Source: Candidatus Zixiibacteriota bacterium (GTDB lineage Bacteria > Zixibacteria > MSB-5A5 > GN15 > FEB-12). From it: DNA of 64,000 nt. Below are positions 1-64,000 of this stretch, one piece after another. The DNA lies in assembly GCA_022571845.1 (NCBI GenBank), contig JACZXB010000003.1, positions 1 to 64,000 on the forward strand, given 5' to 3'. Position 1 is the stretch's first letter; the number at the start of each line of letters is the position of its first letter. The notes beneath the pieces were generated by a model that was not told where the DNA came from, made no database searches, and was given only the letters and a program-made list of their open reading frames with translations. Position numbers and translations under genes: made by a program.

Positions 1-1
1 T

Positions 2-3000
2 CAGTCTACAACAGAAAACGTATTACTTTCTTTCGGAGTTTCGGCTACTGATATAGAGAGCACTCCGGTTCTGATAACCTCGGCGCTTCCGACCGGCGCG
101 GTCTTTACAGATAATGGCAATGGTACCGGTTCATTTGACTGGACTCCCGACTTCCTGCAATCCGGCTTTTACAGCGTAACATTTTATGCCACCGATGACA
201 GTTCGGCGATAGACTCAGAAGTAGTCACAATTACAGTCAACGATGGCGGCAACCAGCTTCCGGCACTTTCTGCAATTGGTGCTCAGTCTACTACAGAAAA
301 TATTCTTCTTTCGTTCGGTGTCTCAGCCACCGATATAGAGAGCACACCAGTTCTGACGACATCAACGCTACCTACTGGCGCGGTCTTTACAGATAATGGC
401 AATGGTACCGGTTCATTTGACTGGACACCGGACTTCTTGCAATCAGGAAGTTACAATGTAACGTTCTATGCCACAGATGACAGTATAGCAGTAGATTCAG
501 AAGTTGTCACGATCACAGTCAACGAGGCCGGCAACCAGTTACCAGTTCTTGCTGCAATAGGTGTGCAATCTACAATCGAAAATATTTTACTTTCGTTTGG
601 AGTTTCAGCAACTGACGCCGAAGGAGCACTTCCGACTCTGACGACATCAACGCTTCCGACCGGTGCGGTCTTTACAGATAATGGCAATGGGACCGGTTCA
701 TTTAACTGGACACCCGATTTCTTCCAGTCCGGCTCTTACAGCGTTACATTTTATGCAACTGATGACAGTGCGGCAGTAGATTCAGAAGTTGTCACGATTA
801 CAGTCAACGATGCTGGCAACCAGCTGCCGGTTCTTGCAGCAATTGGTGCTCAGTCTACCACAGAGAATGTACTGCTTTCATTTGGAGTTTCAGCTACTGA
901 TACAGAAAGTACGCCTGCGTTGACAACGTCGGCACTACCGACGGGGGCTCTGTTCACAGATAACGGCAATGGCACCGGATCTTTTGACTGGACTCCGACA
1001 TTCCTACAGTCCGGCAGTTATAACATAACATTCTACGCAACTGATGACAGTACGGCAGTAGATTCAGAGGTTGTCACGATTACAGTAAACGATGGCGGTA
1101 ACCAGCTGCCGATTTTGGCTGCAATAGGCGCTCGTTCAACTTTTGAAAATGTAACACTCTCTTTCGCTGTTTCAGCAACAGATATAGAGAGTACGCCTGT
1201 TTTAAGTATATCCAATCTGCCTTCGGGAGCCTCCTTTACAGTAAACGGAGATGGTACCGGTAGCTTTGATTGGACCCCGACATTCTTGCAATCAGGATTA
1301 TATAACGTCACTTTCTATGCCACAGACGACTCTGCCTCAGTTGATTCCGAAGTAGTCACGATAACAGTCAGCGATGGTGGCAACCAGCTGCCGATACTTA
1401 CATTAATCGGGGCGCAGTCTACTACAGAAAATGTGCTGCTCTCATTTGGAATATCAGCCAGTGATATAGAAAGTACTCCTGTCTTGACCACATCAAGCCT
1501 TCCGAGCGGTGCGGTCTTCACTGATAACGGCAACGGTACCGGAAGTTTTGACTGGATCCCGACATTCCTGCAGTCCGGAAGCTATAGTGTCACTTTTTAT
1601 GCTGCCGATGACAGCACAGCGGTTGACTCCGAAATAGTTTCAATAACTGTAAACGAGGCCGGCAACCAGGCCCCGACTCTGGCTGTGATAGGTGCACAAT
1701 CAGCTACTGAAAATGTGCTGCTATCATTCGGAGTATCCGCAACAGATATAGAAGGTACTGTCTCGCTGACAACTGCCGCACTTCCGCCAGGTGCTTCATT
1801 TGTAGATAACGGCGATGGCTCCGGTTCATTTGACTGGACTCCCACATTCCTGCAGTCGGGAAGCTACAATGTTACTTTCTATGCTACTGATGACAGCACA
1901 GCAGTTGATTCTGAAGTAGTAACTATCACTGTCAATGATGGCGGCAACCAGCTTCCGATTTTAGCCTCAATCGGCGCGCATTCAACTACAGAAAACATCC
2001 TGCTTGATTTTAACATCTCTGCTACGGATATAGAGAGCACTCCGGTTCTGACAACATCAAGTTTGCCTAATGCGGCAATATTTACCGATAACGGTAACGG
2101 CACCGCTTCTTTTGACTGGACGCCGTTATATAACCAGGCCGGTGTTTACAATATTATATTTTATGCTACTGATGACAGCACAGCGATTGATTCCGAAATT
2201 GTTGTAATTACTATTATTGAAGCCGGCAACCAGCCGGTCACTCTTAACCCGATTGGCAATCAATTGGTAAGCGAAGGCAATAATTTAGGCTTTACAGTTA
2301 GTGCCACGGATCCTGATTCTACTTTCGCCGTTATGACAACCTCAGCGCTACCTTCGGGCGCTACCTATATCGACAACGGCGACGGCAGCGCGATTTTTGA
2401 CTGGACTCCTGATTTTACTCAGTCCGGTTCTTATAATATTACGTTTTACGCAACGGATGGTATCTCAACCGATTCTGAAATTATCAATATTAACGTCCTT
2501 GAGTCCGGTAACCAGCCCCCGACATTGGCTGCGATCGGAGATAAATCTCTTACCGAGGGTGCCTTATTAAGTTTTAGTGTATCAGCGGTTGACCCGGATA
2601 GCACAATACCAGGCTTGAGTACCTCCACTCTTCCAACAGGAGCTCTGTTTGTGAATAACGGGGACGGTACCGGCAGCTTTGACTGGACACCTGATTTTAC
2701 CCAGTCCGGTATTTACAATATTACTTTTTATGCCACAGACGGGGTAGCCACAGATTCAGAACAGATTTCTATTACCGTCAACGAGGCCGGTAATCAGTCA
2801 CCGGTGTTAACTCCCATTGGAGCGCGAGGAGTAACCGAAGGCACAAACCTCAATTTTGGCGTATCTGCCTTTGATCCCGACGGTACCACTCCGATACTAA
2901 GTACCAGCAGTTTGCCGACCGGAGCTGTTTTTGTAGATAGCGGCAACGGCAGCGGTTCTTTTGACTGGACCCCAAGTTTTACTCAAAGCGGAGTATATAT

Positions 3001-6000
3001 CGTTATATTTTATGCCACAGATGGCAGCGCCACCGATAGTGAAATCGTGACCATTTCTGTTGTCGAAGAAGGCAACCAGTCCCCGGTGCTTGCTCTGATT
3101 GGAGCTCAAGTCACTACCGAAGGTATTAATTTGAATTTCGGAGTCTCAGCCTCTGACCCCGATAGCACTACTCCCAGTCTGACAACTTCGTCTCTGCCAA
3201 TCGGGGCAATTTTCACTGATAATAGTGACGGCACCGGAACATTTGATTGGACTCCAGAGTTTGTTCAGTCGGGTACATTTAATTTGACTTTCTACGCTTC
3301 AGACGGCGTTGAAATCGACAGTGAAACTATTGTAATCACCGTAAACGAAGCCGGTAATCAGGAACCGGTAATGGCTACAATAGGTCCTCAAAGTACGATT
3401 GAAGGAATAAATCTAAATTTCGTTATTTCAGCAATTGACCCGGACAGCACATTTCTGACATTGATAACATCATCGCTTCCGTCCGGCGCCAGCTTCACAG
3501 ATAACGGCGACGGCACCGGTACTTTTGACTGGACGCCAACATTTACCCAGAGCGGCAGCTACTTTGTAATATTCTCGGCAATTGATGACAGCAGCGCCGG
3601 TGATAGCGAAATAGTTTCCATTACAGTCAATGAAGCCGGCAACCAGTCACCGGTGCTGACTGCAATAGGTGCACAGTCGACTACAGAAAATATAAATCTG
3701 GCATTCTCTGTTTCTGCTGCCGACCCCGATGCCACTATCCCAACTTTGTCAACATCGTCACTTCCGAGTGGAGCAACGTTTGTAGACAATGGCGATGGCA
3801 GCGGTGATTTCAGCTGGACGCCTAACTATATCCAGGCGGGAGCGTATAACATAACTTTCTATGCTTCCGATGGGGCTGTTTCTGATTCCGAAATTGTGGC
3901 TATAACCGTTACGGAAGCCGGCAACCAAACTCCCGTCATGTCAGCTGTAGGTGCGCAATCTACTACCGAAGGAATTCTTTTGAGCTTTGTTCTGTCTGCT
4001 AGTGATGCAGATTCCACCATTCCTGCATTCTCAGCATCAACATTACCTTCAGGTGCTTCGCTTACAGATAACGGAGATGGCACCGGAACATTTAACTGGA
4101 CGCCTACATTTTTGCAGTCTGGTGTTTACAGTGTGACTTTCTATGCTACCGATGCTTCCTTGGCAGTTGATTCTGAAGTAGTTTCAATAACTGTCAACGA
4201 TGCCGGTAACCAGTTACCAATTCTGGCCACAATCGGAGCGCAATCTACAACAGAAAATCTGAATCTCAATTTTGTAATATCGGCTTCCGACCCCGAAGGT
4301 GCTCCGCCGTCTTTGACAACTTCAGCTCTGCCTGCAGGCGCAACTTTTGTAGACAACGGCACCGGCACCGGAACATTTGACTGGATACCGGACTTTACCC
4401 AAAGCGGCTCATATAATGTAACATTTTATGCCACTGACGATTCAACAGCCGTTGATTCTGAACAGGTTACCATAACTGTCATCGAATCAGGTAACCAGGC
4501 ACCGGTCTTAGATCCGATTGGAGCAAAAGGCAGCACCGAAGGTGTTCTGCTTACCTTTAGTTTGTCGGCTTCGGATCTTGATGCCACCACCCCAACTTTG
4601 TCGGCCATAGTTTTACCATCTGGTGCAAGCTTATTTGATAATGGTGACGGCACAGCAGACTTTAGCTGGACGCCGGATTTTGTCCAGAGCGGAATTTACA
4701 TCGTAACGTTTATTGCCGATGACGGACTCGCTGCCGATAGTGAAACAATTACAATTACCATAAGCGATGCCGGTAACCAAAACCCTGTCTTAGCTACTGT
4801 TGGCTCAAGAAATATTCTTGAGGGCGCCAATCTTAACTTCGTAACTTCAGCTACAGACCCCGAAGGCAACCCGCCGGCGCTGACAACATCGACTCTGCCG
4901 TCAGGAGCAACATTTATAGACAACGGCGATGGTACAGCTACTTTTGACTGGACACCAAATTTTAATCAAAGCGGCATCTATGGTGTGTCATTCTACGCTA
5001 CTGATGATTCGTCTGCGGTAGATTCAGAAAATGTAACTATTACAGTGACCGAAGCCGGTAACCAAATACCAGTTCTGGCAGCAATCGGCCCGCAAAGTAC
5101 CAGTGAAAATGTTCAATTGTTGTTTAGCATTTCAGCCAGCGACCCGGACGCTACCACGCCGACACTCAGCGCAGTTTCTCTGCCCACTGGAGCAGTTTTT
5201 ACAGATAACGGTAACGGCACCGGTTCTTTTGACTGGACACCGAATTTCACTCAAGCCGGAACATATATTGTAACATTTATAGCTTCTGATGGCTTGGCCA
5301 GCGATAGTGAAATAGTTTCGATTACAGTTAACGAAGAAGGTAACCAGGCGCCAACATTGGCAGTAATCGGAGCAAAAAGCGTTACCGAGGGTGCCAATCT
5401 AAACTTCACTGCTACGGCAACGGATCTGGACGGCACCACACCAAGTCTTAGCAGTTCAACTCTGCCAGATGGCGCCAGCTTTACAGATAACCTGGACGGC
5501 AGCGGTACTTTCGACTGGACGCCGACATTTATCCAGGCAGGAAGTTATAATGTAACATTTTATGCCTCAGACGGTGCCCTGACCGACAGTGAAGTTGTTA
5601 CCATCACAGTCAACGAAGCCGGCAACCAGGGACCGATACTCTTTTCGATAGGTTCAAAAGCTACCACCGAAGGCATTCAGCTTACATTCGGCATTTCGGC
5701 GACAGACCCCGACAGCACCATACCTGCTCTTTCAGCTGTATCTCTGCCAGGTGGTGCAATATTTACTGATAACGGTGATGGTACTGGTACCTTTGACTGG
5801 ACACCAAACTTCATTCAAGGCGGCGTCTATAATGTAATATTTATAGCTGCCGACAGCCTGGCTGCAGATAGTGAAATAGTGACAATCACAGTTACTGAAG
5901 CCGGTAATCAGCTTCCTGTCTTAGCAACAATAGGTGCACAGAACATTACCGAAGGAATAAATCTTAATTTTGCAGTCTCGGCTTCTGACCCGGATAGTAC

Positions 6001-9000
6001 CACGCCAGCGTTGACTACTTCAAGCTTACCCTCGGGAGCATCATTTACAGATAATGGCAATGGCACCGGCACCTTTGACTGGACGCCGGATTTCACTCAG
6101 GCCGGAACCTATATCATAATATTCCGCGCCTCAGATGGCCTGGCTTCAGATAGTGAAGTGGTCGCAATTACAGTCAACGAAGCTGGCAACCAGACTCCGG
6201 TTCTGTCAGGTATAGGCCCCCGTTCTACAACAGAAGGAGCAGCCCTCAACATTGTAGTTTCGGCCACTGACGCCGATGGTACCATTCCTGTCATCAGCAC
6301 ATCCGCACTCCCAACGGGAGCAACCTTTACAGATAACCTTGACGGCACCGCTGACTTTAATTGGTTACCAACATTTACCCAGAGCGGCAGCTATGTCGTA
6401 ACTTTCTATGCCACCGACGGTGCCGCGATCGACAGCGAAGTAGTATCTATTACAGTCAATGAGGCCGGTAACCAAATTCCACAACTTGAACCGATCGGTG
6501 CTAAAGGAACGACTGAAGGAATAAATCTAAACTTTGAAATTTCTGCTTCAGATGTAGACGGTACTACCCCAAGCCTGACGACATCAACCTTACCGAGCGG
6601 TGCATCTTTTATAGACAATGGTAACGGCACCGGTACATTCGCTTGGACACCGGATTTCACCCAAAGCGGCACATATAATGTCACTTTTTATGCTACGGAC
6701 GGAATAGCTACAGACAGCGAAGTGGTTACAATCAGCGTTAGCGAAGCGGGCAATCAGGCGCCGGTACTTAATCCAATCGGATCAAGAATTACCAATGAGG
6801 GCGTTAATCTTAATTTTGGAATTTCCGGCTCTGACCCGGATGGCTTACTGCCCAGCCTGACAACCTCGGCACTTCCGGCAGGGGCAACATTTACAGATAA
6901 CGGCGATGGCACCGGCACCTTTGACTGGACACCTTCTTTTGTCCAAGCCGGACTATACAATATCACTTTCTTTGCCTCAGACGGTGCAGCCAAAGACTCA
7001 GAAATAGTTTCGATAACTGTTATAGAAGTCGGCAACCAGACTCCGGTTTTGACAGCAATAGGATCTAAATCTGCTACCGAGGGAACCAGCCTTAACTTCG
7101 GAATAACTGCCAGCGACCCGGACAGCACAATTCCTAATCTGTCAATATCGTCACTTCCCGCTGGAGCAACTTTTGTAAACAATGGTGATGGCACCGGCAG
7201 TTTCGACTGGACACCGGATTTCACTCAGAGCGGAATCTACAGCGTAACTTTCTACGCTACCGATGGGCTGGCCACCGATAGTGAGCAGGTGACTATTACA
7301 ATATTCGAAGCTGGCAATCAGAATCCTGTTTTGGCGGCTATAGGTGCACAGTCAGTTACCGAAGGAAGTCTACTAACGTTTACTGCTACTGCCAGCGACC
7401 CGGATGGCACTTTCCCGACTTTCACGACTTCAGCGCTTCCGTCAGGAGCTGCCTTCGTTGATAATCTGAACGGCACTGCCACCTTTGACTGGACACCAAA
7501 TTTCATTCAGAGCGGAGTGTACTCCGTTACGTTCTTTGCTACCGATGGTCTGGCAACTGATAGTGAAGTCGTATCAATAACTGTAACAGAAGCCGGAAAT
7601 CAGGTTCCCCAACTGGCTACAATAGGTGCACAAAATACTACAGAAGGAGTTAATCTCAATTTTGCAGTTTCCGCTTTTGATGCAGACAGCACCATACCAA
7701 TCTTGATAGCCTCATCTTTGCCGACAGGTGCAAGTTTCACGGATAACGGCAATGGCAGCGGAACATTTGACTGGACACCGACATTCACCCAGAGCGGGAC
7801 ATATAATGTCACTTTTTATGCTACCGATAGTATTGCTACTGATAGCGAAGTTGTCACTATCGGTGTAAACGAAGCCGGCAACCAGTCTCCAGTCTTAGCG
7901 GCTATTGGTGCGAAGAGCAGTACCGAAGGAATAAACCTAAACTTTTCCATCTCATCTTCGGATCCTGATGGCTCAACACCAGCACTGACAACCTCATCGC
8001 TGCCCGCAGGTGCAACATTCATTGATAACGGCAACGGCAGCGGAACCTTTGACTGGCTGACAGACTTTACTCAGAGCGGCACTTTCTTTGTAACATTCCG
8101 AGCCTCTGACGGTATATTGGTCGACAGCGAAATTGTTACAATCACGATTTTAGAAGCAGGCAATCAGTCGCCGGTACTTAATTCTATCGGCGCCAAGAGT
8201 GTAGCCGAAGGACAGAATTTACTTTTTAGCATTTCTGGCACAGACCCGGATGGCACTACACCGACATTGACAAGTTCAGCCCTGCCGAGTGGTGCAACCT
8301 TTACCGACAACGGCGACGGCACCGGCTTCTTTGACTGGACGCCTAACTTTATTCAAGCTGGTTCTTACAACATTACTTTCTATTCCTCAGATGGTGTTGA
8401 AACTGATAGCGAGTTAGTTACGATTACGGTCAATGAGGCTGGTAACCAAACACCGACTCTGGCAGCAATCGGCGCTCAGGTTATTGCTGAGGGTGTAAAT
8501 CTTAACTTTGTTGTTTCTGCTACCGATGCAGACAGCACAATTCTATTTATGTTAGCCGCACCGCTGCCGGCCGGAGCTACTTTTATAGACAACGGTGATG
8601 GCACCGGAACCTTTGACTGGACGCCCGATTTTACCCAGAGCGGAACTTACAATGTAACATTTGCCGCATCCGACGGTTTAGCGACCGACAGCGAAGTAGT
8701 AACTATCAATGTTAATGAGTCCGGCAACCAAGACCCGCTTTTAGATCCGATCGGATTTCAGTCCACCACTGAAGATGTAAACCTCAATTTTAATATTACA
8801 GCTTCCGATCCTGACGGCACCACACCAACTTTGTCAACTTCATCACTACCAACAGGTGCAATATTTGTTGATAGTGGCAACGGAACTGGAAATTTTGACT
8901 GGACGCCGGGCTTTGACCAGAGCGGCGACTATTTGGTGACTTTCTATGCTACTGACGGAGTTGCCATCGATTCCGAAATAGTACAGATTACAGTTAACGA

Positions 9001-12000
9001 AGTAGGTAACCAGGCGCCGATTCTTACAGCAATTGGTGCAAAAAATGTGGGCGAAGGTGGAAATCTGAACTTTGGAGTTACGGCTTCAGATGCTGATGCC
9101 ACTACGCCAAATCTTAGTACTTCTGCTCTACCTGCTGGAGCAACGTTTGTAGACAATCTCAACGGTAGCGGTAGTTTTGACTGGTCTCCGGATTTCACAC
9201 AAAGCGGGACATATAATGTCACCTTCTATGCCTCTGATGGTCTTCTAACTGACAGCGAAGTTGTTACCATTACAGTCAACGATGCCGGTAATCAGTTGCC
9301 AGTACTGGCGGCTATTGGAAGCCAAACCACAATTGAAGGAACTAATCTCAACTTTAACCTGTCGGCTGCAGATGTTGACGGCCCATCGCCGGTCTTAACG
9401 ACATCAATTCTTCCAATAGGCGCAACTTTCATTGACAATGGAGATGGCAGCGGCAGTTTTGATTGGACTCCTGGCTTTACACAAAGCGGCACATACGGCG
9501 TTACATTTTATGCAACCGATGACAGCCTGGCTGTTGATAGTGAAGTTGTAACTATCTCTGTAAACGAGGCTGGCAACCAGCCGCCGGTATTGGCAACAAT
9601 CGGAAGTAAGAGTGTCACTGAAGGCGCCAATCTTAGTTATGGTGTTTCAGCGGTTGACCCGGACAGTACTACTCCAGCTTTAAATACTTCAACACTTCCG
9701 TTAGGTGCATCATTTACCGACAACGGTGACGGCAGCGGAGACTTCGACTGGACACCCGACTTTACTCAAGCTGGCAGTTACTTTGTAATATTCTATGCCA
9801 CAGACGGCGTAGCTACAGATAGTGAGATTGTATCATTTACAATTAACGAAGCTGGCAATCAGGCTCCGCAATTGACTGCTATCGGTGCCAAGTCTGTTAC
9901 CGAAGGAATAAACTTAAACTTCAGCATAGCTGCCTCAGACCCCGATGGCACCACACCAGGGTTTAGCACAGTAATCTTACCTACCGGTGCAACCTTTATA
10001 GACAACGGTGATGGTACAGCTACATTCGATTGGACACCAAGTTTTGTGCAGTCTGGCGTTTACAACGTAACATTCCTGACAACTGATGGAGCCCTTTCTG
10101 ATTCAGAAATAGTAACCATCACAGTCAACGAAGCCGGCAATCAGGCGCCAGAGTTGGCGGCTATCGGCTCACAGTCAACTACCGAAGGCGAAAATCTTAA
10201 CTTTAGTATTTTGGCTACAGACCCGGATGTCACCACACCTTCTCTCACTACTTCAGCCCTGCCACCCGGGGCAGTCTTTACCGACAACGGCGACGGCACA
10301 GGAATATTTGACTGGACTCCAAGCTTTACCCAAAGTGGCAGTTACTTTGTAATATTCCACGCTTCAGATGGTATTTCCAGTGACAGTGAAGTAGTCTCTA
10401 TTATAGTAAACGAGGCCGGCAACCAGTCGCCTGTACTTTCAACCATCGGCTCACAGTCAGTTGTCGAAGGCAGCAGCTTAAACTTTACTGTCTCAGCGGT
10501 TGATCCCGACAGCACCACCCCGGTTTTAACGGCGCTCAATCTGCCGAGCGGGGCAGTCTTTACCGACAACGGTGACGGCTCAGGCAGCTTTGCCTGGTCA
10601 CCTGACTTTATTCAGGCCGGAGGCTATAGTGTTACATTCTATGCCACCGATGGCAGCGCCTCAGACAGCGAAGTGGTGACCATTACGGTCATCGAAGCCG
10701 GCAACCAGCCGCCTGTTTTAGCAGTCATCGGCGCGCAGTCAGTCAGCGAGGGCATAAATTTAACATTGGCCATAAGTGCCTCTGATGCCGATCTGACCAC
10801 ACCGTCTTTTAGCGCTTCGACACTGCCTTCAGGCGCCTCATTTACCGACAACGGTGACGGCAGCGCTTCATTTGACTGGACGCCTGACTTTACCCAGGCC
10901 GGCAGCTATTTGGTAACTTTTCGTGCTACCGACGGCCAGGCCACTGATAGTGAGGTAGTCACCATAACCGTCAGCGAAGCCGGCAACCAGAGGCCTGTTT
11001 TAGCGGCCATCGGAGCTAAGAGTACCAGCGAAGGCATACTTCTTACTTTTGGAGTATCGGCTGTTGATGCTGACGGTACCTTCCCGCTACTGTCAACCAC
11101 CGCTTTACCTTCAGGCGCAGTCTTTACCGACAACTCAGATGGCAGCGGCAGCTTCGACTGGACTCCGGACTTTACTCAGTCGGGTTTATACAGTGTGACC
11201 TTCATTGCTTCAGACAGTCTGGCCGCCGACAGCGAAACTATCAGCATTACGGTAGGTGAAGTGGGCAATCAATCGCCGATCTTAGCAGCCATCGGTTCAC
11301 AAAGCAGCAGTGAGAACGTAAACCTGACTTTTGCAGTTTCTGCCAGCGACCCCGACGGCACCATCCCGGTTTTAACGGCGCTCAATCTGCCGGGCGGGGC
11401 AACTTTTGTAGATAACGGCAATGGCAGCGGCAGCTTCGACTGGACCCCGAGTTTTGTGCAGGCCGGAACTTATTTGATAACCTTCCGCGCTTCTGATGGC
11501 GTACTCTCCGATTCCGAAATTGTCGCCGTCACAATTTTTGAAACAGGTAACCAGTCGCCCGTCTTAGCCTCCATCGGAGCTCAAGACATCAGCGAAGGCG
11601 CCAATCTTAATTTTGTAACAACGGCCAGCGATCCTGATAGCACCACCCCCAGCTTTAGTTCGACGACTCTGCCTGCTGGCGCCAGCTATACCGATAACGG
11701 TGACGGCTCGGCTACTTTTGACTGGACCCCCGACTTTACCCAGAGCGGAGTCTATAACATTACTTTCTACGCCACCGATGGCTCACTAACTGACAGCGAA
11801 GCGGTAGTTATTACTGTCACAGAAGCCGGCAACCAGGCGCCGCTCTTGGCTGCCATAGGTTCTAAGGGCACCACCGAAGGCGTCAATCTTAACTTCTCTG
11901 TTTTTGCCTCAGACCCCGACAGCACTATTCCGGCTCTGTCAACTTCCACACTACCCTCTGGCGCCACCTTTACAGATAACACCGATGGCAGCGGCAGCTT

Positions 12001-15000
12001 TGACTGGACCCCGGATTTCACCCAGAGCGGTACCTATAATGTTACTTTCTATGCCGCTGACGGCATTGCCACTGACAGTGAAATCGTCTCAATAACTGTC
12101 AACGAAGTCGGCAACCAGGCGCCTCTGCTGGAAGTTATCGGCGCTCAAACCACCACCGAAAATATTAATTTAAGCTTTGCTGTCTCAGCGGTTGACCCCG
12201 ACGGTACTACTCCGGTCCTGACAACTTCTGCTCTGCCCGCCGGCGCCAGCTTTGTCGATAGCGGCGACGGCAGCGGTGCTTTTGACTGGACCCCGACTTT
12301 TATTCAGAGCGGCAGCTACTTTGTCATCTTCTATGCCTCAGACGGAGTCGCCTCTGACAGTGAAGTAGTTTCCATTACTGTCAACGAAGCCGGCAATCAG
12401 CCGCCGCTGCTCTCTGCTATCGGAGCTAAGTCGACCACTGAAGGCGTCAGTCTTAACTTTGTAGTCTCAGCCTCTGACGCCGACGGCACCAATGCGACCT
12501 TAAGCACTTCCAGCCTGCCGGCCGGCGTAACCTTCATAGACAACGGTGACGGCACAGCTGACTTCGACTGGACCCCAAACTTCATTCAGAGCGGCAGCTA
12601 TAATATCACCTTCTATGCCTCAGACGGCCTGGCCTCAGACAGCGAAGTGGTAACTATCACGGTTAACGAAGCCGGTAACCAGGCGCCGCTGCTCTCTGCT
12701 ATCGGAGCCAGAGCCACCACCGAAGGAATAAATCTTAACTTTGACGTCACAGCTTCAGATGCCGACAGCACCATCCCGACCCTGTCAACTTCGGCGCTAC
12801 CAACTGGCGCCAGCTTCATAGACAACGGCGACGGCTCAGGCAGCTTCGACTGGACACCCATATTTACCCAGAGCGGCAGCTACTCAATTACTTTCTATGC
12901 CGCTGACGGCAGCGCCTCAGACAGCGAAGTCGTCAACATAACCGTCAACGAAGCCGGTAACCAGATACCAATCTTAGCTACCATTGGCGCCCAAACAACC
13001 AGCGAAGGCGTTAATCTTAACTTCAATGTCTCAGCCACAGACGCCGACAGCCTGATACCGCTACTGACTACGTCACTGCTGCCCCCGGGCGCCAGCTTCA
13101 TAGACAACGGCGACGGCTCAGGCAGCTTCGACTGGACGCCGACTTTTACCCAGGCCAGCTCTTACTTTGTAATCTTCATTGCCTCCGACGGCGTCGCCGC
13201 TGACAGCGAAATTGTTGCGATCACAGTCAACGAAGCCGGCAACCAGTCGCCTGTTTTAGCAGTCATCGGCGCGCAGTCTGTCAGCGAAGGCCAGCTGCTT
13301 AACTTCAGCATCGCCTCATCAGATCCCGACGGCTCTACCCCCAGCCTGTCAGCTTTATCTCTGCCCTCAGGCGCCAGCTTCATAGACAACTCAGACGGCT
13401 CCGGTACTTTCGACTGGATTCCGGACTTTACTCAAGGCGGCATCTACAGTGTTACTTTCGTGGCTTCTGACGGCTCACTCTCAGACTCCGAAGTAGTCAC
13501 CATAACAGTCACCGAAGCCGGCAACCAGACACCGCTTCTTAGCTCCATTGGCTCCCAAGGCATCACCGAAGGCGTCAATCTTAATTTCAACATAAGCGCT
13601 ACAGATGCTGACGCTACCATACCGGCTCTTTCGACTTCGGCTTTACCGAGTGGCGCTATCTTCACAGACAACACCAATGGTACTGGTACCTTCGACTGGA
13701 CCCCGGGCTTTACTCAGAGCGGGACATATAATGTCACTTTTTATGCCTCCGACGGCGTCCTAACCGATAGCGAAGTGGTCACGATCACAGTCAATGACGC
13801 CGGCAACCAGCGTCCGCTGCTAACGGCCATTGGCGCTCAGAGTTCGACTGAGGGTCTGCTGCTCATCTTTGCTGCCAGCGCCAGCGATGCCGACGGCACC
13901 ACCCCCTCAATCAATACCGGCACTTTACCGGCCGGCGCCATCTTCATAGACCACGGCGACGGCTCAGGAACTTTTGAGTGGACCACCACCTTCATTCAGG
14001 CCGGTATTTATAACATTCTCTTCTTTGCCTCCGACGGCGTTCTCTCGGATTCAGAAACTGTTCAAATTACAATACTCGAAGCCGGCAACCAGACGCCAGT
14101 TCTGGCCGCCATCGGTGCAAAATTTGTTAACGAAGGCGCCGGCCTTAACTTCTCTGTCACAGCCTCAGACCCCGACGGCACTACCCCCAGCTTCAGTAAT
14201 TCAGTGCTGCCTGCAGGCGCCAGCTTCATAGACAACGGCGACGGCTCAGCTGACTTTAACTGGACGCCCGACTTCACTCAGAGTGGCAGTTACAATATAA
14301 CTTTCCGGGCCTCCGACGGCGCCTTAACCGACTCCGAAGTGGTCACTATTACCGTCACCGAATCAGGCAACCAGCCCCCGATTTTAGCTTTAATCGGCTC
14401 ACAGTCTGTCAGCGAAGGCAACAACCTCAACTTCTCTGTCTCAGCTTCAGACCCCGATGCTACCATACCTGCTCTTTCAGCTGTATCTCTGCCTGCCGGC
14501 GCCAGCTTCATAGACAACGGCGACGGCTCAGGATCTTTTGACTGGACTTCAAACTTCACCCAGAGCGGCACCTATAATATTACTTTCATAGCCTCTGACG
14601 GCGTAGCCGCCGACAGCGAAGTGGTGACTATAAGTGTTACCGAAGCCGGTAACCAGACTCCGGTACTCTCTGCCATCGGACCGCAAAGTACTACCGAAGA
14701 TGTTAATTTGAGCTTCGTTGTTTCGGCCACAGATGCCGACGGTACCATTCCTACTCTGACTACCTTAAATTTACCTGCCGGCGCCACCTTCACAGACAAC
14801 GGTGACGGCTCAGGATCTTTTGACTGGACTCCCGACTTTACCCAGAGCGGCACTTATAATGTCACTTTCAAAGCCTCTGACGGCGTAGCCACAGCCTCAG
14901 AAATCGTCTCGATTACCGTCAACGAAGTCGGCAACCAGGCGCCGGTCATGACTCTTATCGGAGCCAAGTCTGTCAGCGAGGGCGCTAACCTGAACTTCAG

Positions 15001-18000
15001 TATTGCAGCCAGTGACGCCGACGGCTCTACCCCGACATTCTCGACTTCGAGCTTACCGGCCGGTGTAACTTTCACAGATAACTTAAACGGCAGCGCCACC
15101 TTTGACTGGACGCCTAACTTCATCCAGAGCGGCAGCTATAATATTACTTTCTACGCTTCCGACGGTCTGCTCTCCGACAGCGAAGTGGTTGTAATTACAG
15201 TCAACGAAGCCGGCAACCAGGCGCCGCAGCTATCGGCCATTGGCGCCCAGAGTACTACCGAAAATCTTAATCTTAATTTTGTCTTGTCTGCCAGTGACCC
15301 CGACAGCACCACCCCGACTTTTAGCTCTTCCACTCTGCCTTCAGGCGCCATATTCACCGATAACGGTGACGGCACTGCTGACTTTAACTGGACACCAAGC
15401 TTCATCCAGAGCGGCACCTATAACATTACCTTTAGAGCCAGCGACGGCACAGCCACCGACAGCGAAGTGGTGACCATTACAGTCATCGAAGCCGGCAACC
15501 AACCGCCGCTGCTGGCTTCGATAGGCCCACAAAGCGTTATCGAGGGTCAGCTGTTGGCATTAGCAATTTCTGCTTCAGACGTTGACGGCCCGGCTCCGAC
15601 ACTTTTAACTTCAGCCCTGCCCAACGGGGCAACTTTCACCGACAACGGCGACGGCAGCGCTGACTTTAACTGGACACCGACTTTTACTCAAAACGGCAGT
15701 TACTTTGTTATCTTCTATGCCTCCGACGGCATAGCCTCAGATAGTGAAATTGTTTCTATTACAGTCAACGAGGCCGGTAACCAACCGCCGCTTTTAGCGG
15801 CCATTGGCGCCCAGACAGTCTCAGAAGGCGCTAACCTTAACTTTGCAGTCTCAGCCAGCGATGCCGACGGTACCATCCCGGGACTGTCTGCTTCGACACT
15901 GCCATCAGGCGCAACTTTCACTGACAACGGCAACGGCTCAGGATCTTTTGACTGGACACCAAACTTTACCCAGTCAGGTATATACATTGTAACTTTCTAT
16001 ACCTCCGACGGCGCCCTCTCAGACAGCGAAGTGGTCACTATTACTGTTACAGAAGCAGGCAACCAGACGCCTCTCCTGACCACCATCGGCACCCAGTTAA
16101 TTACCGAAGGCAGCACTCTTAGTTTTGCTCTCTCGGCCACAGATGCCGACTCTACCATCCCCACACTCTCAACTTCGGCCCTGCCGTCAGGCGCCAGCTT
16201 TACCGATAACTCAGACGGCACGGCTGACTTTGACTGGACACCAAACTTTATTCAAAGCGGCACCTATAATGTCACCTTCTATGCCTCCGACGGCATAGCT
16301 ACCGACTCAGAAGCTGTCACCATCACCGTCAGCGAAGCCGGCAACCAGACCCCGACACTTGAGCCTGTCGGCCCGCAGGTGACCACCGAAGGCATCCAGC
16401 TGATTATTAATCTCTCGGCTTCAGACCCCGACTCTATCATCCCGACCCTGTCAACTTCAGCACTACCAACAGGCGCCATCTTTACCGACAATGGTAATGG
16501 CAGCGGTAACCTTGACTGGACACCAACTTTTACCCAGGCCGGGATTTACAGCATTACTTTCTTCGCCTCCGACGGCGCCGCCAAAGACTCTGAAATTGTC
16601 TCGATTACTGTTATTGAAGCCGGTAACCAGACGCCGCTTCTAAGCTTAATCGGCTCACAGTCAACCACCGAAGGCCTCAGTCTCAGCTTTGGCGCCTCGG
16701 CCACAGATGCCGACGGCACCACCCCGGCTCTGAGCGCTTCAGCACTGCCTGCAGGCGCCAGCTTCATAGACCACGGCAATGGCTCAGGCAGCTTTAACTG
16801 GACTCCAGACTTTACCCAGAGCGGCATATATAATATTACTTTCAAAGCTACCGACGGCGTCGCTACCGACAGCGAAGTGGTCACCATAACTGTCTCAGAA
16901 TCCGGCAACCAGGCCCCGCTCTTAAGCTCAATCGGCTCACAGTCTGTTACCGAAGGCGACAATCTTAACTTCAGCATCGCTGCTGCTGACCCCGACAGCA
17001 CCACCCCCATTCTGTCAACTTCATCTTTACCGAGCGGAGCTCTGTTCACCGACAACGGCGACGGCTCAGGATCCTTTGACTGGTCACCGGACTTTACTCA
17101 AAGCGCCGTATATAGTGTCACCTTCTACGCCTCTGACGGATTCTTAATAGACTCGGAAGTGGTCACTGTCACCGTCAACGAAGCCGGTAACCAGGATCCG
17201 GTCCTGGCCACTGTCGGTCAGAAGTTCGTACTTGAAGGTGTTAATCTGAACTTTACAATCTCAGCCACTGACGCCGACAGTACCATTCCCAGCTTAACAG
17301 CCACCGACCTGCCGACAGGCGCCAGCTTTGTCGACCACGGCGACGGCACCGGAACCTTCGACTGGACGCCGGCCTTTATTCAAAGCGGTACTTACTTTGT
17401 CTTCTTCTTCGCCTCTGACGGACTGGTCTCCGACTCAGAAATCGTCAGAATAACCGTCAACGAAGCCGGTAACCAGATCCCGGTTCTGGCTACTATCGGA
17501 AGTCAAAGCATAACCGAGGGAATAAACTTAAGCTTCGCTCTCGCAGCCGTTGACCCCGACTCTACCATCCCCACTCTCTCAACTTCCTCACTGCCAACAG
17601 GCGCTATCTTCTCAGATAACGGCAACGGCACCGCTGACTTTAACTGGACACCATCTTTTGATCAGAGCGGCAGCTACAACATCACCTTCTTTGCCTCTGA
17701 CGGCGCCTCGAAAGACTCTGAAGTGGTCACCATTACAGTCACCGATGGCGGCAACCAGGCCCCGCTCTTAAGCGCTATCGGCAACAAGACCGTACTCGAA
17801 GGAGCTAATCTTAACTTCGCCCTCAGCGCCTCCGATGTAGACGCTACCATTCCGATACTAACTACCTCAAGCTTACCAACAGGCGCAACTTTCATTGACA
17901 ACGGCGACGGCTCAGCTGACTTTGACTGGACACCAAACTTCATTCAAAGCGGCATATATAGTGTCACCTTCTATGCCTCTGACGGACTACTGACTGACTC

Positions 18001-21000
18001 GGAAGTCGTCAACATTACCGTTAACGAAGCCGGCAACCAGACCCCAATCCTAGCAGCTATCGGCTCACAGTCTACCATCGAAGGCGCTACTCTTAACTTT
18101 GCAGTCTCTGCCACAGATGCCGACTCTACCATCCCGGCTCTCTTGGCCCTCTCGCTGCCTGCTGGCGCTGTCTTTATAGACAACGGCGACGGCTCAGGCT
18201 CCTTTGACTGGGCACCAAACTTTACCCAGAGCGGCGTCTACAACCTGACTTTCTATGCCACTGACGGCTTAGCTGCCGATACAGAAATAGTTTCAATCTC
18301 CGTCAGTGAAGCCGGCAACCAAACCCCGATACTGACAGCTATCGGAGCACAAAGCACTTCTGAGGGTGTCAACTTGAACTTCGCTCTCTCGGCTACCGAT
18401 GCCGACTCTACCACCCCGGTCCTGTCGGCTCTCTCGCTGCCAAACGGCGCGGTCTTTATAGACAACTCAGATGGCTCAGGCAGCTTCGACTGGACACCCG
18501 ACTTTACTCAAGCCGGCAGTTATAATGTCACCTTTATTGCCTCTGACGGGGTCGCCGCTGACTCAGAAATTGTCGCCATAACCGTCGGCGAATCCGGCAA
18601 CCAGGCCCCGCAATTGACTGCCATCGGCGCCAAGTCTGTTACCGAAGGAATAAACTTAAACTTCAGCATCGCTGCTTCAGACCCCGACAGCACCATCCCC
18701 ACTCTCTCGACCACCGCCCTGCCAGCAGGCGCCAGCTTCATAGACCACGGCGACGGCTCAGCTGACTTCGACTGGATACCTAACTTCATTCAGAGCGGCA
18801 GCTACAACATTACCTTCTATGCCAACGACGGCTTTCTGAGCGACTCTGAAGTGGTAGTTATCACAGTCAACGAAGCCGGCAACCAAAACCCAATCCTTAA
18901 TACCATCGGACAACAGATAGTTCTTGAGGGAGCAAATCTTAATTTTGGAATTACAGCTACCGATGCTGACAGCACTAAACCAGTTCTGACAGCCATCGAG
19001 CTCCCGATTGGAGCAACTTTTGTAGATAATGGCGATGGCACCGGAACATTTGACTGGACTCCTGCATTCACCCAGAGCGGAACCTATTTTGTATTCTTTT
19101 ACGCCGCAGACAGTCTGGTCTCAGACAGTGAAATTGTCAAAATAACCGTCAACGAAGCCGGCAACCAGCTGCCGGTACTATCTGTAATAGGAAGTCAAAG
19201 TACAACCGAGGGAATTAACTTAAGCTTTACTGTCTCAGCGGTTGATCCCGACAGCACCATTCCGAGCCTCTCGACTACCAGCCTTCCTGCCGGTGCCACC
19301 TTTACCGATAACGGTAATGGTACTGGAAGTTTCAGCTGGACGCCTGGATTTGACCAGTCCGGAATTTATAACGTAACTTTCTTTGCCTCCGATGGAGCCG
19401 CCAAAGATAGCGAGATAGTCACTATTACAATAGGCGACGGTGGCAATCAGGCGCCGATACTTAGCACTATTGGCGCGCAAGCTGTTATTGAAGGAAATAA
19501 TCTAAACTTTGCTGTTAGCGCTACAGATATTGATGCAACTATTCCGGTCTTGACAACTTCAACTTTACCGGTTGGCGCAACCTTTACCGACAACACTGAC
19601 GGCAGCGGCACATTTGACTGGACTCCGGCATTTATTCAGAGCGGCTCCTTCAATATTACATTCTATGCCTCAGACGGATTCCTGATTGACAGCGAAGTAG
19701 TTACCATTACAGTCATAGAAGCCGGTAACCAGACGCCAATACTTACAGCAATTGGCGCTCAGACTATCAACGAAGGTGACTTGCTGACAATTTTTATATC
19801 AGCAGTTGACCCGGACAGCACCACACCGGTATTGACAACATCTACTCTGCCGAGTGGCGCAACGTTTACCGACAACGGCAATGGCACCGGTTCGTTTAAC
19901 TGGGTGCCAAACTTTATTCAATCCGGTATTTACAATATCAAGTTTTTTGCGAGAGATGCCTCCAATGCAGTCGACAGCGAAGTTGTGACTATTACAGTCG
20001 GTGAATCCGGCAATCAGCCGCCGGTTCTCGATTCAATTGGTGCACAGACAACCACTGAAAACGTACCGTTAAACTTTGTCTTAACAGCAACAGACCCCGA
20101 AGGCATCACTCCGACCATGACTACTTCGTCCATACCGGCGGGAGCAACTTTTGTAGACAATGGCAATGGCACGGCCAATTTTGACTGGATTCCTACCTTC
20201 CTGCAAAGCGGTGTTTATGTGGTAACATTCTTTACCAGCGACGGCATTTTGTCAGACACAGAAACAGTTATAATTACCGTCAACGAAGCCGGTAACCAGC
20301 TGCCAGTTCTTGATCCGCTCTCTGACACCTCTATGACTGAGGGAATAGACTTTGTATTGTCTGTCTTTGCCTCTGACGCCGAATCTGTTCCTGCTCTGAC
20401 AACATCTGTTCTACCGGCAGGCGCGGCATTCACAGACAGCGGCAACGGCTCAGGCAGCTTTAACTGGACACCTGACTTCATCCAGAGCGGCTCTTATTCT
20501 GTTACTTTCTATGCCACCGATGACTCTCTGGCGGTAGACAGCAACATAGTTGTGCTGACCGTTAACGAAGCTGGCAATCAGTCGCCAGTTCTGAGTCCAA
20601 TCGGCGACCAGGCTATTGCCGAAGGAATCACTCTAAACTTTGGCTTCAGTGCTTCTGACCCCGAAGGAACTACACCGATTCTTTCCGCCACAAACTTACC
20701 TGCTGGTGCTTCAATTATAGACAGTGGAAATGGAGCTGGAAGTTTCTCATGGACACCAGACTTTAACCAGAGCGGAATATATAGTGTTACTTTCTATGCC
20801 ACCGACGACTCTGCAGCAGTCGACAGCGAAGTAGTAACGATTACTGTCAACGAAGCCGGTAACCAGGCGCCAGTGCTGGCTGCTATTGGAGGGCAGTCAA
20901 CAGCAGAAGGCATACAGTTGCTCTTTGGAGTTTCTTCATCCGACGGTGAGGACATTGCAGCTCTAACAACATCTACTCTGCCATCCGGAGCAACATTTGT

Positions 21001-24000
21001 CGATAGCGGCAACGGCAGCGGTTCGTTTGACTGGACACCAAATTTTGTACAGTCCGGTATATATAATGTCACTTTCTATGCTACCGATGATTCACTGGCG
21101 GTGGACAGCGAAGTGGTAGAAATCACAGTTAATGAGGTCGGCAACCAGCTGCCGGTGCTAGCGGCTATCGGTTCGAAGTTGACTACCGAAGGTATTGAGC
21201 TGCTGTTTACAGTTACAGCAACAGACGGTGAAAGCATACCTGTACTGACAACCTCTGCATTGCCTGCTGGCGCAAATTTTGTAGACAGCGGCAATGGAAC
21301 AGCGTCGTTTAGCTGGACGCCAGACTTCCTGCAGTCGGGTATATATAATGTAACCGTATACGCTACTGATGATTCACTAGCGGTAGACAGCGAAGTGGTA
21401 GTAATCACAGTTAACGAAGCCGGCAATCAAATACCAGTTCTTGCAGCCATCGGCGCGCAGGGCACTCCTGAGGGGTTCATATTACTATTCGCAGTATCGG
21501 CTGTGGATGTTGAAAGCGTTCCGTCTTTAACAACTTCGACACTTCCGTCAGGGGCCGTCTTTGTAGACAGCGGTAACGGAAATGGAAGTTTTGACTGGAC
21601 ACCGAATTTTGTACAATCAGGAATATACAATATCACGTTCTATGCAACGGATGACAGTCTGGCTGTTGACTCTGAAGTCGTCACGATAACTGTCGATGAT
21701 GGCGGCAACCAGTTGCCTGTTTTGACTCTTATTGGCGCCCAATTTACACCTGAAAATGTACTGCTGACCTTTGGCGTGAGTGCAACAGATATTGAGAGCA
21801 TTCCAAATTTGACCACTTCAGCTTTGCCTGCCGGAGCTGTATTCGTAGACAGCGGCAACGGCAACGGAGCATTTAATTGGACACCAAGCTTCCTCCAATC
21901 AGGCGTATACAATATTACTTTCTATGCCACCGATAATTCATTGGCGGTTGATAGCGAAATTGTTACAATTACGGTAACAGAGCTGGGCAACCAGATTCCT
22001 GTCTTGGCTGCAATAGGTGCGCAGGCAGCGACTGAAGGCATCCTGCTGGCATTCGCTATATCTGCTACGGATGGCGAGGGCATACCGGTTTTGACTACTT
22101 CAACTCTACCCGCCGGCGCTGCCTTTGTAGATAGTGCCAACGGCTCCGGTAGCTTTATCTGGACACCGAACTTTGTCCAGTCGGGAGTATACAACCTGAC
22201 ATTCTACGCCACCGACGATTCACTGGCAGTCGACAGCGAAGTTGTAACTATTACAGTTAGCGAAGTCGGCAACCAGCTGCCTCTGCTCGATTCGATTGGT
22301 GCACAAACCACTACCGAAGGAATTGCAGTAAGCTTTAGTCTTTCTTCCACTGATGCCGAAAGCATTCCATCTCTGACAACATCTACTCTGCCGGCTGGTG
22401 TGCTATTTGTAGATAGTGGCAACGGTTCAGGTTCGTTTGATTGGACGCCCGACTTCCTGCAGTCAGGCATATATAACATAACTTTCTACGCTACCGATGA
22501 TTCGCTGGCCGTAGACAGCGAAATTATAACAATTACTGTCAATGACGCTGGCAACCAGTCGCCTCTGCTTGACTCTATTGGCGCCCAGACAACTCCAGAG
22601 GGTCTACAGCTTCTATTTATAGTCACCGCCTCCGATGGCGAAAGCATTCCTGTTTTAACAACCTCAGCGCTTCCGAGCGGTGCTGTCTTTGTAGACAGCG
22701 GCAACGGCAGTGCCTCATTTGATTGGCTGCCCGATTTCACACAAGCAGGAGTTTATAATGTAACTTTTTACGCTACCGATGATTCGTCGGCTGTTGATAG
22801 TGAAATTGTTACTATTACAGTAACAGAATCCGGCAATCCCCCGGTGTTGGATTCAATCTCCGATACCACGGTCACCGAATCATTTCTATTGACTTTCATA
22901 GTCACAGCATCCGACCCCGACAGCACGATTCCGACCTTGAGCACTTCAGTATTGCCGGCCGGAGCAATATTTGTGGATAGTGGCAATGGCACTGGAGAGT
23001 TCAGCTGGACGCCCAGCTTTACACAAAACGGAACATACCCAATTACTTTTTACGCTACTGACGGGCTGAGCACAGACAGTCAAATTGTAACGATCACGGT
23101 TCTTGATGTTGGCAACCAAACCCCGATTATTGATTCAATAGGGGATAGGACAGTTGCCGAAGGTGCGAATCTGGCTATTATCGTCACCGCCTCTGACGGC
23201 GAAAGCATTCCTGTCTTAACAACGACTGCTCTTCCGATAGGTGCAACATTTGCCGATAGCGGTAACGGCACAGGCTATTTTGACTGGACACCAGGCTTTA
23301 CTCAGTCGGGATCGTATCCGATTACATTCTACGCGACTGATGACTCTCTGGCCGTTGACAGCCAGCTGATTACCATTACGGTCACAGAATCTGGAGACCA
23401 GTCGCCTGTATTTGATTCTCTGGGTGACTTTACGACCACCGAGCTTGACACTTTGATCATAACAGTTAGAGCAGTTGATCCCGAAAGCACAGCGATATCT
23501 CTGGCAGTTATCTTCAACTCGACAAGCTTTACCTTTGTAGATAGCGGCAACGGAGTTGGTGTTCTGACTTACATTCCTTCGCTGTTCGACGCTGGTCTAG
23601 ACACCGTCAAATTCCTGGCCACTGATTCCGGAAGTCCGCCGAGGACGACAACTATTGTCTCGGTAATCACGACAATAGAAAATAACCAGCCGCCGGTTTT
23701 TGATTCTGCCGGTCCCTATGCGATCGAAGTAAACGATACCCTGATTTTCACGGTTTTTGCTTCAGATTCCACAGACCAGGATACTACGCATTCGGTCTTT
23801 TTGACGACTACAGGTCTGCCCGCCAACGCAAGTTTTACCGACAACGGTGACAATACCGGTACCATTACATTTGCACCTGTGCCGGGACAGGAGGGTTTAG
23901 ATACGCTAGGGTTCCTGGCAACAGATGAGGGAACACCTGCGCTCTCAGGTATAATGGATGTGGAAATAATGGTAGTCGGCGTAAACATTCCGCCGGTTCT

Positions 24001-25770
24001 TAATCCAATTGGAGCGCAGAGCGTAAAAGAGGGAGATCTTTTGACAATAAATCTGTCCGGTTACGATCCGGATTCAACCATGATTCCTTACTTCTCCGTA
24101 GACACCTCTGAATTAACAGGAGATATAACATTTGTGGATAACGGAAACGGAACAGCAGTGTTCACCTATATACCAACCTTCCTGGAGTCAGGACTCTTGA
24201 ACGTATCCTTTAGAATTCACGACGGCATAGACTTTGACAACGAAGATGTGATCATTCAAGTCTCTGACTTCGGTAACAGGCTGCCACTTTATGATTCTAT
24301 CCCCAGCCCTTCCGTAACTGAGGGTGACTCCGCTGTCGTCTATCTTACAGCATATGATCCGGATGGTGGTCCGGTTGTACTTTCGATTGACGAGGACGCC
24401 ACGCCTCTGCCGCCAAACTTTATCTTTACCGACAGCGGCAATGGATTGGCCACCCTGGAGTTATATCCGGTATTTAATCAGGCAGGTACTTACCCGCTTG
24501 ACCTGATAGTAGCTGACGACAGTTCAACGGCTGATACTTTCTCAATGATTGTACAAATTATCGAAGCTGGCCCGCAGCCGCCGGTATTGGATAGCATACC
24601 GGACTACTCGCTTGATGAGGCAACCAATCTCACTTTCACTATTACAACATCAGATATTGATTCAGTACCGCCGATTCTGACAACTTCTGCACTGCCCGGA
24701 AATTCCAGTTTTACTGATAATGAAGATTACACAGGAACCTTTAGCTGGACTCCCACTCATGATGACTCTGGCTCTTATACTATTACTTTCTATGCGACTG
24801 ACGCGGATCCGGCAACTACAATGGTAGACTCACAGGAGATAACAATTGTTGTCAACGATGTAAACAGACCGCCGTTCATGGATAATTTGCCAAATCCTTC
24901 AAATACAATGAACGAATTTGATACGCTTTCGCTTTACTTTACTGCCACTGACCAGGATGGCTCAACTCCCAGCATTAGAGTTACGTTGTCTGGTGCCGAT
25001 ACAATGGCTACCAATATGACATTCTTTGATTCAGGTAATGGAGCCGGTGTTTTCACATTCATACCTGACCACACTCAAGGCAACGACGATCCAACTTCTT
25101 ACAGCTACATCGTGACAGCCATCGATGAATTCGATTCCACTCTAACACAATCCAGCGGTACGCGCACAATACGAGTAAACAATGTTAACGTTGTCCCTAC
25201 TTTGAATTTCCTCGATGGAGTAGGTCCTTTCAACATTGTCGAAGGTGAGTCTATAAGTATCAGGGTGCTTGCTGAAGATATTGACGGAATCATTACTTCT
25301 TTGGATGCAACCAATCTGCCTCCTGGCGCAACTTTTACTGGCCCAATAATCTACTTTAAAACAGTGAATTGGACTCCTCTATTTAATCAGGCAGGCTCCT
25401 ATACTATGAATATTAGCACCAGCGACAACGATTCGGCAAGTGCCGATCAGTCAGTACAAATAAATGTGGCCGAGTTTGGCAACCACGCCCCGTCCTTTAT
25501 AACAACTTTTCCCGATACAATTGAATTCTTTGTGGGAGTAGTCGGAAATATCGTCGTCAAAGCTCAGGACCTGGACTTTGACATTATTACCATTTCATTA
25601 GATTTGGGCCCCCCAAGCGGTACATTTGTAGACTCTGGCAACGGCACAGGTGTGCACTCTTTCTTGCCAGACTCAGCCTTAATCGACTCTGTTTTTCCTG
25701 TCAGATTCATAGTAACCGATATCCCGGCTGGCCTAACTGATACACTGACAACATCTTACTGGGTCAGGAA
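2..25770 (+). repeat. Tandem array of about 90 coding repeats, period 282 or 285 bp
   Basis: Unit boundaries at the GNQ codons fall at 248, 530 and 815 (steps of 282 and 285) and continue with the same step for most of the array. I counted about 91 units by hand: one partial at the left edge, about 82 close to consensus, and roughly eight diverged ones at the right. Neighbouring units at the left edge are almost identical at DNA level, for example around 97, 379 and 663, so the array probably continues to the left of the window and has expanded recently there. Confidence 0.93.
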
Positions 25771-25972
25771 TTTCCTCAGGGGAGACCTGGATGGCACCTT
25801 TAACTATACCATGAATGACGTAGTATTCCTGGTGAACTATATTTTTAGGGATGGACCTGAGCCAGATCCTCTCCAAGCCGGAGACGTTGATGCCAGCGGC
25901 GCGATAAATACTGCCGACCTGTCTTACCTGGTTAACTTTATCTATCGAGGTGGCCCGGCTCCACCGCAATAG
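2..25972 (+). CDS. Giant tandem Ig/cadherin-like repeat protein with C-terminal dockerin-like pair (5' end outside window)
   Basis: The frame is open from the first complete codon of the window to the TAG at 25970, giving at least 8656 residues; the true start and any signal peptide lie upstream. It is built of about 90 tandem units, mostly 94 or 95 aa. Each begins near a GNQxPVL motif, then has an E-G/N step, an LPxGA turn, an acidic DNGDG loop, an invariant-looking DWTP, and an aromatic strand ending DSEVVTITV. This resembles the putative Ig (He_PIG) and cadherin-like domains of surface adhesins. The last units (from about 23390) are strongly diverged. The final 65 residues hold two dockerin-like loops (about 25780-25965) ending GGPAPPQ. 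I noticed no cysteine. Such proteins are normally secreted and act at the cell surface in adhesion or as stalks or filaments; that role is inferred. No promoter is visible inside the window. Confidence 0.93.
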   Translation, partial: QSTTENVLLSFGVSATDIESTPVLITSALPTGAVFTDNGNGTGSFDWTPDFLQSGFYSVTFYATDDSSAIDSEVVTITVNDGGNQLPALSAIGAQSTTENILLSFGVSATDIESTPVLTTSTLPTGAVFTDNGNGTGSFDWTPDFLQSGSYNVTFYATDDSIAVDSEVVTITVNEAGNQLPVLAAIGVQSTIENILLSFGVSATDAEGALPTLTTSTLPTGAVFTDNGNGTGSFNWTPDFFQSGSYSVTFYATDDSAAVDSEVVTITVNDAGNQLPVLAAIGAQSTTENVLLSFGVSATDTESTPALTTSALPTGALFTDNGNGTGSFDWTPTFLQSGSYNITFYATDDSTAVDSEVVTITVNDGGNQLPILAAIGARSTFENVTLSFAVSATDIESTPVLSISNLPSGASFTVNGDGTGSFDWTPTFLQSGLYNVTFYATDDSASVDSEVVTITVSDGGNQLPILTLIGAQSTTENVLLSFGISASDIESTPVLTTSSLPSGAVFTDNGNGTGSFDWIPTFLQSGSYSVTFYAADDSTAVDSEIVSITVNEAGNQAPTLAVIGAQSATENVLLSFGVSATDIEGTVSLTTAALPPGASFVDNGDGSGSFDWTPTFLQSGSYNVTFYATDDSTAVDSEVVTITVNDGGNQLPILASIGAHSTTENILLDFNISATDIESTPVLTTSSLPNAAIFTDNGNGTASFDWTPLYNQAGVYNIIFYATDDSTAIDSEIVVITIIEAGNQPVTLNPIGNQLVSEGNNLGFTVSATDPDSTFAVMTTSALPSGATYIDNGDGSAIFDWTPDFTQSGSYNITFYATDGISTDSEIININVLESGNQPPTLAAIGDKSLTEGALLSFSVSAVDPDSTIPGLSTSTLPTGALFVNNGDGTGSFDWTPDFTQSGIYNITFYATDGVATDSEQISITVNEAGNQSPVLTPIGARGVTEGTNLNFGVSAFDPDGTTPILSTSSLPTGAVFVDSGNGSGSFDWTPSFTQSGVYIVIFYATDGSATDSEIVTISVVEEGNQSPVLALIGAQVTTEGINLNFGVSASDPDSTTPSLTTSSLPIGAIFTDNSDGTGTFDWTPEFVQSGTFNLTFYASDGVEIDSETIVITVNEAGNQEPVMATIGPQSTIEGINLNFVISAIDPDSTFLTLITSSLPSGASFTDNGDGTGTFDWTPTFTQSGSYFVIFSAIDDSSAGDSEIVSITVNEAGNQSPVLTAIGAQSTTENINLAFSVSAADPDATIPTLSTSSLPSGATFVDNGDGSGDFSWTPNYIQAGAYNITFYASDGAVSDSEIVAITVTEAGNQTPVMSAVGAQSTTEGILLSFVLSASDADSTIPAFSASTLPSGASLTDNGDGTGTFNWTPTFLQSGVYSVTFYATDASLAVDSEVVSITVNDAGNQLPILATIGAQSTTENLNLNFVISASDPEGAPPSLTTSALPAGATFVDNGTGTGTFDWIPDFTQSGSYNVTFYATDDSTAVDSEQVTITVIESGNQAPVLDPIGAKGSTEGVLLTFSLSASDLDATTPTLSAIVLPSGASLFDNGDGTADFSWTPDFVQSGIYIVTFIADDGLAADSETITITISDAGNQNPVLATVGSRNILEGANLNFVTSATDPEGNPPALTTSTLPSGATFIDNGDGTATFDWTPNFNQSGIYGVSFYATDDSSAVDSENVTITVTEAGNQIPVLAAIGPQSTSENVQLLFSISASDPDATTPTLSAVSLPTGAVFTDNGNGTGSFDWTPNFTQAGTYIVTFIASDGLASDSEIVSITVNEEGNQAPTLAVIGAKSVTEGANLNFTATATDLDGTTPSLSSSTLPDGASFTDNLDGSGTFDWTPTFIQAGSYNVTFYASDGALTDSEVVTITVNEAGNQGPILFSIGSKATTEGIQLTFGISATDPDSTIPALSAVSLPGGAIFTDNGDGTGTFDWTPNFIQGGVYNVIFIAADSLAADSEIVTITVTEAGNQLPVLATIGAQNITEGINLNFAVSASDPDSTTPALTTSSLPSGASFTDNGNGTGTFDWTPDFTQAGTYIIIFRASDGLASDSEVVAITVNEAGNQTPVLSGIGPRSTTEGAALNIVVSATDADGTIPVISTSALPTGATFTDNLDGTADFNWLPTFTQSGSYVVTFYATDGAAIDSEVVSITVNEAGNQIPQLEPIGAKGTTEGINLNFEISASDVDGTTPSLTTSTLPSGASFIDNGNGTGTFAWTPDFTQSGTYNVTFYATDGIATDSEVVTISVSEAGNQAPVLNPIGSRITNEGVNLNFGISGSDPDGLLPSLTTSALPAGATFTDNGDGTGTFDWTPSFVQAGLYNITFFASDGAAKDSEIVSITVIEVGNQTPVLTAIGSKSATEGTSLNFGITASDPDSTIPNLSISSLPAGATFVNNGDGTGSFDWTPDFTQSGIYSVTFYATDGLATDSEQVTITIFEAGNQNPVLAAIGAQSVTEGSLLTFTATASDPDGTFPTFTTSALPSGAAFVDNLNGTATFDWTPNFIQSGVYSVTFFATDGLATDSEVVSITVTEAGNQVPQLATIGAQNTTEGVNLNFAVSAFDADSTIPILIASSLPTGASFTDNGNGSGTFDWTPTFTQSGTYNVTFYATDSIATDSEVVTIGVNEAGNQSPVLAAIGAKSSTEGINLNFSISSSDPDGSTPALTTSSLPAGATFIDNGNGSGTFDWLTDFTQSGTFFVTFRASDGILVDSEIVTITILEAGNQSPVLNSIGAKSVAEGQNLLFSISGTDPDGTTPTLTSSALPSGATFTDNGDGTGFFDWTPNFIQAGSYNITFYSSDGVETDSELVTITVNEAGNQTPTLAAIGAQVIAEGVNLNFVVSATDADSTILFMLAAPLPAGATFIDNGDGTGTFDWTPDFTQSGTYNVTFAASDGLATDSEVVTINVNESGNQDPLLDPIGFQSTTEDVNLNFNITASDPDGTTPTLSTSSLPTGAIFVDSGNGTGNFDWTPGFDQSGDYLVTFYATDGVAIDSEIVQITVNEVGNQAPILTAIGAKNVGEGGNLNFGVTASDADATTPNLSTSALPAGATFVDNLNGSGSFDWSPDFTQSGTYNVTFYASDGLLTDSEVVTITVNDAGNQLPVLAAIGSQTTIEGTNLNFNLSAADVDGPSPVLTTSILPIGATFIDNGDGSGSFDWTPGFTQSGTYGVTFYATDDSLAVDSEVVTISVNEAGNQPPVLATIGSKSVTEGANLSYGVSAVDPDSTTPALNTSTLPLGASFTDNGDGSGDFDWTPDFTQAGSYFVIFYATDGVATDSEIVSFTINEAGNQAPQLTAIGAKSVTEGINLNFSIAASDPDGTTPGFSTVILPTGATFIDNGDGTATFDWTPSFVQSGVYNVTFLTTDGALSDSEIVTITVNEAGNQAPELAAIGSQSTTEGENLNFSILATDPDVTTPSLTTSALPPGAVFTDNGDGTGIFDWTPSFTQSGSYFVIFHASDGISSDSEVVSIIVNEAGNQSPVLSTIGSQSVVEGSSLNFTVSAVDPDSTTPVLTALNLPSGAVFTDNGDGSGSFAWSPDFIQAGGYSVTFYATDGSASDSEVVTITVIEAGNQPPVLAVIGAQSVSEGINLTLAISASDADLTTPSFSASTLPSGASFTDNGDGSASFDWTPDFTQAGSYLVTFRATDGQATDSEVVTITVSEAGNQRPVLAAIGAKSTSEGILLTFGVSAVDADGTFPLLSTTALPSGAVFTDNSDGSGSFDWTPDFTQSGLYSVTFIASDSLAADSETISITVGEVGNQSPILAAIGSQSSSENVNLTFAVSASDPDGTIPVLTALNLPGGATFVDNGNGSGSFDWTPSFVQAGTYLITFRASDGVLSDSEIVAVTIFETGNQSPVLASIGAQDISEGANLNFVTTASDPDSTTPSFSSTTLPAGASYTDNGDGSATFDWTPDFTQSGVYNITFYATDGSLTDSEAVVITVTEAGNQAPLLAAIGSKGTTEGVNLNFSVFASDPDSTIPALSTSTLPSGATFTDNTDGSGSFDWTPDFTQSGTYNVTFYAADGIATDSEIVSITVNEVGNQAPLLEVIGAQTTTENINLSFAVSAVDPDGTTPVLTTSALPAGASFVDSGDGSGAFDWTPTFIQSGSYFVIFYASDGVASDSEVVSITVNEAGNQPPLLSAIGAKSTTEGVSLNFVVSASDADGTNATLSTSSLPAGVTFIDNGDGTADFDWTPNFIQSGSYNITFYASDGLASDSEVVTITVNEAGNQAPLLSAIGARATTEGINLNFDVTASDADSTIPTLSTSALPTGASFIDNGDGSGSFDWTPIFTQSGSYSITFYAADGSASDSEVVNITVNEAGNQIPILATIGAQTTSEGVNLNFNVSATDADSLIPLLTTSLLPPGASFIDNGDGSGSFDWTPTFTQASSYFVIFIASDGVAADSEIVAITVNEAGNQSPVLAVIGAQSVSEGQLLNFSIASSDPDGSTPSLSALSLPSGASFIDNSDGSGTFDWIPDFTQGGIYSVTFVASDGSLSDSEVVTITVTEAGNQTPLLSSIGSQGITEGVNLNFNISATDADATIPALSTSALPSGAIFTDNTNGTGTFDWTPGFTQSGTYNVTFYASDGVLTDSEVVTITVNDAGNQRPLLTAIGAQSSTEGLLLIFAASASDADGTTPSINTGTLPAGAIFIDHGDGSGTFEWTTTFIQAGIYNILFFASDGVLSDSETVQITILEAGNQTPVLAAIGAKFVNEGAGLNFSVTASDPDGTTPSFSNSVLPAGASFIDNGDGSADFNWTPDFTQSGSYNITFRASDGALTDSEVVTITVTESGNQPPILALIGSQSVSEGNNLNFSVSASDPDATIPALSAVSLPAGASFIDNGDGSGSFDWTSNFTQSGTYNITFIASDGVAADSEVVTISVTEAGNQTPVLSAIGPQSTTEDVNLSFVVSATDADGTIPTLTTLNLPAGATFTDNGDGSGSFDWTPDFTQSGTYNVTFKASDGVATASEIVSITVNEVGNQAPVMTLIGAKSVSEGANLNFSIAASDADGSTPTFSTSSLPAGVTFTDNLNGSATFDWTPNFIQSGSYNITFYASDGLLSDSEVVVITVNEAGNQAPQLSAIGAQSTTENLNLNFVLSASDPDSTTPTFSSSTLPSGAIFTDNGDGTADFNWTPSFIQSGTYNITFRASDGTATDSEVVTITVIEAGNQPPLLASIGPQSVIEGQLLALAISASDVDGPAPTLLTSALPNGATFTDNGDGSADFNWTPTFTQNGSYFVIFYASDGIASDSEIVSITVNEAGNQPPLLAAIGAQTVSEGANLNFAVSASDADGTIPGLSASTLPSGATFTDNGNGSGSFDWTPNFTQSGIYIVTFYTSDGALSDSEVVTITVTEAGNQTPLLTTIGTQLITEGSTLSFALSATDADSTIPTLSTSALPSGASFTDNSDGTADFDWTPNFIQSGTYNVTFYASDGIATDSEAVTITVSEAGNQTPTLEPVGPQVTTEGIQLIINLSASDPDSIIPTLSTSALPTGAIFTDNGNGSGNLDWTPTFTQAGIYSITFFASDGAAKDSEIVSITVIEAGNQTPLLSLIGSQSTTEGLSLSFGASATDADGTTPALSASALPAGASFIDHGNGSGSFNWTPDFTQSGIYNITFKATDGVATDSEVVTITVSESGNQAPLLSSIGSQSVTEGDNLNFSIAAADPDSTTPILSTSSLPSGALFTDNGDGSGSFDWSPDFTQSAVYSVTFYASDGFLIDSEVVTVTVNEAGNQDPVLATVGQKFVLEGVNLNFTISATDADSTIPSLTATDLPTGASFVDHGDGTGTFDWTPAFIQSGTYFVFFFASDGLVSDSEIVRITVNEAGNQIPVLATIGSQSITEGINLSFALAAVDPDSTIPTLSTSSLPTGAIFSDNGNGTADFNWTPSFDQSGSYNITFFASDGASKDSEVVTITVTDGGNQAPLLSAIGNKTVLEGANLNFALSASDVDATIPILTTSSLPTGATFIDNGDGSADFDWTPNFIQSGIYSVTFYASDGLLTDSEVVNITVNEAGNQTPILAAIGSQSTIEGATLNFAVSATDADSTIPALLALSLPAGAVFIDNGDGSGSFDWAPNFTQSGVYNLTFYATDGLAADTEIVSISVSEAGNQTPILTAIGAQSTSEGVNLNFALSATDADSTTPVLSALSLPNGAVFIDNSDGSGSFDWTPDFTQAGSYNVTFIASDGVAADSEIVAITVGESGNQAPQLTAIGAKSVTEGINLNFSIAASDPDSTIPTLSTTALPAGASFIDHGDGSADFDWIPNFIQSGSYNITFYANDGFLSDSEVVVITVNEAGNQNPILNTIGQQIVLEGANLNFGITATDADSTKPVLTAIELPIGATFVDNGDGTGTFDWTPAFTQSGTYFVFFYAADSLVSDSEIVKITVNEAGNQLPVLSVIGSQSTTEGINLSFTVSAVDPDSTIPSLSTTSLPAGATFTDNGNGTGSFSWTPGFDQSGIYNVTFFASDGAAKDSEIVTITIGDGGNQAPILSTIGAQAVIEGNNLNFAVSATDIDATIPVLTTSTLPVGATFTDNTDGSGTFDWTPAFIQSGSFNITFYASDGFLIDSEVVTITVIEAGNQTPILTAIGAQTINEGDLLTIFISAVDPDSTTPVLTTSTLPSGATFTDNGNGTGSFNWVPNFIQSGIYNIKFFARDASNAVDSEVVTITVGESGNQPPVLDSIGAQTTTENVPLNFVLTATDPEGITPTMTTSSIPAGATFVDNGNGTANFDWIPTFLQSGVYVVTFFTSDGILSDTETVIITVNEAGNQLPVLDPLSDTSMTEGIDFVLSVFASDAESVPALTTSVLPAGAAFTDSGNGSGSFNWTPDFIQSGSYSVTFYATDDSLAVDSNIVVLTVNEAGNQSPVLSPIGDQAIAEGITLNFGFSASDPEGTTPILSATNLPAGASIIDSGNGAGSFSWTPDFNQSGIYSVTFYATDDSAAVDSEVVTITVNEAGNQAPVLAAIGGQSTAEGIQLLFGVSSSDGEDIAALTTSTLPSGATFVDSGNGSGSFDWTPNFVQSGIYNVTFYATDDSLAVDSEVVEITVNEVGNQLPVLAAIGSKLTTEGIELLFTVTATDGESIPVLTTSALPAGANFVDSGNGTASFSWTPDFLQSGIYNVTVYATDDSLAVDSEVVVITVNEAGNQIPVLAAIGAQGTPEGFILLFAVSAVDVESVPSLTTSTLPSGAVFVDSGNGNGSFDWTPNFVQSGIYNITFYATDDSLAVDSEVVTITVDDGGNQLPVLTLIGAQFTPENVLLTFGVSATDIESIPNLTTSALPAGAVFVDSGNGNGAFNWTPSFLQSGVYNITFYATDNSLAVDSEIVTITVTELGNQIPVLAAIGAQAATEGILLAFAISATDGEGIPVLTTSTLPAGAAFVDSANGSGSFIWTPNFVQSGVYNLTFYATDDSLAVDSEVVTITVSEVGNQLPLLDSIGAQTTTEGIAVSFSLSSTDAESIPSLTTSTLPAGVLFVDSGNGSGSFDWTPDFLQSGIYNITFYATDDSLAVDSEIITITVNDAGNQSPLLDSIGAQTTPEGLQLLFIVTASDGESIPVLTTSALPSGAVFVDSGNGSASFDWLPDFTQAGVYNVTFYATDDSSAVDSEIVTITVTESGNPPVLDSISDTTVTESFLLTFIVTASDPDSTIPTLSTSVLPAGAIFVDSGNGTGEFSWTPSFTQNGTYPITFYATDGLSTDSQIVTITVLDVGNQTPIIDSIGDRTVAEGANLAIIVTASDGESIPVLTTTALPIGATFADSGNGTGYFDWTPGFTQSGSYPITFYATDDSLAVDSQLITITVTESGDQSPVFDSLGDFTTTELDTLIITVRAVDPESTAISLAVIFNSTSFTFVDSGNGVGVLTYIPSLFDAGLDTVKFLATDSGSPPRTTTIVSVITTIENNQPPVFDSAGPYAIEVNDTLIFTVFASDSTDQDTTHSVFLTTTGLPANASFTDNGDNTGTITFAPVPGQEGLDTLGFLATDEGTPALSGIMDVEIMVVGVNIPPVLNPIGAQSVKEGDLLTINLSGYDPDSTMIPYFSVDTSELTGDITFVDNGNGTAVFTYIPTFLESGLLNVSFRIHDGIDFDNEDVIIQVSDFGNRLPLYDSIPSPSVTEGDSAVVYLTAYDPDGGPVVLSIDEDATPLPPNFIFTDSGNGLATLELYPVFNQAGTYPLDLIVADDSSTADTFSMIVQIIEAGPQPPVLDSIPDYSLDEATNLTFTITTSDIDSVPPILTTSALPGNSSFTDNEDYTGTFSWTPTHDDSGSYTITFYATDADPATTMVDSQEITIVVNDVNRPPFMDNLPNPSNTMNEFDTLSLYFTATDQDGSTPSIRVTLSGADTMATNMTFFDSGNGAGVFTFIPDHTQGNDDPTSYSYIVTAIDEFDSTLTQSSGTRTIRVNNVNVVPTLNFLDGVGPFNIVEGESISIRVLAEDIDGIITSLDATNLPPGATFTGPIIYFKTVNWTPLFNQAGSYTMNISTSDNDSASADQSVQINVAEFGNHAPSFITTFPDTIEFFVGVVGNIVVKAQDLDFDIITISLDLGPPSGTFVDSGNGTGVHSFLPDSALIDSVFPVRFIVTDIPAGLTDTLTTSYWVRNFLRGDLDGTFNYTMNDVVFLVNYIFRDGPEPDPLQAGDVDASGAINTADLSYLVNFIYRGGPAPPQ
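16622..20008 (+). repeat. Six-unit higher-order duplication inside the array (2 x about 1.69 kb)
   Basis: Units starting at 16622, 17186 and 18032 correspond to units starting at 18314, 18878 and 19724, each exactly 1692 bp (6 x 282) later. The match rests on features that are otherwise rare in the array and recur in the same order: an ESGNQAP junction, SIAA with DGFLxDSE, a GNQ(D/N)P unit with TYFVFF and LVSDSEIV, a unit with FDQSG and FFASDG, a DGGNQAP junction, then DATIP and GNQTPIL. The two blocks therefore derive from a block duplication rather than single-unit amplification. Confidence 0.8.
25780..25965 (+). other. Dockerin-like calcium-binding pair at the end of the giant protein
   Basis: Two EF-hand-like loops with the 1,3,12 spacing of acidic residues are visible: DLDGTFNYTMND followed by a hydrophobic helix VVFLVNYIF, and DVDASGAINTAD followed by LSYLVNFIY. 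Each helix ends in an RxGP turn. Dockerin pairs bind two calcium ions and dock to cohesin domains in cellulosomal bacteria; outside those, dockerins are widespread with unknown partners. No cohesin was recognised in this window. Confidence 0.8.
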
Positions 25973-26081
25973 TTGCGCCCAAAGCTCCGGACGATGACCC
26001 AATACCCCTGATTTGAAAGGATTTTCGACAAGAATCGCTGCAGTGCAAGTAGACCTGAAAGCTTAAAACTGGGAAATTCTC

Positions 26082-26110
26082 TTGACAATTTCCTTACTCT
26101 CCTATATTAT
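26082..26110 (+). promoter_or_regulatory. Sigma70-like promoter for the 1180-aa exported protein
   Basis: TTGACA at 26082-26087 and TATTAT at 26105-26110 are separated by 17 bp. It lies 110 bp after the giant gene and predicts a transcript start near 26117, leaving a leader of about 410 nt before the ATG at 26526. Confidence 0.7.
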
Positions 26111-26116
26111 AGTTTG

Positions 26117-26525
26117 ACCCACTACTGGGGAAGTCGGCCTGTACACGGCCATTTCTCAATAGATATGTGGTAAGTTTAGAACTGCCACACGTAATGACAA
26201 CATCAGCGGAAGCTGGTTAATTCTTAAAACGGCGGAATTTACAACAATACGGTATTTGTTAACACTTACTTCAGTTACAGACTAATAAAAGGCCAATTAA
26301 GTAGACAACATTATTGGGAATTAACAATATAGTTAACTTTTTCGCGCTGTAATGTGCATCTGCGAAGGGAGGTGAATCTGCAAAAGAGTAAAAAAACAGT
26401 GTTTTGTCTGTCCCTTAGTTTAGGGACAAAAGGTGAACTACTTTTCAATTGCAACGCATTTGCGTTTGGTGAAGGAACAATTATTTAATGGGAACTTTTA
26501 AAAAAACTTTCGAAAGGAGTAATAG
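26117..26525 (+). promoter_or_regulatory. Long structured 5' leader of the 1180-aa protein gene
   Basis: This gene-free stretch holds two clean hairpins: TGTCCCT/AGGGACA at 26409-26415 and 26422-26428 with a 6-nt loop, and AACGC/GCGTT at 26453-26457 and 26462-26466. A perfect Shine-Dalgarno-like GGAGGTGAA sits at 26368-26376, 150 nt before the real start codon. From it a 38-codon frame (GTG 26372 or CTG 26378, stop before 26490) could be translated as a leader peptide. The gene's own ribosome site is AAGGAG just before 26526. Whether the leader regulates is unknown. Confidence 0.45.
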
Positions 26526-29500
26526 ATGACAAGGAGAATTCCTTTAGTACTAATTTTCTCCTTACTGGTGATCGCTGTTAGTGCGACAACAGTATTCTCC
26601 GCCAAAAAGGCAGGGGAAAATCAGCGCTACAATCCTATTATCAAAGTGGTTAGGGATTACGCATTTCCGATGGAGTATCCTAATATAAATGCCACGGCCC
26701 CTCAAGACGGCGATTATATGCAAGCTTCATTAGGAGCTTCGGGGCGAACTCTCTCTCCGGGTACCGCTATTGGCAACACTTATTACGACTATCAGACTAA
26801 CCACCGCATGAACCGTCGTACAATGATCGGTCGTAATTTCGATGCCGGTTTAAACGATACACTGACGATTGTTCACGCGGCCTGGATGGACCTGCCTGGT
26901 CCGAATTTTGGTAATGCCCGTACTGCTGGTTATGCTGCTTATATCGCCGCCGCCGTAGGCCCAGGTTATTTGTCAGAAGTAAATATCACATTTTTCCCGG
27001 AGTATTGCGGCTATTTTGAACTTGAAGTTACTCCTGACAACAGGGCTATTATTGCCGGTCACTGGAATCCTACTGGCAATAGTGATACTTATAAACCGAC
27101 AGTCTGGTATGATGAAGTAGCCCCTGCTGATGCTGGCTTTGCTGTCAAACACGTTGTGCCCGTAGCTCTGTCGGATTGGAAAAACCCTTATGCCCCTGGC
27201 AGTGGCGACGAAAATGTAATATGGCCGACTGTTGCTTTCCAGGTCAGACCGACCGGTGAAACAGTAACACATTTGGCTGGTATCACATTCGGTGGAGGTG
27301 GTGCAAATGTTGGTTATTACTTTCGCAGGGAAGGTCATGCAGACAGTGCTCTGGGTGATGGTTCTTTGTCGAGCTGTTTTATAGCTGGAGAGATTGACCC
27401 TATCGTACAAGGCTGGGAATGCCCGTGGGTCTTTGACACTATATTTAATATTTCGGAAACATTAGAAGCTTCCAAGAAGTCAGGTAAAGTGGCACTTTTC
27501 TGGGCAGGTAATCTGCCGGAACCCGATTGTGATACCTGTTCAATCAACGAAGACCTTGGTTTTCCCAGGAGCGGTTTTTTCAACGATATTTATTATCAGA
27601 TTTCAGATGACTATGGTGTTACCTGGAATCCGAGAGTCAATGCTACCAAGTTTGATACATTGACAGACAGATGGATAGCCAGGGCCGATATTGCTGGTCT
27701 CTGGGTCGGTGATGCTCCTGATGAAGAGTTCCACTTAGCCTGGAACGCCTCAGACATTGCCCGCTTCCTGAGTGAAGGTGGTGGTATTGCTTTTACAGCT
27801 CGTGTATATCACTGGGCAGAGTCATTTCCGGGTTTAGGTTTTGGTCCACGTGTAGCGATGACCAGCCAGATCGATATCGATACATGTAATCCCGGACCTA
27901 ATAATGCTAACCTTTCTAAAGTTACCATGGCGACCTGTGCCGGTAACATTTATATTGCAGCAGTGGATCTTTATGATGGTCATAATGGTGATCCGGCCAA
28001 TCCGGACTGTTCAGAACGTGGTTACACTGGTGGCTTCCGTGGAGCAGTTAATGGTGAGATAGTTATTGTAATATCAGATAACAACGGTGTATCTTTTGAT
28101 CTTCCTCACAACCTGACCCGTTCACCAACTCCTCATTGTGATGAAGAAGGGGGTGTTGTAGGACCATGTGATTCAGATACCTATGCTTCATTGGCCCCTT
28201 ATGGTATAACGACACTATCTGGAGATGATTTCTCAGAAGTAGACACAGTCCTTCCTCGTTCAGTCCCTTATCCTGATGGAACAGGCTCAGACTGGCTGCA
28301 TATTACTTATATAAATGATCTTGATCCGGGTGCAATTGTTTTTCAGGATGGAACCTGGCGGAACAACCCGATTAGGCATTTCCGTATAGCCTGTGTTGAT
28401 CCTGATCAGATACCGGTTCCGATTTATGAATACACCGAAGTAAACTGGCCTAACTATGTCAAACCCGATACTATCAAAGACACTACCCTAACGATAACAA
28501 ACGCCGGTAATGCTACCTTGAACATAACGGTAACAACTGAAGAAGACACCGGCCCCCCCGGCTGGCTTTCAACCTTCGGTTTTGATCCGACAATTCCTGA
28601 TGGAGCCAACAACGTAGATACTGGAACCATTAGATTTGATGCTACAGGCATTACTCAGGCCAAGATAAACTCAGCCGGTGGTCATATAGTGGTATTGGGT
28701 CGAATATTGTTAGACCATGATGGTCCGAGCGATATAGATACCATTGAAGTAACTTTGATAATCACAGACACAGTTCTTGTAACTACTTGGGATACAATCT
28801 CAACAGACGTAATTTCTTTGGCAGTAGCGACCAACGGTCGGTTTGGCGGTGGTAATGCAGCCGGTATAGAAGGAGTCCGTATGGACTACTGGTTTGACCA
28901 GGCCGAGTGCGACACCGAAGATTCCATTGTAGGTAATACCAAGATATACCTTTGGGATGGTAGCTTTGCAGTAGGCGGTCCTGTAGAAATCGATGGTGGT
29001 CTTGATACTATTTTGTCCAACGAGATATTTAGTGCGGGTCCTCGTCAATTCAGTTCAGTCTATTCTTTGGTGGGCCCGCAACCTCCGCTGACTGACGGAA
29101 TGCTTCAGACCTGGAGTACCGGTAAGATGACCAATCATGATTCGTCATTAGCTTTTCATGTGACCTATTATGCGCCACTGGTAACGACTACTTATGGGAC
29201 TCTGCCCAATAAGACCTGGCATGCCGACCAGCAGTTCATCACCAAGAGTCTTAAGATCTGGTCCAACGATGGCCAGAATCATGCACCTCTGGCTATAGGT
29301 GATGTCATAGACTGGGATATCCCGGCAGACGATTCAGGTGGCAATCAAACAGGCAGTAATAACAAAGGTGAAGTAAACTCAGATTTGGGTCTTATTTACT
29401 TTATCGGAGCAGAGTTTAACGTAGATACACTTCCTGGTCATGAGTGTCAGGAGAATGATACGCGTTTTGGTGGTATGGCTTATAGTTATACGAATTATTT

Positions 29501-30068
29501 TAGTAGTATGACAAATAAGTGGACCACAAATGAGTCTCTTTATGGTGGATATGCCGAGTCTAATGCTCGCTATGTCTATTCAGGTTGGGATGAAAGCGAG
29601 CTTTATTTTAACATGTCAGCCGCAAATGCTTTGATTCCCTGGACCCATCCTCATCCGGACTCAAGTAAGACAGACGTGCATGGAGTCTTGACTTACGAGT
29701 TTGAATATAATCTTCTTGCCGGCGATACCTTGGTAATTTACTCGGTATTGGCCACTGTGCTTCAGGATCTTAGCGGTCCTGGACGTATAGAGGACCTGGC
29801 CGATAAGGGTCGTAACTTTACTCACTATTTTGGCTGTTGTCGAGACCTTCATGGTGATTTGAACAATGACAATCAAGATGCAACCGTACTGGATTTGGTT
29901 TTTGCGGTAGACAGAATCTTCCGTGGCGGTGGTCCTGCCATTTGTGATGGTGAAGGTGATGTCAACGCTGACAAAACTGTTCTTGATGTTCTTGACTTGG
30001 TATTTTTGGTAGACCGTATTTTCCGTGGTGGAGATGCACCTCCCAGTTGCGGAACAGCTCCATCGTAA
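26526..30068 (+). CDS. Exported Asp-box (BNR-like) protein with Ig-like and dockerin-like domains
   Basis: This 1180-aa protein starts at ATG after a good AAGGAG site and has a signal peptide (MTRR, hydrophobic core, VFSA). Two Asp-box motifs of the sialidase/BNR propeller type are visible: S-D-D-Y-G-V-T-W from residue 360 and a weaker S-D-N-N-G-V-S-F from residue 517, so residues about 60-640 may form a beta-propeller. Residues about 650-750 look like an Ig-fold domain of the ASH/choice-of-anchor kind. The C-terminus carries two dockerin-like loops, each with VLDLVFxVDRIFRGG; their loops seem one residue longer than the classical twelve. Cysteines are frequent, unlike in the giant neighbour. 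The substrate is unknown. It is flanked by its own promoter and terminator, so it is probably monocistronic. Confidence 0.85.
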   Translation: MTRRIPLVLIFSLLVIAVSATTVFSAKKAGENQRYNPIIKVVRDYAFPMEYPNINATAPQDGDYMQASLGASGRTLSPGTAIGNTYYDYQTNHRMNRRTMIGRNFDAGLNDTLTIVHAAWMDLPGPNFGNARTAGYAAYIAAAVGPGYLSEVNITFFPEYCGYFELEVTPDNRAIIAGHWNPTGNSDTYKPTVWYDEVAPADAGFAVKHVVPVALSDWKNPYAPGSGDENVIWPTVAFQVRPTGETVTHLAGITFGGGGANVGYYFRREGHADSALGDGSLSSCFIAGEIDPIVQGWECPWVFDTIFNISETLEASKKSGKVALFWAGNLPEPDCDTCSINEDLGFPRSGFFNDIYYQISDDYGVTWNPRVNATKFDTLTDRWIARADIAGLWVGDAPDEEFHLAWNASDIARFLSEGGGIAFTARVYHWAESFPGLGFGPRVAMTSQIDIDTCNPGPNNANLSKVTMATCAGNIYIAAVDLYDGHNGDPANPDCSERGYTGGFRGAVNGEIVIVISDNNGVSFDLPHNLTRSPTPHCDEEGGVVGPCDSDTYASLAPYGITTLSGDDFSEVDTVLPRSVPYPDGTGSDWLHITYINDLDPGAIVFQDGTWRNNPIRHFRIACVDPDQIPVPIYEYTEVNWPNYVKPDTIKDTTLTITNAGNATLNITVTTEEDTGPPGWLSTFGFDPTIPDGANNVDTGTIRFDATGITQAKINSAGGHIVVLGRILLDHDGPSDIDTIEVTLIITDTVLVTTWDTISTDVISLAVATNGRFGGGNAAGIEGVRMDYWFDQAECDTEDSIVGNTKIYLWDGSFAVGGPVEIDGGLDTILSNEIFSAGPRQFSSVYSLVGPQPPLTDGMLQTWSTGKMTNHDSSLAFHVTYYAPLVTTTYGTLPNKTWHADQQFITKSLKIWSNDGQNHAPLAIGDVIDWDIPADDSGGNQTGSNNKGEVNSDLGLIYFIGAEFNVDTLPGHECQENDTRFGGMAYSYTNYFSSMTNKWTTNESLYGGYAESNARYVYSGWDESELYFNMSAANALIPWTHPHPDSSKTDVHGVLTYEFEYNLLAGDTLVIYSVLATVLQDLSGPGRIEDLADKGRNFTHYFGCCRDLHGDLNNDNQDATVLDLVFAVDRIFRGGGPAICDGEGDVNADKTVLDVLDLVFLVDRIFRGGDAPPSCGTAPS

Positions 30069-30085
30069 GTCGACATTAGCTATTA

Positions 30086-30102
30086 ACTAGTCAGGTACTA
30101 GT
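30086..30102. repeat. Short inverted repeat after the 1180-aa gene
   Basis: ACTAGT, a 5-nt spacer and ACTAGT again form a 6-bp hairpin between the stop codon and the terminator. No function can be assigned. Confidence 0.4.
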
Positions 30103-30114
30103 AAGTTATAGAGA

Positions 30115-30151
30115 CAATGGCCATCCCGAACAATCGGGGTGGCCATTTTTT
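30115..30151 (+). terminator. Rho-independent terminator of the 1180-aa protein gene
   Basis: A GC-rich stem AATGGCCA-CCCG pairs with CGGG-TGGCCATT around a short loop and is followed directly by TTTTTT. Confidence 0.85.
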
Positions 30152-30267
30152 GTTTGGGTAAACGTAGATAACGATGGATATTGATAACTAAGCTAGACCC
30201 GGTAAACCCTACTGCCAATTTATTTGCCCATATTATGAGGACGACAAATCAAACTGGTAAATTGCTT

Positions 30268-31057
30268 ATGAGAAGTAGAACAGCGCCCCTGCACTTTTTG
30301 ACTTTTTTGTGTCTGTTGCTTGTAGTTTCGTCAGCATCCGCAGAAAAATATCCGGACTGAAAACCTTCAAAACCTTACATAATAAAAGGGCATTTAACTA
30401 TTCAATTTGAAGGTGAGGTCAATACTGAATCGTTCAATCAAGATTTTGGAACAGCAAATTTTTCAGTGCCGAGCCTGGATATTATTTTGGAAAAGTATAA
30501 TGTCTATAGGGCAAATGCTGTTTTTCCTTGGCGTAAGGAAAACCAAAAGCAAACTCAGGAATTTACGGCCTCACCAGATATTGGGAAATTCACTTCGCTG
30601 AACCTGTCGACGAACAGAAATTGATAGAAGAATTACTTCAAAACCCAATCGTCCGAAATGCCGAAGCTGTCTGGGTGCTGCCAATTTATGCATCTTCCGA
30701 TGATCCTTCTTGGAATTTACAATGGGCGATAGAAGTGATACCTGATACAAGCGGCGGAGCTAATTATCTGCCGGTTGGTTCGGGACTGATAATTGAATTA
30801 CTCATCAAAGTGGACATCTCTGCTCCATCAGGAAAAATAGAAATTGATACTCCTACAATATGCGGTCAAATGATGGTTATTTCAGCAGTCTGGGGAGAGC
30901 ATCTCCGTGACACTTATATATAAGAGGTAAAATTGTTGTAGGAGTTGGCGGCAATGCAGATGCAGTCGTAAACAGCAATATTCTGGATTTGACCTATTTG
31001 GTAGATTTTATCTTTAGAAGCGGGACGCCCCCCTTCATCATAGGGAAAATGGCCTGA
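30268..31057 (+). pseudogene. Decayed subtilase-like exported protein with C-terminal dockerin
   Basis: ATG 30268 opens a clear signal peptide (MRSRTAPLHFLTF... SSASA), but a TGA follows at 30358. Reading through, the same frame encodes a segment beginning PYIIKGHLTIQFEG; near 30560 the sense passes to another frame (YWEIHFAEP, then AEAVWVLPIYA, then DDPSWNLQW). This pattern matches the propeptide (I9-like) and the start of an S8 subtilisin-type protease. The catalytic Asp/His/Ser core is missing: after WNLQWAIEV comes a segment like the C-terminal beta-domain of related proteins, a second frameshift near 30920, then RGKIVVGVGG and a degenerate dockerin repeat (LDLTYLVDFIFRSG) ending at TGA 31055. 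So there is one stop, two frameshifts and an internal deletion. The family assignment rests on motif memory. Confidence 0.7.
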
Positions 31058-31133
31058 TTTTTATCAAAATTACCGAGTTCGGCGCAGAATTTGGGCCAAA
31101 TTCATAGCTTTTCCACGAAGACATTAATTTCTA

Positions 31134-31162
31134 TTGACTCATTTTATGCGAATTGATATATT
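31134..31162 (+). promoter_or_regulatory. Sigma70-like promoter for the first T9SS-CTD protein
   Basis: TTGACT at 31134-31139 and TATATT at 31157-31162 are 17 bp apart. The predicted leader is about 145 nt and contains a second distant perfect Shine-Dalgarno-like GGAGGTGAA at 31217-31225, followed by a 19-codon frame from GTG 31221. Confidence 0.65.
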
Positions 31163-31313
31163 ATTAAAAGCATAGATTGAACTCTAAATTGACTTTCGCT
31201 CAAGTAGTGTTAGCCAGGAGGTGAAAACTTATAGAATTTTGTTAAATTTTGTAACCGGTTTGTTTTATAAATATTAAAATTAGTTCTATTATTATGATTT
31301 TGGAGGCAAAATA

Positions 31314-32204
31314 ATGAGATTAAAAAGCTTTGTTATATTGGCAGCACTTATTTTTGCTGTTTCTTCTGTTTCTGCTCAAGATTTCGGAGTACGGGATTCT
31401 ATAAAGCTCGTTGCACTTACAACCTTAACCACTGGACTTTCAACACAACCTTTCGAAGTTGCCTGTTCGGTATTTGTAGATTCTAATACTCTCACTGTTC
31501 TTTTTTTAGGTTGGGAATGGGATAACCCTGACCTTCAAATGGACACCGCTATTGCCTTTGGTGATTTTGACCTTATGGAATTCGGACCTTTTTTGTTTCT
31601 CAATGACACTCTTGCTATAACCAATGACAGTCAGGTAGCCGTTTGCAGCGGTTTATGTTTCTCTGCCTGCTTTCCGCCGGACGCATCCGGTTGGAGGCAT
31701 ATTGCTACTTATTATATGACAATGTTAAACTGGACTGGTTCAAGTTCGCTGACTATAGACACTATAGAAATTCTCCCAGCTTTTCCATCAACTGAATACA
31801 CTTTTGTTCCTTTGGTGGGGGGTACGGGCGGCACAGAGTATGACCCGATCTGGGGCGGACCGATAAATATTACTCCAACTGCCGTAGTAGAACAGATTCC
31901 CGGTGAACTTCCGAGTTCATTTCAACTGAATCAGAATTTTCCGAATCCGTTTAACCCAAGCACAGAAATTAAGTATGATCTGCCAACCAGAGCCAAGGTT
32001 TTACTCAAAGTATTTAACCTATTAGGTCAGGAAGTTGCTACTTTGGTAGATGAAGACAAGCTTGCTGGAAATTATTCTGCCACTTGGGACGGTCGCTCGG
32101 ATTCAGGCGCTCCTGTGGCCAGCGGCATTTATTTCTACAAACTTATTGCTGAGGCAGACAATAACGAGTTTGTTGAAACCAAAAAGATGATGTTACTAAA
32201 GTAA
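31314..32204 (+). CDS. Exported protein with T9SS-type C-terminal sorting domain (paralogue 1)
   Basis: This 296-aa protein starts at ATG after a strong GGAGG. Residues 1-21 are a signal peptide ending VSA. The middle (about 25-190) is a beta-rich domain with a [11 protein letters not shown] motif and several cysteines. The last about 95 residues begin [15 protein letters not shown] and continue V-N-LGQEV, TWDGR and GIYFYKL. This is the FlgD-Ig-like / Por secretion system C-terminal domain used for type IX secretion and surface attachment in the FCB group. It has its own promoter and terminator. The following gene encodes a diverged copy of the same architecture. The function of the middle domain is unknown; it may be a cohesin-like or carbohydrate-binding fold, which I cannot decide. 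Confidence 0.85.
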
Positions 32205-32223
32205 CAAAACATCGAAAACTTTC

Positions 32224-32260
32224 ATGCCCTCGCTTTAATTAAAGCGGGGGCATTTGTTTA
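32224..32260 (+). terminator. Rho-independent terminator between the two T9SS-CTD genes
   Basis: ATGCCC-CGCTTT pairs with AAAGCG-GGGCAT around an AATT loop and is followed by a T-rich run. It overlaps the upstream region of the next gene. Confidence 0.75.
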
Positions 32261-32262
32261 TA

Positions 32263-33159
32263 ATGCAAATCAAAACTTTGTCCGGTGGGAACGTGCGATC
32301 ATATATCTTTCTATTCACAATATTCATTATTTCACCTGCTGTTGTTGCCCAGCAGGATCCCTATGACCTCGGTCAGGCCGACACCATAGCATTAGAAATC
32401 GGATATTTCCAGCCAGATAATCAAAATGTAAATTTGACAGTAGAAGCCTGGGTATATTCCGACAATCCGATCTCAGCGTTCATCTCTGGGTTTAAATGGG
32501 ACAATTCTAATTTGCAGCTGGATAGTGCCAAACCGGCGGCAATATTATCCGAAAATAATCTGACTCTTTTTCTATATTATCATAACAGCAATGTTGCGTC
32601 TAATGACAACCAGATATTTATACTGGGAGGATTTTCAACTGGAAGTTCAATAGAGAGTTATCCGCAATCCAGGCGTCTTTGGGCAACATACTATTTTAGT
32701 CTCAGCAGTTGGAATCCAAATGACAGCTTTATGATAGATGTTCTTCCAGCCGAAATAGTTGATTTTAAATTTGTGAGAGAAGGCCCCTACTATCCAATCG
32801 GGTACAAGCCGCTGTTTTTGGGAGCATTGAGAATATCAGGCATTCCAACGGATATGAATGAAGCCGGGGCTGAGTTGCCTGAAAGTTTCTTACTTTTACA
32901 AAACTACCCCAATCCATTTAATCCAACGACCACCATAGAATTTAGCCTCCCCAAAAAATCACATACATTGTTAGAGATATTTAATATTGAAGGAAAAAGG
33001 GTCCGGACTCTGGTCAATCAGGTGCTCTCCGCCGGACCACATAAATTTGAATGGAACGCCAGTTTTTCGGACAACTCCAAGGCGCCCACGGGGATATACT
33101 TCTATAGACTAAAAAGTGGAGAATATGAAGACTCAAATAAGATGATTTTGATAAAGTAA
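32263..33159 (+). CDS. Exported protein with T9SS-type C-terminal sorting domain (paralogue 2)
   Basis: The ATG at 32263 gives 298 aa. A GTG at 32293 (MRSYIFLFTIFII...) is an equally plausible start because it begins a compact signal peptide and has GGTGGGA just upstream. The mature part starts near QQDPYDLGQ. The middle domain repeats the layout of the preceding protein (DTIxL near its start, then GFKWDNSNLQLD). The C-terminus begins LLLQNYPNPFNPTT and ends GIYFYRLKSG with MILIK, again a FlgD-Ig/T9SS sorting domain. It lies 58 bp after its paralogue with a terminator between, so it is probably a tandem duplication expressed by read-through or from an unseen promoter. Confidence 0.82.
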   Translation: MQIKTLSGGNVRSYIFLFTIFIISPAVVAQQDPYDLGQADTIALEIGYFQPDNQNVNLTVEAWVYSDNPISAFISGFKWDNSNLQLDSAKPAAILSENNLTLFLYYHNSNVASNDNQIFILGGFSTGSSIESYPQSRRLWATYYFSLSSWNPNDSFMIDVLPAEIVDFKFVREGPYYPIGYKPLFLGALRISGIPTDMNEAGAELPESFLLLQNYPNPFNPTTTIEFSLPKKSHTLLEIFNIEGKRVRTLVNQVLSAGPHKFEWNASFSDNSKAPTGIYFYRLKSGEYEDSNKMILIK

Positions 33160-33225
33160 TAATTTTGTCAATCCTTCTTGATGCCCCCATAACTTATTGA
33201 AATACAATAAATTACAACAAATTTA

Positions 33226-33254
33226 TTGACTTTACTGCTGCCATTAGCTATTAT
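33226..33254 (+). promoter_or_regulatory. Sigma70-like promoter for the GH35-like gene
   Basis: TTGACT at 33226-33231 and TATTAT at 33249-33254 are 17 bp apart, placing the start of transcription near 33261, about 50 nt before the ATG. Confidence 0.7.
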
Positions 33255-33309
33255 TTAAGCTACACCATTATGTTGTTATGAGTTAACCCATTGAACTATA
33301 AGGATTTAT

Positions 33310-35499
33310 ATGTTAGGTGTAATTGGTAATAAGTTTTCGATAGGTAAAGAAACCTACCGTCCTTTCTCGGCTGAGCTCCACTATTATAGGATTAACAAGA
33401 GATACTGGTCTATCTGCTTTGAACGGATTAGAAAAGCCGGCTACAAAATCATTGCTACTGCAGTTCCCTGGAATATCCATCAGGACCCGACTACCAAGCA
33501 CTTTGATTTCATTGGTCTTACCGATCCCAAGAGAGATCTGGTCGTATTTCTAGAGCTGGCCCGCGAGTTTGGTTTTAAGGTTATTTTGAGACCGGGTCCT
33601 TCGGTTTTTGGCCAGCTAAAAAATGGCGGGCTGCCGGAGTACTTGTTTAATGACGTAAAGGTTTTTGCGCGTGACTTTGAGGGGCAGGAGGTTAAACTTC
33701 CCAGCGACCATGGAGTGGACAGCGGGTATCTGGTAAGTTATCTACACAGCAACTTTCAGTTCCATCTGCGGACGTTCTTTAAGGCGTTTATAGAAATCAC
33801 CAAGAACTACGTACATCCGCGCGGACCGATTTTCATGGTCGAACTTGATTATGAAACTTCCTTCGGAAAGCTCCTGGATCCTGCCAAGGCCGATTACAAC
33901 CCCCAAGTCATAGAGAATTACTATCCGCAGTTTTTGGAGAGCCGCTACGAAGACGTCAAAAAACTAAATAATCTCTACAAAGAGAAAAATAAAGAATTTG
34001 CAACTGTGGATCCTCCAAGAAAATTCAGAAACATCGAACTTAAAAACTATCCAAAAGTCCTTGATTGGTTCCGTTTCAGAGAGTACATGTTAAACACATA
34101 TTTGCAGACGGTCGAGGATTTGTTTGCGTCTTATTCAGTAGAGCCTTTGATTTTCCGTTCCCTTTATTTCAGACCGGGCGACCTGCTGCCCGCTTATAAT
34201 CTGGTACCGGATGACCGTGATCCGTTTTTGGGGTGTAACGTATTCCCCGAAGGAAACTACTTTGACCTGGCAGTAAAAGCCAGATTCTTAAGAGCTGAGT
34301 ATGGCTTTGCCTTTGCATCATCATTTGTGTCGGGAACTTCGTCAAGCTCTAAAAACGGCTCTCATCCTCAAAGCGAATTTACGAATCAAGAGAGAAAGTT
34401 CTATCTCACAGCCGGTTTGGCGGCCGGATTCAAAGGAATGAACCAATACATGTTTGTAGACAGAGAGCATTGGAGCGGAGCCCCGCTGCATGCTGACGGT
34501 ACTGTTTCAGATGGCTTCCCTATTGCACAAAGGTTCAATCAGGCAGTTTCAGCTATCGGCCTGGAAGAGATGGAATACAATAACGATGTAGCAGTATTGG
34601 GAAATCGGTTATACAATTGGCTCAGTCTTACATCTGGCAAAAAAGAATTTGAATATATCCCCAAACTGATAAACGAAACCGTAGTAGGCTTCTGCCGCGA
34701 CCTGATGAGACTTAAAATTGGGTTTAGTGTGCGTGAAAACAGAATCTTTGAAACTCTTAACAAATATAAACTTGTTTTTGTGCCAACAGCCGAAATGATG
34801 GCGGAAAAAGATCAGGAAGCGTTGGTAGAACTCATCAAATCCGGTACCAGCGTATTGCTCTGCGGCGTGATGCCTAAGTTTGATGAGAATCTCAAGAACT
34901 GTCAGATTCTGGCAAACTGCTTTAGAATAAAATCGAGCGTCGAATATAGAATTGGTACGGTCACTCACAAAGATGGCGAGTATCCCACCCAGATTTATGC
35001 TTCGATACGCGGCCCCGAAGATTCCAAGACTAAAAAGCTGGTCAAAAGCGGCTCAAAAGTTGTCGGAATCTACTCGTCGCGCTTAAAGGGCAGCCTCTAC
35101 TATTTTTCATTTGATATTGCCTCAGCCGGCGATCACCACAAACTGGCTTTCGTCGAATCTATACTGCAGGCAGAAAAGATTGAATCGAATCTATACTGCA
35201 GTGACCCGGCAGTAGATATCGCCTTCCAGATGGGAGCCAAATCCGGCATGTTGTGTATTGTGGCGCCGCCTCCGGGAGAACTTTCCAGTGGTTTCGAGGC
35301 TCCTTCAAAAGAGATAATAATCAAAGCGGACTTAAAACCATTGGGCTTTAAAGCTGCCAATATCAAACTGACCAACCTCTTTGATGATCCCGAGGAATCT
35401 ACACCGATTAAAACGTCGGCTAAGGAACTAAAAGAAGGGCTGGCGCTAAACATCAGTTTCCCCGATGGCATCATCTTTCACGTAGAGAAGAGACAATAA
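33310..35499 (+). CDS. GH35-like beta-galactosidase family hydrolase
   Basis: This 729-aa protein has no signal peptide, so it is probably cytoplasmic; the ATG follows AAGGA. The N-terminal region follows the GH35 pattern: SAELHYYRI, YW, RIRKAGY, VPWNIHQ, FDFIG, DLVVFLELAREFGFKVILRPGP and GGLPEYL. Around residues 175-185 the expected PIxxVQxENEYG appears as PIFMVELDYETSFG: the acid/base glutamate (E182) is kept but the preceding Asn is Tyr. RAEYG at about residue 330 is the likely nucleophile, with KGMNQYMF after it. Residues about 460-600 look like the GATase-like trimerisation domain of related galactosidases. It likely cleaves terminal beta-galactosides or a related intracellular sugar; the substrate is uncertain. 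The next gene starts 31 bp later and may be co-transcribed. Confidence 0.75.
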   Translation: MLGVIGNKFSIGKETYRPFSAELHYYRINKRYWSICFERIRKAGYKIIATAVPWNIHQDPTTKHFDFIGLTDPKRDLVVFLELAREFGFKVILRPGPSVFGQLKNGGLPEYLFNDVKVFARDFEGQEVKLPSDHGVDSGYLVSYLHSNFQFHLRTFFKAFIEITKNYVHPRGPIFMVELDYETSFGKLLDPAKADYNPQVIENYYPQFLESRYEDVKKLNNLYKEKNKEFATVDPPRKFRNIELKNYPKVLDWFRFREYMLNTYLQTVEDLFASYSVEPLIFRSLYFRPGDLLPAYNLVPDDRDPFLGCNVFPEGNYFDLAVKARFLRAEYGFAFASSFVSGTSSSSKNGSHPQSEFTNQERKFYLTAGLAAGFKGMNQYMFVDREHWSGAPLHADGTVSDGFPIAQRFNQAVSAIGLEEMEYNNDVAVLGNRLYNWLSLTSGKKEFEYIPKLINETVVGFCRDLMRLKIGFSVRENRIFETLNKYKLVFVPTAEMMAEKDQEALVELIKSGTSVLLCGVMPKFDENLKNCQILANCFRIKSSVEYRIGTVTHKDGEYPTQIYASIRGPEDSKTKKLVKSGSKVVGIYSSRLKGSLYYFSFDIASAGDHHKLAFVESILQAEKIESNLYCSDPAVDIAFQMGAKSGMLCIVAPPPGELSSGFEAPSKEIIIKADLKPLGFKAANIKLTNLFDDPEESTPIKTSAKELKEGLALNISFPDGIIFHVEKRQ

Positions 35500-35530
35500 T
35501 ATCAGGTGTAGTTTGACATTTTTGAGAAAT

Positions 35531-37228
35531 ATGATCAAGCAAAGATATATGGCAGCAGCGTTTTTACTGGCGTTGCTGCCTTTCTTTATATCCGGCTGTA
35601 AAAACTCTTCTGTCACCAGCTATTATGAAAAAGGAGCCCTGGCTACTGCTTCCCCCATAGCAACGAATATTGGTGAACAGGTTTTTGCCAAAGGCGGCAA
35701 TGCTTTTGATGTCGCAGTTGCGGTAGGATTTGCTCTGGCAGTTGTTCATCCGGAAGCCGGCAATATCGGCGGCGGCGGCTTTGCTGTTATCCGCGACGCT
35801 TCCACTAAAGAAATCAAAGCGCTCGATTTTAGGGAAAAAGCCCCTCTGGCATCTTCTGAAAAAATGTATCTGGACTCTATGGGCAACCTAATTGAAAATA
35901 TGTCAACAGTCGGGGCTAACGCTTGCGGTGTGCCCGGTACGCTCGCCGGATTGTATGAACTGTGGCAAGAGCATGGCAGTCTGAAATGGCCGGAACTGGT
36001 TAACTACGCAGTTTTGCTGGCAGACTCAGGTTTTATTGTAAACGCCTATCAGGCTGAATCTTTTGCCAAATATAAAGACAGGCTGTCTGTTTTTGATGAA
36101 AGCTCTCGGCTGTTTTTCCCAGGTAACGAAAACTGGCAGAAGGGCGACACCTTCGTTAATCGTGAATTAGGATGGACACTTGCTCAAATACAAAAAGACG
36201 GCCTTGTGTCATTCTATACCGGAGATATTGCCGACAGTATTGTTGCCACAGTCAAGCGCTATGGCGGACTAATCAGCCATGAAGATCTGGCGAGCTACCA
36301 GATAAAATGGCGGAAACCGGTAAGCTTCAGATTTGACTCTCTTCAGATTTATTCAATGCCGCCCCCCAGCTCAGGCGGGCTAATAATGGGACAGATTTTG
36401 AAATTAGTCGAAGCCTATGATTTCAGCAAATATGATCCCGCTTCCATTGAATACATACACCTTTTTTGCGAGTCCGCCCGACTGGCCTTTGCCGACCGTT
36501 CAGAATATCTTGGCGACCCCGATTTCTATAACATTCCTTTTGATATACTAGATGAGAACTATATCTCCAAGCGCCGGGAACTAATCAATCTGAATACGAC
36601 AAATTCGTCATTAGAAATTCTTCCGGGTATTATGCCTACCTACGAATCAGGGCAGACCACTCACTATTCTGTCGTAGATGCTCAAGGTAACATGGTGGCG
36701 GTTACCTACACTCTTAATAGTTCATATGGCTCAAAGCTTGCAGTAAGTGGCTGCGGCTTTCTATTAAATAATGAGATGGATGACTTTGCCTTAGCGCCGG
36801 GGGTTCCCAATCTCTATGGTCTGGTGGGCGGCGAGGCAAACAAAATTGAACCTGCCAAGAGAATGCTCTCATCAATGTCTCCAACAATAGTCCTGAAAAA
36901 CGACAAACCACTTTTTATCCTGGGTTCACCGGGCGGCTCTCAAATAATTACTGCCGTGACACAAGTGATAGTTAGTCTCAGCAGATTCCGTTTACCTTTA
37001 GAAAGGGCTCTGGCACAGCCGCGTTTTCATCATCAGTGGCTGCCCGATAATATTTTGCTCGAAGAGAAATCTTTTGATATCAATGTTAAGCAGGGACTTT
37101 TAAAACTTGGCCACGTAATAAAAGAAACTGACATGATAGGTGAGATTCATGCTGTCTACATAGATGGTGCAGGTCTGATGACCGCCGTTGCCGACAGCCG
37201 GGGACCCGGCCATGCCGGCGGACAATAA
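35531..37228 (+). CDS. ggt: Gamma-glutamyltransferase, lipoprotein
   Basis: The enzyme cleaves gamma-glutamyl bonds, such as those of glutathione, in the periplasm and is made as a precursor that self-cleaves into two subunits. The start at ATG 35531 gives 565 aa; an in-frame TTG at 35513 is possible. A lipoprotein signal with lipobox ISGC is present. Family motifs are clear: GGNAFDVAVA, GGGGFAVI, DFREKAP, CGVPGT, then the autocatalytic TTHYSVVD with the nucleophile Thr376, NSSYGS, NNEMDDFA and the oxyanion GSPGGS. Length and order are typical of the family. It follows the GH35-like gene by 31 bp and converges with the bactofilin-like gene 18 bp downstream, with no visible terminator. Confidence 0.93.
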   Translation: MIKQRYMAAAFLLALLPFFISGCKNSSVTSYYEKGALATASPIATNIGEQVFAKGGNAFDVAVAVGFALAVVHPEAGNIGGGGFAVIRDASTKEIKALDFREKAPLASSEKMYLDSMGNLIENMSTVGANACGVPGTLAGLYELWQEHGSLKWPELVNYAVLLADSGFIVNAYQAESFAKYKDRLSVFDESSRLFFPGNENWQKGDTFVNRELGWTLAQIQKDGLVSFYTGDIADSIVATVKRYGGLISHEDLASYQIKWRKPVSFRFDSLQIYSMPPPSSGGLIMGQILKLVEAYDFSKYDPASIEYIHLFCESARLAFADRSEYLGDPDFYNIPFDILDENYISKRRELINLNTTNSSLEILPGIMPTYESGQTTHYSVVDAQGNMVAVTYTLNSSYGSKLAVSGCGFLLNNEMDDFALAPGVPNLYGLVGGEANKIEPAKRMLSSMSPTIVLKNDKPLFILGSPGGSQIITAVTQVIVSLSRFRLPLERALAQPRFHHQWLPDNILLEEKSFDINVKQGLLKLGHVIKETDMIGEIHAVYIDGAGLMTAVADSRGPGHAGGQ

Positions 37229-37246
37229 TTGTTATTACTAAGAAGT

Positions 37247-38524
37247 TTATGATAAAGGCTTTGAGTCCTCAGAGGCTGAATCAGCATCGTCAATTTTAAA
37301 TTTAAACTTTATTTTTCTAATGGCCAATATAATAGCGCCCGCCCCGGTCATACTTCCTACCAGATAAAGTACAATGCCCAGATAAGGAATAGCAAAGATT
37401 ATTGCCAGAACAATCAACCCCAGCAGAAGCTGGGTTTTACTCAATAGTACCGGATTTTTCTTAAACTTCCGTACCAAGAACATCCCGATAAAAAATGCCA
37501 TCAAAATCTTGCCAACGTAAAGCAATATCCCGCCTGAAACCGCACCAAAAGCAGATACAGGAAAGATTATTGTGGAAAATATAAGAACCATGGCACCAGC
37601 AATAGGTGTATCTCCGGACGCCAGGGCGAAGCCGACCAAAAATAAGAAGCTGGTTAAAAGCGCCAAAAATGCTGCCAGACCAAACAAGAAGACAGCTATA
37701 AACCCGGTCGCTAATGAAACTGCAAATTTTTCTTTGAGTTGCGTGTATGCAACCTTGGCATAATTGCGGCCGGGTATCAAGAGAATCAGCCCGAACAAAA
37801 ATGCAGCCAAAATCTCTGAAAAAATTACAACAGTGTTGCGGAGTTCGTCTGCTTCTATGTCTGCAGCTTCATTCTCTTTTATCCACTCGGTCACACCGCT
37901 TATGGTTACTCCGAAACTATCTATCTGTGCTTCAGTCGCTGATTTATAAGTCAGATCTCCATGAATTACAGCCGGAGCAGAAATTATAAGACGCTCCGCT
38001 TCTATAAAAACATCACCTTCGATATTGCCCATCAGCCGAACTTCTTTCCCCTTTATTTTCAAATCTCCGCCAACTGTTCCATAAATATCAACGTCAACTG
38101 CTATAACATGGATGTCACGGCCAATTTCACCTTGTCCGCTCAGATTGAACTTAGTGCAAACAGCCATTACAGATCTGTCTACACGACCGTTAATCGTGAA
38201 GCTGTTTGAAAATGACCTGAGAGAACCTTTGATAATGCCATTGTGAAAAGATTGAATAGCGAACAAATTTCCGTTGCCGGTTATTTCTCCGTTAATCGTG
38301 ACATCGGAAGCCATTGAAGTAAAATCACCATCGATAAAGCCATCCATCGAAATAGGATTCTTGCTAAAAGTATAAACGTCATCATCTATGTGGTGCAGCG
38401 GAGAAAACTGGATGTCATCTCCTTTTTCTATAACAGAGGCAGATAATTCTCCTGTGAGAACCAAAAAAAAGCAGGACATGGCTGCAATAAAGGCTGGTAT
38501 TATCCTGGTTAAAGCTTTACTCAT
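37247..38524 (-). CDS. Bactofilin-like (polymer-forming) exported domain fused to membrane segments
   Basis: This 425-aa protein begins with a signal peptide (MSKALTRII... ELSAS). Residues about 50-215 show short beta-rungs with repeated G-x-I/V-x-G-D/N patterns (SMDGFIDGDF, TINGEITGNG, GTVGGDLKI, GNIEGDVFIEA), typical of the bactofilin right-handed beta-helix. After a linker, residues about 240-410 contain five or six hydrophobic membrane segments. The beta-helix would lie outside the cytoplasm given the signal peptide, unlike classical cytoplasmic bactofilins. This fusion type is known as 'polymer-forming cytoskeletal protein'. Its role may be in envelope shape or a membrane scaffold, which is inferred. 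Confidence 0.75.
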   Translation of the reverse strand: MSKALTRIIPAFIAAMSCFFLVLTGELSASVIEKGDDIQFSPLHHIDDDVYTFSKNPISMDGFIDGDFTSMASDVTINGEITGNGNLFAIQSFHNGIIKGSLRSFSNSFTINGRVDRSVMAVCTKFNLSGQGEIGRDIHVIAVDVDIYGTVGGDLKIKGKEVRLMGNIEGDVFIEAERLIISAPAVIHGDLTYKSATEAQIDSFGVTISGVTEWIKENEAADIEADELRNTVVIFSEILAAFLFGLILLIPGRNYAKVAYTQLKEKFAVSLATGFIAVFLFGLAAFLALLTSFLFLVGFALASGDTPIAGAMVLIFSTIIFPVSAFGAVSGGILLYVGKILMAFFIGMFLVRKFKKNPVLLSKTQLLLGLIVLAIIFAIPYLGIVLYLVGSMTGAGAIILAIRKIKFKFKIDDADSASEDSKPLS

Positions 38525-38899
38525 AAAATTCTAAATCTCGAGACTGTTAATCTTTCAGCTACATTTATTTACGAAGTTGTGGGATTATAGTTATACTATG
38601 CAAAAATTTCTACATTTTTTTTGAATCAGGTTTATGCTTATCGGCTCTGACCGTAACGGCCACATTGATATTTACTCTAACCTGTTATCTGACTGACAGA
38701 TAGGCACCGACAGGAATTACCTTCTGGCGGCAGCAGATATGATATTGTTTATTTTATCTTTTGAGGTGCTTTCCTTATCGTTTATTAAAAAGGCTCACAG
38801 CTAAAACTGTCCCCCAAGCTTCATAAATTGCTCAAATCCTTACTAATCAATAAATAAACCCCGTTTTTGGCCGATATACGGCCGTATATAGGTATATTT
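38525..38899. other. Divergent intergenic region between bactofilin-like and GGDEF genes
   Basis: About 375 bp without a gene. It must carry the two divergent promoters, but I see no convincing -35/-10 pair. The only clear structure is the palindrome TATCTG-ACTGA-CAGATA near 38686-38702. Confidence 0.5.
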
Positions 38900-40459
38900 A
38901 TGAAGCTTTTTCTTGATAGAAATAGGACATTACTGCCCAGAATTGACGTCATTTATCTTTTGACGCGCGTAATGGCGTTATCTGGTATTGTCTGGTATAC
39001 TTTTTTCGGCGAAAGCGAAAGCTTAGATAATAATCTTTTCTATTTTATAATCGGTACATTTGTTGTTCATCTGGCTGTCTTTTATCTGGCAGTAAGAGGC
39101 AAATTCGATATCAAACTAGCCTATCTTTCTGCAATTGTATATGACTTGATCCTGATACCATTGATGATCATGCATACCAGCGGCATCAATTCGTCGTTTT
39201 ATCTTATGTACTATCTGACTATTTCAGTCGCCGCTTACGTTTTGACTTTTTGGTTTGCAACCGGTTTTTCAATCATAGCTACTGCCTCCTATTTGATAGC
39301 CATTTTTGCAGACTTGGAAAACGTCAGTCCTTTTGACATAACCATGCGATTTGGATTTATTTGGGCCTACTTTCTGGCAATTTCATATGCCTCAGAATAT
39401 TTGCGGCGAAGTGAAAAAAGGCTCTTAAATCTTTTTGATACGCTCAACTTAAGAACCTCTGAGCTTGAAAAGTCACAGGCACACTTGGAAGTAATTTATG
39501 AAAACTCCCGTATTCTGGCTTCAATTCTGGACTCAGAAAGCGTAGTTCGCGAAGTCATGAAAATTATGGGAGAAATTCTCGGCTATGATTCATATGCAAT
39601 AGTATTTAGAGACAGGGAAGGAAAACTCTACTACAGGGCACGTGCAGCCGACCGTCATACCAGCCTTCACCCCAAACCGTGCGACAACGAAGGTATCAGC
39701 CTTATTAAAAAAGTCATAAATATGGGAGAACCGGTCAGTATCAAAAACGTAATGACCAGACAGGACTATACCGTTTTAAGCGAGCGCACTCGCTCAATCA
39801 TGTTAGTGCCCCTTGCCTCTCATGGATTTACTATGGGAGTACTGATCGCCGAGTCAAATGAAGCCAACCACTTCCATGAACGGGACCAGCAGATGCTTTC
39901 AATTGTCTCCCGCTCAACAGCTATGGCGCTGGAAAACGCAGAACTTCACAGAAGAACCGAAGAGCTGACAATCAACGATGAACTGACTGATACTTACAAC
40001 TACCGTTATTTCGTACTGAAACTTCAGGAAGAAAAGCGAAGGGCCTCGAGATATATGCTGCCGCTTTCTCTTATTATGGTTGATATCGACTGGTTTAAAA
40101 AACTTAATGACTCATACGGTCACGAGGTAGGCAATGTTGTACTCAAACAATTGTCAGACATTATAAAAAGATGTATAAGAGATGTTGATATATTTTGCCG
40201 CTATGGGGGAGAAGAATTTGTGGTGATACTGCCGCAAACGCCCCAGGTTGAATCTTCGAGTATTGCAGAGAGGATTCGCCAGCAGGTAGAAGAAGCAGTA
40301 CTCTTGGTTGATAACGCCGGCAGGCTGAAAATAACGGTATCTATTGGTGTTACCTCATTTCCTGAAAACGGAAAATCTCAGGAAGATATCCTGGCAGTTG
40401 CGGACCAGGCTTTGTACCGTGCCAAGGGGGGAGGAAGAAATCTTGTTTGTATTATATAG
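38900..40459 (+). CDS. Membrane-bound GAF-GGDEF diguanylate cyclase
   Basis: The enzyme makes cyclic di-GMP from two GTP. I chose ATG 38900 (519 aa); a TTG 33 nt earlier is also in frame. Residues about 15-170 contain roughly six membrane helices, followed by a coiled-coil linker, a GAF domain (about 200-345) and a GGDEF domain. The active-site motif is GGEEF at residues 436-440, and an RDVD inhibitory I-site (427-430) lies exactly five residues before it, so product feedback is expected. The motif set looks catalytically intact. The NagZ-like gene follows after 51 bp in the same direction. Confidence 0.93.
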   Translation: MKLFLDRNRTLLPRIDVIYLLTRVMALSGIVWYTFFGESESLDNNLFYFIIGTFVVHLAVFYLAVRGKFDIKLAYLSAIVYDLILIPLMIMHTSGINSSFYLMYYLTISVAAYVLTFWFATGFSIIATASYLIAIFADLENVSPFDITMRFGFIWAYFLAISYASEYLRRSEKRLLNLFDTLNLRTSELEKSQAHLEVIYENSRILASILDSESVVREVMKIMGEILGYDSYAIVFRDREGKLYYRARAADRHTSLHPKPCDNEGISLIKKVINMGEPVSIKNVMTRQDYTVLSERTRSIMLVPLASHGFTMGVLIAESNEANHFHERDQQMLSIVSRSTAMALENAELHRRTEELTINDELTDTYNYRYFVLKLQEEKRRASRYMLPLSLIMVDIDWFKKLNDSYGHEVGNVVLKQLSDIIKRCIRDVDIFCRYGGEEFVVILPQTPQVESSSIAERIRQQVEEAVLLVDNAGRLKITVSIGVTSFPENGKSQEDILAVADQALYRAKGGGRNLVCII

Positions 40460-40510
40460 ATATATTTTTAAGGGGTCTATTATGAGATATGTTAAATGCG
40501 GAGCCGTTTT

Positions 40511-41515
40511 ATGAGTAAATCAGATTTATTTGAAAAGCTTGGTCAGTTTTTCATGATCGGCTTTAAAGGAAAGGAACCTTCGCCAGAATTCTTGGAATTT
40601 CTTTCTGAAGAAAAAATCGGTGGAGTAATTCTCTTTGAAGAAAACTGCGCCGGCTATGATGTTTTAAAAGAGAACATCAATAAAATTAAAGCATCATACC
40701 GGGGTATGACTCCTCTGATTGCAGTTGACCAGGAAGGGGGCCGGGTCTGTCGTATTAAAGGCATGCCGGCAGAATACCAGGCGCCGTCGTATTATGCCTC
40801 AGGCAATATGCTGGAGAAGTTTGAAGAAGATTATGCCCATTCTGCTTTGTACATGGAATCTGCGGGTATCAGCCTCAATCTGGCTCCGGTCGCCGACATC
40901 TTCTTAGACGAAGATAACGATTGCCTTAGAGGCCGCTGCTTTGGCAACACAGCCGAAGAAGTTTCTGCTTTTGTGGAAAAGTCTGTCGAAGTTGCCCATC
41001 GCTCGGGGCTGCTTTGTTGTCTTAAGCATTTTCCCTGTCTCGGTTCGGCTGATACTGATCCCCACTTGGCTGTCCCGGTAGTGGCTATTGATGAACCAAC
41101 CTGGCTCAGCCGAGAGATGATTCCTTTTATGTCCGGTGTGGAAAAAGGTGCTGATTTTGTCATGACCACTCACCTGCTCATGCCAGAAATTGATGATAAA
41201 ATCGTGACTGGATCGGAGATCGTTATCAATAAACTGCTGCGTGAGCAGATTGGCTTCGAGGGTCCCGTTATTACCGATGCTCTTGATATGGAAGGCGCCG
41301 CTGAACTGGGTGAACCGGGAGAAAGAGCCGTAAAGGCCTTTAACGCCGGTCATGACATTCTACTGTTCGGACAAGACTTTGAAGATACTGTAGAAGCCTT
41401 TGATCATTTTGTCAGAGCCTGCCGCGACGGAGAAATTCCAGAAGAGCGGATTGTATATGCCCAACAGCGCATTTCAGGAATTAAGCTAAAACTGGACAGC
41501 AACGTAATACAGTAA
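40511..41515 (+). CDS. nagZ: GH3 beta-N-acetylhexosaminidase, NagZ-like
   Basis: NagZ removes GlcNAc from muropeptides in cell-wall recycling. The start at ATG 40511 (MSKSDLF, 334 aa) has CGGAG upstream; ATG 40496 is an alternative five codons earlier. No signal peptide is seen, as expected for a cytoplasmic enzyme. Motifs include GGVILFEENC, AVDQEGGRVCR, LNLAPVADI, the signature KHFPCLGSADTDPH (normally KHFPGxG, so Gly is replaced by Cys), and the nucleophile in VITDALDMEGA. The stop lies 11 bp before anmK, which acts on a product of the NagZ pathway and strengthens the call. Confidence 0.85.
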   Translation: MSKSDLFEKLGQFFMIGFKGKEPSPEFLEFLSEEKIGGVILFEENCAGYDVLKENINKIKASYRGMTPLIAVDQEGGRVCRIKGMPAEYQAPSYYASGNMLEKFEEDYAHSALYMESAGISLNLAPVADIFLDEDNDCLRGRCFGNTAEEVSAFVEKSVEVAHRSGLLCCLKHFPCLGSADTDPHLAVPVVAIDEPTWLSREMIPFMSGVEKGADFVMTTHLLMPEIDDKIVTGSEIVINKLLREQIGFEGPVITDALDMEGAAELGEPGERAVKAFNAGHDILLFGQDFEDTVEAFDHFVRACRDGEIPEERIVYAQQRISGIKLKLDSNVIQ

Positions 41516-41526
41516 CATAATGGAGC

Positions 41527-42720
41527 ATGTCACTGTTGAAGCTGATAAATAAAAAGTCGCTAACTGTCTTAGGAATAAACTCCGGTACTTCCGTAGATGG
41601 AATTGACCTGGCGGCGGTCAAAATAGACAGATCGAACGGAAAAGTTTCTGCCAGATTTATTAAGGGAAGTGCCAAGAAATTTTCGCCGCATCTCCGCTTG
41701 AAAATAATAGCATTGTTAGAATCACAATCTGTCATTATGGAAGATATCATAGACACAGACAATCGACTTGGAGAATCTTTCGGCAGAGCTGCCATGTCGT
41801 TTCTGAGATCTTTAGAAAAAGAAAAGATCAAGATTGACGTAATTGCTTCACACGGCCAGACTGTGCGTCATCTACCCGTTCCTGCTTCCAGGGCAAATAA
41901 AAAAAGCGGAACTCTGCAAATCGGCTCTCTTGAGATGATTTCAAATATTACCGGAAAGCTAACAGTAGGGGATTTCCGCCAGGCTGACATTGCCTTAGGC
42001 AATGAAGGTGCCCCTATCACGGTAGCTGCTATGAAGAGACTCTTCGCAGCAAAAAACGAATCACGTCTGATTCTGAATATTGGCGGCATCTCAAACTTCT
42101 TTTATTTTCCAAAACCTAATTCGGGCTTAAAAGTCAAAGCCAGAGACTGTGGACCGGGAAATTCTCTCTGCGACCTGCTAAGTCAAAAGTTGTTTAACAG
42201 AAAATTTGATCATAACGGGAAAATTGCCAATAGCGGCAGACCTTCTAAAAAAATTCTTACTTTAATTATGGCCGAACCTTTTTTTAAAGGCAAATATGTC
42301 TCGGCAGGAAAGGAAATGTTTGGCGAGAGCTTAACAACGAAAATGACAGCTCTGGCTGTGAAATTTTCGATTTCAAACAGCGATCTGCTGTCTACCGCAG
42401 CAGAACTGACAGTTTTGTCAATAGCACATGGCCTGAAACCTCTTATCAAAAAAGATAAGAATATTGAGAAATTGTATTTGACCGGGGGCGGTAGAAAGAA
42501 CAAATTTTTTGTAAGTAGATTAAAGGAACTCCTGCCGGAAACGAAAATTGAGATGGCGGATAAACTCGGGATAAATGCAGACTATATCGAAGCTGCGGCC
42601 TATGCAGTAATGGGAGAGGCCGCTCTAAGATCTGAGCCGCTACCAACTTTGTTTACCGGTAAGGACCAGAAACAAATTGCAGTACTGGGTAAAATAGTTC
42701 AGCCACCTGTAAGAATTTGA
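41527..42720 (+). CDS. anmK: Anhydro-N-acetylmuramic acid kinase
   Basis: AnmK opens the anhydro ring of anhMurNAc from recycled peptidoglycan and phosphorylates it to MurNAc-6-phosphate. The 397-aa protein has the expected landmarks: GINSGTSVDGID near the N-terminus (usually GxMSGTSxDGID), SHGQTVRH, the DCGPGNSLCD loop, TGGGRKN and GINADYIEAAAYA. It is preceded by nagZ (gap 11 bp) and followed by a SpoIID/LytB lipoprotein (gap 7 bp), a compact recycling operon. No murQ etherase for the next step is seen in the window. Confidence 0.94.
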   Translation: MSLLKLINKKSLTVLGINSGTSVDGIDLAAVKIDRSNGKVSARFIKGSAKKFSPHLRLKIIALLESQSVIMEDIIDTDNRLGESFGRAAMSFLRSLEKEKIKIDVIASHGQTVRHLPVPASRANKKSGTLQIGSLEMISNITGKLTVGDFRQADIALGNEGAPITVAAMKRLFAAKNESRLILNIGGISNFFYFPKPNSGLKVKARDCGPGNSLCDLLSQKLFNRKFDHNGKIANSGRPSKKILTLIMAEPFFKGKYVSAGKEMFGESLTTKMTALAVKFSISNSDLLSTAAELTVLSIAHGLKPLIKKDKNIEKLYLTGGGRKNKFFVSRLKELLPETKIEMADKLGINADYIEAAAYAVMGEAALRSEPLPTLFTGKDQKQIAVLGKIVQPPVRI

Positions 42721-42727
42721 AATATAT

Positions 42728-44005
42728 ATGAACTTTAAAAATAAGACACTTCCGGTCTTGAAATTACTTTTCCGTATTACCAGCGGATTATCTGTAATGG
42801 TTTTAGTCTGGAGCTGCGGCTCGGTTACCAGCCTTAATAATGAGAGCGGAGGTGGCTATCTCAGAGTTCCTTTCGTACGAGTGCTCTTAGATGACACCAA
42901 CAACTCAGCTACCATAGGCGCCGTCGGCCCATTTGCGATAGAATGTATTAGTGATGACGAACAAGTTGTTTACTATTCAAATAGCGACATCACAGCTATA
43001 ATAGATAACACTCGTCTGGTTGTAAAAACTAACAGAGGGGCAGTTCTTCACGAGGGGTTAAAAGAAGTCAATTTCCTGCCAAGGGGGAAAAACAATCACC
43101 TCAAGGTAAATAACAAAAAGTACCGGGGTTTGATAAAAGTTCTGCCCAATGGGGGAAATGTCCGGATCATAAACGTTGTTTACATGGAAGACTATCTCAA
43201 AGGTGTAGTTCCGCCGGAAATCGGCAAAAGAACAATCGATGAAATCGAAGCTGTTAAGGCACAGGCAGTTGCCGCCAGAACCTACGCCATGGCCCATCTG
43301 GGGCAGTACGGCGGGCAGCCTTATGATATTAAATCAAGCATAATCGACCAGTTATATCAAGGTTACGATATAGAGAATAAATTGGTCAACAGCGCCATTG
43401 CTGCTACTTCGGGCAAAGTAGTATTTTATAACGATTCGTTTGTGAATGCATACTACCACTCAACCTGCGGCGGTATGACTGACGATATAGACCATGTCTG
43501 GGAACGTAAAGAAACACCGTACCTGAAAGCAGTAGCAGACAGCGGCGCTTGCTCCTGGTCAAAGTATTACACTTGGAAAGAATTTTTTACTGAAAAACAG
43601 CTGCGAGGCCGTATTGAACAGTTTTTGTCAAGCGACCGCGGGCGGGATTTTAAAATTCACAGAATCAAAAATATCATAGCCAAAGACCATACCCCCGGCG
43701 GAAGAGTCGCCGTGCTGACCATAAAAACTGACAACGACACTTTTCGTTTCAAAAAAGATAGAATACGCTGGGTAATCGGCAGAACCTCAGACCCGGACCT
43801 GATACTTCCCTCTGACAGATTCTCAGTCGACATTGAGCGCGACGCCGCCGGATATGTCAGCGGAGTTACTTTCAGAGGACGAGGCTATGGTCACGGAGTA
43901 GGCATGTGCCAGTGTGGTGCTATCGGGTTGGCCAGAATTGGCTGGACTTACAACAATATTTTGTCGCACTATTATACCGACATTGAGCTCAAAGAATTAT
44001 ACTAA
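42728..44005 (+). CDS. SpoIID/LytB-domain lipoprotein
   Basis: This 425-aa lipoprotein has a signal with lipobox VWSC (Cys30). SpoIID-family proteins are lytic transglycosylases acting on denuded glycan strands or amidase enhancers. Hallmarks are visible: MEDYLKGVVPPE with the catalytic-type Glu, AVKAQAVAARTYA, CGGMTDD, and the terminal GRGYGHGVGMCQCGA. The family is best known in spore formers, but SpoIID/LytB proteins also occur in Gram-negatives. Its place directly behind nagZ and anmK suggests that it releases or trims glycan, generating anhydro-sugar products for the two upstream enzymes. The outer-membrane OmpA-type gene follows after 12 bp. Confidence 0.9.
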   Translation: MNFKNKTLPVLKLLFRITSGLSVMVLVWSCGSVTSLNNESGGGYLRVPFVRVLLDDTNNSATIGAVGPFAIECISDDEQVVYYSNSDITAIIDNTRLVVKTNRGAVLHEGLKEVNFLPRGKNNHLKVNNKKYRGLIKVLPNGGNVRIINVVYMEDYLKGVVPPEIGKRTIDEIEAVKAQAVAARTYAMAHLGQYGGQPYDIKSSIIDQLYQGYDIENKLVNSAIAATSGKVVFYNDSFVNAYYHSTCGGMTDDIDHVWERKETPYLKAVADSGACSWSKYYTWKEFFTEKQLRGRIEQFLSSDRGRDFKIHRIKNIIAKDHTPGGRVAVLTIKTDNDTFRFKKDRIRWVIGRTSDPDLILPSDRFSVDIERDAAGYVSGVTFRGRGYGHGVGMCQCGAIGLARIGWTYNNILSHYYTDIELKELY

Positions 44006-44017
44006 ATAAACAACCAG

Positions 44018-45499
44018 ATGAGTACTTCGATTTTAAATTTCAGATTTACTTTCATAGCGGTTCTCATCCTATTGACGTTTATAGTTTCACAAGTGGCACG
44101 TTCTCAAAGCCAAACGTTATCTGTGAGCGGCGGCTTGGTGAATTTGTCTGGCGGCCAGAGTACAAACTTCACTTTCCAGCCTTCATTAGGCTTTCAGGTC
44201 GGGCAACGCTTAAGTGATAATTGGTTTATGCAACTTGGCTTTTCGAAACAAACATTTTACAATGACACCACCGCAACTTCCAGCTTTGCTCTTGGCTATA
44301 ACAAAGATGACGCTACCCTGAAATGGAAGGCAACCCGTCTGTCATTGTCGTTCGACAGATTCTTTGGTCATGCAGAAAACAAGTTCAACTTTTCAGCCGG
44401 ATTAGGCGGCGGCCTTATGGTCTGGGAATTGCTTGATCCTGCCGGCGATGTGCTGATTATAGTTACTTCATCAAAAAATCAACCAACCGACTACTCAGCT
44501 TCAGAAATTTTCCTGACAATTCAGACCGGATTGCATTTTAATCTCTCACCCAAATTCAGCCTGACTTTTGCAACAGGGGTTGATTACTTAACGGGAGCCG
44601 GTGCCGATTTTGCCGAGCCGATTAAATCAGACAGGAATAGCTGGCAGCTTGGCAGCTCTTTGTCACTCAGGTTTGGTTTCGGAGGGCATACAGATGTTTC
44701 CTGGCAGCCGGTCCAGCCGATGATTTTGCCGTCGGATTATTCCGGTGCCAGCGTTAGCAGAGAGATGTCGAGCGTTTCAGTCGATAGTGATCTGGACGGT
44801 GTGCCGGATGATAGGGACGACTGCCCCTTAAACGAACCGGGTGTCAAAGTAGATAGACGCGGCTGTCCGCTGGATACAGATTTTGACGGCGTTCCCGACG
44901 GTCTGGATCATTGCCCCAATACTGACAGGGACGCAGGAAACCTGGTTGATATTTATGGTTGTGCTGTAGATTCAGATTTTGATGGTGTCCCCGATTTTGC
45001 CGATAACTGCCCGCATAATAGAATTGGCGCAAAAGTTAACAGCCAGGGCTGTCCGATAGATACAGACAAAGACGGAGTCCCTGATGGACTTGATGACTGT
45101 CCTTACACACTGGGCGGAGTCGAAGTTGACCGCAATGGCTGCATCGACCTGTCGATTATAGATAAGCCGCTGATCTTAAATATAAATTATCTGCCCGGCT
45201 CGTTCGAAGTAGACCCGCACAATATCAAGAAACTAAAACGACTTGCCCGGCTACTAAATTTTATCGAAGATGTCAGAATGGAAATAAACGGCTATACTGA
45301 CAATATCGGCACCTCTTTGGCCAATAGAAAACTGTCCTTAAGAAGAGCAGGCAGGGTCAAAGAGTATCTGGTTTCGTACGGCGTTGATTCGGCCAGGTTC
45401 AAGCTGTTCGGTCAAGGCGAAACAAATTTTGTAGCGAGCAACAATACTTCCGAAGGTCGCAACAAAAACCGTCGTATTGAGATAGTTTTCTATAAGTAA
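44018..45499 (+). CDS. OmpA-family outer membrane protein with thrombospondin type 3 repeats
   Basis: This 493-aa protein has a signal peptide (to about residue 30, VARSQS). Residues about 32-245 are beta-rich with alternating aromatic strands, as in a small outer membrane barrel. Residues about 250-380 contain four calcium-binding TSP3 repeats (DSDxDGVPDxxDxCP) with paired cysteines. The C-terminal 110 residues are an OmpA domain with NGYTDNIG and the peptidoglycan-binding NRKLSLRRAGRVKEYL, ending RRIEIVFYK. It anchors the outer membrane to the wall, fitting the neighbouring wall-remodelling genes. It may be co-transcribed from the GGDEF gene onward. Confidence 0.92.
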   Translation: MSTSILNFRFTFIAVLILLTFIVSQVARSQSQTLSVSGGLVNLSGGQSTNFTFQPSLGFQVGQRLSDNWFMQLGFSKQTFYNDTTATSSFALGYNKDDATLKWKATRLSLSFDRFFGHAENKFNFSAGLGGGLMVWELLDPAGDVLIIVTSSKNQPTDYSASEIFLTIQTGLHFNLSPKFSLTFATGVDYLTGAGADFAEPIKSDRNSWQLGSSLSLRFGFGGHTDVSWQPVQPMILPSDYSGASVSREMSSVSVDSDLDGVPDDRDDCPLNEPGVKVDRRGCPLDTDFDGVPDGLDHCPNTDRDAGNLVDIYGCAVDSDFDGVPDFADNCPHNRIGAKVNSQGCPIDTDKDGVPDGLDDCPYTLGGVEVDRNGCIDLSIIDKPLILNINYLPGSFEVDPHNIKKLKRLARLLNFIEDVRMEINGYTDNIGTSLANRKLSLRRAGRVKEYLVSYGVDSARFKLFGQGETNFVASNNTSEGRNKNRRIEIVFYK

Positions 45500-45524
45500 T
45501 TAACAAATATTCTGCTTAAAAAAA

Positions 45525-46076
45525 ATGCAGCGCAATTTATACGTCAATGAATCACAAAATCAAAGAAAAAGAACATACGCCGTTGTTGTTTTGCTGCCGC
45601 AGCATCTGGATGAACTAATATATCCCATTCGTGAGAAATTCGACCCGAACTACAATAGAGTCCCCGGCCATGTTACAGTTGTCTTTCCATTCGACAGTAA
45701 ATCATCATTTAACGAATTGTCTGCTCTCTTAAGCTATCAGCTCCAAAATGTTCAGCCGTTTGAAATTGAGCTTGACTCCATCGGAGACTTCTACCCGCAC
45801 TCCCCCATAATCTACTGGCAGGTAAAACCTTGTGAAGCACTCCAAAAACTCTACCGGAACCTCCATGCACAACTGGATTTGCCCATACCTTTTAGCAATT
45901 ATCTCCCTCATGTAACAGTTGCCAGGGAAATCTCCAGCCATAGAGTAATGCTTGTCAAAGAGAGAATTATACCCTGTCTGCCGCAGGAAAAATTCAAAGT
46001 TTTGTCCTTAGACTTGATAATTCCGATAGTCGGAGATAGGTGGGTTTCAGCAAGGACTTTTCCTCTTGAGCACTAA
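45525..46076 (+). CDS. 2H phosphoesterase (2'-5' RNA ligase/LigT-like)
   Basis: This 183-aa cytoplasmic protein carries the two HxT motifs that define the 2H superfamily: HVT at residues 49-51 (in PGHVTVVFP) and HVT at 129-131 (in PHVTVARE). Members hydrolyse cyclic 2',3'-phosphodiesters or ligate RNA in vitro; the true substrate here is unknown. It lies 25 bp after the OmpA-type gene and appears to end the operon that runs from the GGDEF or nagZ gene. Confidence 0.83.
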   Translation: MQRNLYVNESQNQRKRTYAVVVLLPQHLDELIYPIREKFDPNYNRVPGHVTVVFPFDSKSSFNELSALLSYQLQNVQPFEIELDSIGDFYPHSPIIYWQVKPCEALQKLYRNLHAQLDLPIPFSNYLPHVTVAREISSHRVMLVKERIIPCLPQEKFKVLSLDLIIPIVGDRWVSARTFPLEH

Positions 46077-46133
46077 GATAACAATCAGCCAGGCATTGTC
46101 TTAGAACGGCGTAGAAATAGGGATAATTATTTC

Positions 46134-46162
46134 TTGCAAAGGTTCGATAATTGTGGTAAACT
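46134..46162 (+). promoter_or_regulatory. Possible promoter of the glycosyltransferase gene
   Basis: TTGCAA at 46134-46139 and TAAACT at 46157-46162 are 17 bp apart. Transcription would start only a few bases before the ATG at 46175, making an almost leaderless mRNA; no Shine-Dalgarno sequence is visible before that ATG, which agrees. Confidence 0.35.
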
Positions 46163-46174
46163 GACCTCATTAAA

Positions 46175-47386
46175 ATGAAAATACTTATTGTCTCCCAACA
46201 CTTTCCCCCGGAAAAGGGGGCCGTAAGACGAATCTTTGAATTCGCCCGTTATTTTGTTAGTAAAGGTCACGATGTCTCAGTCCTGACTGCCATGCCCAAT
46301 TATCCTGACGGTATAGTCCCGGAAGCCTACCGGGGGCGTTTTTATATCAATGAAAAGCTTGATGGTGTTAACATTCATCGCAGCTATGTCCTGCCGGCAG
46401 CTAACAGCGCTCCCGGTAAGAGAATGATTGGCTTTATTGTCTTTATGTTTACCTCTTTGATTAACTCATTCAGGATAAGAGACAATTTCGACGTTGTCCT
46501 GGCCACAGCTCCTCCGGTTACCACGCCCGTAATAGGCTGGATACTTAGTAAAATTTACCGCAGCAAACTGATTATCGAAATTAGAGACCTGCAGCCGGAG
46601 TCCAGCGAAGACTTTGGCAATCTAAATCGTTCGTTTCTTACCCGTGCCCTTAAAAAACTAATGCATTGGTTTTACCGCAAAGCCGATAAAGTCGTCTCTG
46701 TAACAGACGGTATAACCGACTATCTGGGAACAATTGGAATTCCCAAAGAGCGGGTAACAACTATCAAGTCCGGCGTCAGTGATGAATTTATAAATGCTGA
46801 CTCCAACGGTATCAGAACAACTTTTGGCTGGGAAGAAAAGTTTCTGGTGCTCTATGCCGGTACTCTGGGCTGGGCGCATTCCCTTGAGACAATCATCGAA
46901 GCTGCCCGCAAACTGACTGACCAGCCCGATATTCAGTTTGTATTTGTCGGCGGTGGGCAGAAGCGCGATGCTCTCGAAGGCATGGTGCGCGACTACGGAC
47001 TGCGCAATGTTGCCTTCATAGGCACTCAGCCACTCGAAGATATCCCCTATTTTCTAAAAGCCAGCGACGTGCTGGTTGAGAGCTTAAGAGAAGTTCCCAT
47101 AACCAAAGGCACTTTTCCCTGCAAGCTATTTGAATATATGGCCTCAGGACGTCCGATTGTATTTGGCGCTCGCGAGGGTGAAGCAATTGACGAACTTGAA
47201 AAGGCTGGCGGGGCGCTCTCTTTTTCCGCAGACGATGCCGGTAAACTCTCTGAGCTGATTATGTCGCTAAAGACCGGCCAGATAGACGGCAAAAAACTGG
47301 GGCAGAAGTATCACCAGCATGCTTTGCAATATCACCGCCGCGAAATCTGGGCCGAACGTTACACCAGCTTGATCGAAACCGTTTAA
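46175..47386 (+). CDS. Family 4 glycosyltransferase (WbuB/WcaI-like)
   Basis: This 403-aa protein starts MKILIVSQHFPPEKGAVRR, the nucleotide-sugar glycosyltransferase opening of the GT-B fold. Other landmarks are GHDVSVLTAMPNYP, LIIEIRDLQPES, YAGTLGWAHSLETI, FVGGGQKRDALE and, in the donor-binding half, GTFPCKLFEYMASGRPIVF. The closest remembered relatives are WbuB-type transferases of O-antigen or capsule clusters. It stands alone here, with no other polysaccharide genes nearby, and is followed by the repeat-rich intergenic region. Confidence 0.88.
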   Translation: MKILIVSQHFPPEKGAVRRIFEFARYFVSKGHDVSVLTAMPNYPDGIVPEAYRGRFYINEKLDGVNIHRSYVLPAANSAPGKRMIGFIVFMFTSLINSFRIRDNFDVVLATAPPVTTPVIGWILSKIYRSKLIIEIRDLQPESSEDFGNLNRSFLTRALKKLMHWFYRKADKVVSVTDGITDYLGTIGIPKERVTTIKSGVSDEFINADSNGIRTTFGWEEKFLVLYAGTLGWAHSLETIIEAARKLTDQPDIQFVFVGGGQKRDALEGMVRDYGLRNVAFIGTQPLEDIPYFLKASDVLVESLREVPITKGTFPCKLFEYMASGRPIVFGAREGEAIDELEKAGGALSFSADDAGKLSELIMSLKTGQIDGKKLGQKYHQHALQYHRREIWAERYTSLIETV

Positions 47387-47587
47387 TTGTCATTCCAGCT
47401 TTAGTCCCGTGTAGTCACGGGGCGTAGACAGGAATCCATCTTCACATAATCGTTATCCTGAGCCCGCCGTGGCAGGCCGTAATTCAATGAAATTGGGTTC
47501 GTTTTGTCATATTTAACATCTTTTTTTCTCTATTTCCCCATCCAAATTTCTAGACAGGTCGTGTTTGCTAACAGGCATAGTCATAGC

Positions 47588-47841
47588 CGCTTTATTTAAG
47601 GCTGGCGGAAGTATTTTGCGGTGATTTATGAGTTAATTTGCGATGCGGCTGAGTAGGCTATTTGAAAGGAACCAAGCTAAAAGGCAGGCCACCACTGTCT
47701 GAGATGCTTACTAATCCCACCGCAAGCGGGTGGGGCACCCCGGCGACTACTCGGGACGATGCCCCCCAAGCAGTAGGGCACCCGGCTTTATTTTAGGCTG
47801 GCGGAAGGATTGTGCTGTGATATTGGAGTAAATTCGTGTGG
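47588..47841. repeat. Direct repeat pair A (47588-47643 and 47784-47841)
   Basis: Both copies share a run from GGCTTTATTT or CGCTTTATTT into AGGCTGGCGGAAG and continue with ATT-TGC-GTGAT and a diverged tail. They are about 55-58 bp long and 196 bp apart. Confidence 0.7.
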
Positions 47842-47890
47842 ATCCCACCCCGCGACTACTCGGGACGATGCCGTAAGCAGTAGGGCACCC
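47738..47890. repeat. Direct repeat pair B (47738-47783 and 47844-47890)
   Basis: Both copies contain GCGACTACTCGGGACGATGC followed, after a short variable gap, by AAGCAGTAGGGCACCC. They interleave with repeat pair A, implying that a larger compound unit was duplicated. Confidence 0.75.
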
Positions 47891-47897
47891 GCAATCC

Positions 47898-47995
47898 GTC
47901 ATTGCGAGGAGACCTGATTTTAATCGGGACGACGCGGCAATCTCGGTAGTTTAAGGCGAGATTGCCACACCCCATTCCATGGGGTTCGCAATGAC
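47898..47995. repeat. Nested inverted repeat element (98 bp)
   Basis: The outer arms are GTCATTGCGA and TCGCAATGAC. Inside are GGCAATCTCG with CGAGATTGCC around an 11-nt spacer, and CCCCAT with ATGGGG. The element could form a cruciform or a branched RNA. Similar 'CATTGCGAGG... GGCAATCTC' elements are common intergenic repeats in several bacterial phyla. Confidence 0.75.
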
Positions 47996-48074
47996 AGAAT
48001 CGTCAGGACCATTAAAAGGTCCTGACCTACAGGGACATCACAATCTACAAAGACTGCACTCAGGGTGACTTTTT

Positions 48075-48262
48075 GAAGATGGATTCGTGCCTGCCCCTTG
48101 GCTACGCTCGGGATTAAAACGCAGGAATGACAAAGGAGGGCAGGAATCTTTCTCAATTAATTGTTATACTGAGCGGAGTCGAAGGGTGAATGCCACAGAA
48201 GATGGATTCCCGCCTGCCCCTCGGCTACGCTCGGGATTAAAACGCAGGAAAGACAAAAGGGG
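48075..48262. repeat. Direct repeat pair C (48075-48139 and 48198-48262)
   Basis: Two copies of about 65 bp begin GAAGATGGATTC, share CTGCCCC then GGCTACGCTCGGGATTAAAA, and end CGCAGGAA-GACAAA. They differ at only a few bases. Confidence 0.8.
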
Positions 48263-48321
48263 AAGATTAGACTGACTTACGGAAAGCCGAAAAGCAGCAA
48301 ATACCGCCTCAAAACTATTTT

Positions 48322-48350
48322 TTGCCTTTATTCAACTTTCAGGCTATATT
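48322..48350 (+). promoter_or_regulatory. Sigma70-like promoter for the cysteine desulfurase gene
   Basis: TTGCCT at 48322-48327 and TATATT at 48345-48350 are 17 bp apart, 45 bp before the ATG. Confidence 0.6.
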
Positions 48351-48395
48351 CAGCTGAGCGAGAGATTAACCTTAAAAAACATAAACGGGGTATAA

Positions 48396-49820
48396 ATGGC
48401 TGTCATAGCAGAAGAAATTGAAAAGACGACAATCTCAATAGATGACCTGCCTGAACTATTGGTCGGGCATGATACGCTAGTTCCGACGCTTGACGGCTCC
48501 AAAAGATATATAAATTTTGATAACGCCGCCTCGACACCGACCTTTGCACCGATTGCCGACGGCGTTCGTTCATTTTTGAAATGGTATTCAAATGTTCACC
48601 GGGGCACCGGTTTTAAATCGCAGCTTTCCAGCTGGGCTTTTGAGCAGGCGCGGGATTTGGTGGCGGAATTTGTCGGTGCCGATCTCGACCGGCAAGTAGT
48701 CATTTTTACCAAGAACTCAACTGAGGCGATAAACAAACTTGCCCACCGCCTGCCAATCGAAAAAGATGATATCATCCTGACTACCCTGATGGAGCACCAT
48801 TCCAACGAGCTGCCCTGGCGCCGGGTGGGGACGGTTCAGCATGTGGCAGTAGATGCCGATGGCCGCATTATCAACAGAGATTTTGAAAATAAGCTCAAAG
48901 AGTTTGGTGACAGAATTAAACTGGTAGCCATCACCGGCGCCTCCAACGTAACCGGATTCATAAACGATTTAGATTATTTTGCCGGTGAAACGCATAAGAT
49001 TGGCGCTAAGATAATTGTCGATGCGGCTCAGCTGGCGCCGCACCGGCCCATAAATATGAATCCTGAAAACCCGCAGCAGGCGATTGACTATCTCGTTTTT
49101 TCGGCGCACAAGATGTATGCTCCTTTTGGAGTTGGTGTTCTGGTAAGTGACAGAGAAACGTTTATTGCCGGTGAGCCCGAAGTAGTCGGCGGCGGGGTGG
49201 TTGATGTTGTCACTTTGGAAGAAGCCTACTGGACCGAACCTCCGGAGAAAGAAGAAGCCGGCACTCCTGACATAGTCGGGGTGGTGGCACTGGCTAAGGC
49301 CATCAGGCTGCTGCAGGCGGTGGGCTGGGAAGCAATTATTAAACATGAATCGGAACTTGCTGCCTATGCTTTAACAGAGCTAAATAATATTCCCGAAGTA
49401 ATAATCTACGGCGACAATGACCCGGAGACTACTGCTGAAAGACTTGGCGTGATTTCATTTAATATTAAAGAAGTACGTCATAATCTGGCGGCTGCGATTC
49501 TGGGATTTGAGGGCGCCATCGGTGTCCGCTCGGGTTGTTTCTGCGCTCAGCCGTATGTGAAGTCGCTTCTTAATCTTGATTGTGACCAGGAGAAAATTGT
49601 CGAAAAACAGATACTTAATCGTGACCGCTCTGAACTTCCCGGTACAATTCGCGTCTCTTTCGGAATCTACAATACCAAGGCAGAAGTCGACCAGCTAATC
49701 ATAATGGTTAAAAAAATAGTGGCAGGTGACTACCATCCCTTTTATATGGTCGACAAAGAAAGCGGCTCGTACAACCCCCGAGGGTTTAAGTTCAATTTCG
49801 AAGAATCATACAAGCTCTAA
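48396..49820 (+). CDS. Cysteine desulfurase-like PLP enzyme (SufS/Csd family)
   Basis: This 474-aa class V aminotransferase-fold enzyme would release sulfur from cysteine as a protein persulfide. Visible motifs are FDNAASTP, NVHRGTG, TEAINKLA, MEHHSNELPWR, GASNVTG, DAAQ, the PLP lysine in SAHKMYAPFG (K239), and the catalytic-cysteine loop GVRSGCFCAQPY, with C383 in the position of the SufS cysteine. It is longer than typical SufS (about 405 aa), with extra residues at both ends. No suf or isc partner genes are nearby, so it may serve a stand-alone role; a related selenocysteine lyase or epimerase activity is possible. Confidence 0.85.
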   Translation: MAVIAEEIEKTTISIDDLPELLVGHDTLVPTLDGSKRYINFDNAASTPTFAPIADGVRSFLKWYSNVHRGTGFKSQLSSWAFEQARDLVAEFVGADLDRQVVIFTKNSTEAINKLAHRLPIEKDDIILTTLMEHHSNELPWRRVGTVQHVAVDADGRIINRDFENKLKEFGDRIKLVAITGASNVTGFINDLDYFAGETHKIGAKIIVDAAQLAPHRPINMNPENPQQAIDYLVFSAHKMYAPFGVGVLVSDRETFIAGEPEVVGGGVVDVVTLEEAYWTEPPEKEEAGTPDIVGVVALAKAIRLLQAVGWEAIIKHESELAAYALTELNNIPEVIIYGDNDPETTAERLGVISFNIKEVRHNLAAAILGFEGAIGVRSGCFCAQPYVKSLLNLDCDQEKIVEKQILNRDRSELPGTIRVSFGIYNTKAEVDQLIIMVKKIVAGDYHPFYMVDKESGSYNPRGFKFNFEESYKL

Positions 49821-49822
49821 TT

Positions 49823-50593
49823 TTATTGGCTGTTATATTCGCTGATTATTCGCAAACCTTCCAGAGTCAGATCCGGCTCGGTGCGCTGAATAAATTTTGA
49901 GTAGCTGACGAATTTTTCTGCCAGTCCGCCGGTAGCAATGACAGTCGGCTTGTTAAATTTGGCTTCATCAATAATCCGCTCCACCATGTAATCAACCTGC
50001 CCGACTGTGCCAAAAAAAAGACCGGACATCAAGGCTTCGGTTGTTGTCCGCCCTATCACTTTCCGGGGAGGCTCGATATCTACGACATGAAGCTGTGCCG
50101 CTTGGCGGGCAAGTTCTGCCATCGAAGTTTCCGGTCCGGGCAGAAGCACACCGCCGATGTAATCACCGTTTTTACTGACAATATCAAAATTTGTGGCAGT
50201 TCCAAAATCCACCACTATACACTCACCGCCATATTTTGAAAAGGCCGCTACGGCATTGGCGATTCTATCAGCGCCAACTTGCTGGGGCGCGTCAATATCT
50301 ATTTTAATCGGCAAAGGAAGTTCTGATGAAAGAATCAGAGCATCTATCTTAAACAAACTCTGAACCATCTGCGTAAAGGCGGCGGTTACAAGAGGCACCA
50401 CCGAACAGATTATTGCAGATCTGATTTTTCCTTTTTCGACTTTGGATTGTGTGAACCAGTTATCAAATGAAGCAACAAGTTGTTCTGCTGTCGAATCTCT
50501 GTTTGTAACGTTTCTTTTTTGATGCAAGAGATTTTTGCCGTCAAAGATTCCGGCTACAGTATTGGTGTTGCCAATATCTATGGCTAAGAGCAT
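49823..50593 (-). CDS. coaX: Type III pantothenate kinase
   Basis: CoaX phosphorylates pantothenate in the first step of coenzyme A synthesis. The 256-aa protein shows the ASKHA-fold motifs of the type III family: DIGNTNT at the N-terminus, GADRIANAVAA, VVDFGTATNFD and GGVLLPGPETS. It ends only 2 bp from the end of the convergent cysteine desulfurase gene, so the two share a 3' boundary without an obvious terminator. Confidence 0.94.
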   Translation of the reverse strand: MLLAIDIGNTNTVAGIFDGKNLLHQKRNVTNRDSTAEQLVASFDNWFTQSKVEKGKIRSAIICSVVPLVTAAFTQMVQSLFKIDALILSSELPLPIKIDIDAPQQVGADRIANAVAAFSKYGGECIVVDFGTATNFDIVSKNGDYIGGVLLPGPETSMAELARQAAQLHVVDIEPPRKVIGRTTTEALMSGLFFGTVGQVDYMVERIIDEAKFNKPTVIATGGLAEKFVSYSKFIQRTEPDLTLEGLRIISEYNSQ

Positions 50594-50633
50594 TTTGATT
50601 TCGATGCCGCAAAAGCGGTTCTGGCCTGGCCTG

Positions 50634-50915
50634 TCAATTCACTCCGGGGCGGTTGCCTGCGCTGCGGGCAATATCCACGTTTATTTTTTCAGAAGATTTG
50701 TAGGCATCGTAGATGCCGTAAATCCAGAGAATTGGCGTGGTCAAAAGACCGATAATAAGAAACATCAGCAGCCAGGAGATAGAATAGGCTATCAGAAAGG
50801 CGATTCCCTTGTGAAGCTGACCATTGTATATCTGTCCTAAACCCATATAGAAAAAAGAAAAAACAGCGGCCAGACCGGGGTTTTTATAGAATACAGGAGA
50901 GCTGGGCTGGTTCAT
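50634..50915 (-). CDS. TM2-domain small membrane protein
   Basis: This 93-aa protein has the TM2 layout: KNPGLAAVFSFFYMGLGQIYNGQ, a first hydrophobic hairpin, a second strongly hydrophobic segment, and a terminal YDAYKSSEKIN. The family is widespread and of unknown function. It lies 40 bp upstream of coaX on the same strand and is probably co-transcribed with it. Confidence 0.8.
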   Translation of the reverse strand: MNQPSSPVFYKNPGLAAVFSFFYMGLGQIYNGQLHKGIAFLIAYSISWLLMFLIIGLLTTPILWIYGIYDAYKSSEKINVDIARSAGNRPGVN

Positions 50916-51063
50916 CTATACCTCCAAAAATCAAAATTATAAAGTCTACTGCCAGATAATAACTATTTCCGCCTCTGTAATACAATCGAAAAAACTGTCC
51001 GAAAGTTGCATTCAATTTTACAGTCTCAAATTCCGATTTAAGTAATAGACCGGGATTACAGCC

Positions 51064-51573
51064 ATGAACATGAGATATGCCAAAATACAGATTCTATTGC
51101 TAGGCCTGATTGTTTGCGGGTGCAGCTCAAATATTCCCATAATTAAGGCTTATCCCCGGCCGGCGAAATACCAACTGTATGTCAGCTCGGCGCCCCCGGA
51201 AATCAGAGCGAAATTTGTCGCAAGTCTGAGCCTTTACTATCAGGGCAAGCTCGACTCTGCTGCAATCTCATTTGTTAGTCTGACAGCACAAGACCCCAAT
51301 TACTGGGGCAGCTACTACTATCTTGGGCTTTTAAATAAAGATCTCGGCCTTTTCGAGACAGCTATTGGCAGATTTAAGGAAGCTGCTAAATTGCCGGTCG
51401 TAGAGCAGGCCTTGCGGAGCAATATCTATCTGGCTTTGGGAGAATGCTGGGAGTTAACAGGAGAATTTGCTGATGCCAAAATGCATTACCGGGCAGCCAT
51501 AAATATAAACCCGGAATCTGTTTCAGCCAGAGACAGCTATAATAGAGTCAATCGACTTTTAGCTCAAAAATAA
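51064..51573 (+). CDS. TPR-containing lipoprotein
   Basis: This 169-aa protein starts with a short signal peptide and a cysteine in the lipobox position (Cys20, IVCGC). Residues about 55-165 contain three tetratricopeptide-like helix pairs (for example SYYYLGLLNKDLGLFETAI and LGECWELTGEFADAKMHYRA). ATG 51070 is an alternative start two codons later. It may act as a scaffold at the outer membrane; its partner is unknown. The gene diverges from the TM2 gene across 148 bp and is followed 34 bp later by a GNAT gene. Confidence 0.75.
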   Translation: MNMRYAKIQILLLGLIVCGCSSNIPIIKAYPRPAKYQLYVSSAPPEIRAKFVASLSLYYQGKLDSAAISFVSLTAQDPNYWGSYYYLGLLNKDLGLFETAIGRFKEAAKLPVVEQALRSNIYLALGECWELTGEFADAKMHYRAAININPESVSARDSYNRVNRLLAQK

Positions 51574-51607
51574 GTGTCTACCCTATCAGCTCTTTTCATA
51601 TATTTGC

Positions 51608-52048
51608 ATGACTATGTCTGTAATATTAAAAAGATTGTCAATTGATGACTATGAAGAGATAATCAATCTATGGGCCGATGCCGGCCTGCCGTTTAAACCC
51701 AAAGGCCGCGACAGCCGAGCAATGATGGCCAAAGAAATGCAGCAAGAAGGCGTTGCTTATTTTGGTATTTACGAAGAAAATAACCTGCTGGCAGTGGGCA
51801 TTGCCAACTATGATGGCCGCAGAGGCTGGATAAACCGGGTGGCGGTTGATCCGGACAGTCGTGGCGAAGGCTTGGCCGGGATGATTATCGAAGAATGTGA
51901 AAAATTTATGCGCTCCAGAGGAGCAGTAGTTATGACGGCGCTGATAGAAGAAATCAACGAACCCTCTATCTCATGTTTTCAAAAAGCAGGATTTATTTGT
52001 GATAGGAGCTGGCTCTATTTTTCCAAGCGGGATTTTCAAGATTCGTAA
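51608..52048 (+). CDS. GNAT-family N-acetyltransferase
   Basis: This 146-aa acetyl-CoA-dependent acetyltransferase shows motif A (INRVAVDPDSRGEGLAGMII, with the RGxGxA acetyl-CoA loop) and motif B (NEPSISCFQKAGF). The substrate cannot be told from sequence. An in-frame ATG two codons downstream is an alternative start. It ends 31 bp before the convergent thioredoxin-like gene. Confidence 0.85.
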   Translation: MTMSVILKRLSIDDYEEIINLWADAGLPFKPKGRDSRAMMAKEMQQEGVAYFGIYEENNLLAVGIANYDGRRGWINRVAVDPDSRGEGLAGMIIEECEKFMRSRGAVVMTALIEEINEPSISCFQKAGFICDRSWLYFSKRDFQDS

Positions 52049-52079
52049 CAATAATATATTCTTGATAGTTTAAGAGAAA

Positions 52080-52664
52080 TCAAAGAATAGCTTCAAAGCC
52101 TCTTTTGAGAGTCTCGTAGTCTCTCATCCCGATAAAGCGGACAACCTCGTTGCCATCTCTGTCAATAAAGATAGTGGTCGGTACGCCCCGGGTAGCTTTA
52201 TAGTCTATAAGTATCTGGTCTTCAGACATCAGCAGAACCCAATTCATATTATTTCGCCCGGCGTACTGTCTCACTCTATCCGGAGTGTCTCTTACTGCCA
52301 GGCTGATCAGTTCCACACCTTTAGGCTTATACTCTTCATAAAGCTTAGCCAAATCCGGTATTTCTCTGCGGCAAGGGCCACACCAGGTTCCCCAGATATT
52401 TATAACGACCGGCTGTTTACCCAGCCACTCAGAGCTATGGTGCCACTCACCATCAATATCTTTGGCGCTAAACTGAGGTACATTAATCGTGCTTATACTG
52501 GCACTGTTTGAATCATTGTCGGGTTTGCTACTGGAATCACTCGTTGAGCAGCCTGCCATAAGCAAAGAGATTAGGGCCAGTGCAGTTAATGCAACTCTGA
52601 TTTTATTTCTTTTCAGTTTTGTTGTCGCTGTCTTCGGACTTATCAGTTTCATTTTTCTCTTCAT
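52080..52664 (-). CDS. TlpA/ResA-like thioredoxin lipoprotein
   Basis: This 194-aa protein has a lipobox LMAGC (Cys39) after a long basic N-region and a redox motif WCGPC (Cys95, Cys98), followed by GVPTTIFIDRDG with the cis-proline. It should be a membrane-anchored periplasmic disulfide reductase or exchange protein. The start given here overlaps the end of the upstream thioredoxin gene by 62 bp; a start at the fifth codon, or at a non-ATG codon nearer the hydrophobic core, would shorten the overlap. The overlap implies translational coupling. Confidence 0.85.
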   Translation of the reverse strand: MKRKMKLISPKTATTKLKRNKIRVALTALALISLLMAGCSTSDSSSKPDNDSNSASISTINVPQFSAKDIDGEWHHSSEWLGKQPVVINIWGTWCGPCRREIPDLAKLYEEYKPKGVELISLAVRDTPDRVRQYAGRNNMNWVLLMSEDQILIDYKATRGVPTTIFIDRDGNEVVRFIGMRDYETLKRGFEAIL

Positions 52665-53157
52665 ATTTCTTGTCTTTTACAAATTCCAAATAATTTTTCA
52701 GGCTTGTGGCAGGTTGATAGCCGCTGACAGCGCCAAGTTTTGTGCCGGCAGGGTCCAAAAACCAAAAAGTGGGATAGCCGCGGACCTTGTAATCTTTTGA
52801 AGCTAGATTCTTTTCAGTGATTTTATAACCTTCAATATCCAGTTCCTTATTGGAATCTCCCCAAACTCTTACGGCCACAAAATGATTATTTAACATTTTC
52901 ACTATTTCGGGCTCAACAAACGTGGTCTTGTCCATTTTCTTGCACCAGCCGCACCACTTGGCAGTGAAATCGACAAAGAGATGCTTGCCTTCTTTTTTGG
53001 CCTTAACCAGACCCTCATCATATGAGAGCCATTCTATTTCCGCAGCAGGTTTGTTCTCATCAGTCTGGTTTTTGGCTTTGTCGTCACCGGCATAGGCCGA
53101 CATACAAAAAATAAGTCCTGCAAATAGCAAAGTTAGTATAGTCTTGATGTTGCTCAT
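52603..53157 (-). CDS. Exported thioredoxin-fold protein (WCGWC)
   Basis: This 184-aa protein has a signal peptide (to about residue 23, SAYA). Its thioredoxin-7-like domain has the redox motif WCGWC (Cys69, Cys72) in FVDFTAKWCGWCKKMD and the cis-proline region VRGYPTFWFLDP. The acidic, lysine-rich tail from about residue 165 has low complexity. WCGWC is typical of DsbD-gamma-like and SoxW-like periplasmic reductases. It lies 19 bp after dnaE and overlaps the second thioredoxin gene, so the two likely work together on periplasmic disulfides or cytochrome maturation. Confidence 0.85.
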   Translation of the reverse strand: MSNIKTILTLLFAGLIFCMSAYAGDDKAKNQTDENKPAAEIEWLSYDEGLVKAKKEGKHLFVDFTAKWCGWCKKMDKTTFVEPEIVKMLNNHFVAVRVWGDSNKELDIEGYKITEKNLASKDYKVRGYPTFWFLDPAGTKLGAVSGYQPATSLKNYLEFVKDKKYEEKNETDKSEDSDNKTEKK

Positions 53158-53176
53158 AATTATATCCGCCTGTCAG

Positions 53177-56100
53177 CTATTTGGCTTTGACAATTGTAAC
53201 ACTTTTCTTGGCAATGGGTCTCAAATAAGCTGCCGACTCTCCCAGCAATTCCTTCAAGTCGCTTAGCAGCTCAAAATTGACATTCACTGAATATTTCTTA
53301 GATCTTATATACACTTCCGAACCATTCTCTTTGGTGGCCAAAATAACCGGCACAGAGCCGGAATATTTTTCCAATGAAGCTAAGGCCTTGCTTATCATAC
53401 TATCGGTCTTACTTTTATCAATCTTTATAACCAGTTGGCAGTTAAATCGTTCCCCTAACTTCTCAAGCGGAACCAGTTCACTGACAATGACTTTGGGAGC
53501 CTCTCCCTCTCTGGTAGAGACCCGGCCGGTAACCAGAACCAGCCGGTCAATCTCAAGATCCGAGCGGCTGGTTTCATAAGTATCTGAGAATATAATCAAT
53601 TCTACCTGTCCGGTATAGTCCTCCATAGTAGCAAAGGCCATATTCTTATTTCTTTTGTCCAGCTTAGTGCTCAGCTTGGAAATAATTCCGCCAACTGTGA
53701 TTTCACGGTTATCTGCCATCTGCTCTAAGCCTGCTATGGTGATACTGGTAAATGAGTTAAGCTCATTCCGGAACTTATCAAGAGGATGACCGGAGACATA
53801 AAATCCCAGCACTTTTTTCTCTTCTGCCAATTTCTGAGAATTTGGCCAGTCCGGCAGCTCCGGTAAATCCGGGGCTACTCTGGCTATTTTCCCTCCGGGA
53901 GCAGCAAAGAGGTCATGACTGGATTTTTTTTCAGAGACTTTTTGAGCATATTCCAAAGCCGTTTCAACACTAGCATGTTTCTGGGCACGGTTGCCTCTTA
54001 GAGAATCGCAGGCCCCGGCAGATATCAAAGATTCGAGAGTACGGCGGTTTAACGAACGAGCTGGGAGCCGGCTGGCTAGTTCCGTTAATGTCTGGTAACG
54101 GCTGCTCTCTTGTCTTTCCTCTACAACAGCAGTAGCCGGGCCAACTCCCACGTTCTTAATTGCCTGTAAGCCGAATCTTATTTTCTTACCTGTTACCGTA
54201 AAATCAATTCCTGATTCGTTAACGTCGGGCGGAAGTACCTCAATTCCCAGGCGGCGGCATTCTTCCAAGAGCACATAGATTCTATCGGTGTTGCTCATCT
54301 CAGAGCTCATCAAGCCGGCCATAAACTCTTCGGGATAAAAAGTTTTCAGCCAGGCTGTCTGATAAGCGATAAGAGCATAACAAGTAGAGTGTGCTTTGTT
54401 AAAACCGTAACGGGCAAATTTTTCAATCTGTTCAAAAATTTGTCCGGCTGCTTTTTCGGCTATCTTGTTTTTAGCACAGCCGTCTAAAAATTCTCTTTTT
54501 TGCTCGGCCATCAAAGCGGCGTCTTTCTTGCCCATAGCTTTACGGAGAAGATCAGCGTGGCCCATAGAGTAACCGGCCAGTTCGTGGGCAATTTTTAAGA
54601 CCTGCTCCTGAAAAACAATCACGCCATAAGTATCGCCCAGAATTGATTCCAGTTCCGGCAGCAAGAATTCCTTTTTGCGATCGCCGGTTTTACATTCGAC
54701 ATAAATGTCAATCATTCCCGAATCCAGCGGGCCCGGACGATAGAGCGCGTTCATGGCAGTAATATCGTTAAAATTTTCCGGTCTAAGTCGGCGCAGGTAA
54801 TCGCGCATACCGGCAGATTCAAATTGAAAGATGCCAATCGTATTCCCTTTGGCGAACATCTTGAAAACTTCGGCATCGTCCAGACTGAGATTGTCAATGT
54901 CCACCTGAGCGCCGGGGTAGTTTTCTGAAATCAAGCGAAGAGCGTCATCTATGACAGAGAGAGTGCGCAGACCCAGGAAATCCATTTTCAAAAGGCCAAC
55001 TTCTTCGACCATCTTCATATCAAACTGGGTGGTTATTTCGTCGCGTGAACCCTTAAATAAGGGCACATAATCTGTCAGGGCGGTCGGGGCAATGACAACG
55101 CCGGCGGCGTGAGTGCTGCAATGGCGCGCCAGACCTTCGAGAGTACGCGAAATCTCAAGCAGTTTTTTGACCCGCTCATCATTTTTGACCAGCTCGGCTA
55201 AATCTTTGGACTGCTTTAAGGCTTTCTCCAGAGTCATATCGACTGCAAACGGAATCATCTTGGCGATACGGTCAACCTCGGCATAAGGCATAGACAATAC
55301 CCGTCCGACATCGCGCACCACGCCTCTGGCCGCCATAGTTCCAAATGTTATTATCTGGCTGACATTATTCTTGCCGTACTTGTCAATCACGTACCGGATG
55401 ATTTCATCTCGGCCTTTATCAGAAAAATCAATATCGATATCAGGCATCGATATTCGTTCGGGATTTAAGAAGCGCTCGAACAAGAGACCAAAATGAATCG
55501 GGCAAACATTTGTAATCTTTAAGACATAAGAAACGATTGAACCGGCAGCAGAGCCGCGGCCGGGACCAATCCGGATTTTTTTCAAGCGGGCGTAATCGCA
55601 AAAATCTTTGACAATCAAAAAGTAACCGGAGTAGCCCATCTGACGGATAACACCCAGCTCGTACTTCAGGCGCTCTTTTACGACATCGTTCATCTTGCCA
55701 TAGCGCTCGTCGATTCCTTTGAGGCAGAGATGCTCTAAAAAAGCGTCGGCATCGACAAAGGGAGTCGGGATCGGAAATGTGGGGAGTTTCAGTTTGCCCA
55801 GTTCCAATTCAAGATTGCACTTGTCGGCAATCTTGACAGTATTGTCGAGAGCTTCTTTGAAATCGCCGAGTGCCTGCTGCATTTCGCTTTCGGACTTAAA
55901 ATAAATCTGGTCGGTGCTGTATTTGAGGCGGTCTGTGTCTGACACAAATTTGCCGGTCTGAATACATATTAAAGCATCATGTGCTTCAAAATCTTCCTGA
56001 CGCATATAGTGGCAGTCATTGGTGGCTACCAGCGGTATCTTTGTTTCTCTGGCGATCGCTTCAATTTTTGGTATGAGCTGAATTTCTTTGTCTATGCCAT

Positions 56101-56644
56101 GATTCTGAAGTTCGAGATAAAAATTGTCTTCGCCAAAAATCTCCTGAAGTTCCCTGGCGGCCATGACGGCGCCGTCGGTGTCGCCGTTTAAAAGATTCCA
56201 GTTGACTTCACCTTTTAAGCAGGCCGAAGTAGCAATAATGCCTTCGGAATATTTTCTCAATAACTCTTTGTCCATGCGGGGGCGGTGATAAAATCCCTCC
56301 AGAAAAGCTGCGCTGGAGAGTTTTATCAGATTCTTATAGCCGGTCAGATTTTTGGCCAAAAGCACCAGATGATAGCCGCCGTCGGGGTGCTTGCTTGAGG
56401 GCTGCTTATCATGACGGCTGCCGCCGGCCACATAAGCCTCTATGCCTATTATGGGCTTAATTCCGGCTTTGGTCGCTTTTTTATAGAATTCAATAGCCCC
56501 AAACAGGTTGCCATGATCGGTTATGGCCAGAGCAGGCATTTTGTACTCTTTGGCCTTGGCTATCAGGTCATCAAGTTTGCTGGCCCCATCCAATAATGAA
56601 TAATGGCTGTGCGTATGCAAATGTACAAAATTTGCGTGTTTCAT
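53177..56644 (-). CDS. dnaE: DNA polymerase III alpha subunit
   Basis: This is the replicative polymerase subunit, 1155 aa, the usual DnaE1 length. The N-terminal PHP domain begins FVHLHTHSHYSLLDGASK. The polymerase active site shows PDIDIDFSD around residue 400 and a third acidic residue in KMDFLGLRTL near residue 556. Further on come the fingers and tandem helix-hairpin-helix region, then an OB-fold (about 970-1070, beginning ITVGGIISKL). No epsilon exonuclease insertion is visible, so this is DnaE rather than PolC. Confidence 0.97.
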   Translation of the reverse strand: MKHANFVHLHTHSHYSLLDGASKLDDLIAKAKEYKMPALAITDHGNLFGAIEFYKKATKAGIKPIIGIEAYVAGGSRHDKQPSSKHPDGGYHLVLLAKNLTGYKNLIKLSSAAFLEGFYHRPRMDKELLRKYSEGIIATSACLKGEVNWNLLNGDTDGAVMAARELQEIFGEDNFYLELQNHGIDKEIQLIPKIEAIARETKIPLVATNDCHYMRQEDFEAHDALICIQTGKFVSDTDRLKYSTDQIYFKSESEMQQALGDFKEALDNTVKIADKCNLELELGKLKLPTFPIPTPFVDADAFLEHLCLKGIDERYGKMNDVVKERLKYELGVIRQMGYSGYFLIVKDFCDYARLKKIRIGPGRGSAAGSIVSYVLKITNVCPIHFGLLFERFLNPERISMPDIDIDFSDKGRDEIIRYVIDKYGKNNVSQIITFGTMAARGVVRDVGRVLSMPYAEVDRIAKMIPFAVDMTLEKALKQSKDLAELVKNDERVKKLLEISRTLEGLARHCSTHAAGVVIAPTALTDYVPLFKGSRDEITTQFDMKMVEEVGLLKMDFLGLRTLSVIDDALRLISENYPGAQVDIDNLSLDDAEVFKMFAKGNTIGIFQFESAGMRDYLRRLRPENFNDITAMNALYRPGPLDSGMIDIYVECKTGDRKKEFLLPELESILGDTYGVIVFQEQVLKIAHELAGYSMGHADLLRKAMGKKDAALMAEQKREFLDGCAKNKIAEKAAGQIFEQIEKFARYGFNKAHSTCYALIAYQTAWLKTFYPEEFMAGLMSSEMSNTDRIYVLLEECRRLGIEVLPPDVNESGIDFTVTGKKIRFGLQAIKNVGVGPATAVVEERQESSRYQTLTELASRLPARSLNRRTLESLISAGACDSLRGNRAQKHASVETALEYAQKVSEKKSSHDLFAAPGGKIARVAPDLPELPDWPNSQKLAEEKKVLGFYVSGHPLDKFRNELNSFTSITIAGLEQMADNREITVGGIISKLSTKLDKRNKNMAFATMEDYTGQVELIIFSDTYETSRSDLEIDRLVLVTGRVSTREGEAPKVIVSELVPLEKLGERFNCQLVIKIDKSKTDSMISKALASLEKYSGSVPVILATKENGSEVYIRSKKYSVNVNFELLSDLKELLGESAAYLRPIAKKSVTIVKAK

Positions 56645-56871
56645 AACTTATTCTCTATTATACGGGGAGATTTACTAGAAAGATACCACATTCCCCGGTT
56701 TATAGCTCTTATACCTGTCCCGCTTTCTTCGTTCAATTACCGCCTCTATTGCTACTCTGTCAATCAGAGGCACCGGCATGCAATTGTGTCAGGCCATTTA
56801 CTGTCTTTTAATAATTACGTTTGGGCAGATGCTATGGTTGGCAGAAGTTTCACCCCATGCCGCTGTTTTTT

Positions 56872-56890
56872 ACTGACAGATTTTGTCAGT
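56872..56890. promoter_or_regulatory. Perfect 19-bp palindrome upstream of recA, candidate SOS operator
   Basis: ACTGACA, a 5-nt spacer and TGTCAGT form a perfect 7+7 inverted repeat 13 bp before the -35 element of recA. Its position fits a LexA-type or other repressor site, but the sequence does not match the classical CTG-N10-CAG or GAAC-N4-GTTC boxes, so the binder is unknown. Confidence 0.45.
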
Positions 56891-56903
56891 GGCCATATAT
56901 ACG

Positions 56904-56933
56904 TTAATAACAGAGACTAAAAAGTGATATACT
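56904..56933 (+). promoter_or_regulatory. Likely recA promoter
   Basis: TTAATA at 56904-56909 and TATACT at 56928-56933 are separated by 18 bp, placing transcription start near 56940, about 28 nt before the ATG. Confidence 0.45.
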
Positions 56934-56967
56934 ACCTGATATAAAACAGATATTTTAGGTGCAAATT

Positions 56968-58065
56968 ATGGCTGGCAAAAAAGTTGAAATAAAAAAGAGG
57001 AAGAGTGATATGGGAACTACTACAATTATTCCGGACAGGCACAAAGCTTTAGAAGCTGCCTTGACGCAGATAGAGCGTAATTTCGGTCGCGGCTCAATAA
57101 TGCGTTTGGGCGACAAGAAGGTTTTCGAAATCGCGACAATTTCAACCGGCTCCCTGGGGCTGGACTTTGCTTTGGGGGTGGGTGGAATTCCCCGCGGCAG
57201 AGTCACAGAGATTTTTGGGCCGGAGTCATCAGGAAAAACAACATTGGCCCTTCATGTTGTGGCCGAAGCCCAGAAAGTCGGCGGCGTGGCTGCTTTTATC
57301 GATGCCGAGCATGCGCTCGATGCTACTTATGCCCGCAATCTTGGTATCGATACTGACGAACTGCTGGTTTCACAGCCGGATACCGGCGAACAGGCGCTGG
57401 AAATTGTTGACACCCTGGTTCGTTCCAGCGCGGTTGATTTAATCGTTATCGATTCGGTAGCGGCTTTGACCCCTAAATCTGAAATCGAAGGTAACATGGG
57501 TGACAGCCATATGGGACTTCAGGCGCGGCTGATGTCACAGGCCTTGCGTAAGCTCACCGCAATTATTTCCAAGTCCAATACCTCGGTTATCTTTATCAAT
57601 CAGATTAGAATGAAAATTGGTGTAATGTTCGGCAACCCCGAAACAACTACCGGCGGTAACGCGCTCAAATTTTATTCGACCATCAGACTTGATATTCGCC
57701 GCATAGCAACTATCAAAGACAATCAGACAGTCATCGGTTCACGTACGCGGGTGCGGGTGGTCAAAAACAAAATCGCGCCGCCCTTTAGGGATGCCGAGTT
57801 TGATATTATTTATGGCATCGGTATTTCTACTGAGGGTGAGATTTTAGATATTGCCGCGGATAAAGGTATTGTCGATAAATCCGGCGCCTGGTACAGCTAT
57901 GGCGAGGACCGCCTGGGTCAGGGACGTGAAAACGCCCGGGCCTTCCTGCAGGAAAACAAAGACATTTTCGAGGAAATCAAAACCAAAGTCAAACAGGAAT
58001 TGGGCATGCTGCCTGCTGATACCAAATCAGAAGAAGCTCCCGTCAAAGAAGCTGCCGAAGGGTAG
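56968..58065 (+). CDS. recA: Recombinase A
   Basis: RecA forms filaments on single-stranded DNA, drives strand exchange and triggers the SOS response. The start at ATG 56968 follows AGGTG and gives 365 aa; ATG 57010 is an alternative without the lysine-rich N-terminus. Walker A is GPESSGKT (residues 84-91), the Walker B strand [12 protein letters not shown] follows, and loop L2 shows [22 protein letters not shown]. The C-terminal tail is acidic, as usual. No recX gene follows; instead there is a tiny frame and an HNH-type gene. Confidence 0.98.
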
Positions 58066-58080
58066 GAGGACATAGAGTTC

Positions 58081-58185
58081 TATGGCAGAACTCACAGAAC
58101 AGCAGTTGGAACGTCAGGATTATGTTGACTATATTGTAAGCGATTTATGCTCTAAGGAAATGAACGACACTGGCGTGGCTGAATG
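58081..58185 (+). CDS. Possible 34-aa protein directly after recA
   Basis: ATG 58081 begins 15 bp after the recA stop; a strong AGGAGG lies about 12 nt upstream. It encodes MAELTEQQLERQDYVDYIVS and 14 more residues, then TGA. It is highly charged and without recognised relatives. It could be a true small gene or the stub of a longer gene interrupted by the HNH insert that follows. Confidence 0.35.
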
Positions 58186-58261
58186 AGGAAGAACATTGCT
58201 CTGTCAGTAAAGTAATAGTAGCTTGCTCTTTAATTAATATTTGTTTAAGACGTGGTTTTGC

Positions 58262-59029
58262 ATGGACAAAATAATACGACGTCCGTGGCGACGAGATGAA
58301 CTTCTGATTGCTTTCAGACTCTATTGCCAAATACCTTTTGGTCGTCTTCACAAAGGCAATCATACGATAAAGCAAGTGGCCAAAATTTTGGATAGGTCTC
58401 CAAGTTCCTTAGCCATGAAACTTGTGAACTTTGCTAGCTTGGATCCAATACAAAGACAGCGTGGTATAAAGGGCCTTAGCAACGTTAGTGTAGCGGATAG
58501 AAGTATTTGGAGGGAGTTTAACCAAGATTGGGAAGGCAGGGTGTTAGAAAGTACAGAGCCTATAAGAACGCTCTCATTGAGTAATGTAATTGAGGGCGCT
58601 CCAAAGGATATAGGCCACACAGAAACTGAACGCATGGGCACAACAAAAGTTAGATTGGTTCAACAGTTCTTTAGAAACGCTGTGCTGTCAGCGTATAGGA
58701 ATGTGTGCGCAATTTGTTCTCTTGAACTGCCTCAATTACTTATAGCAAGTCATATTATACCGTGGTCGATGAATGTAACTCTACGTGCTGATCCAAGAAA
58801 TGGTATTTCACTATGCGCTCTACATGACCGAGCTTTCGATCGTGGTCTGATAACATTTGATGCAAATCTCAAAGTTTGTGTTTCGAGTACAGTTCCCGAA
58901 AAGACAAAGTCAAAGTTGCAGGATATGGCACTCCTGAAAGTTGTCGGATTCAAAATAATATCGCCAGATAGATTCGCACCATCTGAAGAAGCTTTGGCTT
59001 ACCATAGAGACAGTATTTTTGTAAAGTAA
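58262..59029 (+). CDS. HNH endonuclease domain protein
   Basis: This 255-aa protein has an N-terminal region (about 1-110) of unknown function with helix-turn-helix-like character and a C-terminal HNH nuclease: CAIC (Cys149, Cys152), ASHIIPWS (His164), RNGISLCALHDRAFDRG. HNH_2-type proteins of this layout occur as solitary nucleases in mobile or defence contexts. A TTG at 58241 is an alternative start. Its codons look more AT-rich than those of recA or the STAS gene, suggesting horizontal acquisition. The small gene 21 bp downstream probably belongs to the same unit. Confidence 0.8.
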   Translation: MDKIIRRPWRRDELLIAFRLYCQIPFGRLHKGNHTIKQVAKILDRSPSSLAMKLVNFASLDPIQRQRGIKGLSNVSVADRSIWREFNQDWEGRVLESTEPIRTLSLSNVIEGAPKDIGHTETERMGTTKVRLVQQFFRNAVLSAYRNVCAICSLELPQLLIASHIIPWSMNVTLRADPRNGISLCALHDRAFDRGLITFDANLKVCVSSTVPEKTKSKLQDMALLKVVGFKIISPDRFAPSEEALAYHRDSIFVK

Positions 59030-59050
59030 ACCAAATAATAGAGGTGGCAA

Positions 59051-59263
59051 GTGAAGCAGACACTTACACTTGAAAAAGTGGATATATTGCAGATTCTGGA
59101 CGGTCTGACATTTAGAGCAGAGGTATGGCAACGCACTGTAGCATACTTCAATGGTGACTATGTGGACGGTGACATCGCTGAGTGCTCAGATTTGCATGAA
59201 GCCGAAACCATATTAGCACATTACCAAGAGATAATAAAGTCCATCAATCAGCAAACGACCTAA
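59051..59263 (+). CDS. Small hypothetical protein downstream of the HNH gene
   Basis: This 70-aa protein starts at GTG with AGAGGTGG 4 nt upstream, a good ribosome site. It has no signal peptide or membrane segment, is mostly helical in character, acidic in the second half, and has no recognised family. Its spacing of 21 bp behind the HNH gene suggests co-expression; it could be a partner or immunity protein, but nothing in the sequence proves that. Confidence 0.6.
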   Translation: MKQTLTLEKVDILQILDGLTFRAEVWQRTVAYFNGDYVDGDIAECSDLHEAETILAHYQEIIKSINQQTT

Positions 59264-59570
59264 CAGTAATTTATGATTCTGGTTCAATTTCTCTCGCCTC
59301 AATCATTGAGACTAGAAATATCTCGTGATTTGGGAATGTCAAATACGAAATATTGAGAAATTGTAGGGTCAGCTGCTCAATTTCTTAGCTGACAACTGAT
59401 TTTCCCCTGCCCACTTTCCGCTTGATTTTTTGGGCGGAGGTGGTAACTTTTCGGCTGTCCGAATGACCGAAAGCCCAAGGGCTTTCTCTAACTGCTCTGA
59501 CAGGATAAGCTGGTGTTGGAGATCTGGAACTGAATCTAGCTGTAGGGATACTCTGGAAAGGTAGGATTTG
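59264..59570. other. Intergenic region between the small protein and STAS genes, with hairpin and possible gene remnant
   Basis: About 300 bp without an intact gene. It holds a perfect 8-bp hairpin GAAAGCCC-AA-GGGCTTTC at 59469-59486 with no T-run after it. On the minus strand, 59369-59570 reads as a plausible C-terminal protein tail (LQHQLILSEQLEKALGLSV, then a proline/lysine-rich end), which may be a remnant of a deleted gene. Confidence 0.4.
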
Positions 59571-59909
59571 ATGAAGTTTAATGATATTCTCGAAGCTGAT
59601 ATTGTCATTATGGAGATATCCGGGAAAATCATGGGCGGCGATGAAACCGCGCTATTTCACGGTAAACTCCATGAATATATAAATCTGGGCAAGAAAAGCG
59701 TTGTGATTGACCTAGCCAAAGTTGACTGGATGAACTCAATCGGGCTGGGGATGCTGATAGCTGCTTTGACCACTCTCCGAAATGCCAGCGGACGGCTGGT
59801 TTTGGCAAATATCGATAAGATTGAGTCAATTCTGACAATAACCAGACTAATTACTGTCTTTGACCATTATGACAGCCGCGATGAGGCCATCAAGTCTTTC
59901 GCATCGTAA
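59571..59909 (+). CDS. STAS-domain anti-anti-sigma factor-like protein
   Basis: This 112-aa single-domain protein starts at ATG after AGGA (a TTG directly before is also in frame). It follows the SpoIIAA fold: VIMEISGKIMGG, VVIDLAKVDWMNSIGLGML with the phosphorylatable Ser in NSIGLG, and LVLANIDKIESILTITRL. Such proteins relieve anti-sigma factors in partner-switching cascades. No anti-sigma kinase or sigma factor is adjacent. A strong terminator follows. Confidence 0.88.
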   Translation: MKFNDILEADIVIMEISGKIMGGDETALFHGKLHEYINLGKKSVVIDLAKVDWMNSIGLGMLIAALTTLRNASGRLVLANIDKIESILTITRLITVFDHYDSRDEAIKSFAS

Positions 59910-59930
59910 TTAAGATTATTTGACCCCTCG

Positions 59931-59961
59931 AAAGCCCCCCGCCTTGGCAGGGGGCTTTTTT
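59931..59961 (+). terminator. Rho-independent terminator after the STAS gene
   Basis: AAGCCCCC pairs with GGGGGCTT and is followed by a T-run; the stem is GC-rich and the loop short. Confidence 0.9.
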
Positions 59962-59968
59962 AATGCAA

Positions 59969-59997
59969 TTGACATCGTTCTATCTATCAATTAGATA
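59969..59997 (+). promoter_or_regulatory. Sigma70-like promoter of the aldolase gene
   Basis: TTGACA at 59969-59974 and TAGATA at 59992-59997 are 17 bp apart, about 43 bp before the ATG. Confidence 0.6.
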
Positions 59998-60039
59998 TGT
60001 ATAACTATAGAGCTGCTAACAAATTATGGAGCTAAAGCC

Positions 60040-61092
60040 ATGGCTATCGACATTGAAAAACTCTTAGGGGCAGATAAATCTCTTTTAACTCATAAGTGTA
60101 AGACTATCGACAAATCGATGCTGCATCTGCCGGGACCCGATTTTTTAGACAGAGTCACCTCGGAGTCCGATCGCAGCCCTGAGGTGATTAGCTCTTTAAG
60201 CTCACTATTTGCTCATGGCCGCCTGTCCGGAACCGGCCACCTTTCGATTTTGCCGATTGACCAGGGCATAGAGCACTCGGCCGGAGCTTCTTTTGCACCA
60301 AACCCGATATATTTTGACCCGGCCAAATTGGTTGAGCTGGCAATTGAAGGCGGCTGCAACGGCGTAGCCTCGACCTTCGGAGCGCTGGGCTCTGTATCAC
60401 GCAAATATGCTCACAAAATTCCGTTTATAGTTAAACTTAACCATAATGAAATGCTGACTTATCCCAATCGGTTCGACCAGGTCATGTTTGCCCGGGCGCA
60501 TGACGCCTTTAATATTGGCGCAGTCGGTGTTGGCGCCACTATTTATTTTGGTTCCGACCAGGCCATGCGGCAGCTTGAAGAAGTGAGTGAGGCATTTTCC
60601 GAAGCTCATGAGCTGGGAATGTGTACTGTTCTGTGGTGTTACCTGCGTAACCCGGCCTTCAAAGTAGACGGCACAGATTATCACAACGCCGCAGATTTGA
60701 CCGGTCAAGCTAATCACCTAGGAGTTACGATTGAGGCCGACATCATAAAACAAAAACTACCGGATACAAACAATGGTTACGGCGCTGTCAAATTCGGTAA
60801 GACACATCAGAAAGTATATGACGAGCTGACTTCGGACAACCCGATAGACTTAACCCGCTATCAAATTGCAAACTGCTATATGGGGCGGATAAGTATGATA
60901 AACTCCGGCGGTGCTTCGGGTGGTGATTCAGATCTGGCACAGGCCGTGCGCACGGCGGTCATAAACAAACGTGCCGGCGGCACCGGACTTATATCGGGTC
61001 GTAAAGCCTTTCAAAGGCCGATGAAAGAAGGCGTGGAGCTACTAAATGCCATTCAGGATGTTTATTTAAGTGATAAAGTCACAGTAGCTTAG
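60040..61092 (+). CDS. fbaB: Class I fructose-bisphosphate aldolase (FbaB/DhnA type)
   Basis: The enzyme interconverts fructose-1,6-bisphosphate and two triose phosphates through a Schiff base. The 350-aa protein shows the DhnA-type pattern: [39 protein letters not shown], then [10 protein letters not shown] with the probable Schiff-base Lys237, and a phosphate-binding C-terminal part ([24 protein letters not shown]). The start follows GGAG at a good distance. It has its own promoter, and its stop is followed by the structured non-coding segment. Confidence 0.93.
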
Positions 61093-61167
61093 CTTTGTTG
61101 CCCGCAGAAGTTGCGATCCAGCCAGCCATAAATAGATTAACAACTCCATAAATTGTCAAATTTTCGC

Positions 61168-61200
61168 TTGACAAAGATTTCTGATTTGTTAAGTTATAAT
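61168..61200 (+). promoter_or_regulatory. Promoter-like elements of the structured non-coding segment
   Basis: A perfect TTGACA lies at 61168-61173. A TAAGTT follows after 16 bp and a perfect TATAAT at 61195-61200 after 21 bp. One of these probably serves as -10; the 21-bp spacing would be unusual. Confidence 0.45.
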
Positions 61201-61204
61201 TGAA

Positions 61205-61591
61205 TTGGACGTGTGTCCCCTTTGGAATCACGGAGTTTGCAACTGTGATATTACAGGACGTCATTGGGGACAATTTTGGTAATCGGGAGGAGTACGGGAA
61301 TTTCGATTGTTCTGCTGTACTCGGCTTTTCTAATTTTTAATAGAAACTTCTCTCCCGAGACAAAGTATAAATAATTTCGATTCATGTTTTGCCTGATTGG
61401 CGGATAGTGGAGTTGTGTCAGGCAGAGTGTGCTGATCACGTTTCGGCTCAAGTATGCTGGAGTGTTCGGCGCCGCCACGTGTGCTTAGCGGTTTAAGCGG
61501 CTAAGTTCATTTTCCCAATACCCTGTTGTCCCGGTGGGCTGAATCTTCAGAGGTGAAACCCCGCTTTTTGTCGAGGCGGGGTTTCTTTTTT
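61205..61591 (+). ncRNA. Candidate structured non-coding RNA, about 390 nt
   Basis: The segment between fbaB and smr has no convincing gene but many nested complementary arms. Stem 1: TGTCCCC 61214-61220 with GGGGACA 61266-61272, enclosing ATCAC-GG-AGTT / AACT-GTGAT (61227-61249). Stem 2: TCGGGAG 61283-61289 with CTCCCGA 61352-61358, enclosing GAGTAC/GTACTC and TTTCTA/TAGAAA, a three-way-junction layout. Stem 3: TGCCTGA 61390-61396 with TCAGGCA 61418-61424. Stem 4: CTTAGC 61484-61489 with GCTAAG 61500-61505. A strong terminator ends it. It does not match 6S, tmRNA, RNase P or SRP landmarks that I know. It could instead be a long structured 3' UTR of fbaB. Confidence 0.5.
61555..61591 (+). terminator. 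Rho-independent terminator of the structured RNA segment
   Basis: GAAACCCCGC at 61555-61564 pairs perfectly with GCGGGGTTTC at 61576-61585 and is followed by TTTTTT. The T-run is only on the plus-strand side, so it serves plus-strand transcription rather than the convergent smr gene. Confidence 0.9.
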
Positions 61592-61603
61592 CTATATAAT
61601 ATA

Positions 61604-61891
61604 TCAGTCGTCTCTTTTCAAATTCACAACTGTAGCACCCCATGAACCGCCGCTGCCGCTTTCCTGATAAAAACGCTCGACTTTCGGATGTTCTTTTAAA
61701 AGTGATTCTACTATGCGCCGTTTGACTCCTTTGCCCTTGCCATGCACGATGCGAATTGCGTAAATGTTTTTTTCCAGGGCTGCCCGAATATATTCTTCGA
61801 CAACTTCTTTAGTCTCCGCGGCGGCAAACTGGTGTAAATCAAGTGTGCCGTCTATGGGGTATTTGAGAATTTTATTATTGTCATTTTTCAT
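61604..61891 (-). CDS. Smr-domain protein
   Basis: This 95-aa stand-alone Smr domain has the LDLHQF motif at the N-terminus (usually LDLHG), the central IVHGKGKGVKRRIVESLL motif and the terminal GGSWGATVVNLK. Smr domains, also found at the C-terminus of MutS2, act as nucleases or RNA-binding modules on branched or stalled nucleic acids. It is convergent with the structured RNA segment; the gap to its terminator is 12 bp. Confidence 0.88.
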   Translation of the reverse strand: MKNDNNKILKYPIDGTLDLHQFAAAETKEVVEEYIRAALEKNIYAIRIVHGKGKGVKRRIVESLLKEHPKVERFYQESGSGGSWGATVVNLKRDD

Positions 61892-62256
61892 TCTCTTGAA
61901 TTGCCAACTATATTGTCATTCCAGCGCACGCTGGAATCCAGACAGTTAATATACGAAATGATGTTCGTTGTCGCATTTACATGGGCTGAATATATTCAGC
62001 CCCTCCAAGAGACAGGGCACCGAATTACTTGTACGTTTTACCGACTGGATCCCGGATCAAGTCCGGGATGACGAATTTAGTGGGCGGTTCTCCAAGGTGG
62101 GGTTAATCTTTCTTATATAGGTATGAGTCAATCTATTCGCTCATCACTCTTCGACTCCTTTCCGCCGTGGCGGGCTCAGGACGGTGTCCGCTCAGTGTTA
62201 CTTGTCTCAAGATATACTTGCATAATATTCAACCAAGTAGTTTATTTGAAATCAAC
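61892..62256. repeat. Intergenic region with dispersed palindromic repeats
   Basis: Gene-free stretch between smr and the transporter. It contains two perfect hairpins: ATTCCAGCG-CA-CGCTGGAAT at 61918-61937 and ATCCCGGA-5 nt-TCCGGGAT at 62049-62069. At 62161-62181 a phrase containing CGGGCTCAGGA is the inverse of one at 47456. These belong to the same dispersed family as the 47.4-48.3 kb mosaic. Confidence 0.75.
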
Positions 62257-63699
62257 ATGCCAACCTCCCAAAAACTATCAATTTGGTCACAGCTATCATC
62301 ACTCAATCGTCCTTTCTGGATGGTCAACCTGATGGAGATTATAGAGCGAGCCGCTTACTACGGTGTGCGGGTGGTAGTGCCTATCTATATTGCGCAGGCC
62401 GATGCTATTGGCGGACTCCATTTCAGCCAACTAGATAAAGGACTCATTTTTACTGTCTGGGCACTTGTAGAATCTTTGACCCCGCTTATTTCAGGTGGTT
62501 TTGCCGACCGCTATGGATTTAAGAAAACTATCACTTTCAGCGTGGCCATAAAAATTGTCGGTTATATTCTGATGGCGACTCAGCGCGAGTTCTGGCCCTT
62601 TCTGTTTGGCTGCTGTGTTTTGGCTCTGGGAACTGCAACTTTCAAACCGGGCGTGCAGGGGACGATGTGCCAGACGATGACGAGGCAGAATTCCTCGGTC
62701 GGCTGGGGTTCGTTTTATATGCTGGTTAATATCGGAGCGTTTTTGGGTCCGCCCATTGCGCATTATTTATATGGAATTTCATGGTCGACTCTTTTCTATG
62801 GCTGTGCGGCGCTGGTCTCGCTGAACTTTTTGCTGTTGTTTACTTACAAAGACCCGCCCACCGGAGGCGAAGACCAGGGCAGTGCAATTCAAGTCATCAT
62901 AAATACGATCAAGAATCTATTTAATCTTAGACTGATAGTTTTTATTTTAATCACTTCCGGTTTCTGGCTGATGTTGATGCAACTCTTTGACATGATGCCT
63001 AACTTCATTGTCGACTGGGTTGATAGTTCCAGAATGGTCAGCGATTTAAATCTTCCCGATAATATGCTTCAGACCAATTCCACTCGCGGAGCGCAGGTTT
63101 CACAGGAGTGGCTGATAAATGCCAACGCCGGTTTGATAGTCCTGACAGTAGTTGTTATATCAGCGCTGGTAGCGCGGATGAGACGAGTTTTGTCAATTAC
63201 ACTGGGAATAACTGTAGCATCTGTGGGACTGATTGTAGCCGGCTTTACAACCTCTGGTTATGTCTGTCTGGCAGGAATTCTCATATTCTCGGTCGGTGAA
63301 ATGCTGGCCTCGCCAAAGATGCAGGACTATCTCGGTGTCATAGCGCCTGATGGCCAAAAGGGATTGTACATGGGCTATGTCAATATTCCGCGCGCACTGG
63401 GCTGGGGGCTGGGTTCTTTTTGGGCGGGATCTGTCTATGATAAAATGGGCGACAAAGCCAATCTGGCGCTGGACTATTTGGCCGCGAATTATAATATCAC
63501 CGGCATAGAGCGGACTGAAGCGATGACTAAACTGATCGAAGTCAGCGGTCTCAATGCCACAGACGCTACTAATATGCTCTGGGAAACTTACGAACCATTT
63601 ACGCTTTGGTTTCCCTTTGCGGTAGTTGGCTTAGCGTCTGCGGTCGGGATGTTCTTTTATTCGAAGTGGGTCAAGAATTATGCCAGTGCAGATGCGTAG
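62257..63699 (+). CDS. POT/PTR-like major facilitator transporter
   Basis: This 480-aa inner-membrane protein has about 12 hydrophobic helices. The first contains NLMEIIERAAYYGVR, matching the ExxER proton-coupling motif of proton-dependent oligopeptide transporters, and GGFADRYGFKKT is the MFS loop 2-3 motif. I chose ATG 62257 (MPTSQKLSIW) because the in-frame region before it lies in dispersed repeat sequence. The substrate is probably a di- or tripeptide or a related compound, though distant POT-like families transport other solutes. Confidence 0.82.
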   Translation: MPTSQKLSIWSQLSSLNRPFWMVNLMEIIERAAYYGVRVVVPIYIAQADAIGGLHFSQLDKGLIFTVWALVESLTPLISGGFADRYGFKKTITFSVAIKIVGYILMATQREFWPFLFGCCVLALGTATFKPGVQGTMCQTMTRQNSSVGWGSFYMLVNIGAFLGPPIAHYLYGISWSTLFYGCAALVSLNFLLLFTYKDPPTGGEDQGSAIQVIINTIKNLFNLRLIVFILITSGFWLMLMQLFDMMPNFIVDWVDSSRMVSDLNLPDNMLQTNSTRGAQVSQEWLINANAGLIVLTVVVISALVARMRRVLSITLGITVASVGLIVAGFTTSGYVCLAGILIFSVGEMLASPKMQDYLGVIAPDGQKGLYMGYVNIPRALGWGLGSFWAGSVYDKMGDKANLALDYLAANYNITGIERTEAMTKLIEVSGLNATDATNMLWETYEPFTLWFPFAVVGLASAVGMFFYSKWVKNYASADA

Positions 63700-63872
63700 G
63701 AAGAAAAGCGAAGCATATTTGTATTTCCAGCGAAGGCAGAAATCCATATTTATAGGTCAGGACTTTACTATCCTGAGTGAAATCGAAGGGCTTGCAGTCC
63801 TGACACTCGTTATAGGAAATCGTCAGGAACACAAGGTTCCCGACCTACAAGACGGGTAGAAATGGAGAGGAT
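63700..63872. repeat. Dispersed intergenic repeat copies
   Basis: The stretch contains CTGAGTGAAATCGAAGGG at 63773-63790 and TCGTCAGGA with GACCTACA at 63820-63849, both diverged copies of sequence at 48169 and 48000. Confidence 0.7.
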
Positions 63873-64000
63873 ATAAAGACTAAACTTTTGCTGTCGGTTT
63901 CAATGTTAATGATCGCCATAGCTTGCGCGAATTGCAATAGCGAAAAACTTAAAACTGTCGATACGATAAGTGAAAATGGCAGTGTAATTCCCGTAAATGG
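63873..64000 (+). CDS. N-terminus of a lipoprotein, possibly starting at ATA (runs off window)
   Basis: An open frame reads (I)KTKLLLSVSMLMIAIACANC and then a polar, Ser/Glu/Lys-rich mature part to the window edge (42 codons). This is a textbook lipoprotein signal, with lysines, a hydrophobic core and Cys in the lipobox position. The codon where the start should be, at 63873-63875, is ATA, preceded by GGAG at 63864. No ATG, GTG or TTG precedes the lysines in frame; the first downstream starts would remove the basic residues. Either ATA is used, or the base is an error or a mutation. The function is unknown. Confidence 0.5.
   Translation, partial: MKTKLLLSVSMLMIAIACANCNSEKLKTVDTISENGSVIPVN

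Follow-up and report, generated by a model that had tools for sequence, protein, structure and literature searches.

A giant Ig/cadherin-like repeat frame ending in a dockerin pair in an uncultured Zixibacteria lineage, with adjoining cohesin proteins as candidate receptors

The window, the whole stretch of 64,000 nucleotides that was analysed, begins at base 1 of contig C16 (285,817 bases) of genome G000, an assembly of 21 contigs and 2.75 Mb. A single stop-free frame of 8,656 codons occupies positions 2..25972 of the forward strand and closes with a stop codon at its right end, in agreement with a sequence-only reading that had given it more than 8,650 residues. That reading had also placed the N-terminus beyond the left edge, which is correct: the frame is still open there because contig C16 itself starts at this point, so the edge is an assembly end and not merely that of the window. 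Given the base composition, a frame of this length would be free of stops with a probability of about 10^-170, and none of 20 shuffles gave a stop-free frame longer than 198 codons, compared with 8,656 in the real sequence. The 26-kb frame is thus a genuine coding sequence, and chance is excluded. The visible part of the product amounts to about 0.89 MDa, is strongly acidic (993 D+E versus 64 K+R), and has a repeat body devoid of cysteine.

Parsing of the frame resolved one partial and 90 whole units, and a profile HMM built from the regular units counted 91 domains of about 94 residues, matching the earlier estimate of about 90 Ig/cadherin-like units. The partial first unit (2..247, +) is cut by the contig end, where the frame remains open at base 1 of C16, and is followed by 82 consecutive regular units of 93-95 residues each (248..23392, +), which were recognised as tandem-95 Ig/cadherin-like repeats by unit parsing, NCBIfam and Pfam models, and AlphaFold2. 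Their consensus is GNQxPvLxxIGAQStTEGxNLNFxVSAxDpDST...DSEvVTITVNEA. Eight diverged Ig-like units of about 94-108 residues (mostly 96-108) form a C-terminal stem (23393..25775, +), and a dockerin type I pair (25776..25969, +) occupies the extreme C-terminus. The tandem-95 model NF012211 scored 614.9 and 497.8 bits on the two halves of the giant (curated cut-off 90). The search against He_PIG and cadherin models that had been proposed for the units was borne out by He_PIG (60.6 and 93.3 bits) and Big_9 (67.7 and 120.8 bits), both against gathering cut-offs of about 24, and by Cadherin_5, which also matches the array. No RTX family or type I secretion signature matched the giant in the Pfam and NCBIfam scans.

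AlphaFold2 predicted three consecutive units as three beta-sandwich domains with a mean pLDDT of 93.3, using an alignment of window units only; the pTM of 0.55 leaves the relative orientation of the domains less certain. The best TM-score matches to the whole triple were cadherin ectodomain arrays (0.53-0.59), and the Foldseek E-value list also includes many Ig proteins. A fucoidanase heads that list with low TM-scores, a likeness that reflects common Ig-like domains and not enzymatic function. In place of DxNDN, the canonical Ca2+ linker of cadherins, the array carries an NEAGNQ-type linker, with G1, N2 and Q3 invariant among the 73 units of 94 residues compared; any rigidity of the array is therefore only presumed. 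The predicted fold would accordingly be called cadherin-like only, and membership in the classical cadherin repeats is not claimed.

Two traces of internal history were noted in the array. Units ~35-65 (window ~9,900-19,100) have a third-codon-position GC of ~0.54-0.62, compared with mostly 0.38-0.45 on either side, and the raised block lies at the same orthologous place in a second species of the genus (Spearman 0.72); it is possibly a separately amplified block. Units 60-62 and 66-68 (window ~17,200-19,700) share 72-78% identity at an offset of six, a trace of a six-unit higher-order duplication.

The terminal pair, described earlier as dockerin-like, scored 24.5 bits against PF00404 when scanned alone and 25.0 bits in the whole-genome search (cut-off 22.9), and the aspartates at positions 1 and 12 of the Ca2+ loop in each segment were invariant in all 20 orthologues aligned. 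By Pfam score and loop aspartates, it is predicted to belong to dockerin type I. An AlphaFold2 model of this end reached a pLDDT of only 31.6 with a four-row alignment and was unusable. The stem and the pair together make up the last 859 residues, a C-terminal module matched at E<=1e-30 in 40 of the 54 family genomes, with many matches spanning all 859 residues at 38-47% identity. The conservation of this module in most genera of the family is new here. No T9SS tail (TIGR04183) was matched on the giant, which ends in the dockerin pair, and neither a covalent anchor nor a transmembrane segment was seen in it. Elsewhere, a small protein (stretch L036, 5840-6850, minus strand) bears a dockerin-like pair near its N-terminus, indicating that the module is portable and need not sit at the C-terminus.

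Directly downstream of the giant lies a gene (26526..30068, +) for a 1,180-residue protein whose sequence shows an exported-looking N-terminus and its own C-terminal dockerin-like pair. It has no Pfam or NCBIfam match, and its homologues follow the giant in G009, G018, G030, G075, G077, G005 and G021, and in the congeneric genome G001. The next segment, 30172-30923, is a frame-broken, internally deleted gene remnant; its G001 counterpart (contig C9, 33834-36183) is likewise broken into frames and resembles a subtilisin-type protease with a PKD-like region and a dockerin pair. Next come two small exported proteins, each bearing a T9SS type A tail (31314-32204 and 32254-33159; TIGR04183, 29.0 and 34.3 bits), which adjoin dockerin-tagged genes.

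The array was compared with that of G001, the separately assembled Candidatus Zixiibacteriota isolate B21T1B10 (JACZWU010000002.1) of the same genus, which has a 9,871-codon frame at the corresponding place. Window units 3 to 89 correspond in order to G001 units 15 to 101, unit i matching unit i+12, and 82 units are reciprocal best matches, all on one diagonal, with a median margin of 0.11. In a third species, G002, collinearity holds for most of one contig of 54 units and also for the C-terminal stretch. Orthologous units of G000 and G001 differ by a dN of 0.096 and a dS of 0.687 (dN/dS ~0.14), so the array units are under purifying selection. The order of about 87 units has thus been kept across separate species, whereas the repeats of adhesins would be expected to change fast.

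The concern that the array might have collapsed or been misassembled, for which long reads had been suggested, was addressed by this comparison, and the array was upheld. The suspicion that its length and order were made by repeat misassembly draws on the origin of the contigs from a MAG and on a break that falls inside repeats. However, no exact 60-mer recurs inside the frame (exact internal repeats reach 50-59 bp at most), the 26 kb contain no stop, and the separate species agree in unit number and order; this agreement, together with the purifying selection, makes misassembly very unlikely in the assembled part. An artefact is already contradicted by these data, and we give it next to no probability.

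Extension to the left, which the sequence-only reading had called for, succeeded only in part: the repeat was found at no other contig end of G000, but the start and signal peptide were located in G001. There, contig C11 carries a 2,406-residue open frame that reads outward through the left end of the contig and encodes a signal peptide (MGTHKVILTAAVFLFAAVSVAGQTA) and then two head domains of about 150 residues each, the first followed by about 20 units and the second by further repeat. Neither the head domain nor the upstream gene of G001 is present in the G000 assembly. Contig C9 of G000 breaks off inside a gene whose 71% identical counterpart in G001 stands three genes before the giant; the start of the G000 giant and the genes ahead of it therefore fall in the assembly gap between C9 and C16. 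The head domain matched no named family; the sole Pfam hint, CBM_4_9, was insignificant (E=0.04, one copy). A head domain 65-66% identical occurs in G043 (L126) and G004 (L127), from another genus and another family, and is absent from most relatives, a patchy distribution that suggests horizontal spread or patchy loss.

Complete single-frame orthologues were found in G009 (3,135 residues), G017 (3,347), G030 (3,242), G077 (3,056) and G075 (3,510), each with a signal peptide and 31-35 domains. The window genome has at least 91 domains and G001 at least 125. In a tree of the C-terminal module the genus sits among the shorter forms, with several deep forks weak. This nesting and the larger domain counts are most simply explained by a genus-level enlargement, which has made the array about three to four times longer than in the complete single-frame relatives. 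Other relatives, including the sister genus, have the protein split into two neighbouring frames. In G032 (L153), G021 (L145-L146) and G063 (L149), the first of these ends in a ...AGKPYQANAATAGTFP module, and the second has a signal peptide, a QGSIFGTV domain and then the conserved C-terminal module.

This split bears on how G001 contigs C11 and C9 are to be joined. If they carry one gene, as we infer, the G001 giant would have at least 12,277 residues. The N-terminal part (C11) and the C-terminal part (the window and G001 C9) might instead be separate neighbours, as in G032, G021 and G063; the split architecture does exist in the sister genus, and C11 and C9 were never joined, with no exact overlap between their ends. 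Nevertheless, the domain that opens the second gene in split-architecture relatives was found in none of the three genomes of the genus but was detected in the split controls, which supports a single gene, and both broken ends bear the same unit subtype. We regard two genes as very unlikely.

Immediately upstream of the giant, relatives encode one protein or two, each about 800-960 residues long and carrying a T9SS sorting tail. Pfam Cohesin (PF00963) exceeds its cut-off in these proteins in G004 (41.9 and 41.8 bits; here the upstream genes lie on the contig carrying the N-terminus), G009, G010, G021, G030, G075 and G077, and falls below it in the G001 gene adjoining the giant. Cohesin is rare genome-wide, with 1-9 matches per genome in eight genomes, yet 15 of the 42 matches fall in the roughly 12 kb upstream of the giant, compared with 0.15 expected; these genomes are related, so the 15 are not independent events and a Poisson figure for the excess overstates its significance. 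The upstream proteins also hold dockerin-like segments, with which their own cohesins might pair instead. The G000 genome has 35 dockerin matches, three weak cohesin matches and a match to SprA_N, a T9SS translocon marker. Of the elements that define the putative stalk locus, G000 shows the 859-residue module and the downstream dockerin-tagged gene; the signal peptide and the upstream T9SS-tailed cohesin gene were seen in relatives only.

We consider it fairly probable that the frame represents most of one enormous secreted rod-like protein of this uncultured lineage, a judgement that takes the explanation as a whole: a secreted rod-like giant, an enlarged orthologue of a family-wide protein, and a dockerin held by cohesin receptors. 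In this explanation, the giant would cross the inner membrane by means of its signal peptide and then reach the surface by some outer-membrane step, the giant itself having no T9SS tail. The T9SS would deliver the cohesin proteins to the cell surface, where their cohesins would grip the Ca2+-loaded dockerin pair and so fix the C-terminal end of the giant. Ig/cadherin arrays measure about 4 nm per domain, so that the head domains at the N-terminus would be held some 0.35 to 0.5 micrometre away from the cell, where their target may be a surface, a polymer or another cell. Docking and adhesion are read from sequence features, and the giant may accordingly be described as a putative stalk or adhesin, two of the roles first proposed for it. 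We put forward tentatively, at somewhat less than an even chance, that the locus is a cohesin-dockerin system of a non-cellulosomal kind: surface receptors delivered by the T9SS would hold Ig-like stalks of megadalton size by a terminal dockerin, and the length of the array would have stayed constant across species of the genus after a three- to fourfold enlargement over the complete single-frame relatives.

Two other readings accept the array and differ on its attachment or on the meaning of its length. The stalk may be real and not cohesin-docked, being released or forming an extracellular matrix, sheath or S-layer-like filament while the cohesins serve other dockerin proteins. The many dockerin matches in the genome offer the receptors numerous possible clients, the giant lacks any visible covalent anchor or membrane segment, and the giants of A. 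kunkeei were found in cell-free supernatant (PMC12863079). However, cohesins are scarce and cluster immediately upstream of the giant, and the dockerin pair, with its invariant loop aspartates, is the only feature at the C-terminus, which makes release or matrix formation unlikely in our view. The length of the array might also be functionless, having expanded by unequal recombination and persisting as the diverged units no longer recombine. Within the main array, DNA identity between nearest units is only about 65-76%, which would not readily allow recombination; G001 units closer to the N-terminus reach 91% and show no one-to-one mapping. The idea of a young N-terminal zone is weakened in that its close pairs still differ by a dS of ~0.67, similar to the species divergence. 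Against a functionless length stand the dN/dS of the units and the preservation of some 26 kb of coding DNA across three species, which indicate selection for intact folded units, though not for length itself. We consider this reading quite unlikely, and cohesin-held stalks remain our preferred, if provisional, interpretation.

The giant is not a new class, as giant repeat proteins are already known, and so are non-cellulosomal cohesin and dockerin modules. As in the cellulosome, where scaffoldin cohesins collect dockerin-bearing glycoside hydrolases, a dockerin pair with conserved Ca2+-loop aspartates and candidate partner cohesins occur in the same locus; in contrast to the cellulosome, the locus cohesins bear T9SS tails, and the dockerin carries a giant stalk instead of a glycoside hydrolase. 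A survey of huge proteins names Big_9, Cadherin_5 and Dockerin_1 among recurrent domains (PMC11573180). The tandem-95/Big_9/He_PIG giants (NF012211; PMC11573180) resemble the present protein in unit length, domain family and acidic secreted arrays, whereas here there is a defined orthologous locus with cohesin and T9SS neighbours, a conserved unit order and a dockerin pair as the conserved terminus. Giant1-5 of Apilactobacillus kunkeei (3,000-8,000 residues) share a signal peptide, an N-terminal domain, very long imperfect repeats and conserved C-terminal domains, and differ in their mostly alpha-helical repeats (Giant4 has beta domains), DUF5776 ends and Gram-positive host; the excerpts of that source report no cohesin-dockerin link (PMC12863079). 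RTX adhesins (PMC7493085, PMC3034196) likewise extend a distal binding region on a stalk of tandem beta-sandwich repeats, whereas the Zixibacteria giant has no RTX repeat or type I secretion match and carries a terminal dockerin instead. Omnitrophota giants of up to 85,800 residues, with transmembrane and carbohydrate-degrading domains (West-Roberts et al. 2023, as cited in PMC12057145), are also giant genes of uncultured bacteria, from which the plain Ig-like array described here differs.

A literature search returned nothing linking Zixibacteria with dockerin or type IX secretion, and what appears new is the family-wide locus, with its cohesin/T9SS partners, together with the frozen array. 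The anchoring of giant bacterial surface proteins is rarely known, and here comparative genomics gives a specific candidate receptor in the adjoining cohesin/T9SS proteins. The locus also offers a natural length series, 31-35 versus at least 91 domains, which could tie stalk length to function.

Some observations on the G000 assembly were made alongside. The right end of C16 (L073) and the left end of contig C5 (L044) both encode parts of a protein resembling the 1,180-residue neighbour, and the two contigs probably adjoin at those ends. One end of contig C20 (L056/L077) is valyl-tRNA-synthetase-like and ordinary, the other GC-rich and multicopper-oxidase-like, and the left end of contig C19 (L038) has an unusually GC-rich coding style; C20 and C19 are possibly chimeric or foreign contigs.
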